The translations under genes were made by a program, and so were the position numbers. Below, one piece after another: positions 1-64,000 of a DNA stretch of 64,000 nucleotides. Within the stretch, counting starts at the first letter, position 1, and each line of letters begins with the position of its first letter. Source of the DNA: Chlorophyllum brunneum (lineage: Eukaryota > Basidiomycota > Agaricomycetes > Agaricales > Agaricaceae); the NCBI GenBank assembly GCA_963576785.1, contig OY756145.1:1054001-1118000 (forward strand), given 5' to 3'. A model generated the notes under the pieces. It saw only the letters and a program-made list of their open reading frames with translations. It was not told where the DNA came from and searched no databases.

Positions 1-2785
1 CCCTTGACCTTAACTGCCTGAGTGGGAGTCATGAGAGCAATCAATCTGGGGTGTGGAACACAACCTCCTATGTACTGCCACCCCATGATGGAGCAAACAG
101 GGTGGTTCTCAGAAAGGGTGGCTACCCTGTGGACAGCATGGGTAGCCAGTTTCTTGAGATGGAGGTAGATGGGGATGAGGCCAGCCAAGGCTTCAGCACC
201 TCCAGTAGGGCTGGTGCAGAAGGCACCAGTGATCTACAACGCAGCTTTCCACTGCATAGTGTTAAGTTGTTTCAGAAGAGCCTTGTTATGGGCACCTTTG
301 TAAAACTATAACCAAAACCCATACATAGCGATAGGCACTACACATGAGCAGTAAAGAGTCCTCTTCTGAGCAGGAAGAAGGCCTTGCGATGAGTTACCAA
401 GCATGCCCATGGCCTTGACTGTGGACAAAGACTTAGTAGCATAATGTCAAATGTGCTCTTTGAAAGTGAGAGCATGGTTGGAGAAAAAACCCAAGTACCT
501 CCAATGGGTCTTAGGGCATAATGGAGTGTTGCTAGTATGGGGAGCATACCCCAAATCCAGCAGTGGGTTATCATCTCCCCATTTATGGGAGAAATGAAAA
601 ACTTCGGACTTGTTGTGCTTGACGGCAAGCCCAAACGAGGTAGTCAAATAATATATAATCTGGTATGCCTACTTGAGGCATATCAAATTAGGCTCCCAGG
701 TTTTAGCCTGGGCAATGGCAAGACCATTGTCAACATATGAGAGCAGAGTACTTCCAAGCACAATTGCCTCCCTGTCATAAAGTTTCATGAAGGGGGCAAG
801 ATAAAGGCCGGAGAGGACAGGAGAGAGCAATGAGCCCTGACCTACCCCTATGTCTGCCTGTCTGAGATCAGACTTGTGGTCCCCCCACACATACTGTGTA
901 GAACGGCCGACCAAATAAGAAGCAAAGAATCTACCCACACAGGGGTCAAATCCTTGCTTCTATAGGATTGCCAACAACATAGAGTGGTTGAGCAAAGGAA
1001 AGAACTGAGCGATGTCAAATGCAACAATGCTAGTCTTGAGGTCCTTGGCCCACCCCGCACAAACAATGTGGGTTAGGAGCATCCCAGCATTATCAGTGGA
1101 CCTCTGACAGATACCACTGAGCTGATTTGGATGAAAAACTCCATGTTTGACTGAGTCAAACTGGAGGCAATTTGAGATCATTTTCTCGATGAGCTTGCCA
1201 AAGGTGTTTAGAAGCACAATGGGCCTGAATGCCTTAGGTGTTGAGTAGGACAGCTTGCCTAGTTTTGGTATGATAACCGACAAGCTTTCCTTGAAATGGG
1301 ATGGCCAATGACCCATATGCATGCAGGCATTAGCTATCCCAATAAATAGCTAAAGGACATTGGGGTTCTCGGTGATCTCTTTGAGGTGGGTCCACATTAT
1401 GTGGTCTGGCCCTGGGGTGGACACACCTGAGCAAGCACTCAGGGCATCCATCAGCTCTATGGCTGAGAAATGGACCCACTCCCTAGCCGGAAGGCTCGGC
1501 AGTGGGTCAAGAACAGAAATATCCACAGCTCAGCCAGAAGCTGAGTTGTAGGTATTGTGGAGTGCATCCCAGAGATCTGGGAGTGCATGACATGGCTCTC
1601 CATTGTACTGGATAGCCTCACAGGGTGGAAGCTTCTGCTTCTGGACCCATTCCATAAGGTCCCACGGTCGCTTGTTAGAAGAAGCAATCTCCTTGATGTG
1701 AGTATTAAAGAAGTTACATTTAGCATGCTTCTTAGCATGTCTAAAATTAGAGTAGTCATTGTGAGAACAAGTCTTATGATATCTCCCAAAGGTTTCACAG
1801 CATTCCTGGTTCCACCAGGGCTTAGAGCAGCAAGTGATCATGATGTCCACTGCATGGGCTTCCCACACAGTAGAGAAGGCCTCTGCCATGGCATGAACTG
1901 TGGCTTCAACCTCATCAGTGGTAGAAGGTTCTGGAAGTCTAGCTACTTCACAGAGGTCCCAGATAACATCAGTGAGGAAGAGCACTACCTTTTTGCCACC
2001 ATTATGCGGCAGGGTTTTCCTGTGAGTCTCCACTATTGTGGGTGTGAATGGAAGCACCAGAACCAGTGGAATGTGGTCTGATGGACCCCTAAGGGAGTAA
2101 TGTAACCTAGGTCTATGGGAAATAGACAGGTCCAATGGAACAAATGAAAGATCAATGACCAAAGGCCGAAGATCCTTGTTGTGTGGGATATGAGTAGGTC
2201 CAGGCTCAACTGGAAGGGCGAGGTCTAGACCGATGTCAGTCCTGATGGAGATCAGAGACTGCGAGGTACCTGAGTGGGAGCCATAGTTAGGGTCCCAAAG
2301 CTCAGAATGGCAATTGAAATCGCTGCCCATATATGCCTGGGCAATGTAGCAGATTAGTCTGAAAGGAACCAAATTGCTGTGTGCTCTGAGTCAGAGTAAA
2401 CATTCATGAGATTCAAGGTCTCACCCCCCAGAAAGAGAGAGAGAACCATGATGTCATGGTGATTGATGAGATCTGTCTGATAGGACAGTCTCAGAGAAGC
2501 TAACCAGTTATGGACAAATGTCATAACCCATAGGTCAGAGCCAGACTCTGGGGCCCAAACCATGCACAGCCACTTGGGGTGCTTGGGGGTGCCAATAACA
2601 TTGTCCCCCTTGACAGAAGTTGTGGAGGGAGCAAATCTGATGAACCACCAGGGAGGTTCTTGAATGAAGAGAATATCAAAGCAATCTTTGAGATCCTCCA
2701 GTAAAGTATCCAATAAATCATAATTTTTATTAAGATTCTGCTGGTATACATGAAGACTTCGTAGTTCTAAAGGTTGCCTATTCAT
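1..2785 (-). pseudogene. LINE-B ORF2 (endonuclease-reverse transcriptase), decayed, 3' end outside window
   Basis: Domains on the minus strand in order: apurinic-type endonuclease (2785 to about 1900) with IQEPPW near the N-terminus, GSDFNCHSELWDP and a SDHIPL motif; a linker with KPWWNQEC; then reverse transcriptase with SVIIPKLGKLSYS and FRPIVLLN (about 1230), motif A FDIAQFFPLLNH (about 1010), motif B GQGSLLSPVLSGLYL (about 830) and motif C YVDN (about 735). The second catalytic Asp of YVDD is Asn. The frame is broken at about 1320-1530, 940-960 and 650. RNase H lies beyond the window start. The order fits Tad/I-clade LINEs. Not functional. Confidence 0.85.
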
Positions 2786-3778
2786 TGGCAAGCTGTAGAG
2801 TACGAGGGTTGGTGAGGGGAGATCGCTGTCGAAGATGGTTGTTACTCACCTCGTGATAGAACTTCTTGATTTTCTTGGGTTCAAACTGAGCATCAAAAAA
2901 TTTACACTTCTTTGAGGTTGTATGGTGTGGACCTCGACAGTTGAGACAATGCAGCATATGAGGACAAGGCTCATCCACCGGTGTGGGAGGAATGGGGGGC
3001 TACACACTAGAGTTACCCTTGTAGCGACCACAGAGAGTTTGGTGATGCTCCCCACAATAAGGACTACCACAGGTTGGGCATTTCAAGGCCTGTGCCTTGC
3101 AGAATTGAATGGGGTGGCCCCAGTGGAAACATCACTTGCACAGAGACATGCCCAGAGAAGCTGCAGAGGGCCTGATAGGACAGGCATATCCACCAATATG
3201 GAGCAACTTCCGGAGGAGGAGGTTTGCCCATTGATCCTTCTGAGAGTCATGAATATTGCAGTACACCGTGGCAGTATCAGATGCCTTGGAGTTCCTCAAA
3301 ATACGGGGGGGGGTCCTGTTAATGTGAATAGGTCAGAAAACACAGTGTGCTTCGTGATCTGCTTGATTTCAAACGAGGACCAGTGAGTCTTACCAATCCT
3401 AAAGTAAAGGACATCAATGACCTTGAGATAGGACTTTGACTGGGGAAGGCCAACCATAAAAATAGTTCCCTGAGGGATGGCCTTCGAAATCCACGTCCTG
3501 GCAACCTCAAGATCAGCAGGAGTGGGGACAGCATTGGTATGCAGAACAAAACCTCCATACTTGGCAGAGGTAGACTCTGCTCAAATGTGAAGGTGTGAGT
3601 CCACGAATCCATGGTTAACCATGGTTTTGAGGTGGAAAGAGGAGACTTTGGGGGTAGCCTTGAAGTCGACAATGATTTGGCACTGTGAAGGGCCAGCAGT
3701 AGTCATTCTGGGCCTCTTCTTAGAGGCTTTGGACTTGGGAGGAGAGGCTTGCTTGCCCATGGCAAGAATCCTGTCTGG
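2778..3778 (-). pseudogene. LINE-B ORF1 (gag-like) fragment, decayed
   Basis: Minus-strand remnant of the RNA-binding ORF1 protein. Recognisable text starts at DRILAMGKQASPPKSKASKK and goes on through a conserved block around VESTSAKYGG and PTPADLEVAR to a C-terminal Cys/His knuckle (CLNC...H...C, about 2900-2950). Several frames are needed to follow it, so it is dead. The ORF1 stop TAG (2778-2780) lies two bases past the ORF2 start ATG (2783-2785), giving ATGAATAG, so the two ORFs overlap. The same arrangement is kept at 38,014-38,021. The N-terminal part is missing because the N-module replaces it. The gag-like role is inferred from position and knuckle. Confidence 0.75.
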
Positions 3779-5199
3779 CCTGTACACAGAGCCCCTTGCA
3801 GGCAAACTCCTAGCAGTCCAGAGATGGGGGTTTTGAGACAGCATGTGCCCATAGAATACCCAGCATGTTCCCAGGCTCCCATATTGGTGTCGCATCTGGC
3901 TATGTTACAGGGACTTTGCCCCTCTCTCCTAAGAGGTAAAGCCTTTAGCTTGGGTGGACACCCCACTACTGAGAGAGTGCGGTATCCCTGAGGACCGGCC
4001 TGCTGTTTGCTTGAGGCATCCTTCCTATATGGTGCATGGACGGGATCTCACTGCATAACTGTGTACATTGCCACCCCAAATCCAGACTACTTACATGGTA
4101 CCAACTTAAATGGGTACACTCCGTTGTTGACAGAGACCCATCGATGGAGGATCTAGACCTCTTGAGCTGGGCCGCTCCTTCTCAGTAACCGGGCAGCTTT
4201 TTTCAGTGTGCTCCCAGTAAACGGCCTGCTATAGTCCACTAGTTGGGCAGGCAGAGGCCACAAAGGCGTACCTCCAAGGCACAACCCCTGGACTAGCTTC
4301 CCGTTCCCCTGCAGCTGCTTTCGCTATGCCCTACCCCCAGAGGAGGCAACTTGTCTTTGGGCACAGATCCACATGCTAATACTGGTAGGGATCTCTGTCT
4401 CGCAGGGGGTGCTACCAGGGTGGTGTTCACATTGGATCACATAAGCAACCCGCAGAATGGGTTACTAAGCAATCCATGGAACGAGTACCAATCAACCCGA
4501 GTTTCCCCATGTCAACCTGCATCCGCCCAGTGTCCTGGAGTTTGGTGTATCCCTACTAACAACCAGGCACTACCCCCAGAGGGGTTCCCAAAGGCATGGT
4601 GACACTGGTGGGGGGTGGCCTGTCCTTTCAGTCAGCTTGTTTTCACCTTCATACCCCCTGTTACCATCCCTTATCCTTTCGGGTGCAACAGTGCAGCTTT
4701 TTTCAGTGTGCTCCCCACCAACGTGCAAGCACAATTGGGGGTAGGCCCAGACATCTGTCATCAGCCAGGATAACCCAGCCTTGAGATGCTAGCCGGACTT
4801 GAGCTACAGCAGGGGTTAAAACCACCATGCAAACCCTGTACGGGACTACAACTCCATTGGATTGATAGAAGGGCCGCCACCACTGGCAACCCAGTGAGTG
4901 CAAGCGAGCAAGGTGGCCAGTATCCCAGCCTTTAAGACCCTTTACCAAGGGGCTGCCCCATCGATCTGTGTGTATAGGCATTAGTCCAATGAACAGTAGG
5001 GATATACCCATCTTTAATCGCCTTTACCAAGGGTGTGCCACCTATTGACCAAGTAACGTTGCCACATAGACTACCCCCCTACAGCCAGCAAAGGCTCAGA
5101 AAAGACCCAGGCCCATGAGAGAGAGTCCAGGAGACAAAAGGTGCAATGGGGAAAGGCAGTAGAAAAAGTAGTGGTAGTTGTAACAAGTCAAGGAGCAAT
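3779..5199 (-). repeat. N-module copy N1 (non-coding 5' module)
   Basis: About 1.42 kb without a conserved ORF; the small ORFs here are not kept between copies. Read on the minus strand it begins ATTGCTCCTTGACTTG (5' end, 5199) and ends in the block gcaaggggctc followed by a variant of catgtatgg (3779). Two boxes containing CTGAAAAAAGC lie about 500 bp apart (near 4203 and 4704). The same sequence recurs near 5662, 19,925, 23,468, 23,898, 32,381 and 49,920-52,534. It forms a long inverted repeat with the copy at 5662-7115. Confidence 0.85.
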
Positions 5200-5661
5200 G
5201 CTAATATGTCCTTCCTGGGGCTGGACCATGTTACATGGTCCCACCTCAAATATATTGTCATTGATGAAGATTGCTTGACGGTATTCCTGCACTTGGCCAA
5301 TGCCTGCCTCATGATGGGTCACTGGCCCTGCAGCTTCAAGGAGTTGCTCTTGGTTATCATTCCAAAACCAGGAAAGCCCTCCTACTCTACTCCCAAGGCA
5401 TTCAGACCTATTGTCCTCCTGAACATGCTTGGTAAATTGGTTGAGAAAATGCTTTCCAACTGAATCCAGTTTGATGCCATTAAGCATGACATCTTTCATC
5501 CCCATCAATTTGGAGGCATTCACCAATGTTCCACTGAGGACACTGGGTTGTTCCTTACCCACCTGGTCCATACTGGGTGGGCTAAGGGTCTCAAGATGAG
5601 CATTGTCACCTTTGACATTGCTCAGTTCTTTCCCTCCTTGAACCATGAGATGCTCATGGCC
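5200..5661 (+). mobile_element. LINE-A reverse transcriptase fragment between two N-modules
   Basis: A 462 bp piece of LINE-A ORF2. It covers the N-terminal part of reverse transcriptase (GLDHVTWSHLKYIV, HWPCSFKELLLVIIPKPGKPSYS, FRPIVLLNMLGKLVEKMLSN) to just past motif A (FDIAQFFPSLNHEM). One TGA stop (5461) replaces a CGA or CAA codon of sister copies. It has no poly(A) tail and no 3' end of its own. Both ends abut the 5' ends of oppositely oriented N-modules, so it is the spacer of a large palindrome. It is probably a remnant of an older LINE-A into which the neighbours inserted. Confidence 0.85.
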
Positions 5662-7115
5662 ATTGCTCCTTGATTTGTTACCACCACCACCACTTTTTCC
5701 ACTTCCTTTCCCCATTGCACCTTTTGTCTCCTGGGCTCTCTCTCATGGGCCTGGGTCTTTTCTGAGCCTTTGCTGGCTGTAGGGGGGCAGTCCATGTGGT
5801 AACGTTACTTGGTCAATAGGTGGCACACCCTTGGTAAAGGTGATTAAAGATGGGTATATCCCTACTGTTCATTGGACTGATGCCTATACACACAGATCAA
5901 TGGGGCAGCCCCTTGGTAAAGGGTCTTAAAGGCTGGGATACTGGCCATCTTGCTTGCTTGTACTCACTGGGTTGTCAGTAGTAGTGGCTCTTCTAGTAAT
6001 TTGATGGATTTGCAGTCCCATATAGGGTTCGCATGTGGGTTTTCACCCCTGCTGTAGCTCAAGTCCAGCTAGCATCTCGAGGCTGGATTATCCTGGCTGG
6101 CTGATGACAGACATCCGGGCCCACCCCCAATCATGCTTGCACGTTAGTGGGGAGTGTGCTGAAAAAAGCCACCCTGCCACACCCAAAAGGAACTGAAAGG
6201 ATAGGGGACAATAAGAGAGGGTATTGAGGTGACAACAAGCTGACTGCAAGGACAGGCCACCCCCCCACCAGTGTCACCATGTTTGGACCCCTTCGGAGGT
6301 AGTGCCTGGTTGTTAGTAGGGATCAGCCAAACTCCAGGACAGTGGGTGGGTGCAGGTTGACTTAGGGAAACTTGGGTTAATTGGTACCTGTTCCATGGAA
6401 TGCTTAGTAATCCGTTCCATGGGTTGCTTAGGTAATCCAATGTGAACACCACCCCAGTAGCACCCCCTGCGAGATGGAGATCCCCATCAGTATTAGCATG
6501 TGGATCTGTGCCCTAAGACAAGTTGCCTCCTAGGAGGTTGGGCATAGCAAAAGCGGCTGTGGGGAAATGGGAAGCTAGTCCAGAGGTTGCACCTTGGAGG
6601 GGGTGCCTAGGGTCTAGAAGCATCTGGGACTTACACTTCCCTGCCCAACTAGTGGACCATAGCAGGTTGTCTACTGGGAGTATGCTGAAAAAAGCTACCC
6701 AGTTGCCAAGAAGGGGCAGCCTGGCTTAAGAGATCTAAATTCTCTGTCGATGAGTCTCCGCCAACAATGGAGTGTACCCATTTAAGTTGATACCACGTAA
6801 GTGATCTGGATTTGGGATAGCAGTGTGTGCAGCCAAGCAGTGGGATCCCATCTGTGCACTGTATAGGAAGACTGCCTCAAGCAAACGGCAGACCAGTCCT
6901 CAGGGATACCGTGCCTTCCCAGTAGCAGGGTAGTCGCCCAAGCTGAAGGCTTTACCTCTTAGGAGGGAGGGGCAAAGTCCCTGCAACATAGCTGGATGCG
7001 ACACTAATATGGGAGCCTGGGAACATGCTGGGCATTCTACAGGCACACAATGTCTCAAGACCCTCGTCTCTGGGTTGCTAAGAGTTTTAAGCTTGCAAAG
7101 GGCTCTGTGTATGGG
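5662..7115 (+). repeat. N-module copy N2
   Basis: Plus-strand copy of the non-coding module, starting ATTGCTCCTTGATTTG and ending ggctctgtgtatggg. It retains a few CpG sites that other copies have lost (for example taacgtta at about 5810). The two CTGAAAAAAGC boxes are near 6160 and 6687. There is no conserved reading frame, and small ORFs such as the one at 6523-6729 are not shared with sister copies. Confidence 0.85.
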
Positions 7116-10100
7116 CGGAGTGGGACCCTGAGGTTCTGCATCATCAAATGACAGCTCATAAGCTCATGGAGATGAGCTGCAATCTTGGTCTCAATTTGGT
7201 TATGCCAACCAGCCTGGGTCTGACGTTTGTTTCCCACAACCCAGATCTTTGCCCATCGGTGATTGATCTGGTGTTCATCTCTTCTTCTGATGCATCAAGG
7301 ACTTTTTCTTATTGGGATGTATCTCTCCAGGGTACTTTGGATCATGTTCCATTAACCATTATCCTTCCCATTGCTCCTGTTGACATCAGGATCATCAAAG
7401 CTGTCCTCCCAAAGGGCTGCGATGAAGAGGAGGCCTTCTTGGGACACATCATTGATGAGGTGACCGATCTTCATGATTGTCCCTCTCTGGAATCCCTGGA
7501 ACAAGTGGATGCCTTGGCATCTGCTGTGGCTGAAGCATTCTCTGATGTGTGGACCCACCACTCAAAGGAGATCCGGATTACTTGCTGCACTCATCCCTGG
7601 TGGGATGAGGCATGCTCTACTTTCTTCTCCAGGTATCAGGGCTCTCATAGTCGTGGTGACTGGGGGAACTTTAGGCATGCTTATACAGCCACCAAACAAC
7701 AATTCTTCAACTCTAAGATTGAAGAGATTGCTTCTACTAACAAGCAACCCTGAGACCTTATGGAGTGGGTCAAGGTGTGCAAGTTACCCCCCTATGAGGC
7801 TATCTAGTTTAACAGATAGCCTTGTCATGGTATGGACTCCCTCTGGGATGCCCTCCACTCAATGTACAACTCTGCTACTGATCAGCGGTGCGACACATCT
7901 GTCCTCGACCCCCTCCCTGACCTTCCAGTCAGGAAGTGGGCCCCTTTTTCGGCATTGGAGTTTATGGAGGCTTTGTTCTCCTACTCTAATATGTCCTCTC
8001 CGGAGCCGGACCATGTTACTTGGTCCCACCTCAAGTACATTGTCATCAATGAAGATTGTTTGACGGTGTTCCTGCACTTGGCCAATGCCTGCCTTATAGT
8101 GGGTCACTAGCTCCGCAGCTTCAAGGAGTCACTCTCAGTTATCATTCCAAAACTGGGGAAGCTCTCCTACTCTACCCCCAAGGCATTCAGGCCTATTGTC
8201 CTCCTGAACACACTTAGTAAACTGGTTGAGAAAATGCTTTCCAACCAAATCCAGTTTGATGCCATTAGACATGACATCTTTCATCCCCATCAACTCGGAG
8301 GCATCCGCCAGCGTTCCACTGAGGACGCCGGGTTGTTCCTTACCCACCTGGTTTGTGCTGGGTGGGCTAAAGGTCTCAAGACAAGGGTGGTCACTTTTGA
8401 CATTGCTCAGTTTTTCCCTCTTTGAACCATGAGATACTTATGGCCATACTCACCAAGCAGGGGTTCCTACTGAATGTGAGGACCTTTTTTGCTTCGTACT
8501 TGGTGGGCCGTTCCACTGTTTATACATGGAACAGCTTCTCCTCTGATCCCCGGAGTGCGGATGTGAGCATTGGACAGGGCTCTGCCATGTCCCCAGCCCT
8601 CTCTGGCCTCTATATCACCCCTGTTATGAAGGTTTTTGACCTATGGATTACTTCCCCTGGGAGTACTCTGTTATCGTATGTCGACAACAGGACCGTTGTC
8701 ACCCAGGCTAAAACCTGGGATGAGAACTTGGATACTCTCAAGGGGGCATACATTATTCTCTTCAATCTCTTTGTAGCATTCGCACTAGTCATGGAGCATG
8801 ACAAGTCCGAGCTTTTCCACTTCTTCAGAAAGCCTGGGAACATTAATCCCCCCCTTGACTTGGGCTTCAGTCCATTCACAGGGAACACTCCTCTTCACCC
8901 TAAGACCTACTGGAGGTACCTGGACTTTTACTTTGACTGTGCCCTGAATTTTCAGGAGCATATTCAACATTACTTTACTAAGGCTCTCTCCACTATGAAA
9001 GCAATGGGGATGCTTGGCAACTCCTCCTGTGGTCTGACCCCTAAGCAGAAGTGGCTCCTCTTCAGGTTGTGTGTTATGCCTATTGCAACATATGGCTTCC
9101 GTCTGCGGCATTTTGACAAGGCTTGGTGTAAGGACCTTCTCAAATCCCTCAATACTATGCAATGCAAGGCTGCATTGTGGATCACCAGTGTATTCCACAC
9201 CTCCCTCTCTAGTGGCACCGAAACCCTCACTGGTCTCATCCCTGTCCACCTCCATCTGAAGAAACTGGCCTCAAAAGTGAACTACCATCTTGCCATCCTC
9301 TCCAATACCCACCCCCTCCAATCCCTCCTCGATCGTCTGAATGCCAAGGGTGCCCCCCCACACCCCCTCTCCATCTCCCTCTTGTCTGACTGTCTAGTCA
9401 GGTAGGTCAAGGGTTCCCTTATGGAAGCTGTTTCTGCACTCCCATCCCTCACTGAACAGTTTGACCCCTGCTCCACAGTGGCTCAGCCTGGTCACCATCT
9501 CTTGGACCATTTTGCGGCCCAGGTATCCTTCCATGACTCTCCTCATTCTTGTAATGAGAGAGCTATGCATATGAGGCATCTGAACAGCACTTTGGAACAT
9601 GCTAATACTGATCCTCAGGTTCTCACTGTGGTAACAGACACGAGTCTGCCATTGTGGGGGGAATTCCAGGCAGTTTCTGCTACCCAGATCTACTGGTCAG
9701 GCCAGTGTGTCTTTCAGACAAGACATGTGGCAGGCTGAGTGACAGCTCCTGATGTGGAACTGTACACTATCTGGATCACAGTTGGGAAGGCTACCAGTCT
9801 CTCTGACTGTGACTCCATTGTTCTGTTCACTGACTCTCTTGGCTTAGCCAGGAGGGCAGTGGACCCCTCCATTCACTCTGGTCAGGCTCATTCACTTGCT
9901 GTCTGTAATACTCTTATAGAGTGGTTCAAAGGTCACCCCAAACACTCTCTTCATGTCTGGCACACTTACTCTTTGGAGAGGTGGGCCATTCATGGTACCA
10001 TACACCAGTACTGTACCAAACTTCAGGTCACTATGGGTTCCCGTCCGCAAACCTCCCTTGACTCCCTTCGTTAGAGGGTCATCAAATCATGCCAGGATGC

Positions 10101-10491
10101 CTGGATCACTTGATTCCAGGATTTTACTTACTCAGGAAGCCAGTTTATGGCTCTTGAAGGGTGTAACGGTAAGTCTCTCCAGCCCACTTACCTCAATAGA
10201 GGTTCATGGCTGCCTTCTGCCGCAGCGGAGTCCAACTCACTGTCTGCCCACATGTGTAGAGTTATACTCAACCATGCACCTATCAGGGCCTACAGGTCTT
10301 GGTTCTTCCAGGATGAACCATTCTGGTGTCCATATGGGACTCCCTTCGAGTCTCGTGTGCATATTCTTACCAACCGCAGTCGGTTTGACTCCTCTAGGGG
10401 GTACCCAGCTATGCCAGGTGCCCTCATCAAGTTCTTGAAAGCAAACCCTCAGGCATTTGCTTTCCCATCCATTCCTCAGGGAATTGTATAA
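7116..10491 (+). pseudogene. LINE-A ORF2, 5'-truncated and decayed
   Basis: Domains in order: endonuclease C-terminal half (7116-7400; HNPDLCPSVIDLVFIS, LDHVPLTI), linker with HPWWDEAC (about 7600), reverse transcriptase (about 7990-9000; SVIIPKLGKLSYS, motif A FDIAQFFPL at 8398, motif B GQGSAMSPALSGLY at 8575, motif C YVDN at 8678), thumb, RNase H (about 9620-9900; D in VVTDTSLPL, E in DVELYT, D in LFTDSLGLA) and C-terminal domain (10,147-10,491; CPYGTPFESRVHIL). Stops include TGA 7751, TAG 9403, TGA 9739 and TAG 10,072. TGA 10,111-10,113 is different: it is present in every LINE-A copy that spans the site. Not active. Confidence 0.88.
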
Positions 10492-11041
10492 CTGGCTTAG
10501 GGTAGGTGGGTTATTGTCTGGCACTGGAGAACTCCGGTGAAAGTCTGGTGAAGACCTTTGGAGTTTTATGAATGGAGTTGTCCTCTTTGGCAACTAGGTG
10601 TGGTGAAAACACCGATAGCCACACAAATGGTGTGGCCTATTACTCTGGCAAGGGTGACCATGGCCGGGGGGATGACTCCTAGTAAGAAGAACTCTGGGGG
10701 CTAGTAGCAGGACTGGTAACTAGGGGTTTCTGTTGCTAGGCATTTATGGTGAACTAACACTTACTGACTGGGCCTGGTCTCTGGACTGGGTTGCTGGTTG
10801 GGGGACCTTCCTACCCACTTGCCTCCTCTGGTGTCCACTCCCCTCACCCTTTGGGCTCAGGAGTAGGACACAATTCCTCCTACCATTGGTTTTGGGCAAT
10901 GGTACTTTTGCTTGGTAGGGCATAATTACTGCATTCTCCATAGATATCCGCTAGTCTACCCCTTTTTGTATTCCAGCCACAGGCTGTGTTCGAGCACCAC
11001 ATTATAAATTGGCCTTAGGCTGCGATATAAACAAAAAAAAA
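10492..11041 (+). other. LINE-A 3' untranslated region and poly(A)
   Basis: About 550 bp after the ORF2 stop, closely matched at 30,835-31,375 and, on the minus strand, at 11,939-12,490, 50,074-50,640, 54,160-54,708 and 62,198-62,320. It contains no ORF. The last block, ttggccttaggc followed by an A-tract, marks the 3' terminus where target-primed reverse transcription starts. Confidence 0.8.
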
Positions 11042-11938
11042 CTCCCACAAGCGGTCTGTTAGACTTGAATGCAAATGCAGCAGGGTTGCACCCAAGAAAA
11101 GATACCAGCTGGTCAATAGAGACCAGCAGGCCACGACATCTCTTGTACAATGGACAAGAGCACAAGATATGAGTGCGGGTCTCCAGAGGAGCCCCACACT
11201 CACAGCCAATAGGCTCTAGAGGATGGAACTGGGAGCAGTACTCGCCGGTCAGTGCATATCCAAGAATGGCATAATTTGCTCTCATTGCAATAGACTGAGA
11301 GGGAAAAGAAGGAAGCCATAAACCTCTGTGGAGGTACGTTGGCTGTAAAACTTGTTCTTACTATCCTTGAGAACAAGGAAGTTAGAACCGCAATAAGAGG
11401 AGTCCTGGAAGGTAACCTTCCAGGCCTTCTGAATGGTAGCTATGTTGAGTTTACACAGTGAGTCAATAGACATTGCTGGACTACATCCAGTAGTGACCTG
11501 AAGGTTGGTGGCAAATAAATGCATATCCTGATGAATGGACCATTTCACTGAAGACAGAACAGACCAGAAAGTGAGGGAATGGTTGGGACAATCCCTGAAC
11601 TATTCCAACAAGAGACAACAAACAGCTAGGGAATGTCCCTGACCAGAATGTACAGATGGGTCAAGAGCTTGTTTGGCAGAACCAACCAAGTCTGTAAAGA
11701 CTACGATGTGTACAGCTTCAGAGACTGCTGCAGCAGTTCCCAAAGTCATACAAATAGCGAAAAGTTCAGCATCTGGGGCTGTAACCTTGCCAACTGGGTA
11801 ATGCGATGCATAGAGCAAACACGTCCCCCTATAAATGTAGGCAGCTGAGACTGCCTGGAAATCTCCAACCAATGGCAGACTTGCATCCATTGCTACATAG
11901 ACAACCTGTCTGTCCTCACAATACTCCTGAAGAGTATC
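11042..11938 (-). mobile_element. LINE-B RNase H/C-terminal fragment
   Basis: Minus-strand LINE-B piece from QEYCEDRQVVYVAMDASLPL (RNase H first Asp) through DAELFAICMTLG and VFTDLVGSAKQAL to the C-terminal Cys/His domain (CECGAPLETRTHILCSC, about 11,190). It ends at the last codons of ORF2 and lacks the 3'UTR. Its left end abuts the LINE-A poly(A) at 11,041; its right end is interrupted by the poly(T) of the next LINE-A (11,939). The missing 3'UTR occurs in opposite orientation at 18,767, with the break at the same sequence (cgcttgtgggag). Confidence 0.82.
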
Positions 11939-12490
11939 TTTTTTTTTTTTTTTTGAATCATGGCCTAAGGCTGATTTATTACACGGTGCTTGAACCCAGC
12001 CCATGGCCGGAATACAAAGGAGTAATCTAGCAGGTATCTACAGAGAAGTGGTGGACATGTCCCACCAAGCAGACATACCGTTGCCCAAAACCAACAGTAG
12101 ACAGAATTGCATCCTACTCCCAAGCCTGGAGGGCAATGGGAGTGGATGCAAGAGGAGGCAAGTGGGCAGGGAGGTCCCCTAACCAGCAACCCAGTCCAAA
12201 GACCAGGCCTGGTCAGTAGGTGTTAATTTACTGTAAATACCCAATGGTAGAAATGTACTCAGTTACTGGCCCAGCTACTAGCCCCCAGAGTTCTTCTTAC
12301 TAGGAGTCATCCCCCTGGCCATGGTCACCCTTGCCAGAGTAATAGGCCGCACCATTTGTACAGCTATCAGTGTCTTTACTGCACCTAGTCCCTGTAGGGG
12401 ACAACTCTAGTCATAAAACTCCAGAGGACTTCACTGGACTTCCACTGGGGTTCTCTAGTGCCAGACAATAACCCACCTACCCTAAACCAG

Positions 12491-15400
12491 TTATCCAATT
12501 CCCTGAGGAATGGATGGGAAGGCAAACACCTGAGGGTTCATCTTCAAGAACTTGACAAGGGCACCCAGTGTAGCAGGGTACCCCCTAGAAATGTCAAACC
12601 TCAGACAAGAGGTAAGAATATGCACACAAGACTTGAAGGGAGCCCTGTATGGACACCAGAATGGTTTGTCCTGGAAGAACCAAGACCTGTAGGCCCCGAT
12701 AGGTGCATGGTTGAGTATAACTCTACACATGTGGGCAGACAGCGAGTTGGACTCTACTGTGGCAGAAGGCAGCCACAAACCTCCATTAAGGTAAGTAGGC
12801 TGGAGAGGCTTACCATTATGCCCTTCGAGAGCCATAAATTGGCTTTCCAAGTAAGCAGGATCCTGGAATCAAGTGATCCAGGCATCCTGGCATGATTTGA
12901 CAACCTTCTGCCAAAGGGAGTCAAAGGAGGTTTGTGGACAGGAACCCGCAGTGACCTGAAGCTCAGTACCATAAATGGCCCACTTCTCAGATGAGTAGGT
13001 GTGCCAAATGTGAAGGGAGCATTTGGAGTGACCCTCAAACCACTCCAGAAGAGCATTACACATGGCAAGCAAGTGAGCCTGACCAGAGTGAATGGAGGGG
13101 TCCACTACCCTCCTAGCTGAGCCAAGGGAGTCAGTGAACAGGACAATGGAGTCACAGTCAGAGAGGCTGGTAGCCTTCCCAACTGTGATCTGGATAGCAT
13201 ACAGCTCTACATCAGGAGCTGTCACTTGGCCCACCGCATGTCTCATCTGAAAGACATGCCGGCCTGACCAGTAGATCTGGGCAGCAGAAACTGCCTGGAA
13301 TTTCCCCCGCAGTGGCAGACTCACATCCATTGCCACAGTGAGAACCCAAGGATTGGTATTAGTACATTCCAAAGTACTGTTCAGATGCCTCATATGCACA
13401 GCTCTCTCATCACAAGAATGAGGAGAGTCATGGAAGGATACCTAGGCCACAAAACAGTCCAGGAGATGGTGACCAGGCTGAGCCACTGTGGAGCAGGGGT
13501 CAAACTGTTCAGTGAGGGATGGGAGTGCAGAAACAGCTTCCATAAGGGAACCCTTGACCTGCCTGACTAGATGGTCAGACAAGAGGGAGATAGAGAGGGG
13601 GTGTGGAGGGGCACTCTTGGCATTTGGATAATCGAGGAGAGATTGGAGAGGGTGGGTATTGGAGAGGGTGGTGAGACAGTAGTTCACTCTTGAGGCCAGC
13701 TTCTTCAGATGGAGGTGGATGGGGATGAGACCAGTGAGGGCTTTGGTGCTGCCAGAGGGGAAGGTGCGGAATGCACTGGTAATCCACAATGTAGCCTTAC
13801 ATTGCATAGTATTGAGGGATTTGAGAAGGCCCTTACACCAAGCCTTGTCAAAATACCACAGATGGAAGCCATATGTTGCAATAGGCATGACGCATGACCT
13901 GAAGAGGAGCCACTTCTGCTTAGGGGTCAGACCATGGGAGGAATTGCCAAGCATCTCCATTGCTTTCATAGTGGAGAGAGCCTTGGTAGAGTAATGTTGA
14001 ATGTGCTCCTGAAAATTCAGGGCACGGTCGAAGTAAAAGCCCAGGTACCTCCAGTAGGTCTTAGGGCAAAGAGGAGTATCCCCTGTAAACGGACCGAAGC
14101 CCAAGTCAAGGGGGGGATTAATGTTCCCAGGCTTCCTGAAGAAGTGAAAAAGCTTGGACTTGTCATGCTCCATGACAAGTGTGAATGCTACAAAGAGATT
14201 GAAGATAACAATGTATGCCCCCTTGAGGTTGTCCAAGTTCTCATCCCAGGTTTTAGCCTGGGCAATGACAGTCCCATTGTTGACATATGATAACAGAGTA
14301 CTCCCAGGGGAAGTAATCCATAGGTTGAAAACCTTCATAAGAGGGGCAATATAGAGGCCAGAGAGGACTGGGGACATGGCAGAGCCCTGTCCAACACCCA
14401 CATCTGCACCCCAGGGATTAGAGGAGAAGCTGTTCCATGTGTAAACAGTAGAATGGCCCACCAAGTATGAAGCAAAAAAGGTCCTCACATTCAGTAGGAA
14501 CCCCTGCTTGGCAAGTATGGCCATAAGTATCTCATGGTTCAAAGAGGGAAAAACTGAGCAATGTCAAAAGTGACCACCCTCGTCTTGAGACCTTTAGCCC
14601 ACCCAGCACAAACCAGGTGGGTAAGGAACAACCCGGCATCCTCAGTGGAATGCTGGCAGATGCCTCCAAGGTAATGGGAATGAAAGATGTTATGTCTAAT
14701 GGCATCAAACTGGATTTGGTTGGAAAGCATTTTCTCAACCAGTTTACTAAGTGTGTTCAGGAGGACAATAGGCCTGAATGCCTTGGGGGTAGAGTAGGAG
14801 GGCTTCCCCAGTTTTGGAATGATAACTGAGAGCAACTCCTTAAAGCTGCGGGACCAGTGACCTACCATAAGGCAGGCATTGGCCAAGTGCAGGAACACTG
14901 TCAAGCAATCTTCATCGATGACAATGCACTTGAGGTGGGACCATATAACACAGTCTGGCCCCAGAGAGGACATATTAGAGCAGGAGAACAGAGCCTCCAT
15001 GAGCTCCAATGCTGAAAAAGAAGTCCACTCCCTGACTAGAAGGTTGGGGAGGGGGTCAAGAACAGACATGTCACACTGCTGATCAGCAGCAGAGGAGTAT
15101 GCCTCATCCCACCAGGGATGAGTGTGGCAAGTAATCCAGATCTCCTTTGAGTGGTGGGTCCACACATCAGAGAATGCTTCAGCCATGGCAGATGCCAAGG
15201 CATTCACTTGTTCCGGGGATTCCAGAGAGGGATGATCACAAAGATTGGTCACCTTATCGATGACATGTCCCAAGAAGGCCTCCTCTTCATTGGAGCCCTT
15301 CGGGAGCACAGACTTGATGACCCCAATGTCCATGGAAGCAATGGAAAGGGTAATGGTCAATGGAACATAATCCGAAGTACTCTGGAGAGATACATCCCAA

Positions 15401-16707
15401 TAAGGAAAAATCCTTGATACATCGGGAGAAGAGATGAACACCAGATCAATCACCGATGGGTGAAGATCTGGGTTGTGGGAAATAAATGTCGGACCTGGGT
15501 TGGTTGGCATAACCAAATTGAGACCAAGATTGCAGCTCATCTCCATGAGCTTATGAGCTGTCGTTCAATGATGCAGAACCTCAGGGTCCCACTCTGAAGA
15601 ATGACAGTTAAAGTCCCCACTCATAAATGTTGAGGAAACGACCATAACGAGTTGTTTGCTGGGGGCAGTAGTAAATGCAGTAGGAGAGAACATAGAGTCT
15701 ACTCACCAAGATAATAAGCTTCTATCTGATACCTGTAGAAAGGTAATTTGGATAGACAGATATTAGTAATGAAATGGTCGGTGTCAGAGGTAGATAAGTT
15801 GTAGTCAAGTAGATTGAGACTGGTGTTGTACTCAAGAAGATAAGCGATGATGAAGAAGTTGTTCGATTGAACAAGATGCAGAACTAGGTCTGCTACATGG
15901 GGTTTATATACATATTGAAACATAGGTGAGTCATACTACATAAAATACTAGTTATGCATGGATTGTTCCTTATGACTCCCTTTAACTGTGGCGTAGTGCC
16001 TGTGGAGTACTGCGGAACGTAGTATCTAGTCATTGGTACTATGTAGAATAATCTATCAAGTACTTATGACTCTCATCATATGCAGAGCAACTCATAGGAA
16101 GTTACTATGGAATGAAGTTAATAGAAAGTAACGGATCAGTCTATTATTATCATAATGACTTCATAGTCTATTTCTAGAATATGTCCGAAACTTCAACAAT
16201 AAAGTCAAATGGGGGAAGAACATCAACCTTCCCATGAAGGAAGTTGATGGCATTATGTTGATCATCTGAATAGACAATTAGGAAGTTGTAAGCCTTTGTA
16301 TCAGTAAAGAGCATCAGTACAAGGATATCAGGGTGATTAATGAGGTCCCTCCTCATTGATGGCCTTAGACATTGCAACCAAGTGTGAACATAAGCTATCA
16401 CTCGGGGCTGGGACCCCTGGGTAGGGGGACGTATCACCATAAGCCAGTCAGGGTGCTTAGGTACACCAATAACATTGTTCCCTTCCACATCAGTGGTTGA
16501 GGGAGCAGAGTGAATGAACCTCCACGGAGGTTCCTGGAAAAAGAGAATATCAAAATCATCTTTCAATTTCTTGAGTAGCATATCAACATATACAAAAGAT
16601 TTTGCAACATTGAATATAAATACCCTAACGCCCTCCAGATAGTCCAGGTTGTTTCTAGATATAAGAGGGGTTATGAGGGGGGATGGGAGAGTGATGACGT
16701 CTGTCAC
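12491..16707 (-). pseudogene. LINE-A ORF2 (copy A2), decayed and interrupted
   Basis: Minus-strand order: endonuclease N-terminus (16,707-16,204; FFQEPPWRFIHSAPSTT), solo LTR (15,628-16,198), endonuclease C-terminus (15,546 on; HNPDLHPSVIDLVFIS), a near in-frame deletion of about 80 codons that joins HPWWDEA to SSAADQQ (about 15,095), reverse transcriptase with FDIAQFFPL (14,540), GQGSAMSPVLSGLY (14,370) and YVNN (14,275; both catalytic Asp lost), thumb, RNase H (13,399-12,869; VAMDVSLPL, DVELYA, LFTDSLGSA), shared TGA (12,869-12,871) and C-terminal domain (12,850-12,491). One 366-codon stretch (13,442-14,542) is still open. Not active. Confidence 0.87.
15628..16198 (-). repeat. Solo LTR, 571 bp, with 5 bp duplication ATAAA
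   Basis: The insertion splits the LINE-A endonuclease. It starts TGTTGA and ends TCAACA (perfect 6 bp terminal inverted repeat) and is flanked by ATAAA at 15,623-15,627 and 16,199-16,203. The intact site in copy A4 (about 27,445-27,470) holds ATAAA once. On the minus strand a TATATAAACCC box (about 15,905) precedes an A/T-mixed leader, which suggests the LTR promoter reads that way. There is no coding content; the ORF at 15,699-15,923 is chance. It was left by recombination between the two LTRs of an unseen retrotransposon. Confidence 0.9.
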
Positions 16708-16714
16708 ACACCTC

Positions 16715-18632
16715 TCAATAGCGGGCTGTCAGCCAGGTCCGGTTATGCTTATGATTCCAGAAAGTGCACTTTCTGGAATTGGTGGGGTGCTCCTTCTTGC
16801 AGTTATGACAATGAGGAGGGTGGGGGCATGGTTGATCAGCAGGGGTAGCAGGAACCAGAGGCATAGCCTTTGGTTGCCCCTTATAACACAATACAAAAGT
16901 GCAGTGGTTGGCACAGGAGTGTGCACCACCACAGTTGGGACATGCAGGGCCATCAGCCTTGTACCAGGAGGAGGCATGGCCCCACTTGTAACAGCGGGTA
17001 CACAGTGACTCATTATGATGGAGGTTAGCAGAGAGTATTATGCATTGCTTGTTCCCAAACATGATCTTCTTGTTCAGAGGACCAAGAGCACGGGTACCCC
17101 TCATGGAGTCCCAGATGTCAAAGAATGCTGTACAGGAGTCGGACATCTTGGAGTTGCATACCAGTCTTGGGGGACCCTTAAGACTGATGAGAGAAGCATA
17201 CACCAACAAGGTAGGAACCTCCTTGACGTCTGCTGGGGTACATTGAACTCCAGTGGTAGAGTTTTTGAGATAGGGGATGTCAACCACATGGAGGTACAAC
17301 ACCAAAGAGGGGAGTCCAATCCAGAAGGGGGCTCCTGGAGGGGACAAACGTTTGACCAATGCCCTAAAGATCTCAATATCCTTGGTCATGGCAAGCTTGT
17401 TGGTGGCCATGGAGTAGCCATTATATGCAAGCATAGTACCTTCCACAATCAGAGAGCTTCTCCCAGCCTTTAATACCTTACAGGCCTGCTGGGTAAGAGT
17501 ATGGAGACCAGCCAAAGCATTCAACTTATCTTCATAGGAGACTAGGACCTACTTACACAACAGTCCAGGAATTGTGAATGCTGGCTTCTTAGGGTGAGCA
17601 TTGGACGAGGGAGGTTGCTTTGCAGCCTCGGCTTGTGTATGAAGTCCGAGTAACTGCTTTGCAGAAAGGTGGGGGAAGGCCACTTTCAACAAAGAGAGTG
17701 GGTCTATCCCAGGTTTGGCCAAGGCCAGTTGTTTTGCTGCAGCCAAGTAAGCCTTCTGTCCTGGCTTGGGCTTCAAAGTGAGCATAGAGGGAGGAGGTCC
17801 AGAGGGCCTCTTGTAGGGGACCTGAGGCTTTGTAGGAGCCTTCATAGGTTGGATGGGTACCTTCCCCTTAGGGTCCGTGTATGGGCATTTGACTGGAGTC
17901 TTCTCCAGGTCCATAAGGTTGTCCTCCTCCTGCACAGGGGGCCTGCACTGGGGGGGGGCTGAGGGTGAAAGGCCCTGGTACCCTGGGAGGGGTAGCCAGG
18001 GGCCTGAAAGTCACCACTGGGAGAGCAGGAAACACCGAAGTGATTGAGTCCCTCAGAGAGAGAGAGTCACTTGCCTCTGTGTAGGTTTCACGCCATATAG
18101 GGGAGGATGCTACTGTCTGGACTATCTCAGATAGTCAAGAGGCAATGGGACAGAAGGACAGAATGTCCTCCTGGGGAATGAGATGTGCTGTCTTCATAAA
18201 GTTGGCGATAATCTCGAGCGACCATTGGATTGCATTGGCATCCTCTCTAGCACTAATGTTAATGCCCAGGATAGAGAGGGGGGCAGCAGTGGGCTCCTTC
18301 TGGTCATGCTGTTCCATATCCTCCGGGGAGGCAGGGGGAGGGGAAGATGGGGGGAGGGATGAAGCCCTGGCTTCTGTGCCAGGAGCTGGGATAGGTCAAG
18401 AGGGGGTTGGGAACTCATGTCATGACAGAGTGTAACCCCTCTGTTAAAGGAAAACCACGGGGGCATAGGTATCCCTGGCACTGCTGCCATAGGGGGGAAT
18501 ACTCAGGGAGTAAGGGCCTGGGGTAGACCTGGGGGGAGGACTAACCGCTGCCTCAAAGGCAGTAGTCATATCATTATCATCTGAGGAGGCTGCCCAATGA
18601 GCACTGGTCCTCCTCCTCAAACTATGGGAAGG
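16715..18632 (-). pseudogene. LINE-A ORF1 (gag-like, zinc knuckles), copy A2
   Basis: Minus-strand gag-like protein in three open blocks. The N-terminal Pro/Ser-rich part includes ILGINISAREDANAIQ (18,240). The middle block starts MQEEDNLMDLEKTPVK (17,935-17,549). The C-terminal block of 269 codons (17,524-16,715) ends in three Cys/His knuckles (CTRCYKWGH, CPNCGGAHSCANHC, CHNCKKEHPTNSRKC). The blocks are separated by a frame change at a nine-G run (17,950-17,958) and a TAG stop just upstream of LNALAGLHTLTQQ. Both breaks are shared with copy A4. Likely role: binding the element RNA. Confidence 0.82.
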
Positions 18633-18766
18633 TATGGGGGCTACAAGCCCGTATGGTAATCTGTGCTTGAAGCGCTCGCTGTCTGGGACATGGAGGACAT
18701 TAGAAGGGTCAACAAGGGGGTGATCACATGATCAACAGGTGGAAGTACTGGAAAAAGAAGGATGGC

Positions 18767-19096
18767 ACCGCTTGTGGGAGTTGGATAACGTGACGCGGCC
18801 CCTGCTAGCTCCTCACATCTCTGATGTGTGTAGGAGTTAATTGCAAATTGATGCATACTCTCCCTAGGGAGGGGATGCTAGGGGTCACTTATCATTTTGG
18901 TCTAGGTCATGCATTCATGCATGTTTCCATGACCATTCACCTAGACTGCCTGTTGGCAGTCTATTTCAGCCAGGGGAGAGCCCATCTTCAAGTACCTTCT
19001 ATTGTATGTACATGTCATAGTCGATACAGGTAGACTGTGATTGTGCACTACCTTAAACATGATGATTTTTTTTTTAAAAAAAAAAAAAAAAAAAAC
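18767..19096 (+). mobile_element. LINE-B 3' end with poly(A)
   Basis: Starts at cgcttgtgggagttggataac (last ORF2 codons and TAA) and contains the whole LINE-B 3'UTR, ending accttaaacatgatg plus a mixed T/A run and poly(A). It has no coding capacity. The remaining ORF2 part of a LINE-B with the matching break is inverted at 11,042, on the other side of LINE-A copy A2. Confidence 0.85.
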
Positions 19097-19246
19097 TGAC
19101 TAATGTTGCCACCTGGACTGCTCCCCTACAGCCAGCAAAGGCTCAGAAAAGACATGGGCCCATGAGAGAGAGCCTGAGAAACAAATGGTGCAATAAGGAA
19201 AGGGAAGTGAAAAAGTAATGGTGGTGGTAACAAGTCAAGGAGCAAT
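19097..19246 (-). repeat. N-module 5' arm, truncated
   Basis: First 150 bp of the N-module on the minus strand, from the 5' end (19,246) to ...ttagtcagt (19,097), where LINE-B poly(A) abuts. The truncation point is within a base or two of the site at which a LINE-A inserted into another N-module (50,073). Confidence 0.85.
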
Positions 19247-19920
19247 GAAGAGCTTGCTTGGCAGAACCAATAGAGTCTGTAAAGACTGCAATATGTACAG
19301 CCTCAGAAACTGCTGCAACAGTTCCCAAAGCCATACAAATGGTGAAAAGTTCAGTATCTGGGGCTGTAACCTTGCCAGCTGGGTGACACAATGCATGAAG
19401 CAGATGTGTCCCCCTATAAATATGGGTAGCCAAAACTGCCTGGTAGTCCCCAATCAACAGCAGACTTGCATCCATTGCTGCATAGACAACCTGTCTGTCC
19501 TCACAATACTCACAAAGAGTATTATCAAGCAAATCCACTTGACAACCCACTGGGTTTCCACTGAGTGAGGTACCATACATTTTAAAAGTCACCTGGGCTG
19601 TGTAGCAATCCAGGAGACAAGAACCTGGTGACACTTTGAGCACAAACAGCTTGAACATCTCCATTAACTCTGGCAAACACGAGTTTGCCTCAATGACCAG
19701 CCCCTTGACCTTAACCGCCTGAGTGGAGGTCATGAGGGCAATTGATCTGGGGTGTGGAACACATCCTACAGTTTACTGATATCCCATAATGGAACAAATG
19801 GGGTGATTCTCAGAAAGAGTGGCTACCCTGTGGACTGTATAGGTAGCCAGTTTCTTGAGATGAAGATGGATGGGGATGAGGCCAGCTCCCATACATGGAG
19901 CCCTTGCAGGCAAACTCCCA
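19247..19920 (-). mobile_element. LINE-B RNase H fragment capped by the N-module 3' end
   Basis: Minus strand: the last ~30 bp of the N-module (19,888-19,918; gcctgcaagggctccatgta) is joined to LINE-B at the codons for LAGLIPIHLH and runs to DSIGSAKQAL (19,247). RNase H residues are visible: D in YAAMDASLLL, E in DTELFTICMAL, D in VFTDSIGSA. There is no 3' end or poly(A). It abuts 5' ends of N-modules on both sides, so this is another N-module palindrome with a LINE spacer. Confidence 0.8.
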
Positions 19921-19924
19921 CATC

Positions 19925-22198
19925 ATTGCTCCTTGACTTGTTACCACCACTATCACTTCTTCACTTCCCTTTTCTCCCTGCACCATTTGTTTCTCAGGCT
20001 CTCTCTCATGGGCCCGTGTCTTTTCTGAGCCTTTGCTGGCTGTAGGGGAGCGGTCTGGGTGGCAATGTTAGTTGGTCAATGGGTGGTGTGCCCTTGGTGA
20101 AGGCGATTAAAGGTGGGCATATTCCCACCGTTCATCTGACTGATGCCTATACAAATAGATTGACAAGGTGGCCCCTTGGTAAAGGGTCTTAATGGCTGGG
20201 ATACTGGCCACCTTGCTTGCTCGTACTTGCTAGGTTGCCAGTGGTAGTAGCCCTTCTATCAAGCCAATGATGTTACAGTCCTGTATAGGGTTCACATGGC
20301 AGTTTGAACCTCTGCTGCAGCTCAAGTCCAGCTAGCATCTCAAGACTGGGTTATTCTGGCTAATGATGGACATCTGGGCCTACCCCTAATTGTGCTTGCA
20401 CATTAGTGGGGAGCATGCTGAAAAAAGCTACCCTATTGCACCTGAAAGGGACCGAAAGGATAAGAGACAGTAACAGGGGTATAGAGGTGAAAACAAGCCA
20501 ACTGAAAGGACAGGCCACCCCCCACCAGTGTTGCCATGCCTTTGGGAACCCCTCTGGGGGTAGCGCCTGGTCATTAGTAGGGATACGCCAAACTCTAGGA
20601 CACTGGGTGGGTACAGGTTGACATGGGGAAACTCGGGTTGATTGGCACTCATTCCACAGATTGCTTAGTAACCCATTCCGTGGGTTGCTTATGTGATCCA
20701 ATGTGAACACCACCATGGTAGCGCCCCCTGCGAGATGGAGATCCCTGCCAATATTAGCATACGGATTTGTGCCCAAAGACAAGTTGTCTCCTCTAGGGGT
20801 AGGGCATAGCAAAAGCAGCTGCAGGGGAATAGGAAGCTAGTCCAGGGGTTGCGCCTTGGTGGTATGCCTTTGTGGCCTCTGCCTGCCCAACTAGTGGACC
20901 ATAGCAGGCTGTTTACTGGGAGTGTGCTGAAAAAAGCTGCCCGGTTACTGAGAAGGAGTGGCCCAGCTCAAGAGGTCTAGATCCTCCATCGATGGGTCTC
21001 TGTCAACAATGGAGTGTACCCGTTTAAGTTGATACCATGTAAGTAGTCTGGATTTGGGGTGGCAACATGCACAGTCATGCGGTGAGATCCTGTCCATGCA
21101 CCATATAGGAAGGATGCCTCAAGCAAATGGTGGGCTGGTCCTCAGGGATACTACGCTCTCTCAGTAGCGGGGTGTCTGCCCAAGCTAAAGGCTCTAGGTC
21201 TTAGAAGGGAGGGGCAAAGTCCCTGCAACATGGCCAGATGCAACACCAATATGGGAGCCTGGGAACATGCTAGGCATTCTACGGGCACATGCCGTCTCAA
21301 GACCCCTGTCTCTGGGCTGCTAGGAGTTTGCCTGCAAGGGGCTCCATGTACGGAAACCGCTCCCTCACTTTCTGGTCTGTTCCATCCTCGGTGAAATGGT
21401 CCATTCATCAGGAGGTGCATTTATTTGCCACTGATCTTCAGGTCGCCGCTGGACACAGTCCAGCAACATCTATCAATGCACTGTGTAAGCTCAATGTAGC
21501 AACTATTCAGAAGGCCTGGAGGGTTACCTTCCAGGACTCCTCTTATTGCGGTTCTAACTTCCTTGCTCTCAAGGACAGTAAGAACAAAGCTCTACAGCCA
21601 ACGTACCTCCATGGGGGTTCGTGACTTCCTTCTTTTCCCTCTCTGTCCATTGTGACAAGAGCGAACCGTGCCATTCTCGGGCATGCACCAACCAGCAAGT
21701 ATTGCTTCCAGTTTCATCCTCTAGAGCCTGTCGGCTGTGAGTGTAGGGCTCCTTTGGAGCCCCACATGTGCTCTTGTCCTTTGTACAAGAGATGTCATGG
21801 CCTGCCAGTCTCTATTGACCAGCTGGTAGGTTTCCTTAGGTACAACCCTTTAGCATTTGTGTTTAGGTCTAACACACCACTTGTGGGAGTTGGATAACAC
21901 GACATGGCCCCTGCTAGCTCCCCACATCTCCAACGTGTGTAGGAGTTAATTGCGAATTGGCACATACTCTCCCTAGGGAGGGGAGGCTAGGGGTTGCTCA
22001 TCATTCTGGTCTAGGATTTGTGTATCCGTGTATGTTTCTGCGACTGTTTACCCAGACTGCCTGTCAGTAGTCTAGTTTGGCTAGGGAAGAGCCTGTCTTC
22101 TTTTACCTACCTTTGTAGCCTACATGTCATAGTAGATACAGGTGGACTGTGATCGCATACTACCTTAAACATGTTGATTTAAAAAAAAAAAAAAAAAA
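19925..22198 (+). mobile_element. N-module/LINE-B composite with poly(A)
   Basis: Full N-module (19,925-21,353; CTGAAAAAAGC boxes near 20,417 and 20,929) joined in sense to LINE-B inside RNase H (21,354, codons for RSLTFWSVPSS) and running through the C-terminal domain (CECRAPLEPHMCSC) and 3'UTR to poly(A) at 22,181-22,198. The LINE-B part is only about 0.84 kb and lacks endonuclease and reverse transcriptase, so it could only have moved in trans. Stops include TGA 21,622. No TSD identified. Confidence 0.88.
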
Positions 22199-23467
22199 GA
22201 ACGGTTCATCCTGGAAGAACCGAGACCTGTAGGCCCCAATAGGTGCATGGTTGAGTATAACTCTACACATGCGGGCAGACAGCAAGTTAGACTCTGTTAT
22301 GGTGGAGGGCAGCCACGAACCTCTATTGAGGTAAGTGGGCTGGAGGGGCTTACCATTGCACCCTTCGAGAGCCATAAATTGGCTTCCCAAGTAAGCAGGA
22401 TCCTGGAATCAAGTGATCCAGGCATCCTGGCATGATTTGACAACCTTCTGCCGAAGGGAGTCAAGGGAGGTTTGCAGACGAGAACCCGCAGCAACCTGGA
22501 GCTCGGTATAGTATTGGTGTACAGTACCATGAATGGCCCACTTCTCAGACAAGTAAGTGTGCCAGATATGAAGGGAGTGCTTAGGGTGACCCTCAAACCA
22601 CTCCATAATAGCATTACAGATGGCAAGCAAATGAGCTTGACCAGAGTGAACGGAGGGGTCCACCACTCTCCTGGCAGAACCAAGGGAGTCAGTGAACAGG
22701 ACAATGGAGTTGCAGTCAGGGAGGCTGGTAGCCTTCCCAACTGTGATCTGGATAGCATACAGCTCCACATCAGGAGCTGTCACCCGGCCCACCGCATGTC
22801 TTGTCTGAAAGACACACCAGCCTGACTGGTAGATCTGGGCAGCAGAAACTGCCTGGAATTCCCCCCACAGTGGCAGACTTGTGTCTGTTGCCACAGTGAG
22901 AACCTGAGGATTGGCATTAGCATGTTCCAAAGTGCTGTTCAGATGCCTCATATGCATAGCTCTCTCATTCCGAGAATGAGGAGAGTTGTGGAAGGATACC
23001 TGGGCTGCAAAATGGTCCAGGAGATGGTGACCAGGCTGAGCCACTACAGAGCAGGGGTCAAACTGTTCAGTGAGGGATGGGAGTATGGAGATGGCTTCCA
23101 TAAGGGAACCCTTGACCTACCTGACAAGATGGTCAGACAAGAGGGAGATGGAGACGGGGTGTGGGGGGGCATCCTTGGCATTCGGACAATCAAAGAGGGA
23201 TTGGATAGGGTGGGTATCGGAGAGGGTGGTGAGATGGTAGTTCACTCTTGAGGCCAGCTTCTTCAGATGGAGGTGGATGGGGATGAGACTAGCAAGGGCT
23301 TTGGTACTGCCAGAGGGGAAGGTGCAGAATACACCGGTGATCCACAATGCAGCCTTATGTTGCATAGTATTGAGGGATTTGAGAAGGCCCTTACACTAAG
23401 CCTTGTCAAAATACCACAGATGGAAGCCATATGATGCAATAGGCATGACGCATGACCTGAAGAGGAG
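22199..23467 (-). mobile_element. LINE-A fragment (RT thumb to C-terminal domain)
   Basis: Minus-strand LINE-A from SCVMPIASYGFHLWYFDKA (23,467) through RNase H (VATDTSLPL, DVELYA, LFTDSLGSA; 23,101-22,409) and the shared TGA (22,409-22,411) into the C-terminal domain, cut at NRFFQDEPF (22,199). It lacks its 3'UTR and poly(A). The RNase H reading frame (230 codons) is still open. Confidence 0.85.
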
Positions 23468-23897
23468 AAACTCCAGGATACTGGGTGGATATGGGTTGAT
23501 GCAGAAAACTTGGGTTGATTGGTGTTTGTTCTGCAGATTGCTTAGTAATCCGTTCTGCAGGTTGCTTATGTGATCCAATGTGAATACCACCCTAGTAGTA
23601 CCCCCTGCGAGATGGAGATCTCCACCAGTATTAGCATGTGGATCCACACCCAAAGACAAGTTGCCTTCTCTGGGGGTAGGGCATAGCAAAAGCAGCTGCA
23701 GGGGAATGGGAAGCTAGTCCAGGGGTTGTGCCTTGGAGGTAAGCCTTTGTGGCCTCTGCCTGCCCAACTAGTGGACTATAGTAGGCTGTTTACTGGGAGC
23801 GCACTGGAAAAAGCTGCCCAGTTACCAAGAAGGAGCAGTCTAGCTTGAGAGGTCTAGATCTTCTATCAATGGGTCTCCGTCAACAATGGAGTGTACC
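23468..23897 (+). repeat. N-module, middle part, split by unit A4
   Basis: Interior N-module sequence from the aactccaggatactggg block to caatggagtgtacc. The missing remainder resumes at 31,376 (caatggggtgtatcc). The two flanks therefore form the target-site duplication of the unit inserted between them. One CTGAAAAAAGC-like box is near 23,805 (mutated to ctggaaaaagc). Confidence 0.85.
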
Positions 23898-24893
23898 ATC
23901 ACTCCTTGACTTGTTACCACTACCACTACTTTTTCCACTTCCTTTCCCTATTGCACCATTTGTCTCCTGGGCTCTCTTTCATGGGCCTGGATCTTTTCTG
24001 AGCCTTTGCTGGCTGTAGGGGGGTGGTCCATGTGGCAATGTTACTTAGTCGATGGGCAGCATGCCCTTGGTAAAGGTGATTAAAGATGGGCATATCCCCA
24101 CCATTCATTGGACTGATGCCTATATACACAGATCAATAGGGCAGCCCCTTGGTAAACGGTCTTAAAGGCTGGGATACTGGCTACCTTGCTCGCTTGTGCT
24201 CACTGGGTCATCAGTGGTAGCAGCTCTTCTAGTAATTCGATAGATTTGCAGTCCCATATAGGGTTCACATATGGGTCTTTACCCTTGCTGCAGGTCAAGT
24301 CCAGCTAGCATCTTGAGGCTGGGTTATCCTGGCTGATGACGGACATCCGGGCCCACCCCCAATCATGCTTGTACATTGGTGGGGAGTATGCTAGAAAAAG
24401 CTACCCTATTGCATCCAAAAGGGACCAAAAGGATAGGGGACAATAAGAGGGGGTATTGAGGTGACAACAAGCTGACCACAAGGACAGGCCACCCCCCACC
24501 AGTGTTGCCATGTTCGGACCCCTTCAAGGGTAGCACCTGGTCATTAGTAGGGATCAGCCAAACTCCGGGGCAGTGGGCAGGTATGGGTTGACTTGGAGAA
24601 ACTCGGGTTGATTAGCGCCTGTTCCATGGAATGCTTAGTAATCCATTCTGTGGGTTGCTCAGGTAATCCAATGTGAACACCACCCTGGTAGCACCCTCTG
24701 CGAGATGGAGATCTCCATCAGTATTAGCACATGGATCCACACCCTAAGACAAGTCACCTCCTAGGAGGTTGGGCATAGCAAAAGTGGCTGTGGGAGAATG
24801 GGAAGCTAGTCCAGGGGTCGCACCTTGGAGGGAGTGCCTAGGGTCTAGAAGCGCCTGGGATTTACACTTCCCTGCCCAACTAGTGGACCATAG
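23898..24893 (+). repeat. N-module part of unit A4 (about 1.0 kb)
   Basis: The 5' two thirds of the N-module, ending at aactagtggaccatag, about 450 bp before the usual N-module end. Here the joint is to the LINE-A 5'UTR (attatcgcttctttt) and not to an internal LINE site. It is non-coding. A box near 24,390 reads ctagaaaaagc. Confidence 0.85.
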
Positions 24894-25025
24894 ATTATCG
24901 CTTCTTTTCCTGGTACTCCTACCTGTCAATCACGTGATCACCCCCTTGTTGACACTCCTAACATCCTCCACGTCCCAGACTGTGAGCGCTCCAAGTGTGG
25001 ATTACCATATGGGCTCATAGCCCCC

Positions 25026-26942
25026 ATGCCTCCCTGCAGTTTGAGGAGGACCAGCACTCATTGCACAGCCTCCTCAGATGACAACAATATGACCACTGCC
25101 TTTGAGGCAGCAGTTAGTCCTCCCCCCAGGTCTACCCCAGGCCCTTACTCCCTGGGTATTCCCCCCTACGGCAGCAGTGCTAGGGATACCTACGCCCTCA
25201 CAGTTTCCCTTCAACAGAGGAGTTGCACTCCATTGCAACACAGGTCCCCAACTCCCTCTCAACCTACCCCAGCTCCTGGTATGGAAGCCAGGGCTTCATC
25301 CCTCCCCCCATCTTCTCCTCCCCCTGCCTCCCCAGAGGATATGGAACAGGACAACCAGGAGGAGCCCACCGCCGCCCTCCTTTCTATCCTGGGCATTAAC
25401 ATTAGTGCCAGAGAGGACACTAATGCAATCCAACGGTTGCTCAAGATTGTTGCTGACTTCATGAAGATGGCGCATCTCATTCCTCAGGAGGATGCTCTAT
25501 CCTTCCATCCCATCGCCTCTCGACTATCTAAGATAGTCCAGACAGTTGCATTCTCCCCCATATGGCATGAAACCTACACAGGGGCAAGTGACTCTCTCTC
25601 CCTGAGGGACTTGATTGCTTCGGCATTTCCTGCTCCCCCAGTGGTGACATTCAGGCCCCTGGCTACTCCTCCAAGGGTACCAGGGACTTCCACCCTCAGC
25701 CCCCCCCTAGTGCAGGCCCCCTGTGCAGGAGGAGGACAACCTTATGGACCTGGAAAAAACTCCGGTCAAACGCCTGCATATGGACCCTAAGGAGAAGGCA
25801 CCTGTCCAACCTGTGAAGGCTCCTACAAAACCTCAGGTCCCCTATGAGAGACCCTCTGGACCTCCTCCCTCCATGCTCACTTCGAAGCCCAAGCCAGGAC
25901 AGAAGGCTTACTTGGCTACAGCAAAACAACTGGCCTTGGCCAAACCTGGGATAGACCCGCTCTCCTCATTGAAAGCGGCCTTCCCCCACCTTTCTGCAGA
26001 GCAGTTACTCAGACTTCATATGCAAGCTGAGGCTGCAAAGCAACCTCCCTCGTCCAACGCTCACCCTAAGAAGCCAGCATTCACAATTCCTGGACTGTTG
26101 CATAAGTAGGTCCTAGTCTCCTATGAAGACAAGTTGAATGCTTTGGCTGGTCTCCATACTCTTACCCAGCAGGCCTGTAAGGTGCTAAAGGCTGGGAGAA
26201 GCTCTCTGATTGTGGAAGGTGCCATGCTTGCATATGATGGCTACTCCATGGCCACCAACAAGCTTGCCACAACCAAGGATATTGAGATTCTTAGGGCATT
26301 GGTTGAATGTTTGTCCCCTCCAGGAGCCCCCTTCTGGATTGGACTCCCCTCTTCGGTATTGTACCTCCATGTGGTTGACATCCCCATCTCAAGAACTCCA
26401 CTGCCGGAGTTCAATGTACCCTAGCAGACATCAAGGAGGTTCTTACCTTGTTGGTGCATGCTCCTCTTATCAGTCTTAAGGGTCCCCCAAGACTAGTGCA
26501 CAACTCCAAGACATTCAACTCCTATATGGCATTCTTCGACATCTGGGATGCCATGAGGGGTATCCATGCTCTCGGTCTTCTGAACAAGAAGATCATGTTT
26601 GGGAACAAGCAGTGCATAATACTCTCTGCTAACCTCCATCATAATGAGTCACTGTGTACCCGCTGTTACAAGTGGGGCCATGCCTCCTCCTGGTACAAGG
26701 CTGATGGCCCTGCATGTCCCAACTGTGGTGGTGCACACTCCTGTGCCAACCACTGCACTTTTGTATTGTGTTATAAGGGGCAACCAAAGGCTATGCCTCT
26801 GGTTCCTGCTACCCCTGCTGATCAACCATGCCCCCACCCTCCTCATTGTCATAACTGCAAGAAGGAGCACCCCACCAATTCCAGAAAGTGCACTTTCTGG
26901 AATCATAAGCATAACTGGACCTGGCTGACAGCCCGCTATTGA
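25026..26942 (+). pseudogene. LINE-A ORF1 (gag-like, three zinc knuckles)
   Basis: ATG at 25,026 opens 254 codons of Pro/Ser-rich sequence followed by LGINISAREDTNAIQ and SLSLRDLIASAFPAPP. The frame then shifts near the eight-C run at 25,700-25,707 into MQEEDNLMDLEKTPVK (25,723-26,109). TAG (26,107-26,109) follows, then LNALAGLHTLTQQACK (26,134 on), another break near 26,420 and a final block (26,448-26,942) with CTRCYKWGH, CPNCGGAHSCANHC and CHNCKKEHPTNSRKC. In the first knuckle the position where a fourth Cys is expected is Tyr, in both long copies. Likely a nucleic-acid-binding protein of the retrotransposition particle. The first two breaks are shared with copy A2. Confidence 0.82.
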
Positions 26943-26949
26943 GAGGTGT

Positions 26950-29900
26950 GTGACAGACGTCATCGCTCTCCTATCCCCCCTCATAACCCCTCTTATATCT
27001 AGAAACAACCTCGACCATCTGGAGGGCGTTAGGGTATTTACATTCAATGTCACGAAATCTTTTGTATATGTTGATATGCTACTCGAGAAATTGAAAGATG
27101 ATTTTGATATTCTCTTTTTCCAGGAACCTCCATGGAGGTTCATTCACTCTGCTCCCTCAACCACTGATATGGAAGGGAACAACGTTATTGGTGTACCTAA
27201 GCACCCTGACTGGCTTATGGTGATGCGTCCCCCTACCCAGGGGTCCCAGCCCCGAGTGATGGCTTATGTTCACACTTGGTTGCAATGTCTAAGGCCATCA
27301 ATGAGGAGGGACCTCATTAATCACTCTGATATCCTTGCACTGATGCTCTTTACTGATGCGAAGGCTTACAACTTCCTGAACATCTATTCAGATGATCAAC
27401 ATAATGCTATCAACTTCCTTCATGGGAAGGTTGATGTTCTTCCCCCATTCAACTTTATGAGTGGGGACTTTAACTGTCATTCTTTGGAGTGGGACCCTGA
27501 GGTTCTGCATCATCAAACAACAGCTCATAAGCTCATGGAGATGAGCTGTGATCTTGGTCTCAATTTGGTTATGCCAACCAACCCAAGTCCAACCTTTATT
27601 TCCCACAACCCAGATCTTTGCCCATTGGTGATTGATCTGGTGTTCATCTCTTCTCCTGATACATCAAGGACTTTTCCTTGTCAGGACTTATCCCTTCAGG
27701 GTACTTTGGATCATGTTCCATTGACTGTTACCCTTCCCATCCCTTCCGTGGACATTGGGGTCATCAAGTCTGTCCTCCCGAAGGGCTCCAATGAAGAGGA
27801 GGCCTTCTTGGGACATGTCATTGATGAGGTAACTGATCTTTGTGATCGTTCCTCTCTGGAATCCCCAGAACAAGTGGATGCCTTGGCATCTGCTGTAGCT
27901 GAAGCCTTCTCCGACACATGGACCCACCACTCAAAGGAGATCTGGATTACTTGCCACACTCATCCCTGGTGGAATGAGGCATGCTCTACCTCCTTGTCCA
28001 GATATCAGGGCTCTCATTGGGGGGACTTTAGGCATGCTCGTATAGCTGCAAAACAACAATTCTTTGACTCTAAGATTGAAGAGATCACTTCTACTAACAA
28101 GCAGCCCTGGGACCTTATGGAGTGGGTCAAGACTTGCAAGTTACCCCCTTGCAAGGCTATCCAGTTTAATGGATGGCCCTATCATGGTATGGACTCCCTT
28201 TGGGATGTCCTCTATATGACATATAACTCTGCTGCTGATCAACAGTGTGACACGTCTGTTCTTGACTCCCTCCCCGACCTTTCAGTTAGGGAGTGGGCCC
28301 CTTTTTCAGCATTGGAGCTTACGAAGGCTCTGTCCTCCTGCTCTAATATGTCCTCTTTGGGGCCGGACCATGTTATATGGTCCCACCTCAAGTATATTGT
28401 CATCAATGAAGATTGCTTGACAGTATTCCTGCGCCTGGCCAATGCCTGCCTCATGGTGGGTCACTGGCCCCACAGCTTCAAGGAGTTGCTCTCGGTTATC
28501 ATTCTGAAATGGGGGAAGCCCTCCTACTCTACTCCCAAGACATTCAGGCCTATTGTCCTCCTGAACATGCTTGGTAAACTGGTTGAGAAAATGCTTTCCA
28601 ACCAAATCCAGTTTGATACCATTAGACATGACATCTTTCATCCCCATCAACTTGGAGGCATCCGCCAGCATTCCACTAAGGATGCCGGGTTGTTCCTTAC
28701 CTACCTGGTTCATGCTGGGTAGGCTAAAGATCTCAAGATGAGCGTGGTTGCTTTTGACATCACTCAGTTCTTTCCCTCTTTGAACCATGAGATGCTCATG
28801 GCCATACTCACCAAGCAGGGGTTCCCACTGAATGTAAGGACCTTTTTTGCTTTATACTTGGTGGGCCATTCCACTGTTTATATATGGAATGGCTTCTCCT
28901 CTGATCCCTGGGGTGTGGATGTGAGCATTGGACAGGGCTCTACTATGTCCCCAGTCCTCTCTGGTCTCTATATTGCCCCTCTTATGAAGGTTTTTGACCT
29001 ATGGATTACTTTCCCTGGGAGTACTCTGTTATCGTATGTCAACAATGGGACCGTTGTCACCCAGGCTAAAACCTGGGATGAGAACCTGGATACCCTCAAG
29101 GGGGCATACATTATTCTCTTCAATCTCTTTGTAGTATTCGTACTTGTCATGGAGCATGACAAGTCCAAGCTTTTCCACTTCTCCAGGAAGCCTGGAGACA
29201 TTAATCCCCCCCTTGACTTGGGCTTCGGTCTGTTCACAGGGGATACTCCTCTTCACCCTAAGACCTACTGGAGGTACCTGGGCTTTTACTTTGACCATGC
29301 CCTGAATTTTCAGGAGTACGTTTGACATTACTCTACCAAGGCTCTCTCCACTGTGAAAGTGATGGGGATGCTTGGCAACTCCTCCCATAGTCTGACCCCT
29401 AAGCAGAAGTGGCTCCTCTTCAGGTCATGTGTCATGCCTATTGCGACATATGGCTTCCATCTGTGGTATTTTGACAAGGCTTGGTATAAGGGCCTTCTCA
29501 AATCCCTCAATACTATGCAATGTAAGACTGTATTGTGGATCACTGGTGCATTCCACACCTTCCCCTCTGGTAGCACCAAAGCCCTCACTGGTCTCATCCC
29601 CATCCACCTCCATCTGAAGAAGCTGGCCTCAAGAGTGAACTACTGTCTCACCACCCTCTCCAATACCCATCCTCTCTGATCTCTCCTCGATCATCCAAAT
29701 GCCAAGGGTGCCCCTCCACACCCCCTCTCCATCTCCCTCTTGTCTGACCATCTAGTCAGGTAGGTCAAGGGTTCCCTTATGGAAGCTGTCTCTACACTCC
29801 CATCCCTCACTGAACAGTTTGACCCCTGCTCCACAGTGGCTCAGCCTGGTTACCATCTCCTGGACTGTTTTGTGGCCCAAGTATCCTTCCATGACTCTCC

Positions 29901-30834
29901 TCATTCTTGTGATGAGAGAGCTGTGCATATGAGGCATCTGAACAGCACTTTGGAACGTGCTAATGCCAATCCTTGGGTTCTCACTGTGGCAATGGATGTG
30001 AGTCTGCCACTGCGGGGGGAATTCTAGGCAGTTTCTGCTGCCCAGATCTACCGGTCAGGCCGGCATGTCTTTCAGATGAGACATGCGGTGGGCCAAGTGA
30101 CAGCTCCTGATGTGGAGCTGTATGCTATCCAGATCACAGTTGGGAAGGCTACCAGCCTCTCTGACTGTGACTCCATTGTCCTGTTCACTGACTCTCTTGG
30201 CTCAGCCAGGAGGGTGGTGGACCCCTCCATTCACTCTGGTCAGGCTCACTTGCTTGCCATGTGTAACACTCTTCTGGAGTGGTTTGAGGGTTACTCCAAA
30301 TGCTCCCTTCACATCTGGCACACCTACTCATCTGAGAAGTGGGCCATTTATGGTACTGAGCTTCAGGTCACTGCGGGTTCCCGTCCACAAACCTCCCTTG
30401 ACTCCCTTTGGCAGAAGGTTGTCAAATCATGCCAGGATGCCTAGATCACTTGATTCCAGGATCCTGCTTACTTGGAAAGCCAATTTATGGCTCTCGAAGG
30501 GCATAATGGTAAGCCTCTCCAGCCCACTTACCTTAATGGAGGTTTGTGGCTGCCTTCTGCCACAGCAGAGTCCAACTTGCTGTCTGCCCGTATGTGTAGA
30601 GTTATACTCAACCATATGCCTATTGGGGCCTACAGGTCTTGGTTCTTCCAGGATGAACCATTCTGGTGTCCATGCAGGGCTTCCTTCAAGTCTCATGTAC
30701 ATATTCTTACCTCTTGTCCAAGGTTTGACTCCTCTAGGGGGTACCCTGCCATGCCAGGTGCTCTCATCAAGTTTTTGAAAGTGAACTCTCAGGCATTCAC
30801 TTTCCCATCTCCTCCTCAGGGAATTGGATAACTG
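26950..30834 (+). pseudogene. LINE-A ORF2 (endonuclease-RT-RNase H), most complete copy
   Basis: The first 590 codons are open (26,950-28,722). Endonuclease: FFQEPPWRFIHSAPSTT, SGDFNCHSLEWDP, HNPDLCPLVIDLVFIS, LDHVPLTV. Linker: HPWWNEAC. Reverse transcriptase N-terminus: SVIILKWGKPSYS, FRPIVLLNMLGKL. After TAG 28,720 come FDITQFFPSLNH (motif A), GQGSTMSPVLSGLY (motif B) and YVNN (motif C, both Asp lost); TGA 29,323; thumb; stops near 29,678 and 29,761; RNase H (VAMDVSLPL, DVELYA, LFTDSLGSA); TAG 30,442; shared TGA 30,451-30,453; and C-terminal domain to TAA at about 30,830. The start is uncertain: no ATG opens the frame near ORF1, whose TGA is 26,940-26,942. Confidence 0.88.
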
Positions 30835-31375
30835 GCTCAGGGTAGGTAGGTTATTGTCCAGCACCAGAGGCCCCTAGTGAAGACTTGGCGACCATTTCAA
30901 TGACCAATGAACGGGCCTGAACCCTCCAGTTACTAGGTGTGGTGAAGACACTGATAGCCACACAAATGGTGTAGTCGATTACTCTGGCAAGGGTAACTGT
31001 GGCTAGGAGATTGGGTCTTAGTAAAAGGGAGTTGGGGCCTAGCTGGGCTAGTAACTGGGTATGTCTCCACCATTGGGCATTTACAGTGAATTAACACCTA
31101 CTGACTGGGCCTGGTCTTTGGACTGGGTCACTGGTTGGGGGACCTCCCTACCCACTTGCCTTGTCTGGCATCCACTCCCCTTGCCCTCCAGGCTCGGGAG
31201 TAGGATGCAATTCTGTCTACTGTTGGTTTTGGACAATGGTACATCTGCTTAGTGGGGTATGTCCACCACTTCTCCATAGATACCCGCTAGTTTACTCTTT
31301 TGTATTCTGGCCACAGGCTGTGTTCAAGTGCCACATAATAAATTGGCCTTAGGCCATGAAAAAAAAAAAAAAAAA
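30835..31375 (+). other. LINE-A 3'UTR and poly(A) of unit A4
   Basis: About 540 bp, non-coding, closely related to 10,492-11,041. Ends ttggccttaggccatg followed by a 17 bp A-tract that abuts the right TSD (31,376). Confidence 0.85.
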
Positions 31376-32380
31376 CAATGGGGTGTATCCATTTAAGTTG
31401 ATACTATGTAAGTAGTCTGGATTTGGGATGGCAACATGTGCAGCTTGCAGTGAGATCCTGTCCATGCACCATATAGGAAGGATGCCTCAAGTGAATGGCA
31501 GGCCAGTCCTCAGGGATACCACACTCTCTCAGTAGTAGGGTGTCCACGCAAGCTAAAGGCTTTACCTCTTAGGAGGGAGGGGCAAAGTCCCTGCAACATG
31601 GCCAGATGTGACACCAATATGGGAGCCTGGGAACATGCTAGTGCATATGTTGTCTCAAGACCCCCATCTCTGGGCTGCTAGGAGTTTGCCTGCAAGGGGC
31701 TCCATATATGGGCTTACTATGGTTCAAACTTCCTTGTTCTCAAGGACAGTAAGAACAAAGTTCTACAGTCAACATACCTCCATAGAGGTTCTTGGCTTCC
31801 GTCCTTTCCCTCTTAGTCTATTGTGATGAGAGCAAACCATGCCATCCTTGGGCATGTACCAACCAGCGAGTATTGCTCCTGGTTTTATCCCTTAGAGCCT
31901 ATTGGCTGCAAGTGTGGGGCTCCTTTGGAAACCCGCACTCATATCTTGTGCTCTTGTGCTCTGTACAAGAGATGTTGTGGCTTGCCGGTCTCTATTGACC
32001 AGCTTGTTAGTTTTCTTAAGCATAATCCTTCTGTATTTGCATTTAAGGCCAACACACCACTTGCGGGAGTTGGATAACACAGCGCGGCCCCTGCTAGCTT
32101 CCCATGTCTCTGACATGTGTAGAAGTTAATTGCGAATTGACACATACTCTCCTTAGGGAGGGGAGACTAGGGATTGCTCGCTTATTTGGTCTAGGATTTG
32201 CGTGTTTGCATATATTTCTGCAACCATTCACCTAGACCACTGACAGGTGGTCTAGTTTGGCCAGGGAGAGCCCATCTTTGTATACTACCCTCTTTGTAGC
32301 CTATATGTCACAGTAGATACACGTGGACTGTGATCGTGTACTACCTTAAACATAATGATTTAAAAAAAAAAAAAAAAAAA
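31376..32380 (+). mobile_element. N-module 3' part joined to LINE-B 3' end
   Basis: Continuation of the N-module interrupted at 23,897. It ends at the usual terminus (gcaaggggctccatatatggg, 31,712) and is joined in sense to LINE-B in the C-terminal ORF2 region (31,713; codons for SNFLVLKDSKN). LINE-B continues through CKCGAPLETRTHIL (about 31,910), TAA (about 32,075) and the 3'UTR to poly(A) at 32,362-32,380. The LINE-B portion is only about 0.67 kb. Confidence 0.87.
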
Positions 32381-32609
32381 GCAGGCAAACTCCTAGCAGC
32401 CCAGAGATGGGGGTCTTGAGATGACATGTGCCCATAGAATGACCAGCATGTTCCCAGGCTCCCATATTGGTGTCATATCTGGCCATGTTACAGGGACTTT
32501 GCCCCTCCCTCCTAAGAGGTAAAGCCTTTAGCTTGGGTGGACACCCTACTACTGAGAGAGCATGGTATCCCTGAGGACTGGCCCACCATTCACTTGAGGC
32601 ATCCTTTCT
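32381..32609 (-). repeat. N-module fragment in reverse orientation
   Basis: About 230 bp of the N-module 3' region (ggcaaactcctagcagcccag ...), directly against the LINE-B poly(A) on its left and cut on its right by the TGTTAG end of an LTR element. It belongs to a separate, older N-module. Confidence 0.8.
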
Positions 32610-33147
32610 TGTTAGAGTGTGCAAGTTGTGATCTGCACCAAGTTATAGATTATGAGGTGATAGATTGATTGTGTCATGTGATGGGTTGAACTTAGACACC
32701 TGTGGACGTCTCAGAGGCTTCTCTAGTCTCTAACAATAGTCCACAGGTGAGTAGAACCTTGTACACTTATTCCATAGTCTCTAACAATAGTTCACAGTCT
32801 GCAGAGATAACTGGTCACTTAATAGACTTATTTCTTGCTCTCTAGGACCGTTCAACGGTCCCACTGCATACTACCTTTATCAGGTTATGGACCCCGAGCT
32901 TTAGAAGCAAGAAATTGGAGATTTATCCATAATTTATCCTAATCAACTCATTATCCTAACCAACTCATTATCCTCTCCTCACCTCGAATTCTCTCCCTAT
33001 CCTTTCACCAACACCGTTACAAGTCCTCCACTATGTCTACTACATCCCACACCACCCCTACACGCTCTCAGTAATGCCCAACAACTGCTATTTGCAATTT
33101 CTGTACCAAGACTGGCCATAATATGCTCAACTGCCATTATTACATTC
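32610..33147 (+). mobile_element. LTR retrotransposon 5' fragment with gag zinc knuckle
   Basis: Starts TGTTAGAGTGTGCAAG. Its first ~330 bp is related (inverted) to the element at 36,770-37,351, including a ggaccgttcaacggtcc hairpin and a repeated ctctaacaatag motif. Further in, ATG 33,033 opens a short peptide with TAA at 33,072-33,074, and the same frame then encodes CNFCTKTGHNMLNC (33,093-33,134), a CX2CX4HX4C knuckle typical of LTR-element Gag. LINE-B poly(T) at 33,148 cuts it off. The family (copia or gypsy) cannot be decided. Confidence 0.6.
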
Positions 33148-35757
33148 TTTTTTTTTTTTTTTAAATCAACATGTTTAAGGTGGTGTGTGATCACAGTCCA
33201 CCTGTATCTACTATGACATGTAGGCTACAAAGGTGATGGTATTTGAAGACAGGCTCTCCCCTGGCCAAACTAGACTACCAACAGGTAGTCTGGGTGGATG
33301 GTCGCAGAAACACACATGAATCCTAGACCAGAATAATAAGTGACCCTTAGCCTCCCCTCCCTAAGGAGAGTATGTGTCAATTTGCAATTAACTCCTACAC
33401 ATGCTAGAGACATGGGGAGCTAGCAGGGGCTGTGTCACATTATCCAACTCCCACAAGCAGTCTGTTGGACTTAAATGCAAACACAAATGGATTGCACTTA
33501 AGGAAAGATACCAACTGGTCAATAGAGACTGGAAGGCCACGACATCTCTTGTACAAAGGACAAGAGCACAATATATGAGTGTGGGTCTCCAAAGGAGCCC
33601 CACACTTGCAGCTAATAGGCTCTAGAGGATAAAACTGGGAGCAGTACTCACTAGTTGGTGCATGCCCGAGAATAGCACAATTTGGTCTTGTTGCAATGGA
33701 CTGAGAGGGAAAAGAAGGAAGCCACAAACCTCTGTGGCATGTAAATGCACCTCTTGATGAATGGACCATTTTGCCGAAGATGGAATGGACTAGAATGTGA
33801 GGGAACAGTCAGGACAATCCCTGAACCACTCCAACAAGAGATAACAAACAGCCAGGGAGTGTCCCTGGCCAGAATGTACAGACAAGTCAAGGGCTCACTT
33901 GGCAGAACCAACCGAGTCCATAAAGACCACAATGTGTACAGCTTCAGAGACTGCCACAGCAGTTCCCAAAGCTATACAAATGGCGAAAAGTTCAGTATCT
34001 GGGGCTGTAACCTTGCCAACTGGGTGATGTGATGCACAGAGCAAACATGTCCCCCTGTAAATGTAGGCAGCCAAGACTGCCTGGAAATCTCCAACCAATG
34101 GCAGACTTGCATCTGTTGCTGCATAGACAACCTGTCTGTCCTCATGATACTCATGAAGAGTATTGTTGAGCAAATCCACTTGATGACCCACTGGGTTTCT
34201 ACCAAGCAAGGTATCATATGTTTTAAAAGTCACCTGGGTTGCATAGCAGTCCAGAAGATGAGAACCTAGTGATGCTTCGAGTATAAAGGGCTCAAACATT
34301 TCTGTTAATTCTGGCAAATGAGAGTTCGTCTCTGTAACTGGTCTCTTGACCTTAACCATCTGAGCAGGGGTCATGAGAGCAATAGATCTGAGGTGTGGAA
34401 CACACCCAGCAATATAGTGATACCCCATAATGGAGCATACAGGATGATTCTCAGAAAGTATGGCAATCCTATGGACAGCTTGGGTAGCCAACTTCTTGAG
34501 ATGGAGATGGATGGGGATGAGGCTGGCCAAGGCTTCAGCTCCTCTGGTAGGGCTAGTGCAGAATGCACCAGTGATCCACAATGCAGCTTTATGCTGCATA
34601 GTGTTAAGTTGTTTCAAAAGGGCCTTATTACAGGTACCTTCATAAAACCAGAGATGGAACCCATATGTAGCAATAGGGACTATACACGAGCGGTAGAGAG
34701 TCCTTTTCTGGGTAGGAAGAAGGCCTCAAGATGAGTTACCAAGCATGCCCATGGCCTTGACTGTGGACAGAGACTTAGTAGCATAATGTCAAACATGCTC
34801 TTTAAAAGTAAAAGCCTGATCAAAGAAAAAACCCAAGTACCTCCAATGGGTCTTAGGGCATAAAGGAGTATTGCCAGTATGGAGGACATATCCCAAGTCC
34901 AGTGGTGGGTTGTTATCTCCCCATTTATGGGAGAAATGAAATACTTCAGACTTGTCATGTTCAACGGCAAGCCCAAATGAGGTGGTCAAGTAATGTATAA
35001 TCTGGTATGCCTATCTAAGGCATACTAGGTTAGATTCCCAAGTTTTAGCCTGGGTGATGGCAAGGCCATCATCAATATATGAGAGCAAAGTACTCCCAAG
35101 TGCAACCACCTCCCTATCATAAAGTTTCATGAAGGGGGCAAGATAAAGGCTGGAGAGGATAGGAGAGAGCAATGAGCCCTAACCTACCCCTACATCTGTC
35201 TGTCTGAGATCAGACTTGTGGTCCCCCCACGCATACTGCATAGAGCAGCTGACTAAATAAGAGGCAAAGAATCTACCCATATAGGGGTTGAATTCTTGCT
35301 TTAGCAATATTGCCAACAACATATTGTGGTTGAGTGATGGAAAGAACTGAGCGATGTCAAAAGCAACAATGCTAGTCTTGAGGCCTTTAGCCCACCCTGC
35401 ACAAACAATGTGGGTTAGAAGCATCCCAGCATCATCAGTGGACCTCTGATAGATACCACTGAGCTGATTTGAATGAAAAACTCCATGTTTGACAAAGTCA
35501 AACTGGAGGTGATTTGAGATCATCTTTTTGATAAGCTTGCCAAAGGTGTTCAGGAGCACAATAGGCCTGAACACCTTGGGCATTGAGTAGGATGGCTTGC
35601 CTGGCTTTGGTATGATAACTGACAAGCTTTCCTTGAAATGGGATGGCCAATAACCCACACGCATGCAGGCATTAGCTATCCCAATGAATAACCAAAGGAT
35701 ATCAGGATCCTCAGTAATCTCCTTGAGGTGGGTCCACGTTACATGGTCTGGCCCTGG

Positions 35758-36055
35758 TGTTAAGGGTAGGAACACAGAAGGGGGTAGAAAAGGTAGAGGT
35801 AGCACAAAGAGGATGATAAAAAAGAGATGAGATACAGACACTGACACTGACACTAATACTGACACATAATGGGTAAAGGATTGATATTTGGGGGAGCTGG
35901 GGTGCTCCTTATATATGTACAGAGGGTGGTCTGTACACTACCAAATTATGTAACTAACTATCTAAGGCTATCTAGGATAAGATGAGATGAACCAGATAAG
36001 ATGAGATAACACTAGATAAGCTCTAATAAGATGAGATAGCTGGTCAACTCTAACA
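35758..36055 (-). repeat. Solo LTR, 298 bp (family shared with 48,356)
   Basis: Plus-strand ends TGTTAAGGG...CTCTAACA, inserted in the LINE-B reverse transcriptase N-terminus between CCTGG (35,753-35,757) and CTTGG (36,056-36,060), a 5 bp TSD with one transition. The uninterrupted target is at about 1410. On the minus strand a TATATAAGG box (about 35,915) is positioned like an LTR promoter. A CACTGA/CACTAA short-period run (35,836-35,865) lies near one end. The parental retrotransposon is not in the window. Confidence 0.88.
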
Positions 36056-36769
36056 CTTGGGGTGGACACACCCAAGCAAGTACTGAGGGCATCCATCAGC
36101 TCTAAAGCCAAGAAATAGACCTACTCCTGTACTAGAAGGCTTGGTAGCAAATTAAGGACAGAAATATCCACAGCTTGGCCAGAAGCCAAGTTGTAGGTAC
36201 TGTGGAGTGCATCCCAGGGATCCGGGAGTGTGTGACATGGCTCTCCATTGTACTGGATAGACTTGTAGGGTAGAAGCTTCTATTTCTGGACCCATTCCAT
36301 AAGGTCCCACAGTCGCTTGTTGGAAGAAGCAATCTCCTCGATATGAGCATCAAAGAAGTTGTATTTAGCATGCTTCTTAGCACATCTAAAATTAGAGTAG
36401 TCATCATGAGAACAAGTCTCACAATATCTCTCAAAAGTCTTGTAACATTCCTGGTTCCACCAAGGCTTAGAGTGGCAAGTGATCATGATGTCCACTGCAT
36501 GGGCTTCCTAGGCAGTGGAAAAGGCCTCCACCATGGCATAAACCACAGCTTTGACCTCATCAGTAGTGGTAGGTTCTAGAAGCCTAGCAACTTCCTGGAG
36601 ATCCCAGATCACATCAGTGAGGAAGAGCACTACCTCTTTGCCACCATTATGTGGCAGGGTTTTCCTGTAAGTCTCCACAATTGTGGGTGTGACTGGAAGT
36701 ATCAGAACCAGCAGAATGTAGTCTGATGGACCCCTAAGGGAGTAATCCAACCTAGGTCTATGGGAAATA

Positions 36770-37351
36770 TGTTAGGTGATGATAGGTCAAGTCACCTAGT
36801 AGGTCAGAAGCTCTGTGTTCACATATAGCCTGCCTCATATCTCAGTCCCTGGAAGAGATCTGCAGCCTTGTGTTCCATCTTCATCCTTGGTTGGTATATA
36901 ATTAACCATCCAACTCCTATACACCAAGATCATATAGCTCAGTGGTTAGAGCTCCTGTGGCATTAACAGAAGGTCCCAGGTTCAAACTCTGGTGTGGTCA
37001 CTTTTCTTAATTAACAGGTTATGGGCCCCAAGCTTTAAAAGCAAGAAATTCGAGATTTATCCATAATTTACCATAACCTGAGAAAGGTAGTACACAGTGG
37101 GACCGTTGAATGGTCCTAGAGAGCAAGAAATAAGTCTATTAAGTGACCAGATATCTCTGCAGACTGTGGACTATTGTTAGAGACTAGAAAATAAGTGTAC
37201 AAGGTTCTACTCACCTGTGGACTATTGTTAGAGACTAGAGGAGCCTCTGAGATGTCCACAGGTATCTAAGTTCAACCCATCATATGACACAATCAATCCA
37301 TCACCTCACAATCTATAACTTGGTGCAGATCACAACTTGCACACTCTTACA
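36770..37351. mobile_element. 582 bp TG...CA insertion carrying a tRNA-like gene
   Basis: Interrupts the LINE-B endonuclease. It starts TGTTAGG and ends CTCTTACA, with AAATA on both sides (36,765-36,769 and 37,352-37,356); the empty site is at about 2121-2129. The right half (about 37,071-37,351) is related, inverted, to the LTR-like sequence at 32,610. The left half holds a tRNA-like gene on the plus strand (36,928-36,999). There is no ORF of note. It may be a solo LTR or a small non-autonomous LTR element that captured a tRNA. Boundaries are firm; classification is not. Confidence 0.7.
36928..36999 (+). tRNA. tRNA-like gene, CAT at anticodon position
   Basis: 72 nt that fold as a cloverleaf: 7 bp acceptor stem GATCATA/TGTGGTC (two G-T wobbles), D-stem GCTC/GAGC, anticodon stem of four pairs with loop GGCATTA, T-stem CCAGG/TCTGG around TTCAAAC. 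Internal promoter boxes match: A-box TAGCTCAGTGG, B-box GGTTCAAAC. A TTTT terminator starts at 37,002. The loop puts CAT at the anticodon but has G where U33 is invariant, so a functional tRNA-Met is doubtful. It lies inside a transposable insertion, so a captured or decaying copy is likely. Confidence 0.55.
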
Positions 37352-38013
37352 AAATAGACAGGTCTGATGGAACAAACACAAGATCAATGACCGAAGGCCA
37401 AAGATCCCTATTGTGCAGAATATGAGTAGGTCCAGGCTCGACTGGAAAGGCAAGGTCTAGACCAATGTCAGTCCCAATGGAGATCAGAAACTGTGAAGTA
37501 CCCGAGTGGGAGCCGTAGTTAGGGTCCCAAAACTCAGAATGGCAATTGAATTTGCCACCTATGTAGACATGTCTGGGCAAAGTAGCAGACTGATCTGAAA
37601 GGAACTGGATTGCTGTATGTTCCGAATTGGAATAAATGTTCATGAAATTCAGGGACTTGCCCCCTAAAAAGAGAGAGAGAACCATGATGTCACAGTGGTT
37701 GATGAGATCCATCTGATAGGATGGTCTCAGAGAAGCCAACTAGTTATGGACAAATGTCATAACCTATGGGTCAGAGCTAGGCTCTGGGGCCCAAACCATG
37801 CACAGCCACTTGGGGTACTTGGGGGCACCAATAATGTCATTTCTCTTGACAAAAGTTGTGGAGGGAGTGGATCTGATGAACCACCAAGGAAGTTCTTGAA
37901 AAAAGAGGACGTCAAAGTGATCTTTGAGATCCTCAAGTAAAGTATCAACTAAATCATAATTTTTATTTACATTCTGTTGATACATACAGATATTTTGTAG
38001 TTCTAAAGATTGC

Positions 38014-39507
38014 CTATTCATTGGCAAGCTGTAGAGTATGAGGGTTGGTGAGGGGAGATTGCCATTGAAGATGGTTGTTACTCATCTCATGATAAAATTT
38101 CTTGACATAAACAGATCAGAAAATGCTATGCACTTCATGATCTACTCGATCTCAAAAGAGGACCAGTGAGTCTTGCTAATCCTAAAGAATGGGATGTTGA
38201 TGACCTTGAGATAGGACTTTGACTGAGGGAGGCCAACCGTAAATACAGTTTCCTGAGGGACAGCCTTTGAAATCCACATCCTGGCAACCTCAAGGTCAGC
38301 AGGAGTAGGGACAGTGTTCATATACAGAGCAAATCCCCCATACTTGACAGAGGTAGACTCCACTTGAATATGAAGGCATGAGTCCATAAGTCCATGGTTA
38401 ACCATGGTTTCGAGGTGGAAAGAGGAGACTTTGGGAGTAGACTTGAAGTCAACAATGATCTGGCACCTAGAGGGACCAGCAGTGGTCATTCTTGGACTCT
38501 TCTTGGAGGCCTTGGACTTTGGAGGAGAGGCCTGCTTGCCTATGGTGAGGATCCTGTCCAGAGGAAGTAAAGGGAACATCTGTACAAGTTGCACAACAGT
38601 TCCTGATGCTGTAGTTACCTTTCTCTTCCCTTCTTGGGGAGTAGGCTCCTTGGCCACTGCAGAGAACATTCTCTTGTTTCCTGCCTTGGTAGCTGGAGTA
38701 GAAGGGACAGGAGGAGCCACTGGCTTGTGCTGGTAGGTACTCTTGCCTGAAAGAGGAGATGGTCCAACCCCAGCAGGGCAACGACCACTTGGAGGTCCCT
38801 TTGGACCAGGCATTGGAATGTCTGGATCCAGAGGGGGGTCAGGGAACAGCTTGTGCCCTTGGCACTGGAAGAGTACGAGGGGCAAGGGGGCAGCAGCAGG
38901 AGTGGCAGGGGCCAGTCCCATAGACACACTCAGGATGGTACCTATGGTAGGTATCCCGAAGCCAAGTTTGACAGTGGACCACCCACTGTCATTAATAGTC
39001 TTGCACAATCAAATAATTGATTGTGCAAGGGGTAGACTGGGTAGTCCAGTCAATATTCTCCACCATCTTGTTGAGGAAGGTGGAGATCAGGTCCAGTAAG
39101 TCCAAGGCTGCTTTGAGGTCTCCTGCAACACTTTTGACAGTGTTAAGAAGATGGCAGTAGTATGGGGACAAGGAGCTGGTAGAGGAAGGCACAGGGCTAG
39201 GTGTGCTAGGGGTGGGGCCCCAAGGAGGGGTTATGGGATCTTCTTTGAATCCTATAAACCCAGAATAATCCTCCACAGTGGGCCCAGGCAATGGCAAGGG
39301 AGTGTGTGAAGGGGTACATGAACCCTTCCTACCGGTAGGAGTTCTGAGAATGTCCAAGGGTCCTCTAGTATGATTAGATTTGTGCAGATGGCGGATGGGT
39401 CTTGTTGAGGAAGCCCAGATAGTATCAAGGGTGTCGGGGAACTTGGGGACATGGCACCCAGTCCCCCTGCCAAATGGGAGTTGCGATGATATATGGAAAG
39501 GCCACAA
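38014..39507 (-). pseudogene. LINE-B ORF1 (gag-like), longest copy, knuckles deleted
   Basis: The N-terminal block (39,507-38,992) is rich in Pro, Ser and Thr and contains LNTVKSVAGDLKAALDLLDL, a probable helix. The second block (39,008-38,142, 288 codons) contains DRILTIGKQASPPKSKASKK, QIIVDFKSTPKVSSFHLETM and PTPADLEVARMWISKAVP. Downstream, about 470 bp present in copy B1 (about 2857-3328), including the Cys/His knuckle, is missing at 38,104. The stop TAG 38,014-38,016 follows the ORF2 ATG (38,019-38,021) in the ATGAATAG overlap. The role in binding element RNA is inferred; without knuckles it is probably inactive. Confidence 0.75.
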
Positions 39508-39538
39508 GTGTGTTCCTAGAGGACTGGGACACCAAAGC

Positions 39539-39644
39539 TAAGGCCAACACACTGCTTGTGGGAGTTGGATAACATGGCACAGCCCCTTCTAGCTACTCAC
39601 ATCTCCAACATGTGTATAAATTAATTGTGAATTGATGTATACTC
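39539..39644 (+). mobile_element. LINE-B 3' remnant
   Basis: About 105 bp from aaggccaacacactgc (last ORF2 codons) into the 3'UTR (aattgatgtatactc), cut by the poly(T) of the next LINE-B. It stands head to head with the 5' end of copy B6. Confidence 0.8.
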
Positions 39645-40440
39645 TTTTTTAAATCAACATGTTTAAGGTAATGCACAATTGCAGTCCATCTGTATCTACT
39701 ATGACATATAGGCTACAATAGTGATGGTATTCGAAGATTGGCTCTTCCTTGGCTGAAGTAGACCAGTAGTCTGGGTGAACGGTCATGAAAACACACAAAC
39801 ATATGAATCCTAGACCAGAATGATGAGTGACCCCTAGCCTCCCCTCCCTAGGGAGAGTATGTGTCAATTTGCAATTAATTCCTACATATGCCAGAGACAT
39901 GGGGAGCTAGCAGGGGCTGTGTCACATTATCCAACTCCCACAAGCAGTCTGTTGAACTTGAATGCAAATGCAGCAGGGTTGCATCCAAGAAAAGATACTA
40001 GCTGGTCAATAGAGACTGGTAGGCCACAATGTCTCTTGTACAAAGGACAAGAGCACAAGATATGAGTGCGGGTTTCCAAAGAAGTCCCACACTTGCAGCC
40101 AATTGGCTCTAGAGGATGAAACCAGGAGCAGTACTCACTGATTGGTACATGCCCGAGAATAGCATGGTTTGCTCTTGTTGCAATGGACTGAGAGGGAAAA
40201 GAAGGAAGCCAAGAACCCCCATGGAGGTATACTGGCTGTATAACTTTGTTCTTACTATCCTTGAGAACAAGGAAGTTTGAACTGTGATATGAGGAGTCCT
40301 GGAAAGAGACTTTCCAGGCCTTCTGAACAGTTGCTATGTTGAGTTTATGTAGCAAATCAATGGATGTCACTGGACTATGTCCCATAGCAACCTAAAGGTT
40401 GGTAGCATACTCATGCACTGTCTGATGAATGGACCATTTC

Positions 40441-40733
40441 TGTTATGACCTTAGTCTAAGACTCAGGTTGCAAGTCTTTGGATAAAGACAAGGAAATAGA
40501 GAGAAGAGTAAGGGATGATATGATTGGTAAAGTGTAAGGAATACATCAAGTATTACTACACTTTATATACTAGTGGTATGAACTAAGAATAACAGAGCAG
40601 GGTAAAGGAGTCACAGGGGACAAGTAGAACAAGTCAGTAAGAGTATAGCCATAAGGGATGAAACAGATACATAGGAATGATAAATGTGATGGGCACATGA
40701 TAGGAATGTACTGTCTATCTATAGTTCATAACA
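40441..40733 (-). repeat. 3' LTR of the chromovirus
   Basis: 293 bp, ends TGTTATGA and TCATAACA. Contains the TATA box (TATATAAA on the minus strand, 40,562-40,569) and the predicted transcript start sequence ACACTTTACCAA (complement at 40,524-40,535). Downstream LTR, because the genes read on the minus strand. Confidence 0.95.
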
Positions 40734-40750
40734 ATACCTCCCTTTTTACT
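40734..40750 (-). other. Polypurine tract of the chromovirus
   Basis: The minus strand reads AGTAAAAAGGGAGGTAT directly before the 3' LTR. This purine run would prime plus-strand DNA synthesis. Its position confirms the minus orientation. Confidence 0.85.
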
Positions 40751-40776
40751 TTCATGACCCCATGAAATACCATAGT

Positions 40777-41706
40777 CTACTTGTCATCTTGTTCTTTGTG
40801 TAAGGCATTGACAAGTTGATGTTTGGTAGGGCCAATCATCGGGGTTCCTGATTTGCATCGACATCCAATCCAAAAGGGGGTGTGGTCTTGGCCTCCTCTG
40901 AAGAGAGCTATGGTGCATCCTTTGAACATAGTGGTATGGTTTGTTTCGGCTGCGATGAGGTTATGTATTATCTCTTCCCAGTAGTTTTCTTCGAACTGTC
41001 CTCTGTCTTTGAGTATAAGATAAGATGGGGGTGGGTTGAATATCGTTGGTTTGGGTGGCGGGTCCATATTAGGCAGTTGTATAAGGAGGTGGTCTACTTC
41101 ATCTTGCATGTCTGGTTCCATTAGATGGTCTGGGACAGATTTGTCAATTCCCTCCATTCCTTCATCTAACCAGTCCTGTTCATCATCTTTGTGGTAGGGT
41201 GGCTTGTTGGGTAAGGTAGTGGGGGTATATGAGTCGAGATCCATTAGTCTCCACACAAGTCTATAGGTGGGATTGTCGCTCGAGTCAGTAAGGTAATTGA
41301 GTCTTTTGCCTGTCATGATTAAGGCACTTTGGATGCATTTCTTTGCATCAGAGTGCACTAATATGTTGAGGTCGGTAGCTGCTTTGTCTAACAACTCCTT
41401 CATGAGTTCATGTTTCCCAGTTGACATGGTGGTAGGGAGGGCTCTGGTAGTGGTGACAAGTAGAATGCAGCTCAGGGCTTTGGCTTGGATTTGGAGATTA
41501 TTGATGGCATGGGCGATGTATGTGAGTCCTTTGGTTGTGGTGGTATAGTGTTCGATTTGATCTTCGGTGGACTGGGTATTGAGGAGGTTGTTAAGTTCTT
41601 GTTCGAATTCTGCGTCGTTGGCTGGGAAGGGGGTGGGTTTGTGTTCAGTGTGCATGGCGTGTTGTGAAGGTAATTGGCAAAGTTTAGGGTGCAATGGATA
41701 CAGCAT
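40777..41706 (-). CDS. Extra ORF after integrase (309 aa), unknown function
   Basis: Uninterrupted ORF between the chromodomain and the polypurine tract, the place where env sits in retroviruses. The Pol frame ends TGA 41,753-41,755, overlapping an ATG of another frame (ATGA); the 309-codon ORF starts at ATG 41,704-41,706. Visible: Pro/Asn-rich start (about 20-60), probable helices (AHAINNLQIQAKALSCILL; HELMKELLDKAATDLNILV), an acidic middle (DDEQDWLDEGMEGID) and a C-terminal part with FKGCTIALFRGGQDHTPFW. I see no signal peptide or clear membrane segment, so it is not Env-like. I do not recognise the family. A host-derived or element-specific accessory protein are both possible. Confidence 0.6.
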   Translation of the reverse strand: MLYPLHPKLCQLPSQHAMHTEHKPTPFPANDAEFEQELNNLLNTQSTEDQIEHYTTTTKGLTYIAHAINNLQIQAKALSCILLVTTTRALPTTMSTGKHELMKELLDKAATDLNILVHSDAKKCIQSALIMTGKRLNYLTDSSDNPTYRLVWRLMDLDSYTPTTLPNKPPYHKDDEQDWLDEGMEGIDKSVPDHLMEPDMQDEVDHLLIQLPNMDPPPKPTIFNPPPSYLILKDRGQFEENYWEEIIHNLIAAETNHTTMFKGCTIALFRGGQDHTPFWIGCRCKSGTPMIGPTKHQLVNALHKEQDDK

Positions 41707-41752
41707 GAGGTGCGTCGAGTGTAGTGATCTCTTGTAACATGAGGTTTGTTGT

Positions 41753-44700
41753 TCATAATTGTCGCTTTTTACCCCCCCTTTTTATAGGTTTTGTCCTCGA
41801 AATTTTGTCTAAAAATTCTTGAACTGCCTCCTTAGTGTTTCCTAACTCTGACTCATTCTCCCATGTGTCTTCTTTGGAGGTATACCCTTTCCAGTGTACT
41901 AGGAATTGATTTCGTCGTCCTCTTTTGCAATGTCGTCTACCTCATATTGCTCTTCATTGTTGATGATCTCGGGCATCGGTGGTAGTGGGGTGTGCTGGCT
42001 GTCAAACTCGGGTTTTCGATAGGGGGAGAGGAGTCTGCTGTTAAACACATCGTGTATTGCCCATGTTTCAGGTAATTCCAATTGGTAGCTTGTTTCGCCT
42101 ATTCTTGTTTTTATCCTGAATGGTCCATATCATTTGTGATCCAGCTTTTTGGTTGGTCTCGTTGTCCTGATATTACTTGCTTCGAGCCAAACTTGTTCTC
42201 CTGGGGCGTATTCGTGTTCTGGCTTAGTGCTGTTGCATTTCTCCATTTGTTCCTAACTGCATTGTAACATTTTTGTCACTTCTTGTCACATGTTTTGTAA
42301 CTCCTGTATTCATTCCGTGATTGCAGGTGCTTTGGTGATACTCATTATATCTCCTTTCCAAGGGTATCATCCATAAACTATTTCGAATGGTGAATATCCA
42401 GTAGCTATGTGGGTTTTGTCATTGTATTGGAATTCTGCTGTGGCTAGCCATTTTTTCCAATTGTCTTGAGCATGGTTTATTACGTTTCTGAGGTATGTTT
42501 CAACCTCCTGGTTGATGTGCTCTGTTTGACCGTCGGTTTGTGGATGGTATGCCATGGATAAGTTTTGCTGGATTCTTGTTGCTTGGCATAGTTCTGCCAT
42601 GAATTTGGATGCGAATTGTGGGCCTTGGTCACTGATAATTCTTCAGGGTATTCCGTGTGTTCTCCATATGTCATCTCAATAGATATCTCCTAGCTCCTTG
42701 GACGTTAAGGTGGTGTTGACTGCACGTAATCTGATCATTTTGCTGAAACGATCGACTATGACAAGTATTGCATCATATCCTTCTGACTCTGGTAGCGGTC
42801 CTATCATGTCAATTAATATCTCCTCCCAAGGTTCCGCTGGTGTCGGTAGCAGATGGAGATGTGTTGTTGGTCTTATTCAGAGTATTTTGTTTCGTTGGCA
42901 TGCTTCACATCCCCTGATGTATCATTTGACGTTGTTGTGCATCTGGGGCTACCAATAACTCCATTTAAGGAGTTCAATCATTCGATGTTGTCCTGGATGT
43001 CCTACATCAGTTTTGTTGTGGTGTTGTTGTAGTATTTCTTGTTGTATTTGGTTGTTGGGTGGGACATATATTCTTTCTTCAAACATCAGTACTCCATCTG
43101 TTTCCCATATCTCCTTTGGTTGCTTCTCTTTTTCTTTTAGCCACTGTGTTTCCCTTCTTGTTTCCTTTTGTAGTTGGTGTTTCAGATCTTCTTCTCCTGA
43201 GATTTCCCAGATTTGTCAGATTGTGGTGATCATACTGTCATCAAATAAGTGGTCAGGTAGTAAGGTGATGTCAGTGTTGTCTTGAGTAGTGTCTGTTTTC
43301 GTTAGTCTTGATAAGATGTTGGCTTTTGTGTTGGTTGTTCCGGGGATATGTTTCAGTATGTAATGGTATTCTTGTAGCTCCATCTGCCACCTCGCTTGTC
43401 ATCCTGTAAGTTGCTGTGGTTTTCGGAAGTATTCTAGGTTTTTGTGATCGGTCCATATTTCGAAGGGTTCATCTGCATTGAGTAAATATTGCCTCCAGGT
43501 CTTGATTGCTTCTCAAATGGCGAGTAACTCTTTATCATAGATTTGGTAGTTGTGTTCTGCAGGTGTCATTGTTCTTGAATGGAATGTGATTGGGCGCCAG
43601 TGTTCTTCTTGTTTTTGCGATAATACTGCTCCTACTCCATATCCTGATGCGTCTACTTCTACTCTGTATTGACCCTTGTCCTGTGGCATTGCTAATACCA
43701 GTTCGCTTGTAATCTTTTCTTTGATCCTTTCGAAGGCTTGTTACTGTTGTTCCTTCCATACCCACTGCATATCTTTTTTCTTCAACTTGTGTAATGGGGC
43801 TACTATGTTGCTGAAGTCATGAATGAATCGTCGGTAGAAGTTTGCAAATCCTAGGAATTTTTCGACATCTTTTAGAGATTTGGGTATTGGCCATTCTTTC
43901 ACCACTTTCACTTTCTCCTCCTCCATTTTAATGCTGCCTTGTCCAACCACAAATCCTAGTATAGGTATTTCTTTTGCATCGAATATGCATTTCGATCTTT
44001 TGAAATATAGTTGGTGTTTCGCCGCAATGTCAAGAAATCGTTTTGTTCTGTCCTCAAGTTCCTGTTGTGTGGTCCCCGGTATAACAAAATCGTCCATGTA
44101 GTTGACAACTGCTCCTTCATGTAGCATTTCCCAAAAGACAGTGTTCATCATCCTTTGGAATGTTGCTGGCGAGTTACTCATTCCAAAAAACATGACTATT
44201 GGTTCGAATAGTCCGTTGTTCATTACGAATGCTGCTTTCCATTCATCACCTTCCCTTAACCTAACGTTATTGTATCCCCAGATGATGTCGAGTTTGTTAA
44301 AGACTTTCGCGTCTTTGAGTTTGTCGATGACTTCGCTTATGAGTGGAAGTGGCATTTTGTCCTTGATCGTGTGTTCATTTAGCTTCTTGTAGTCTTGTAC
44401 CAGTCGTTTGGTTCCATCTTTCTTGGGTATGAAGAAGCATGGTGTAGCATAGAGGAATTGTGATGGTTGAATTTGTCCTGAGGCAATATTTTCATCGAGA
44501 AATGTTTGCAGTTCTTGTTTCTCCATTAATATCATTAGGTAGACCTTGGACTGTAATACTGGTGGTGCGTCTTCTGTCAGGTTTATTTCATGGTCCCATA
44601 TCGTATGTTCCAGTAGTTTGTCGAAGTTTTTCTTGTTGAATAGGTGCGTATATGGCTGCAGGTATGCCGGTAGGTCCTCTGGGTTTGTTTGATCGGTTTT

Positions 44701-45225
44701 CTTTTCCTCTATGTGTTCTTTTAGCATGCGTATTCTTTCGTTGAACCATATATCATTGTGGTGTGTGGTGCAGTCCTTCGGGCATCTATTGAAGCGTACT
44801 ATGTTATTTGTCCAGTCGATTTCTGGGTTGTGCTTGACTAGCCAGTCGTGTCCGAGATATAGGTCCATGCTTTCTAGTTGTGTTACCATTGCTTCGATTT
44901 CTTCCATGTGTTTGCCATTGCTTAATACCAGTTGTGCCGTATCTGTTATTTCTCCCTTCTTGTTTTCGGTTCCGTTGGCATTGATTACTCGTATTGGGGT
45001 TTTGAGGGGTTTGGTCGTGATCTGTTCTTCTTCTACTACCCTCTGTGCTATGCATGTGTGTGTACATCCAAAATCCACCAATGTGGTGATTTGCTTGGGT
45101 CCTTTCTTTGTTCTGATCGTTGAATTGAGGAGAAGTTCACGCATTGAGTTTCATTTTTGCAGGATCACATATTGTCTATTGTAACATAAAACAGAAACTC
45201 TAGGTTTATTGGCTCACAGGTTTGC
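41753..45225 (-). pseudogene. pol: Chromovirus Pol (PR-RT-RNase H-IN-chromodomain), broken
   Basis: The longest open part is 467 codons (45,144-43,741). Protease: the active-site triad reads DFG, not D-S/T-G (LVDFGCTHTCI), with LYLGHDWL downstream. RT: LPLISEVIDKL, LDIIWGYNNVRL, intact YMDD (44,095), FLGFANFYRRFI. Stop TAA at 43,741. Beyond it: RNase H (VEVDASGYGVGAVLSQ, about 43,650; stop near 43,513), integrase zinc region (HPGQHRMIELL, CEACQRN), catalytic core (IDMIGPLPES, SDQGPQFAS, YHPQTDGQTE) and a chromodomain near 41,880-41,960 (EEQYEVDDI ... FLVHWKGY ... EDTWE) with a frameshift near 41,930. Upstream of 45,144 the same frame continues through two TGA stops (CYNRQYVILQK*NS). Enzymatically dead. 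Confidence 0.92.
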
Positions 45226-45227
45226 AC

Positions 45228-46466
45228 CTACTTGGAGCCTTCGACAAAATCCTCTTTTGTCTCTTCTTCTATCTCCTCAGTAACCTCTCTGATGTGTGCT
45301 TTCTTTGGTGATTTACAGTTCTTCAAGATGTGGCCTTGTTTGCCACAATTATAGCACGTTATTTTGGTGTATGCTATCTTCGTCTTCTTGCAGCAGTATT
45401 TGGCAATATGCCCATAGAGGTTACAGTTAAAACATCTTGGTTTGCTGTTCTGATTGGTGTCTGCCCTCTGTCTACCAATTTCCATTGGTTGTCCTCTGCC
45501 TCCATAAGTGACTCCTGTGCTTGTTCTGACATCTCCTCGTGTGGTGTCTGTTGTTTCGTACCCCTGTCCTACTGCGAGGATGGTGTTTCTCCATTTATTG
45601 TATGTATCTGGGATTGAGGCTACTGGATAGCCTACAATAGTTTGGATAATGTCTGCTCTGGTGTGTTGTTTGAGGAGGAATATGGCATGCACATCGTCAG
45701 TTCCTGCTTGGGTCTTCAATGCTTTGAACTCTATCAAGAAGTCTGCAGTGTTCCTCTTTCCCTGTTTGAACAACTCAATTTCCCCTTCTGCTATTGCTTT
45801 TCTATTCCCCAAGGAGAAGGTAGCTACCATCTCCTTTGCAAAGTCATCGAATGCCGGTGTTTTCTTGTCTTGAATCATTTGTAACTTGGCATTAGCATAG
45901 GGACCTGCAAGTCCTCCTTTCATTCGAGCTAATATTCCAATTATCTTTTGCTCATTATTGTCGATTTTGTTGAAGAGTGTCCATAAGGACATCGCTCTCC
46001 ACCAATCATCAAACTTGGTTCTATCTCCATTGAAATATCCTGGTTCTGGGGCTAGGTTCTTTGGGAAGTTGATTTTATCAGCCATTTCTGATTCTGTTTC
46101 TGGTTCACTATGTTTGTTTTCATAGGTCTTGGTGACTTCTATGTCGGATGTGGTTTCGGCGATTTCTGTATTGAATGGGGTCTCGGTGACTTCTATGTTG
46201 GATGTGGCTTCGGCGATTTCTGTATCGAATGGGGTCTTGGTGACTTCTATGTCAAATGTGGTCTCAGCAACTTCTGTGTTGAATAGGGTCTTGAAAAGAG
46301 CTGTGTCTTCTTCTATACTGTGGTTGGATTTCTGCCGTTTGAGGCCTTCAGGGATTTCTGGTTCTGTTCGTTGTTTGGATCCAGTGGTTACTGGTGATCC
46401 CTGGATATCTGTTGGTCTCGGAGCTCTTGGTCTTCTTGGTGTTCTCGATGAGCTACTGCTGCTCAT
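45228..46466 (-). CDS. gag: Chromovirus Gag (412 aa, intact frame)
   Basis: Structural protein that packages element RNA into cytoplasmic particles. Seen: Ser-rich N-terminus; three 18-residue tandem repeats (DNA 46,131-46,292; TEVAETTFDIEVTKTPF type); Gag core from about residue 130 (NFPKNLAPEPGYFNGDRTKFDDWW); two zinc knuckles near the C-terminus, CFNCNLYGHIAKYC and CYNCGKQGHILKNC, both with full CX2CX4HX4C spacing; and an acidic tail with EEIEEETKEDF. ATG 46,464-46,466, stop TAG 45,228-45,230. Pol follows in the -1 frame, suggesting frameshifted expression. The frame is uninterrupted despite damage elsewhere in the element. Confidence 0.9.
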   Translation of the reverse strand: MSSSSSSRTPRRPRAPRPTDIQGSPVTTGSKQRTEPEIPEGLKRQKSNHSIEEDTALFKTLFNTEVAETTFDIEVTKTPFDTEIAEATSNIEVTETPFNTEIAETTSDIEVTKTYENKHSEPETESEMADKINFPKNLAPEPGYFNGDRTKFDDWWRAMSLWTLFNKIDNNEQKIIGILARMKGGLAGPYANAKLQMIQDKKTPAFDDFAKEMVATFSLGNRKAIAEGEIELFKQGKRNTADFLIEFKALKTQAGTDDVHAIFLLKQHTRADIIQTIVGYPVASIPDTYNKWRNTILAVGQGYETTDTTRGDVRTSTGVTYGGRGQPMEIGRQRADTNQNSKPRCFNCNLYGHIAKYCCKKTKIAYTKITCYNCGKQGHILKNCKSPKKAHIREVTEEIEEETKEDFVEGSK

Positions 46467-46546
46467 ATACTGTCATCCTGGTCGGAGGCTATTATTCCAA
46501 GCCTAGCTACGAATAGTGGCACCTCTCTTGCAAGGTGAGTCAAATG

Positions 46547-46558
46547 ACACTTTACCAA
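46547..46558 (-). other. Primer-binding site, self-priming type
   Basis: One base inside the 5' LTR the minus strand reads TTGGTAAAGTGT, the exact reverse complement of ACACTTTACCAA in the LTR, 34 bases after the TATA box. I found no obvious tRNA 3'-end complement. This is the arrangement of Tf1 and sushi elements, where a cleaved mRNA 5' end primes reverse transcription. The match stops exactly at the predicted mRNA first base. Confidence 0.7.
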
Positions 46559-46559
46559 A

Positions 46560-46852
46560 TGTTACGACCTTAGTCTAAGACTCAGGTTGCAAGTCTTTGG
46601 ATAAAGACAAGGAAATAGAGAGAAGAGTAAGGGATGATACGATTGGTAAAGTGTAAGGATTACATCACGTATTACTACACTTTATATACTAGTGGTATGA
46701 ACTAAGAATAATGGAGCAGAGTAAAGGAGTCACAGGGGACAAGTAGAATGAGTCAGTAAGAGTACAGCCATAAGAGATGAAACAGATACATAGGAATGAT
46801 AAATGTGACGGGCACATGATAGGAATGTACTGTCTATCTATAGTTCATAACC
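46560..46852 (-). repeat. 5' LTR of the chromovirus
   Basis: 293 bp. Same length as its partner with about 13 substitutions; several lie where one copy has CG and the other TG or CA. The outermost base is C where the partner has A. It supplies the promoter for the element. Confidence 0.95.
46654..46688 (-). promoter_or_regulatory. Predicted chromovirus promoter: TATA box and start site
   Basis: On the minus strand TATATAAA (46,688-46,681) is followed 34 bases downstream by ACACTTTACCAA beginning at 46,654. The spacing suits a polymerase II start. The same 12 bases are complementary to the primer-binding site, so the start was inferred from two independent signals. Confidence 0.65.
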
Positions 46853-48355
46853 ATTTCACTGAGGACAGAATGGACCAGAAAGTGAGGGAGTAGTCAGGAC
46901 AATCCCTGAACCATTCCAACAGAAGATGACAAATGGCAAGGAAATGTCCCTGGCCAGAATATACAGAGGGGTCAAGAGCTTACTTGGCAGAACCAATTGA
47001 GTCTGTAAAGACTGCAATATGTATGGCCTCAAAAACTGTTGCAGCAGTCCTCAAAGCCATACAAATGGCAAAAAGTTCAGTATCTGGGGCTGTAACCTTA
47101 CCAGTTGGATAACACAATGCATGAAGCAGATGTGTCCCCCTGTAAATGTGGGTAGCCAAAACTGTCTGGTAGTCTCCAACCAACAGCAGACTTGTGTCCA
47201 TCACTGCATAGACAATCTGTCTGTCCTCACGATACTCACAAAGAGTATTGTTGAGCAAATCCACTTGATAACCTGCTGGGTTTCCACTAAGCAAGGCATC
47301 ATATGTTTTAAAAGTCACCTGGGCCACATAGCAGTCCAGAAGACAAGAACCTGGTAATGCTTCGAGCACAAATGGCTCAAACATCTCCATCAACTCTGGC
47401 AAATGAGAGTTTGCCTCAGTGACTGGCCCCTTGACCTTGACTACCTGAGCGGGGGTCATAAGGGCAATCAATCTGAGGTGCAGAATACACCCAGTGGTGT
47501 ACTGATGTCCCATCATAGAACACACAGGGTGGTTCTCAGAAAGTATGGCTACCCTATGGATAGCATGGGTAGCCAGTTTCTTGAGATGAAGATGGATGGG
47601 GATGAGGCCAGCTAAGACTTTGGCTCCTCTAGTAGGGCTGGTGTGGAACACACCAGTGATCCACAATGTAGCTTTATGCTGCATAGTGTTAAGTTGCTTC
47701 AGAAGGGTCTTGTTATGGGCACCTTCATAAAACCAGAGTCAAAACCCATATGTAGTGATAGGAACTACACATGAGCAATAAAGAGTCCTCTTCTGAGAAG
47801 GAAGAACACCTCGAGATGAATTACCAAGCATGCCCATGGCCTTGACTGTGGACAGAGACTTAGTAGCATAATGCTGAATGTGCTCTTTAAACATAAGAGC
47901 TCGATCAAAGAAGAAACCCAAGTACCTCCAATGGGTCTTAGGGTGTAGGGGAGTATTACCAGTATGGGGGGCATATCCCAAATCCAATGGTGGGCTATTG
48001 TCTCCCCATTTATGGGAGAAGTGAAATACTTCAGACTTGTTATGCTCAATGGTAAGCCCAAACGAGATAGTCAAATGATGTATAATCTGGTACACTTGCT
48101 TAAGGCATACTAGATTAGGTTCCCAGGTTTTAGCCTGGGCAATAGCCAGCCCATCATCAATGTATGAGAGCAAGGTACTCCCAAGCATGATTGCCTCCCT
48201 GTCATAAAGCTTCATGAAGGGGGCAAGATGAAGGCTGGAGAGGATGGGAGAGAGCAACAAGCTCTGACCTACCCCTATGTCTGCCTGTCTGAGATCAGAC
48301 TTGTGGTCCCCCCACACATATTGCATAAAGTGGCCAACCAAATAAGAGGCAAAGA

Positions 48356-48659
48356 TATTAAAGGTGGGAATACAAAAGGGGGTAGAAAGGGTAGAGACAA
48401 CATAAAGAGGATGATAAAAGAGAGTTGAGACATAGACACAGACACAGACACTAACACTAACACTGACACATAATGGGTAAAGGATTGATATTTGGGGGAG
48501 CTGGGGTGCTCCTTATATATGTACAGAGGGTGGTCTGTGCACTACCAAATCATATGACTAACTATCTAAGGCTATCTAGGATAAGATGAGATGAACTAGA
48601 TAAGATGAGATAATACTAGATAAGCTTAGATAAGATGAGATAGCTGGTCAACTCTAACA
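48356..48659 (-). repeat. Solo LTR, 304 bp, same family as 35,758
   Basis: Ends TATTAAAGG...CTCTAACA (the first dinucleotide is TA where the relative has TG), flanked by AAAGA at 48,351-48,355 and 48,660-48,664. The empty site is at about 925. Strongly similar to the LTR at 35,758-36,055 over its whole length, including the TATATAAGG box and a run of cagaca/ctaaca short repeats near 48,430-48,470. Inserted in LINE-B reverse transcriptase. Confidence 0.9.
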
Positions 48660-49128
48660 AAAGAATCTACCCACACAGGGGTCAAATCCTTGCTTCCATA
48701 GTATAGCCAACAACATAGTGTAGTTGAGCAATGGAAAGAACTAAGCGATGTCAAAAGTGACAACACTAGTCTTGAGGCCCTTGGCCCACCCTGTGTGAAC
48801 AATGTGGGTTAGGAGCATCCCAGCATCATCAGTGAACCTCTGACAGATACCACTGAGCTGATTCAGATGAAAGACTCCATGCTTGACAGAGTCAAACTAG
48901 AGATGATTCAAATTTATTTTCTTGATAAGCTTACCAAAGGTATTCAGGAGCACAATGGGCCTGAATGCCTTGGGTGTTGAGTAGGACGGCTTGCCCGGTT
49001 TTGGTATAATAACCAACAAGCTTTCCTTAAAATGGGACAGCCAATAACCCACATGCATGCAGGCATTAGTTATCCCAATGAATAACTGAAGGACATTGAG
49101 GTTCTCGGTGATTTCTTTGAGGTGGGTC

Positions 49129-49919
49129 TGGAGCCTGGCTCTGACCTATGGGTTATGACATTTGTCCATAACCAGTTGGCTTCTCTGAGACTGTCCTATC
49201 GGACAGATCTCATCAATCACTGTGACATCATGGTTCTCTCTCTCTTTTTGGGAGGCAAGACCCTGAATCTCATGAATGTTTACTCTGATTCAGAGCACAC
49301 AGCAATTTGGTTCCTTTCAGACTGGTCTGCTACTTTGCCTAGACATATCTATATGGGCAGCAATTTCAATTGCCATTCTGAGCTTTGGGACCCTAACTAT
49401 GGCTCCTACTCGGGTACCTCGCAGTCTCTGATCTCCTTCGGGACTGACATTGGTCTAGACCTTGCCTTTCTAGTCGAGCCTGGGCCTACTCATATTCCAT
49501 ACAATGAGGATCTTCAACCTTTGGTCATTGATCTAGCATTTGTTCCATCAGACCTGTCTATTTCCTATAGACCTAGGTTAGATTACTCCCTTAGGGGTCC
49601 ATCAGACTACGTTCTACTGGTTCTGGTTCTTCCAGTCACACCCACAATAGTGGAGACTCACAGGAAAACCCTGCTGCATGATGGTGGTAAAGAGGTAGCA
49701 CTCTTCCTCACTGATGTTATCCGGGACCTCCGGGAAGTTGCTAGACTTCCAAAACCTTCTACTACTGATGTGATGGAGGTCTTTTCCACTGTCTGGGAAG
49801 CCCATACAGTGGACGTCATGATTACTCACTGCTCTAAGCCCTGGTGGAACCAGGAATGTCACGAGACCTTCAGGAGATATCATGAGACTTGTTCTCATGA
49901 TGACTACTCTAACTTCAGA
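49129..49919 (+). mobile_element. LINE-B endonuclease fragment (left part of copy B8)
   Basis: LINE-B ORF2 from GSDLWVMTFVHN through SNFNCHSELWDP, IPYNEDLQPLVIDLAFVP and SDYVLLVLVLPVTPT to KPWWNQECHETF and DDYSNF, in one open frame. It is interrupted at 49,919 by the N-module/LINE-B composite and resumes at 53,031. Its 5' end abuts the oppositely oriented LINE-B copy B7. Confidence 0.87.
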
Positions 49920-52900
49920 AATCACTCCTTGACTTGTTACCACTACCATTATTTTTCCACTTCCCTTTCCTCGTTGCACCATTCATTTCTCGGGCTCTCT
50001 CTCATGGGCCCATGTCTTTTCTGAGCCTTTGCTGGCTGTAGGGGGGTGGTCCAGGTGGCAACATTAGTCAGTCTTTGTTTTTTTTTTTTTTTTAAAATCA
50101 TGGCCTAAGGCCAATTTATTGTGTGGTGCTCGCACATAGCCTGCGGCTGGAATACAAATGAGTACTCTAGCGGGTATCTATGGAGAAGGTGGTAATTACA
50201 CCCTACCAAGCAAAAGTACCGTTGCCCAAAACCAATGGTAGGAAGAGTTACATCCTACTCCCAAGCCCAGAGGGCAAGGGGAGTGGACACCAGAGGAGGC
50301 AAGTGGGTAGGGAGGTCCCCCAACCAGTGACCCAGTCCGGAGACCAGGCCTGGTCAGTAAGTGTTAATTCACTGTAAATGCCCAGCACCAGAAACCCCCA
50401 GTTACTGGTCCCGCTACTAGCCCCTGGAGTTCTTCTTACTAGGCGTCATCCCCCTCGGCCATGGTCACCCCTGCCAGAGTAATGGGCCACACCATTTGTG
50501 TGGCTATTGGCATCTTCACCACACCTAGTCACCAAAGGGGACAACTCTGCTCATAAAACTCCAAAGGTCTTCGCCGGACTTCCACCGGAGTTCTCTGGCA
50601 CTGGACAATAACCCACCTACCCTAAGCCAGTTATCCAATTCCCTGAGGAATGGATGGGAAAGCGAATGCCTGAGGGTTTCTTTCAAAAACTTGATGAGAG
50701 CACCCAGTGTAGCTGGGTACCCCCTAGAGGAGTCAAACCTTGGACAAGAGGTAAGAATATGCACACAAGACTTGAAGGGAGCTCTGCATGGACACCAGAA
50801 TGGTTCATCCTGGAAGAACCAAGACCTGTAGGCCCCGATAGGCACATGGTTGAGTATAACTCTATACATATGGGCAGACAGTGAGTTGGACTCTGCTGTG
50901 GTGGAAGGCAGCCATGAACCTCCATTAAGGTAGGTGGGCTGGAGGGGCTTACCGTTGCGCCCTTCGAGAGCCATAAACTGGCTTTCCAAGTAAGTAGGAT
51001 CCTGGAATCAAGTGATCCAGGCATCCTGGCAGGATTTGACAACCTTCTGATGAAGGGAGTCAAGGGAGGTTTGTGGATGGGAACCCGCAGAGACCCGAAG
51101 CTCAGTACAGTACTGATGTACCATATCATAAATGGCCCACTTCTCTAAAGAGTATGTGTGCCAGACATGAAGGGAGCATTCAGGGTAACCCCCAAACCAC
51201 TCCATAAGGGTGTTGCACACGGCAAGCGAGTAAGCCTAACCAATGTTAGTCAGTCATTGGGTGGCATGCCCTTAGTGAAGGTGATTAAAGGTGGGCATAT
51301 CCCTACTGTTCAACTGACTAATACCTATATACACAGATCGACAGGATAGCCCCTTGGTAAAGGGTCTTAAAGGCTAGAGTACTGGCCACCTTGCTCGCTT
51401 GCACTCACTGGGTCACCAGTGGTGGCAGCCCTTCTATTAATCCAATGGAGTTACAGTCCCATATAGGGTTTGCATGGTCGTTTTAACCTCTGCTGCAGCT
51501 CAAGTCTGGCTAGCTTCTTGAGGCTGGGTTATCCTGGCTGATGACGGATGTTCAGGCCTACCCCTAATTGTGCTTGCACGTTGGTGGGGAGCACACTGAA
51601 AAAAGCTGCCCTGTCATACCCAAAAAGGACCAAAAGAATAAGGGACAGTAATAGGGGGTATGAAGGTGAAAACAAGCCAACCAAAAGGACAGGCCACCCC
51701 CCACCAGTGTCACTATGCCTTCAGGAACCTCTTTGGAAGTAGTACCTGGTCATTAATAGGGATATGCCAAACTCCAGGGCACTGGGTGGGTTTGGGTTAA
51801 CTTGGGGAAACTTGGGTTGATTGGCACCTGTTTCACAGAATGCTTAAGTAATCCATTCCACGGGTTGCTTAGGTAATCCAATGTGAACACCACCCTGGTA
51901 GCACCCCCTGTGAGATAGAGATCCCCACCAGTATTAGCATGTGGATTCATACCCAAAGACAAGTCACCTCCTCTGGGGGTAGGGCATAGCAAACATGGCT
52001 GTGGGGGAATGGAAAGCTAGTCCAGGGGTTGCACCTTGGAGGTATGCCTTTGTGGCCTTTGCCTGCCCAACTAGTGGACCGTAGTGGGCCATTTACTGGG
52101 AGTATGCTGAAAAAAGCCACCTGGTTACTGAGAAGGAGTGGCCTGGCTTGAGAGGTCTAGATTCTCCATCAATGGGTCTCTGCCAACAACAGAGTTTACC
52201 TGTTTAGGTTGATACCATGTAAGTAGTCTGGATTTGGGGTGGCAATATGCACAGTCAAGCAGTGAGATCCTGTCTGTGTACTATATAGGAAGGATGCCTC
52301 AAGCAAATGGCAGGCTGGTCCTCAGGGATACCATGCTCTCTCAGTAGCAGGGTGTCTGCCCAAGCTAAAGGCTTTACCTCTTAGGAGGGAGGGGCAAAGT
52401 CCCTGCAACATGGCTGGATGCAACACCAATATGGGAGCCTGGGAACATACTGGGCATTCTATGGGTACATGTTGTCTCAAGACCCCTGTCTCTGGGTTGC
52501 TAGGAGTTTGCCTGCAAGAGACTCCATGTATAGGTCCCTTAGAGCCTATTGGCTGCAAGTGTAGGGCTTCTCTGGAGATCTGCACTCATATCTTGTACTC
52601 TTTTCCATTGTACAAGAGATGTCATGGCCTGCTAGTCTCCATCGACCAGCTGGTATCTTTTCTTGGGTGCAACCCTGCTACATTTGCATTCAAGTCCAAC
52701 AGACTACTTACGGGTATTGGATAACACAACATGGCCCCTGCTAGCTTCCCATGTCTTTGACATGTGTAGAAGTTAATTGCAAATTGATTGCATACTCTCC
52801 TTAGGGAGGGGAGGCTAGGGGTCACTCATCATTTTGGTCTAGGATTCATGCATTTGTGTATGTTTCCGCGACCATTCACCCAGACTGCCTGTCGGCAGTC

Positions 52901-52997
52901 TAGTTTGGCCAGAGGAGAGCCTATCTTCGATTACCTTCTATTATATATATATGTCATAGTAGATACAGGTGGACTGCAATCATGCACTACCTTAAAC

Positions 52998-53028
<31 letters not shown>

Positions 53029-53030
53029 AA
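49920..53030 (+). mobile_element. N-module/LINE-B composite, TSD-bounded, carrying a LINE-A
   Basis: N-module (49,920-50,073 and 51,241-52,534; the gap is an inserted LINE-A) joined at the usual terminus to LINE-B in its last ~0.17 kb of ORF2 (52,535; PLEPIGCKCRASLEI), then 3'UTR and poly(A) to 53,030. Flanks CTCTAACTTCAGA (49,907-49,919) and CTTTAACTTTAGA (53,031-53,043) are a 13 bp TSD within LINE-B, and the interrupted LINE-B reads on correctly. The composite therefore integrated as one piece with almost no LINE coding sequence and must have been mobilised in trans. Confidence 0.9.
50074..51240 (-). mobile_element. 5'-truncated LINE-A in N-module, 15 bp TSD
   Basis: Poly(T) at 50,074 (tttg then T-tract), LINE-A 3'UTR, C-terminal domain (50,989-50,525), shared TGA (51,008-51,010) and the end of RNase H to 51,240. 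TSD: CAACATTAGTCAGTC (50,059-50,073) and CAATGTTAGTCAGTC (51,241-51,255). The two copies differ as CA versus TG at one dinucleotide, as expected if the target had CG. Confidence 0.9.
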
Positions 53031-54159
53031 CTTTAACTTTAGACATGCTAAGAAGTGCACTAAACATAGCTTCTTTGATGCTTGCATTGAGGAGATTGCT
53101 TCTTCTAACAAGTGACCATGGGACCTTATGGAATGGGTCCAGAAATGGAAGCTTTCACTCTGTGAGACTATCCAGTACAATAGAGAGCTATGTCACATGC
53201 TCCTGGATCTCTGGAACGCACTCCATAATACTTACAACTTGGCTTCTGGCCAGGCTGTGGATATTTCTGTTATGCCTTGCTTGGTAGAAACCCTGCAGGC
53301 CATCAAGTGGATTTGCTCAATGATACTCTTCATGAGTATCATAAGGATGGACAGGTTGTCTACACAGTGATGGATGCAAGTCTGCCACTGATTGGAGACT
53401 ACCAGGCAGTTTCAGCCACCCATATTTATAGGGGGACATGTTTGCTTTGAACATTGTATCACCCAGCTGGTAAAGTTACAGCCCCAGATGCTGAACTTTT
53501 CACTATTTGTATGGCTTTGGGAACCGCTGCAACAGTTTCTGAGGCTGTACACATCATGGTCTTTACAGACTCGATTGGGTCTGCCAAGCAAGCGCTTAAC
53601 CCATCCATACATTTTCGTCAAGGACATTCCCTGGCTGTTTGTTGTCTTTTGCTGGAGTGGTTCAGGAGTTGTTCTGACCATTCCCTCACTTTCTGGTTTG
53701 TTCTGTCTTTGGCGAAATGGTCCATTCATCAGGAGGTGCATTTATTTGCTACCAACCTTCAAGTCACCACGGGATGTTGTCCAGCAATGTCTATTGATTT
53801 GCTATATAAACTCAACATAGCAACTGTCCAGAAGTCCTGGAGGGTTACCTTCCAGGACTCCTCTTATTGCAGTTTGAACTTCCTTGTTCTCAAGGATAGT
53901 AAGAACAAAGTACTACAGCTAATGTACCTCCATGGAGGTTCTTGGCTTCCTTCTTTTCCCTCTCAGTCCATTGTAACAAGAGCAAACTATGCCATTCTTG
54001 GGCATGCTCCAACCAGCAAGTATTGCTCCCAGTTCCATCCTTTAGAGCCTATTGGCTGCAAGTGTGGGGCTTTTTTGGAGACTGCACTCATATCTTGTGC
54101 TCTTGTTCTCTGTACAAGAGACATTGTGGCCTGCCAGTCTCTGTTGACCAGCTGGTATC
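53031..54159 (+). mobile_element. LINE-B right part (copy B8), reverse transcriptase deleted
   Basis: Continues the fragment at 49,129-49,919: linker (CIEEIASSNK, PWDLMEWVQKWKL) to AVDISV, then an abrupt joint at about 53,272 to the region before RNase H (CLVETLQAIKWI in the shifted frame), then RNase H (VMDASLPLIGDY, DAELFTICMAL, VFTDSIGSAKQAL; 53,454-53,720) and C-terminal domain (CKCGAFLETALIS). About 1.65 kb with the whole reverse transcriptase is missing. It is cut at 54,159 by LINE-A poly(T). Confidence 0.85.
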
Positions 54160-56515
54160 TTTTTTTTTTTTTTATTTTTATTCATGGCCTAAGGCCAATT
54201 TATTACACGGCGCTCGAACACAGCCCACGGCCGGAATACAAAGAGTAAACTAGCAGGTATCTACGGAGACAGTGGTAACTACGTCCTACCAAGCATAAGT
54301 ACCATTGCCCAAGACCAATGGTAGGAGAAATTGCGTCCTACTCCCAAGCCCGAAGGGCAAGGGGAGTGGACGCCAGAGGAGGCAAGTGGGCAGGGAGGTC
54401 CCCCAACCAGCGACCCAGCCCGAAGACCAGGCCCAGTCAGTAAGTGTCAGTTCACCACAAATGCCCAGCAATAGAAACTCCCAGTTACCGGTCTACTAGC
54501 CCCCAAAGTTCTTCTTACTGAGAGTCATCCCCCCGGCCACAGTCACCCTTGCCAGAGTAATCGGCCGCACCATTTGTGTGGCTATCGGCGTCTTCACCAT
54601 ACCTAGTCGCTGAAGGGAACAACTCCATTCATAAAACTCCAAGAGTCTTCACCGGACTTCCACTGGAGTTCTCCGGTGCCGGACAATAACCCACCTACCC
54701 TAAGCCAGTTATCCAATTCCCTGGGGAATGGATGGGAAAGCAAACGCCTGAGGGTTTGCCTTCAAGAACTTGACAAGGGCACCCGGCGTGGCAGGGTACC
54801 CCTGAGAGGTGTCAAACCGACTACAGTTGGTAAGAATATGCACACGAGACTCGAAAGGAGCCCCGCATGGACACCAGAATGGTTCATCCTGGAAGAACCG
54901 AGACCTATAGGCCCCAATAGGCGCATGGTTGAGTATAACCCTACACATGCGGGCAGACAGCAAGTTGGACTCTGCTGCGGCAAAAGGCAGCCATGACCCT
55001 CCATGGAGGTAAGTGGGCTGGAGGGGCTTACTGTTATGCCCTTCGAGAGCCATGAACTGGCTACCCGAGTAAGTAGGATCCTGGAATCAAGTGATCCAGG
55101 AATCCTGGCAGGATTTGACAACCTTCCGACGAAGGGAGTCAAGGGAGGTTTGCAGACAGGAACCCGCAGCGACCTGAAGTTCGGTGCAGTACTGGTGTAC
55201 AGTACCATGAATGGCCCACTTCTCCGAAGAGTAGGTGTGCCAGATGTGAATGGAGCATTCAGGGTGACCCTCAAACCACTCCATAAGAGCGTTACACACA
55301 GCAAGCGAGTGAAGCTGGCCAGAGTGAACAGAGGGGTCCACCGCTCTCTTGGCAGAACCAAGGGCGTCAGTGAACAAGACAATGGAGTCGCAGTCAGGAA
55401 GGCCAGTGGCCTTTCCAATCGTGATCCGGATAGTGTACAGCTCCGCATCAGGAGCCGTCACTCGACCTGCTGCATGTCTCGTCTGGAAGACACGCCGGCC
55501 TGACCGGTAGATATGGGCAGTGGAGACTGCCTGGAACTCCCCCCACAGCGGTAGACTAGCGTCCGTGGCCATAGTGAGAACTCGAGAATCGGCATTGGCA
55601 CGTTCTAAGGTGCCATTCAGATGCCTTATATGTACAGCCCTCTCGTCACGAGAACGAGGAGAGTCGTGGAAGAAGACTTGGGCCGCAAAGCGGTCCAGGA
55701 GACGGTGACCAGGCTGAGCCACTGCAGAGCAGGGGTCAAACTGCTCAGTAAGAGATGGGAGCATGGAAGTGGCTTCCATAAGGGAACCTTTGACTTGTCT
55801 GACGAGATGGTCAGACAAAAGGGAGATGGAGAGAGGGTGTGGGGGGGCACCCTTGGCATTCGGACGATCGAGGAGGGATCGGAGAGGGTGAGTATCGGAG
55901 AGGGTGGAGAGATGGTAGTTCGCTCTTGAGGCCAACTTCTTCAGATGGAGGTGGACGGGGATGAGGCCAGCGAGGGCTTCAGTGCCGCCAGAGGGGGAGG
56001 TGCGGAACGCACCGGTGATCCACAACACAGCCTTGCATTGCATAGTGTTTAGGGATTTGAGGAGGCCCTTACACCGAGCCTTATCAAAATACCACAGATG
56101 GAAGCCATACGTCGCGATAGGCATGACACATGACCTGAAGAGGAGCCGCTTCTGCTTGGGGGTCAGACTGCGGGAGGAGTTACCCAGCATCCCCATCACT
56201 TTCACGGTGGAGAGGGCTTTGGTAGAATAATGTCGAACATGTTCCTGAAAATTCAGGGCACGATCAAAGTAAAAGCCCAGGTACCTCCAATAGGTCTTAG
56301 GGCGAAGAGGAGTGTCCCCTGTGAATGGACCGAAGCCCAAGTCGAGGGGGGGATTGATGTCTCCAGGCTTTCTGGAGAAGTGGAAAAGCTTGGACTTGTC
56401 ATGCTCCATGACAAGCGCAAATGCTACAAAAAGATTAAAGAGAACAATGTATGCCCCCTTGAGGGTATCCAAGTTCTTGTCCCAGGTCTTAGCCTGGGCA
56501 ATGATGGTACCGTCA
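54160..56515 (-). mobile_element. LINE-A joined to diverged N-module (young copy A6)
   Basis: LINE-A 3'UTR, C-terminal domain, RNase H and thumb on the minus strand, 5'-joined at 56,515 to the end of a diverged N-module (N', 56,516 on) right at the RT motif C region (DGTIIAQAK). It retains many CpG sites and long open frames, so it is younger than the left-hand copies. Poly(T) at 54,160-54,180 is interrupted by single A bases. Confidence 0.88.
54709..56472 (-). pseudogene. LINE-A ORF2 C-terminal half with shared internal TGA
   Basis: The frame is open for 461 codons (56,472-55,087): RT thumb (MLGNSSRSLTPKQKRLLF, YGFHLWYFDKARCKGLL) and RNase H with its acidic residues (D in MATDASLPL, E in DAELYTIRI, D in LFTDALGSA) and a DSLRRKVVKSCQ helix. 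TGA 55,087-55,089 then interrupts it, and the same frame reopens without damage through FQDP and the C-terminal Cys/His motif CPCGAPFESRVHILTNC to TAA at 54,709. The TGA is at the homologous codon in every LINE-A copy that spans it, so it may be read through. The 5' part of ORF2 is missing. Confidence 0.85.
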
Positions 56516-57000
56516 CCCGTCTACGGAGCCCCTTGAGGGGTCTCTTACCACCAGCCTTAGCCAATGGCGACGTGGAATCAACTTGAGCTGGAACCTGGCT
56601 ATTTTTCCTGTACCAGGCCAACCAATGTAGGATTTAGTCCTCTTGAGCCAGGTGAGCATTCTCTGATAACTGGCGGCTTTTTTCAGCACGCCCCGGTACA
56701 TCACCTGCTACGGCCCACAACTTCACCCAAGCACTACCCTGGAGTTGCTTCCCATTCCTCAGCAGCCGGTTCGGTATGCCTTACGGTCCAGATCCCCGTG
56801 CTTAACTGTCTGAGATCTACACCTTGCAGACACTGCTACCAGATTGGTCCTGAGGTTATTTTAAGCCAACTTAGTCAGTATCCTCAATCTGGAGATTGGG
56901 TTATGTCTACTAACTACCGAAACTATGCCAAAGCGGACCGGGAGGGGTATCCTATCTCGGCGGCTTTTTTCAGCACGCCCCGAGTCAGACTGTTATCATG
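56516..57000 (-). repeat. Diverged N-module (N')
   Basis: Related to the N-module by its end (gcaaggggctccatgtatgg there, caaggggctccgtagacgg here), the ctcttgagc block, and two boxes GGCGTGCTGAAAAAAGCCGCC (minus strand) near 56,670-56,700 and 56,960-56,985, about 290 bp apart. Elsewhere it differs strongly, so it is a separate subfamily. It keeps CpG sites. No conserved ORF. The left limit of similarity is uncertain. Confidence 0.65.
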
Positions 57001-57289
57001 ACATTCCCCTTCTTATAATGCCCTATCTCCAGCAGTGGCTTAGGTAATCCTCCCAAGTTAGGTCCCAGCATTAGGGCACCACTGCCTTTGGCCAATATTG
57101 GACTTGGGCGATGCACACAGCTGGGTCACACTGTGACAGTGTGACGTCACTATGTGACTTGCTATGTGGCTGGGTGTGACAACTCCCATGCTAGCCTGTG
57201 ACAGCACCAAACAATGCCAAATAGGACCACACAACCTAATCCGGTATCACCCAGGAATATTGCTAAGCAACCATGCCTCGTGCACTGGT
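57001..57289. other. Unassigned stretch with a short palindrome
   Basis: No ORF or known repeat recognised. Contains a perfect palindrome GTCACACTG-TGA-CAGTGTGAC (57,125-57,145) overlapping GTGACGTCAC (57,141-57,150). It may be the tail of the SINE-like repeat to its right or the 5' part of the N' module. Confidence 0.5.
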
Positions 57290-57407
57290 ACTTCCCATGG
57301 TTGAGAATAAATCCCCCTCCACAGGTTTCGAACCTAGGACCTTCTAGCCAAGCAGCCTGGTAGGAATTAAGCCTACACCCAAACCACTCAACCATTAGGC
57401 CGACGTA
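57290..57407 (-). repeat. tRNA-Leu-derived SINE-like repeat
   Basis: The minus strand has a polymerase III A-box TGGTTGAGTGG (57,394-57,384) and B-box GGTTCGAAACC (57,334-57,324) 49 bases apart, which fits a tRNA with a long variable arm. Between them is a perfect anticodon arm GTAGG-CTTAATT-CCTAC with TAA at the anticodon, pointing to tRNA-Leu(UAA). The acceptor stem is not convincing, so this is a tRNA-derived SINE head or a tRNA pseudogene. It ends at the joint with LINE-A (about 57,407). Confidence 0.6.
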
Positions 57408-57881
57408 CTTGACCCCCTCCCAGACCTTCCAGTCCGGGAGTAGGCCTTCTTTTCAGCGTTGGAGCTTAAGGAGGCTTTGTTCTCTTGCTCTAATATGTCC
57501 TCTCCAGGGCCAGATCATGTTACATGGTCCCACCTTAAGTACATCATCATCGATGAAGATTGTCTGATGGTATTCCTGCACTTGGCCAATGCCTGCCTCA
57601 CAGTAGGGCACTGGCCCCACAGTTTCAAGGAGTCACTTTCGGTTATCATCCCAAAGCCGGGAAAGCCCTCCTACTCTACCCCCAAGGCATTCAGGCCAAT
57701 TGTCCTCCTGAACACGCTTGGTAAACTGGTTGAGAAAATACTTTCCAACCGAATCCAGTTTAATGCCATTAAACATGACATCTTTCACCCCCATCAACTT
57801 AGAGGCATTTGCCAACGTTCCACTGAGGACGCCGGGTTGTTCCTTACCTACCTAGTTCGTGCTGGGTGGGCTAAAGGTCTC
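57408..57881 (+). mobile_element. LINE-A (copy A7), part 1: RT N-terminus
   Basis: LINE-A from LPDLPVRE through GPDHVTWSHLKYIIIDEDCL, SVIIPKPGKPSYS and FRPIVLLNTLGKLVEKILSN to CRAGWAKGL, ending at the 15 bp target TGGGCTAAAGGTCTC (57,867-57,881), where a LINE-B inserted. Resumes at 59,278. Confidence 0.9.
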
Positions 57882-59277
57882 TTTTTTTTTTTTTTTTTTT
57901 TTAAATCAACATGTTTAAGGTGGTGCGCAATCGCAGTCCACTGTGACATGTAGGCTACAATGTAAGGATATACGAAGATAGGCTCTCCCCTGGCCGAACT
58001 AGACCGCCGACAGGCGGTCTGGGTGAACGGTCGCGGAAACACGCAGGGCGCGTGAATCCTAGACCAGAAAAACGAGCGACCCCTTGCCTCTCCTCCCTAG
58101 GGAGAGTATGCATCAATTCGCAATTAACTTCTACACACGTCGGAGATGTGGGAAGCTAGCAGGGGTCGCGCCGCATTATCCAACTCCCGCAAGCGGTGTG
58201 CTGGACTTAAACGCAAATGCAGCAGGGTTGCGTCTAAGAAAACCTGCCAGCTGGTCAATAGAGACCGGCAGGCCACGACGTCTCTTGTACAAAGGACAAG
58301 AGCACAAAATATGAGTGCGAGTCTCCAAAGGAGCCCCACACTCGCAGCCAACAGGCTCTAGAGGATGGAACCGGGAGCGGTACTTGCCGGTTGGAGCGTG
58401 CCCGAGGATGGCACGGTTCGCTCTCGTCGCAATAGATTGAGAGGGAAAAGACAGAAGCCACGAACCCCCATGGAGGTACGTTGGCTGTAACACTTTGTTC
58501 TTACTATCCCTAAGAGTAAGGAAGTTAGAACCGCGATAAGAGGAGCCCTGGAAAGCGACCTTCCAGGCCTTCTGAATAGTTGCTACGTTGGCTTTATGCA
58601 ACGAGTCGATCGACGTCGCTGGGCTACGCCCAGTGGCAACCTGTAGTTTGGTGGCAAAGACATGCACACCCTGATGAATAGACCATCCCGCTGACGACGG
58701 AACGGACCAGAAAGTGAGGGAGCGGTCAGGACGGTTCCTGAACCACTCCAATAAGAGACGACACACAGCCAGGGAGTGTCCCTGGCCAGAGTGCACAGAC
58801 GGGTTGAGAGCTCGCTTGGCAGAGCCAATCGAGTCCGTGAAGACCGCAATGTGTACAGCCTCAGAGACTGCCGCAGCAATTCCCAAGGCCATACGAATGG
58901 CGAAAAGTTCAGCATCTGGGGCTGTAACCTTGCCAGCTGGGTGACACGTTGCACGAAGCAAGCGTGTTCCCCTATAAACATGGGCAGCAGAAACTGCCTG
59001 GAAGTCTCCAACCAGTGGCAGACTTGCGTCCGTCGCTGCGTAGACAACCTGTCTATTCTCACGATACCCACGAAGGGTATCATTGAGCAAATCCACTTGA
59101 TGACCCGCAGGGTTTCCACCGAGCGAGGCGTCATACGTTTTATAAGTCACCTGGGCTGCGAAGCGGTCCATGAGACGAGAACCTGGCGACGCTTCGAGCG
59201 CAAAAGGCTCGAACGTCTCCGTCAGGTCTGGCAAATAAGAGTTTGCCTCCGTGACTGGCCCCTTGACCTTACCCGCC
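57882..59277 (-). mobile_element. Recent LINE-B insertion, perfect 15 bp TSD
   Basis: 5'-truncated LINE-B (1.4 kb) with a long T-tract (57,882-57,902) on the left. TSD TGGGCTAAAGGTCTC at 57,867-57,881 and 59,278-59,292 is identical. Rich in CpG, with an open ORF2 remainder. Its 3'UTR differs from other copies by lacking a short stretch (tccactgtgacatgtagg, without the usual tgtatctac). Confidence 0.95.
58176..59277 (-). CDS. LINE-B ORF2 C-terminal part (RNase H), intact frame
   Basis: About 366 LINE-B codons without a stop, starting at the truncation point (AGKVKGPVTEANS) and ending at TAA (58,176). Ribonuclease H, which removes RNA from RNA/DNA hybrids in the retrotransposition cycle: D in YAATDASLPL, E in APDAELFAIRMAL, D in VFTDSIGSAKRAL. 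C-terminal Cys/His motif CECGAPLETRTHILCSC. No initiation signal of its own; the first in-frame codons come from antisense LINE-A. A 5'-truncated fragment, probably untranslated. Confidence 0.8.
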
Positions 59278-59997
59278 TGGGCTAAAGGTCTCAAGACAAG
59301 CGTGGTTGCTTTTGACATTGCTCAGTTCTTCCCCTCTCTGAACCATGAGATGCTCATGGCTATCCTCGCCAAGCAGGGGTTCCCACTTAACGTGCGGACC
59401 TTTTTTGCTTCTTATTTGGTGGGCCGTTCCACTGTTTATACATGGAATGGCTTCTCCTCTGATCCTCGGGACACGGACATGGGCATTAGACAGGGCTCTG
59501 CCATGTCCCCCATCCTCTCTGGCCTCTACATTGCACCTCTTATGAAGGTTTTCGACTTATGGTTTACTTCCCCTGGGAGTACTCTGTTGTCATATGTCGA
59601 TGACAGTACCATTGTCACCCAGGCTAAGACTTGGGACAAGAACTTGGACACCCTCAAGGGGGCATACATGGTTCTCTTCAATCTATTTGTAGCGTTTGCA
59701 CTTGTCATGGAGCATGACAAGTCCGAGCTTGTCCACTTCTCCAGAAAGCCTGGAGACATCAATCCCCCCCTTGACTTGGGCTTTGGTCCATTCACAGGGG
59801 ACACTCCTCTCCACCCTAAGACCTACTGGAGGTACCTGGGCTTTTACTTCGATCATGCCTTGAATTTTCAGGAGTACGTTTGACATTACTCTACCAAGGC
59901 TCTCTCCACCATGAAAGTGATGGGGATGCTTGGTAACTCCTTCCGTGGTCTGACCCCCAAGCAGAAGCGGCTCCTTTTCAGGTCATGTGTCATGCCT
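59278..59997 (+). mobile_element. LINE-A (copy A7), part 2: RT palm with intact YVDD
   Basis: Continues part 1: motif A FDIAQFFPSLNHEM (59,320), motif B RQGSAMSPILSGLY (59,490; the usual G before Q is R) and motif C YVDD (about 59,597), the only LINE-A motif C in the window with both Asp. TGA 59,881 breaks the thumb. Ends at TCATGTGTCATGCCT (59,983-59,997), the target of the next LINE-B. Confidence 0.9.
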
Positions 59998-61715
59998 TTT
60001 CTTTTTTTTTTTTTTTTTAACTCATCATGTTTAAGGTAGTGCGCGGTCGCAGTCCACCTGTATCTACTGTGACATGTAGGCTACAAAAAGAGGGTAATCG
60101 AAGATTGGCTCTCCCCTGGCTGAACAAGACTGCTGACAGGCGGTCTGGGTGAATGATCGCGGAAACACGCACGGGCGCACAAATCCTAGACCAGAAAAAC
60201 AAGCGACCCCTAGCCTCCCCTCCCTAGGGAGAGTATGTGTCAATTCGCAATTAACTCCTACACACGTCAGAGAGGTGGGGAGCTAGCAGGGGCCGCGCTG
60301 CATTATCCAACTCCCGCAAGCAGTGTGTTGGACTTAAACGCAAATGCTAATGGATTGTGCTTAAGGAAACTAACAAGCTGGTCAACAGAGACTGGCAAGC
60401 CACGACGTCTCTTGTACAGTGGACAAGAGCACAAGATATGAGTGCGGGTCTCCAAAGGAGCCCCACACTCGCAGCCAATAGGCTCTAGAGGATGGAACTG
60501 GGAGCGATACTTGCCGGTCGGTGCGTGCCCGAGAATGGCATGATTCGCTCTCGTTGCGATGGACTGAGAGGGAAAGGAAGGAAGCCAAGAACCCCCACGG
60601 AGGTACGTTGGCTGTAGAAGTTTGTTCTTACTGTCCTTGAGAGCAAGGAAGTTAGAACCGTGGTAGGAGGAGTCCTGGAAAGTGACTTTCCAGGCCTTCT
60701 GAATGGCTGGTACATTGAGTTTATGCAGCGAGTCAATAGATGTCGCTGGACAATGCCCAGCGGCGATGCGAAGGTCGGTGGCAAATAAATGCACCTCTTG
60801 ATGAATGGACCATTTCGCCAAAGACGGAATGGACCAGAAGGTGAGGGAGCGGTCAGGACGACCCCTGAACCACTCCAACAAGAGATGACACACAGCCAGG
60901 GAATGTCCCTGGCCAGAATGTATGGACGGGTCAAGGGCTCGCTTGGCAGAACCAATTGAGTCCATAAAGACCATGATATGTACAGCCTCAGAAACTGCCA
61001 CAGCAGTTCCCAAAGCCATATGAATGGCGAACAGTTCAGCATCTGGGGCTGTAACCTTGCCAGCTGGGTGACGCGTTGCCCGAAGCAAACGTGTCCCCCT
61101 ATAAACATGGGCAGCAGAAACTGCCTGGAAGTCCCCAACCAGCGGCAGACTTGCGTCCGTTGCTGCGTAGACAACCTGTCTATCCTCACGATACCCACGA
61201 AGGGTATTGTTGAGCAAATCCACCTGACGACCCATGGGGTTTCCACCAAGCGAGGCATCATATGTTTTGTAAGTCACCTGGGCCACGTAGTGGTCCAGGA
61301 GACGAGAACCTGGGAATGCTTCGAGTGTGAACAGCTCGAACGCCTCTGTTAATTCTGGCAAATGAGAGTTTGCCTCTGTGACTGGCCCCTTGACCTTGAC
61401 CGCCTGAGCGGAGGTCATGAGAGTGATCGATCTGGGGTGTGGAACACATCCCCCAATGTACTGACGCCCCATAACAGAGCGGACAGGGTGATTCTCAGAA
61501 AGTATAGCAACCCTGTGGATGGCACGGGCAGCCAGCTTCCTGAGATGAAGATAGATGGGGATGAGGCCAGCCAAGGCCTCCGCTCCTCCGGTAGGGCTGG
61601 TGCGGAATGCACCAGTGATCCACAATGCAGCCTTGTGCTGCATAGTGTTGAGTTGTTTCAGGAGAGCCTTGTTACGGGCACCCTCATAAAACCACAAATG
61701 AAACCCATATGTAGC
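59998..61715 (-). mobile_element. Recent LINE-B insertion, 15 bp TSD
   Basis: 1.7 kb, 5'-truncated, T-rich tail at 59,998-60,018. TSD TCATGTGTCATGCCT (59,983-59,997) and TCATGCATCATGCCT (61,716-61,730), differing as TG versus CA, both derivable from CG (the CG form is seen in other LINE-A copies). The 3'UTR is intact. Confidence 0.93.
60303..61697 (-). CDS. LINE-B ORF2 C-terminal half (464 aa), intact frame
   Basis: Open from the thumb (GARNKALLKQLNTMQHKAALWI) through RNase H (YAATDASLPL, APDAELFAIHMAL, VFMDSIGSAKRAL), the VTFQDSSYHGSNF and GGSWLPSFPSQS block, and the C-terminal motif CECGAPLETRTHILCSC to TAA. RNase H acidic residues are in place. It lacks endonuclease and reverse transcriptase because of 5' truncation, so it cannot act alone. 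The open frame reflects recent insertion. Confidence 0.82.
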   Translation of the reverse strand: MWFYEGARNKALLKQLNTMQHKAALWITGAFRTSPTGGAEALAGLIPIYLHLRKLAARAIHRVAILSENHPVRSVMGRQYIGGCVPHPRSITLMTSAQAVKVKGPVTEANSHLPELTEAFELFTLEAFPGSRLLDHYVAQVTYKTYDASLGGNPMGRQVDLLNNTLRGYREDRQVVYAATDASLPLVGDFQAVSAAHVYRGTRLLRATRHPAGKVTAPDAELFAIHMALGTAVAVSEAVHIMVFMDSIGSAKRALDPSIHSGQGHSLAVCHLLLEWFRGRPDRSLTFWSIPSLAKWSIHQEVHLFATDLRIAAGHCPATSIDSLHKLNVPAIQKAWKVTFQDSSYHGSNFLALKDSKNKLLQPTYLRGGSWLPSFPSQSIATRANHAILGHAPTGKYRSQFHPLEPIGCECGAPLETRTHILCSCPLYKRRRGLPVSVDQLVSFLKHNPLAFAFKSNTLLAGVG

Positions 61716-62197
61716 TCATGCATCATGCCTATCGCAATATATGGCTTCCGTCTGTGGTATTTTGATAAGGCTCGGTGTAAGGGCCTCCTCAAATCCCTCA
61801 ATACTATGCAATGTAAGGCTGCATTGTGGATCACTGGTGCATTTCGCACCTCCCCCTCTGGCAGCGCTGAAGCCCTTACTGGTCTCATCCCCATCCACCT
61901 CCATCTGAAGAAGTTGGCCTCAAGAGCGAACTACCATCTCTCCACCCTCTCCAATACCTACCCTCTCCAATCCCTCCTCAATCGTCTGAATGCCAAGGGT
62001 GCCCCCCCACGCCCTCTCTCCATCTCCCTCCTGTCTGACCATCTCGTCAGACAGGTCAAAGGTTCCCTTATGGAAGCCACTTCCATGCTCCCATCTCTTA
62101 CTGAGCAGTTTGACCCCTGCTCTGCAGTGGCTCAGCCTGGTCACCATCTCCTGGACCGCTTTGTGGCCTAGGTCTCCTTCCACAACTCTCCTCGGTC
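61716..62197 (+). mobile_element. LINE-A (copy A7), part 3: thumb and connection
   Basis: Continues part 2 (MPIAIYGFRLWYFDKARCKGLL, ALTGLIPIHLHLKKLASRANYHL, SDHLVRQVKGSLMEA, PGHHLLDRFVA, TAG 62,169). Interrupted at 62,197 by LINE-A poly(T). The remainder of copy A7 would lie beyond the window. Confidence 0.9.
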
Positions 62198-62320
62198 TTT
62201 TTTTTTTTTTTTTTTTTATCATGGCCTAAGGCCAATTTATTACACGGCACTCAAACACAGCCCGCGGCCAGAATACAAATGAGTACTCTAGCAGGTATCT
62301 ATGGAGACGGTGGTAACTAC
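62198..62320 (-). mobile_element. LINE-A 3' end fragment
   Basis: T-tract and about 100 bp of LINE-A 3'UTR (catggcctaaggccaatttatt ...), cut at 62,320 by the poly(T) of the next LINE-B, which inserted in the same orientation. The remainder is beyond the window. Confidence 0.9.
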
Positions 62321-64000
62321 TTTTTTTTTTTTTTTTAAATCGTCATGTTTAAGGTGGTGCGTGATCGCAGTCCACCTGTATCTACTGTGACATGTAGGCT
62401 ACAATGTAAGGATATACGAAGATAGGCTCTCCCCTGGCCGAACTAGACTGCCGACAGGCGGTCTGGGTGAATGGTCGCGGAAACACGCATGAACGTGCGA
62501 GTCCTAGACCAGATGTGTAGAGCGACCCCTTGCCTCCCCTCCCTAAGGAGAGTATGCATCAATTCACAATTAACTTCTACACACGCCAGAGACGTGGGAA
62601 GCTAGCAGGGGTCGCGCTGCATTATCCAACTCCCGCAAGTGGTGTGTTGGCCTTAAACGCGAATGCAGAAGGATTGCGCTTAAAAAAATTAACCAGCTGG
62701 TCGATGGAGACCGGCAGGCCATGACGTCTCTTGTACAAAGGACAAGAGCACAAGATATGAGTACGGGTCTCCAGAGGAGCCCCACACCCGCAGCCAATGG
62801 GCTCTAGAGGATGGAACCGGGAGCAATACTCGCCGGTTGGAGCATGCCCGAGGATGGCACGGTTCGCTCTCATCGCAATAGACTGAGAGGGAAAAGAAGG
62901 AAGCCAAGAACCCCCATGGAGGTACGTCGGCTGTAGAACTTTGTCCTTACTGTCCTTGAGAACAAGGAAGTTCGAACCGCGATAAGAGGAGTCCTGGAAA
63001 GTGACTTTCCAGGCCTTCTGAATAGCTGCTACGTTGACTTTACGCAGTGAATCAATTGATGTCACTGGACGGCGTCCAGTGGCAACCTGTAAATCGGTGG
63101 CAAATGCATGCACACCCTGATGAATGGACCATTTCGCCGATGACGGAACGGACCAGAAAGTGAGGGAGCGGTCAGGACGATTCCCGAACCACTCCACCAA
63201 AAGACGACACACAGCCAGGGAATGTCCCTGGCCAGAGTGTACGGACGGGTCAAGAGCTTGCTTGGCGGAGCCAATCAAGTCCGTGAAGACTGCAATGTGT
63301 ACAGCCTCAGAGACCGCCGCAGCAGTTCCCAAGGCCATACGAATGGCAAAGAGTTCAGCATCTGGGGCTGTAACCTTGCCAGCTGGGTGACGCGTTGCAT
63401 GAAGCAAGCGTGTCCCCCTATAAACATGGGCAGCAGAAACTGCCTGGAAGTCTCCAACCAGAGGCAGACTCGCGTCCGTCGCTGCATAGACAACCTGCCT
63501 ATCCTCACAATACCCACGAAGGGTATCATTGAGCAAATCCACTTGACGACCCGCAGGGTTTCCACCGAGCGAGGCGTCGTACGTTTTATAAGTCACCTGG
63601 GCCGCGAAGCGGTCCATGAGACGAGAACCTGGGGACGCCTCCAGCGCAAACGGCTCGAACATCTCCGTTAGGTCTGGCAAGCGTAAGTTTGCCTCCATGA
63701 CCGGCCCCTTGACCTTACCCGCCTGGGTGGGGGTCATGAGAGCGATCGATCTGGGGTGTGGAACACAACCCCCTATATACTGATGCCCCATAACGGAACG
63801 AACAGGGTGATTATCAGAAAGCGTAGCCACCCTGTGGACGGCACGGGCAGCTAACTTCCTAAGATGAAGGTGGATGGGGATGAGGCCAGCCAAGGCTTCA
63901 GCTCCTCCGGTAGGGCTGGTGCGGAATGCACCAGTGATCCACAGTGCAGCTTTGCGCTGCATAGTGTTAAGTTGCTTCAGAAGGGCCTTGTTACGGGCAC
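62321..64000 (-). mobile_element. Recent LINE-B insertion, runs off window end
   Basis: T-tract 62,321-62,336, complete 3'UTR, then ORF2 C-terminal half to the window edge. High CpG and no stops, so it is among the youngest LINE-B copies here. The 5' end and TSD partner lie outside. Confidence 0.93.
62622..63999 (-). CDS. LINE-B ORF2 C-terminal half, partial, intact
   Basis: Open frame to TAA at 62,622 that continues upstream past the window edge (ARNKALLKQLNTMQRKAALWITG). Thumb, then RNase H with all acidic residues (YAATDASLPL, APDAELFAIRMAL, VFTDLIGSAKQAL), VTFQDSSYRGSNF and the C-terminal motif CGCGAPLETRTHILCSC. If the part outside the window is intact, this is the best candidate for a complete LINE-B; only sequence beyond the edge can show it. 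Confidence 0.85.
   Translation of the reverse strand, partial: ARNKALLKQLNTMQRKAALWITGAFRTSPTGGAEALAGLIPIHLHLRKLAARAVHRVATLSDNHPVRSVMGHQYIGGCVPHPRSIALMTPTQAGKVKGPVMEANLRLPDLTEMFEPFALEASPGSRLMDRFAAQVTYKTYDASLGGNPAGRQVDLLNDTLRGYCEDRQVVYAATDASLPLVGDFQAVSAAHVYRGTRLLHATRHPAGKVTAPDAELFAIRMALGTAAAVSEAVHIAVFTDLIGSAKQALDPSVHSGQGHSLAVCRLLVEWFGNRPDRSLTFWSVPSSAKWSIHQGVHAFATDLQVATGRRPVTSIDSLRKVNVAAIQKAWKVTFQDSSYRGSNFLVLKDSKDKVLQPTYLHGGSWLPSFPSQSIAMRANRAILGHAPTGEYCSRFHPLEPIGCGCGAPLETRTHILCSCPLYKRRHGLPVSIDQLVNFFKRNPSAFAFKANTPLAGVG

Follow-up and report, generated by a model that had tools for sequence, protein, structure and literature searches.

How does a non-coding module come to lie, nearly always with the same 3′ end, against many different points of LINEs? 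The question is raised by a 64-kb stretch of the Chlorophyllum brunneum genome (the window; 64,000 nucleotides, analysed as a whole), for which an earlier note listed seven joints with a shared module terminus and proposed that reverse transcriptase, while copying LINE RNA, had jumped to the 3′ end of an independent N RNA. All seven joints are present, within about 1 nt of where they had been placed, and in 7/7 the LINE follows, in sense, 3′ of the module (Table 1). The partners differ from joint to joint as described, in agreement with the LINE coordinates (B ~1105, A 2594, B 4667, B 5385, B ~5571, B ~5746 and A 4151). Pfam matched endonuclease and reverse transcriptase domains in these LINEs; we take B ~1105 to lie in ORF1, B 4667 in the thumb, B 5385 in the RNase H region, B ~5571 and ~5746 at C-terminal sites and A 4151 in the reverse transcriptase near motif C. 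Six of the joints belong to one module, N, but the one at 56,515/56,516, previously read as a diverged form of it, is part of another one, N3. At 19,887/19,888 the joint is real, but N is reduced there to its last ~31 bp because a second N-LINE unit adjoins.

Table 1 Modules and LINE parts in the 64-kb window.
Feature	Position	Strand
LINE-B part of the 3,779-5,200 chimera, from 3778 down, past the window edge	1-3,778	minus
N, near full length (N 1-1428), fused to LINE-B (B ~1105, presumably ORF1)	3,779-5,200	minus
N, full length	5,661-7,115	plus
LINE-A 2594 (endonuclease) to 3′ end, fused to N 5,661-7,115	7,116-11,042	plus
N fragment (N 1-149)	19,099-19,247	minus
LINE-B 4667-5305, part of joint 19,887/19,888	19,248-19,887	minus
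N, last ~31 bp, fused to LINE-B 4667	19,888-19,918	minus
N, full length, reference query	19,924-21,353	plus
LINE-B 5385 to 3′ end, fused to N 19,924-21,353	21,354-22,201	plus
Older N, left piece (N 667-1097), broken by younger N-LINE-A unit	23,468-23,897	plus
Younger N, early end at N ~981 (N-short)	23,896-24,892	plus
LINE-A, full length, joined to N-short	24,893-31,378	plus
Older N, right piece (N 1082-1430)	31,374-31,712	plus
LINE-B ~5571 to 3′ end, fused to older N	31,713-32,380	plus
N fragment (N 1184-1412)	32,381-32,609	minus
N, first piece (N 6-149)	49,925-50,068	plus
LINE-A inserted in N 49,925-52,534	50,075-51,242	minus
N, remaining piece (N 140-1427)	51,241-52,534	plus
LINE-B ~5746 to 3′ end, fused to N ending at 52,534	52,535-53,028	plus
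LINE-A ~4151 to 3′ end, fused to N3	54,163-56,515	minus
N3, second module, 889 bp, with tRNA-Leu-like head and shared 3′ terminus	56,516-57,404	minus

N is a non-coding unit of ~1,430 bp with both ends fixed. In similarity searches with 40 candidates scored per search, so that counts are lower bounds, 34 of the 44 matches listed start within the first 8 nt of N. All of 30/30 loci show the 5′ start, and 28 of these 30 also show the canonical 3′ end; exceptional 3′ ends lie at N 981 (two loci), N 1353 (one) and N 1398 (one). The common 5′ end recurs in four window modules (3,779-5,200, 5,661-7,115, 19,924-21,353 and 49,925-52,534). In two young copies (L010 and L028), the longest stop-free stretch on either strand is at most 161 codons. 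We infer that the 5′ part of each chimera is a copy of a transcript. One N1 and one N2 copy lack a pol III A/B box pair and a tRNA call (ARAGORN, 0/2 N loci), and Rfam gave no match for the modules searched. Several other readings of N were discarded. The inverted 31-bp end at 19,888, which might suggest a TIR DNA transposon, is a remnant of another chimera, and apparent further 3′ ends at 950, 1083 and 1419 are interruptions by inserted LINE-B. Unusual RNA stability was dropped as support (z -0.5 for a 989-nt N1 piece and -2.7 for N3, 20 shuffles each; -1.1 to +1.0 for five short pieces), as was covariation at the 3′ stem, where one compensatory change in 5 distinct rows was matched by 217/500 shuffles.

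The second module has a different head. While N3 and N have their 3′ terminus and a repeated motif in common, the N3 head resembles tRNA-Leu(UAA), which ARAGORN called in 5/6 N3 loci submitted. The window copy gave no tRNA call, and the N3 head had no Rfam tRNA match. The A and B boxes are 61 nt apart in 6/6 copies (11/20,000 shuffles). tRNA-derived SINEs combine a tRNA-like head carrying these boxes with LINE machinery and a fixed LINE-like or poly(A) tail. N3 shares with them the tRNA-Leu(UAA)-like head, with an internal pol III promoter predicted from sequence, and the LINE machinery. Unlike them, it has no fixed 3′ tail of its own for starting reverse transcription, and its 3′ part is instead a variable stretch of a real LINE. 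There are two modules in three subfamilies (N1, N2 and N3) with one 3′ terminus.

We then tabulated module ends across the genome. The shared 20-nt terminus occurs at 81 places with at most one mismatch, against none for the reversed pattern. This census is complete for that pattern and threshold; mutated module ends exist beyond it, and joins total some hundred in this genome. All 81 places were read and yield 78 distinct sequences, since 75 nt coincide within three pairs of places (L007/L009, L027/L080 and L145/L147), each of which was counted once. N3 accounts for 40 of the 78. Sense LINE sequence (LINE-A, LINE-B or LINE-C) follows 76 of these ends, and unassigned sequence follows two. By BLAST, LINE-A (22) or LINE-B (52) begins in sense within 25 nt of the terminus in 74/78; the remainder comprise one LINE-C, one LINE-A 56 nt on and the two unassigned ends. 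The LINE-A and LINE-B joints fall at 61 distinct positions; the earlier note had named many LINE joints per N end as a pattern that would support its reading. Its suggestion that one module uses more than one LINE family is real: N has two partner families and N3 at least three. The LINE-C partner, at L119, was placed by comparison with LINE-B. Pfam gave nothing useful for naming the partners at L119, L146 and L151, and the L146 partner did not match the LINE-A protein. No solo, unfused module copy occurs among the 78 distinct canonical ends of the 14-contig assembly, which leaves the source of free module RNA unexplained.

Target-site duplications flank module and LINE together. Duplications of 13-16 bp (at most one mismatch) enclose module, LINE and poly(A) in 9/15 loci, compared with 0/210 cross-pairs, and were not found in the other 6/15. 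The 15 come from 19 loci with a called LINE 3′ end, leaving out L012 (end at the stretch edge), L027 and w7115 (called end not the LINE 3′ end) and w52534 (window copy). The last has a 14-bp duplication with two mismatches, and the target LINE-B around it stops on the left at B 3145 and resumes at 53,030 (B 3133). The N3-LINE-C unit at L119 is flanked by a duplication with a 15-bp exact core. A tripartite unit, N3-N(233-)-LINE-B(4474-), is enclosed by a 13-bp duplication; its ends were read, and the middles of N3 and LINE-B were judged by fitting spacing. We dropped a four-part chimera at L023 (N3-LINE-B-N-LINE-B with an outer duplication), because nested insertion and loss between direct repeats would give the same anatomy. 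Head-to-head modules at L124 and L125 and a truncated N at L126, each read on one side, are taken as nested insertions. Nesting also occurs in the window, where the two older N pieces form one N-LINE-B unit split by the younger N-LINE-A unit; the right piece repeats 23,884-23,897 as a target-site duplication, about 12 bp long and containing one mismatch.

Fixed module ends, variable joints in several LINE families, whole-chimera duplications, the tripartite unit and the unequal histories of the two parts (below) together make a jump of the LINE reverse transcriptase to the 3′ terminus of an independent N or N3 RNA, similar to MINE/WEIRD, the probable origin of these chimeras and the best fit to the sequence evidence, as the earlier note had proposed. 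In this model, N and N3 would each be produced as a non-coding transcript of its own whose 5′ and 3′ ends are defined. The LINE reverse transcriptase, engaged in target-primed reverse transcription of a LINE RNA at a nick, would stop at a variable point, jump to the ...CGGG 3′ terminus of an N or N3 RNA close by and copy this RNA up to its 5′ end. Integration of the chimeric cDNA would then create a target-site duplication of about 13-16 bp, and two jumps may sometimes produce N3-N-LINE-B.

The alternative that survives best, although unlikely, is that a ligase of the tRNA-ligase type first links N or N3 RNA, through its 3′ end, to the 5′ ends of fragmented LINE RNA, and that the product then undergoes ordinary target-primed reverse transcription. 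Ligation gives the same DNA anatomy as a jump and, in the sections used here of a report on mammalian LINE-1 chimeras, has been proposed for those (PMC13174262). The first LINE base (+1) is a pyrimidine at 53 of the 61 positions against a background of 55%, which could reflect an RNA cleavage preference, as ligation would allow. On the other hand, explaining the tripartite unit would take two ligations plus a cut of N at 233, and nothing in the data requires ligation.

A further alternative is that a small number of N-LINE fusions, each formed a single time, have since transposed as units. In the chimera pairs L086/L092, L121/L143 and L027/L080, the joint is indeed common and the sequences nearly match (over the 60 nt shown of the LINE for the first two pairs). 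These cases, together with the three place pairs identical over 75 nt, indicate that part of the chimeras may stem from re-copying or duplication and not from a fresh joining. As a general origin this is very improbable. There are 61 distinct LINE positions, and the N parts are more alike than the LINE parts at the same loci: 28 N pairs from eight young loci are 94.5-98.4% identical (0-6 transversions over ~1,430 bp), while 21 LINE-B pairs from seven of these eight are 85.4-94.8% identical (2-13 transversions over ~343 bp). Even in pairs with the same joint, the LINE parts have diverged over ~470 bp (89.3% identity for L007/L009 and 85.7% for L005/L006). Near-identical N parts beside more diverged LINE-B parts, even at same-base joints, indicate that joining recurs de novo. 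The histories of the parts contradict re-mobilisation as the main route, and a minor contribution from it is likely.

Scarcely credible is the reading of N as the normal 5′ end of a LINE, with joints produced by internal deletion or splicing. It draws on the resemblance between the starts of N and LINE-A (CATCGCTYCTT...), and in the window N-short does meet a full LINE-A 5′ end at ~24,893. Nevertheless, no N is joined in front of LINE-A 5′ ends at 19/20 loci, the twentieth being that window joint, which we reject as a normal 5′UTR on these counts. Likewise, N matched 0/8 LINE-B upstream regions fetched. A complete LINE in which N continues into 5′UTR and ORF1, the case against the jump named in the earlier note, was looked for in these 20 LINE-A 5′ ends and eight LINE-B upstream regions and not found. 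The partners, moreover, span two LINE families for N and at least three for N3, and the LINE side follows no AG rule (AG at 2/61 distinct positions). Just as implausible are DNA transposons or SINEs that landed beside LINEs by chance, to which the tRNA-like N3 head lends a SINE-like look, since duplications flank module and LINE together and the sense start of the LINE coincides with, or lies close to, the final module base in 74/78.

Returning to the reverse transcriptase jump, we infer from these patterns that it is the joining step, that the free RNAs of N and N3 terminate in CGGG, and that both modules are parasites kept by this route rather than host RNAs. A more tentative proposal, which we put somewhat below even chances, is that N and N3 are tail-less SINE-like parasites, not captured host RNAs, that spread only as a second template. 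The terminus CAAGGGRCTCCGTNNRCGGG, common to modules with differing heads, may then be a dedicated landing end for the LINE reverse transcriptase. Signals within the module may determine the 3′ end of the RNA, given that each canonical end read in the genome runs on into other sequence, nearly always a different LINE stretch.

Chimeras of this kind are already known as MINE elements of Magnaporthe, and the common anatomy bears out their choice as the closest parallel. As described in the sections of the report drawn on here (PMC2104539), MINE consist of a full-length copy of a non-coding RNA (WEIRD) 5′ of a 5′-truncated LINE (MGL). Across 33 chimeras there are 28 different LINE sites, the target sites are duplicated over 10-20 bp, a single tripartite chimera has a duplication of 14 bp, and WEIRD was not found on its own. 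Both systems have variable LINE sites, whole-unit duplications, one tripartite unit and no solo module; the general MINE-type features, a fixed-end non-coding 5′ part, a sense LINE at variable points and one duplication around the chimera, recur here (the last in 9/15 loci). This likeness is one of anatomy, with WEIRD and MGL known to us by description. In that account MINE involves one RNA and one LINE, plus Mg-SINE, whereas here two related modules in three subfamilies share one 3′ terminus and are joined to LINEs of at least three families, and one of the modules has a tRNA-Leu-like head. The MINE jump consensus GCC*A/U fits 0/61 positions, judged on reference LINE copies rather than true donors, and the +1 pyrimidine prevails instead. 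The references are single copies (LINE-A, window 24,893-31,378; LINE-B, contig C1), so the -1 side of the joints is approximate. The Magnaporthe authors attribute the missing solo copy to an incomplete genome (PMC2104539, in the same sections); here, in a 14-contig assembly, none was found either.

Mammalian LINE-1 chimeras likewise carry non-coding RNA 5′ of the LINE; according to the sections of the report cited above, U6, other small RNAs and Alu take part, and sense cases are ascribed to template switch or ligation (PMC13174262). Those RNAs are host RNAs or Alu, whereas here 78/78 canonical module ends are fused and no free-standing gene was found. A comparable jump, from finished cDNA to a new RNA 3′ end, is described in vitro for an R2-type reverse transcriptase in the relevant part of another report (PMC8857657). 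The likeness would be that of a non-LTR reverse transcriptase, purified from silkworm in the R2 case and seen here through DNA alone. Joining of SINE or passenger RNA to LINE cDNA has usually been argued from scarce fossils; with some hundred joins in one genome, acceptor choice, LINE stop sites and the birth of SINE-LINE fusions become directly testable in this fungus. Named relatives of the LINE-A protein are from agaric fungi, and, counted on the window map, 5 of the 11 5′-truncated LINEs with both ends judgeable carry a module.

All seven joints between the N-module terminus and LINE sequence claimed in the earlier note are real in the window. The sequence 5′ of these joints forms the terminal part of a ~1,430-bp unit (N) whose 5′ end is also fixed, at CATCGCTCCTTGACTTGTTACC... 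in BLAST. Of the 44 own-genome matches listed, a lower bound, 34 start no further in than nucleotide 8 of N. Stop-free stretches in two young copies reach 161 codons (locus L028, minus strand) and at most 114 codons (L010), and N is treated here as putatively non-coding. Its subfamilies, N1 and N2, are ~91–92% identical and differ most near the 3′ end. Among the aligned copies L003–L010, L019 and L025–L028, differences appear to be mainly CpG to TpG/CpA, which we read as the expectation for methylated or RIP-like silenced repeats.

The joint at 56,516, previously taken for a diverged form of the same module, is genuine, but it belongs to a separate unit, N3. Similarity between N and N3 is limited to short blocks: 96 bp at 74%, the 3′ terminus, and a motif, GTGCTGAAAAAAGC, of which each module carries two copies. 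The genome contains 202 occurrences of the motif form GYRTGCTGAAAAAAGC, versus none for the control, and many of the first 100 places listed are paired at the N3 spacing of 287 nt or the N spacing of about 510 nt. ARAGORN places a tRNA-Leu(UAA) at the head of N3 at five of six N3 loci and neither of two N loci, and makes no such call on the window N3 copy; A and B boxes stand 61 nt apart in all six N3 copies versus 11 of 20,000 shuffled heads. An Rfam search returned no match for either module.

Coordinates of the second module, the LTR element and the joints at an early N end
Feature	Location	Strand	Length	Partner or content
N3	window 56,516–57,404	minus	889 bp	
LTR element	window ~40777–46466, between LINE-B copies			protease + RT (Pfam)
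N-981 joint	window 24,893			full LINE-A 5′ end
N-981 joint	contig C13			LINE-A ~2596

A genome search with the terminus pattern CAAGGGRCTCCGTNNRCGGG (at most one mismatch) finds 81 places, and the reversed pattern none; three pairs are the same over 75 nt, leaving 78 distinct sequences (17 N1, 21 N2 and 40 N3). By BLAST, with matches starting no more than 25 nt past the terminus, these continue into sense LINE-A (22), sense LINE-B (52) or LINE-C (1), the last defined at L119, where the tail past N3 shares 38–41% identity with the LINE-B C-terminus over 37 and 56 residues. At L111, LINE-A begins 56 nt downstream of the terminus. The proposal that one module type joins more than one LINE family holds, although in the census N1/N2 are fused mainly to LINE-B (34 joints, versus 4 to LINE-A), whereas N3 joints divide evenly (18 to each; Fisher p 0.0003). 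A wider set of N ends (71 rows, minus L095 with no end, L022 and L023 with ends inside N, and the N3 joint at 56,516) has a nearby sense LINE match at a loose threshold in 67 of 67 cases, many too mutated for the census pattern. Neither Pfam nor BLASTP placed the tails at L146 and L151, which we read as one sequence at two positions. At L118, L114, L146 and L151, N3 thus joins sequences not assigned to LINE-A, -B or -C; in translation L118 resembles L114 and L146 resembles L151, hinting at further partner families.

The LINE-A and LINE-B joints occupy 61 distinct positions, ranging from 347 to 6,041. At 53 of them the LINE side begins with C or T, against a background of 55% (binomial p 1e-7); the preceding base on the reference LINE copies is G at five. 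The GCC*A/U rule of MINE, the Magnaporthe chimera of 5′ WEIRD RNA and 3′ MGL LINE, fits none of the 61 and a splice-like AG two. Micro-homology to the module GGG is absent in 69 of 74 joints.

The two halves of the chimeras have different histories. N parts of eight young N1 loci (28 pairs) are 94.5–98.4% identical, with 0–6 transversions over ~1,430 bp, versus 85.4–94.8% and 2–13 transversions over ~343 bp for the LINE-B ends at seven of those loci (21 pairs). Even at common joints the LINE parts diverge, with 89.3% identity over ~470 bp for L007 and L009 (B 5750) and 85.7% for L005 and L006 (B 5746). This unequal divergence argues against descent from one old fusion and for the joining of many different LINE-B sources to an N source that was itself nearly uniform. 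Re-copying or duplication of chimeras may also occur, since L086/L092 and L121/L143 have near-identical LINE sequence at common joints.

Module and LINE entered together as a single insertion. Target-site duplications flank the pair, directly 5′ of the module and directly 3′ of the LINE poly(A), and under a fixed rule (13–16 bp, at most one mismatch) are found at 9 of 15 loci versus 0 of 210 cross-pairs; they are absent under this rule at L001, L003, L005, L014, L016 and L023, with a weak 12-bp match at L014 under a looser scan. The window N unit at 49,925 splits a target LINE-B whose left part stops at 3145 and right part resumes at 3133. An exact repeat of 15 bp flanks the N3–LINE-C unit at L119, in what we read as a gag gene. 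On contig C4, a tripartite unit inserted in LINE-A with a 13-bp duplication consists of N3 from position 4, N from 233 and LINE-B from 4474, each running to its end, and then poly(A), an order read from the outer parts of N3 and LINE-B; N3 and N are each joined at the canonical last base.

The putative gag gene at L119 seems related to the window LTR element, which we read as Ty3 type. Inside an outer 17-bp duplication with two mismatches, L023:182–3905 reads N3–LINE-B(5464–5888)–N(1–1398)–LINE-B(5226–end), either a multi-jump insertion or a nested insertion trimmed by recombination. At window 19888–19923 and L002:1465–1497 (the latter with a 13-bp duplication), a chimera adjoins the same point, about N 1400, of an older inverted N, a possible preferred target.

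This anatomy is what end-to-end template jumping would predict, as described for a non-LTR reverse transcriptase in vitro (PMC8857657). Copying of a first, LINE RNA would stop at a variable point and resume at the exact 3′ end of a second, module RNA, through to a full copy. RNA ligation followed by normal insertion, proposed for mammalian chimeras (PMC13174262), would yield identical DNA. The source of free module RNA is a puzzle: because 78 of 78 canonical module ends are fused, it must be either unassembled or lost, or else consist of fused copies with transcripts that stop or are cleaved at ...CGGG. WEIRD in Magnaporthe likewise has no solo copy, which the authors blame on an incomplete genome (PMC2104539). 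MINE, named earlier as the nearest parallel, is indeed the only fungal counterpart we found in the open-access (PMC) literature. It differs from the system here, with two modules, a common acceptor end, one tRNA head and at least three LINE families; we found no description in that literature of two modules sharing an acceptor end across at least three LINE families. Since the terminus is common to N1, N2 and N3, selection may have kept the module 3′ end. Near the 3′ end, GGAGY...RCTCC may form a stem-loop, with pairing in 90% of cells over five distinct rows but without statistical support.

That N is a normal LINE 5′ end, the case that would refute the interpretation in the earlier note, is rejected, as the LINE-A and LINE-B 5′ ends examined lack N except at the window N-short joint. 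Of twenty LINE-A copies beginning at or close to CATCGCTTCTTTTCC..., 19 have no N directly upstream, the twentieth being that joint; at L038 an inverted N lies 66 bp away. None of eight LINE-B upstream regions matched N, and at least six show by eye the LINE-B 5′ terminus (...GCTTCTTTATCC... or a near variant). N, LINE-A and LINE-B share similar starts (CATCGCTYCTT or part thereof), which may reflect a common type of transcription start. An early N end at 981 (...GTGGACCRTAG), the start of the block common to N3, occurs at two loci, the only ones found by an exact-pattern search that misses about a quarter of ends plus mutated cases. N ends at 1353 at L022 and at 1398 at L023, there with an 11-bp overlap with LINE-B.

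The window, from a 38.9-Mb assembly of 14 contigs, contains nested LINE-A and LINE-B, both with endonuclease and reverse transcriptase domains (Pfam), plus modules. The LINE-A protein has 77 matches, whose sources, where named, are all agaric fungi (Coprinellus, Leucoagaricus, Cyclocybe, Psilocybe, Agaricus and others), which makes an agaric the most probable host. Among the places listed, N, N3, LINE-A and LINE-B fall mostly in one cluster per contig (for example C7 ~1.05–1.37 Mb, C11 ~0.75–0.91 Mb, C4 ~2.43–2.62 Mb and C6 ~2.58–2.75 Mb), which suggests candidate centromeres; exceptions are two groups on C8 (~0.14–0.17 and ~1.94–1.96 Mb) and a few distant N3 (C1 ~4.58 Mb, C6 ~0.04 Mb). ARAGORN also calls a tRNA-Met at window 36928–37001, in a gap between LINE-B pieces.
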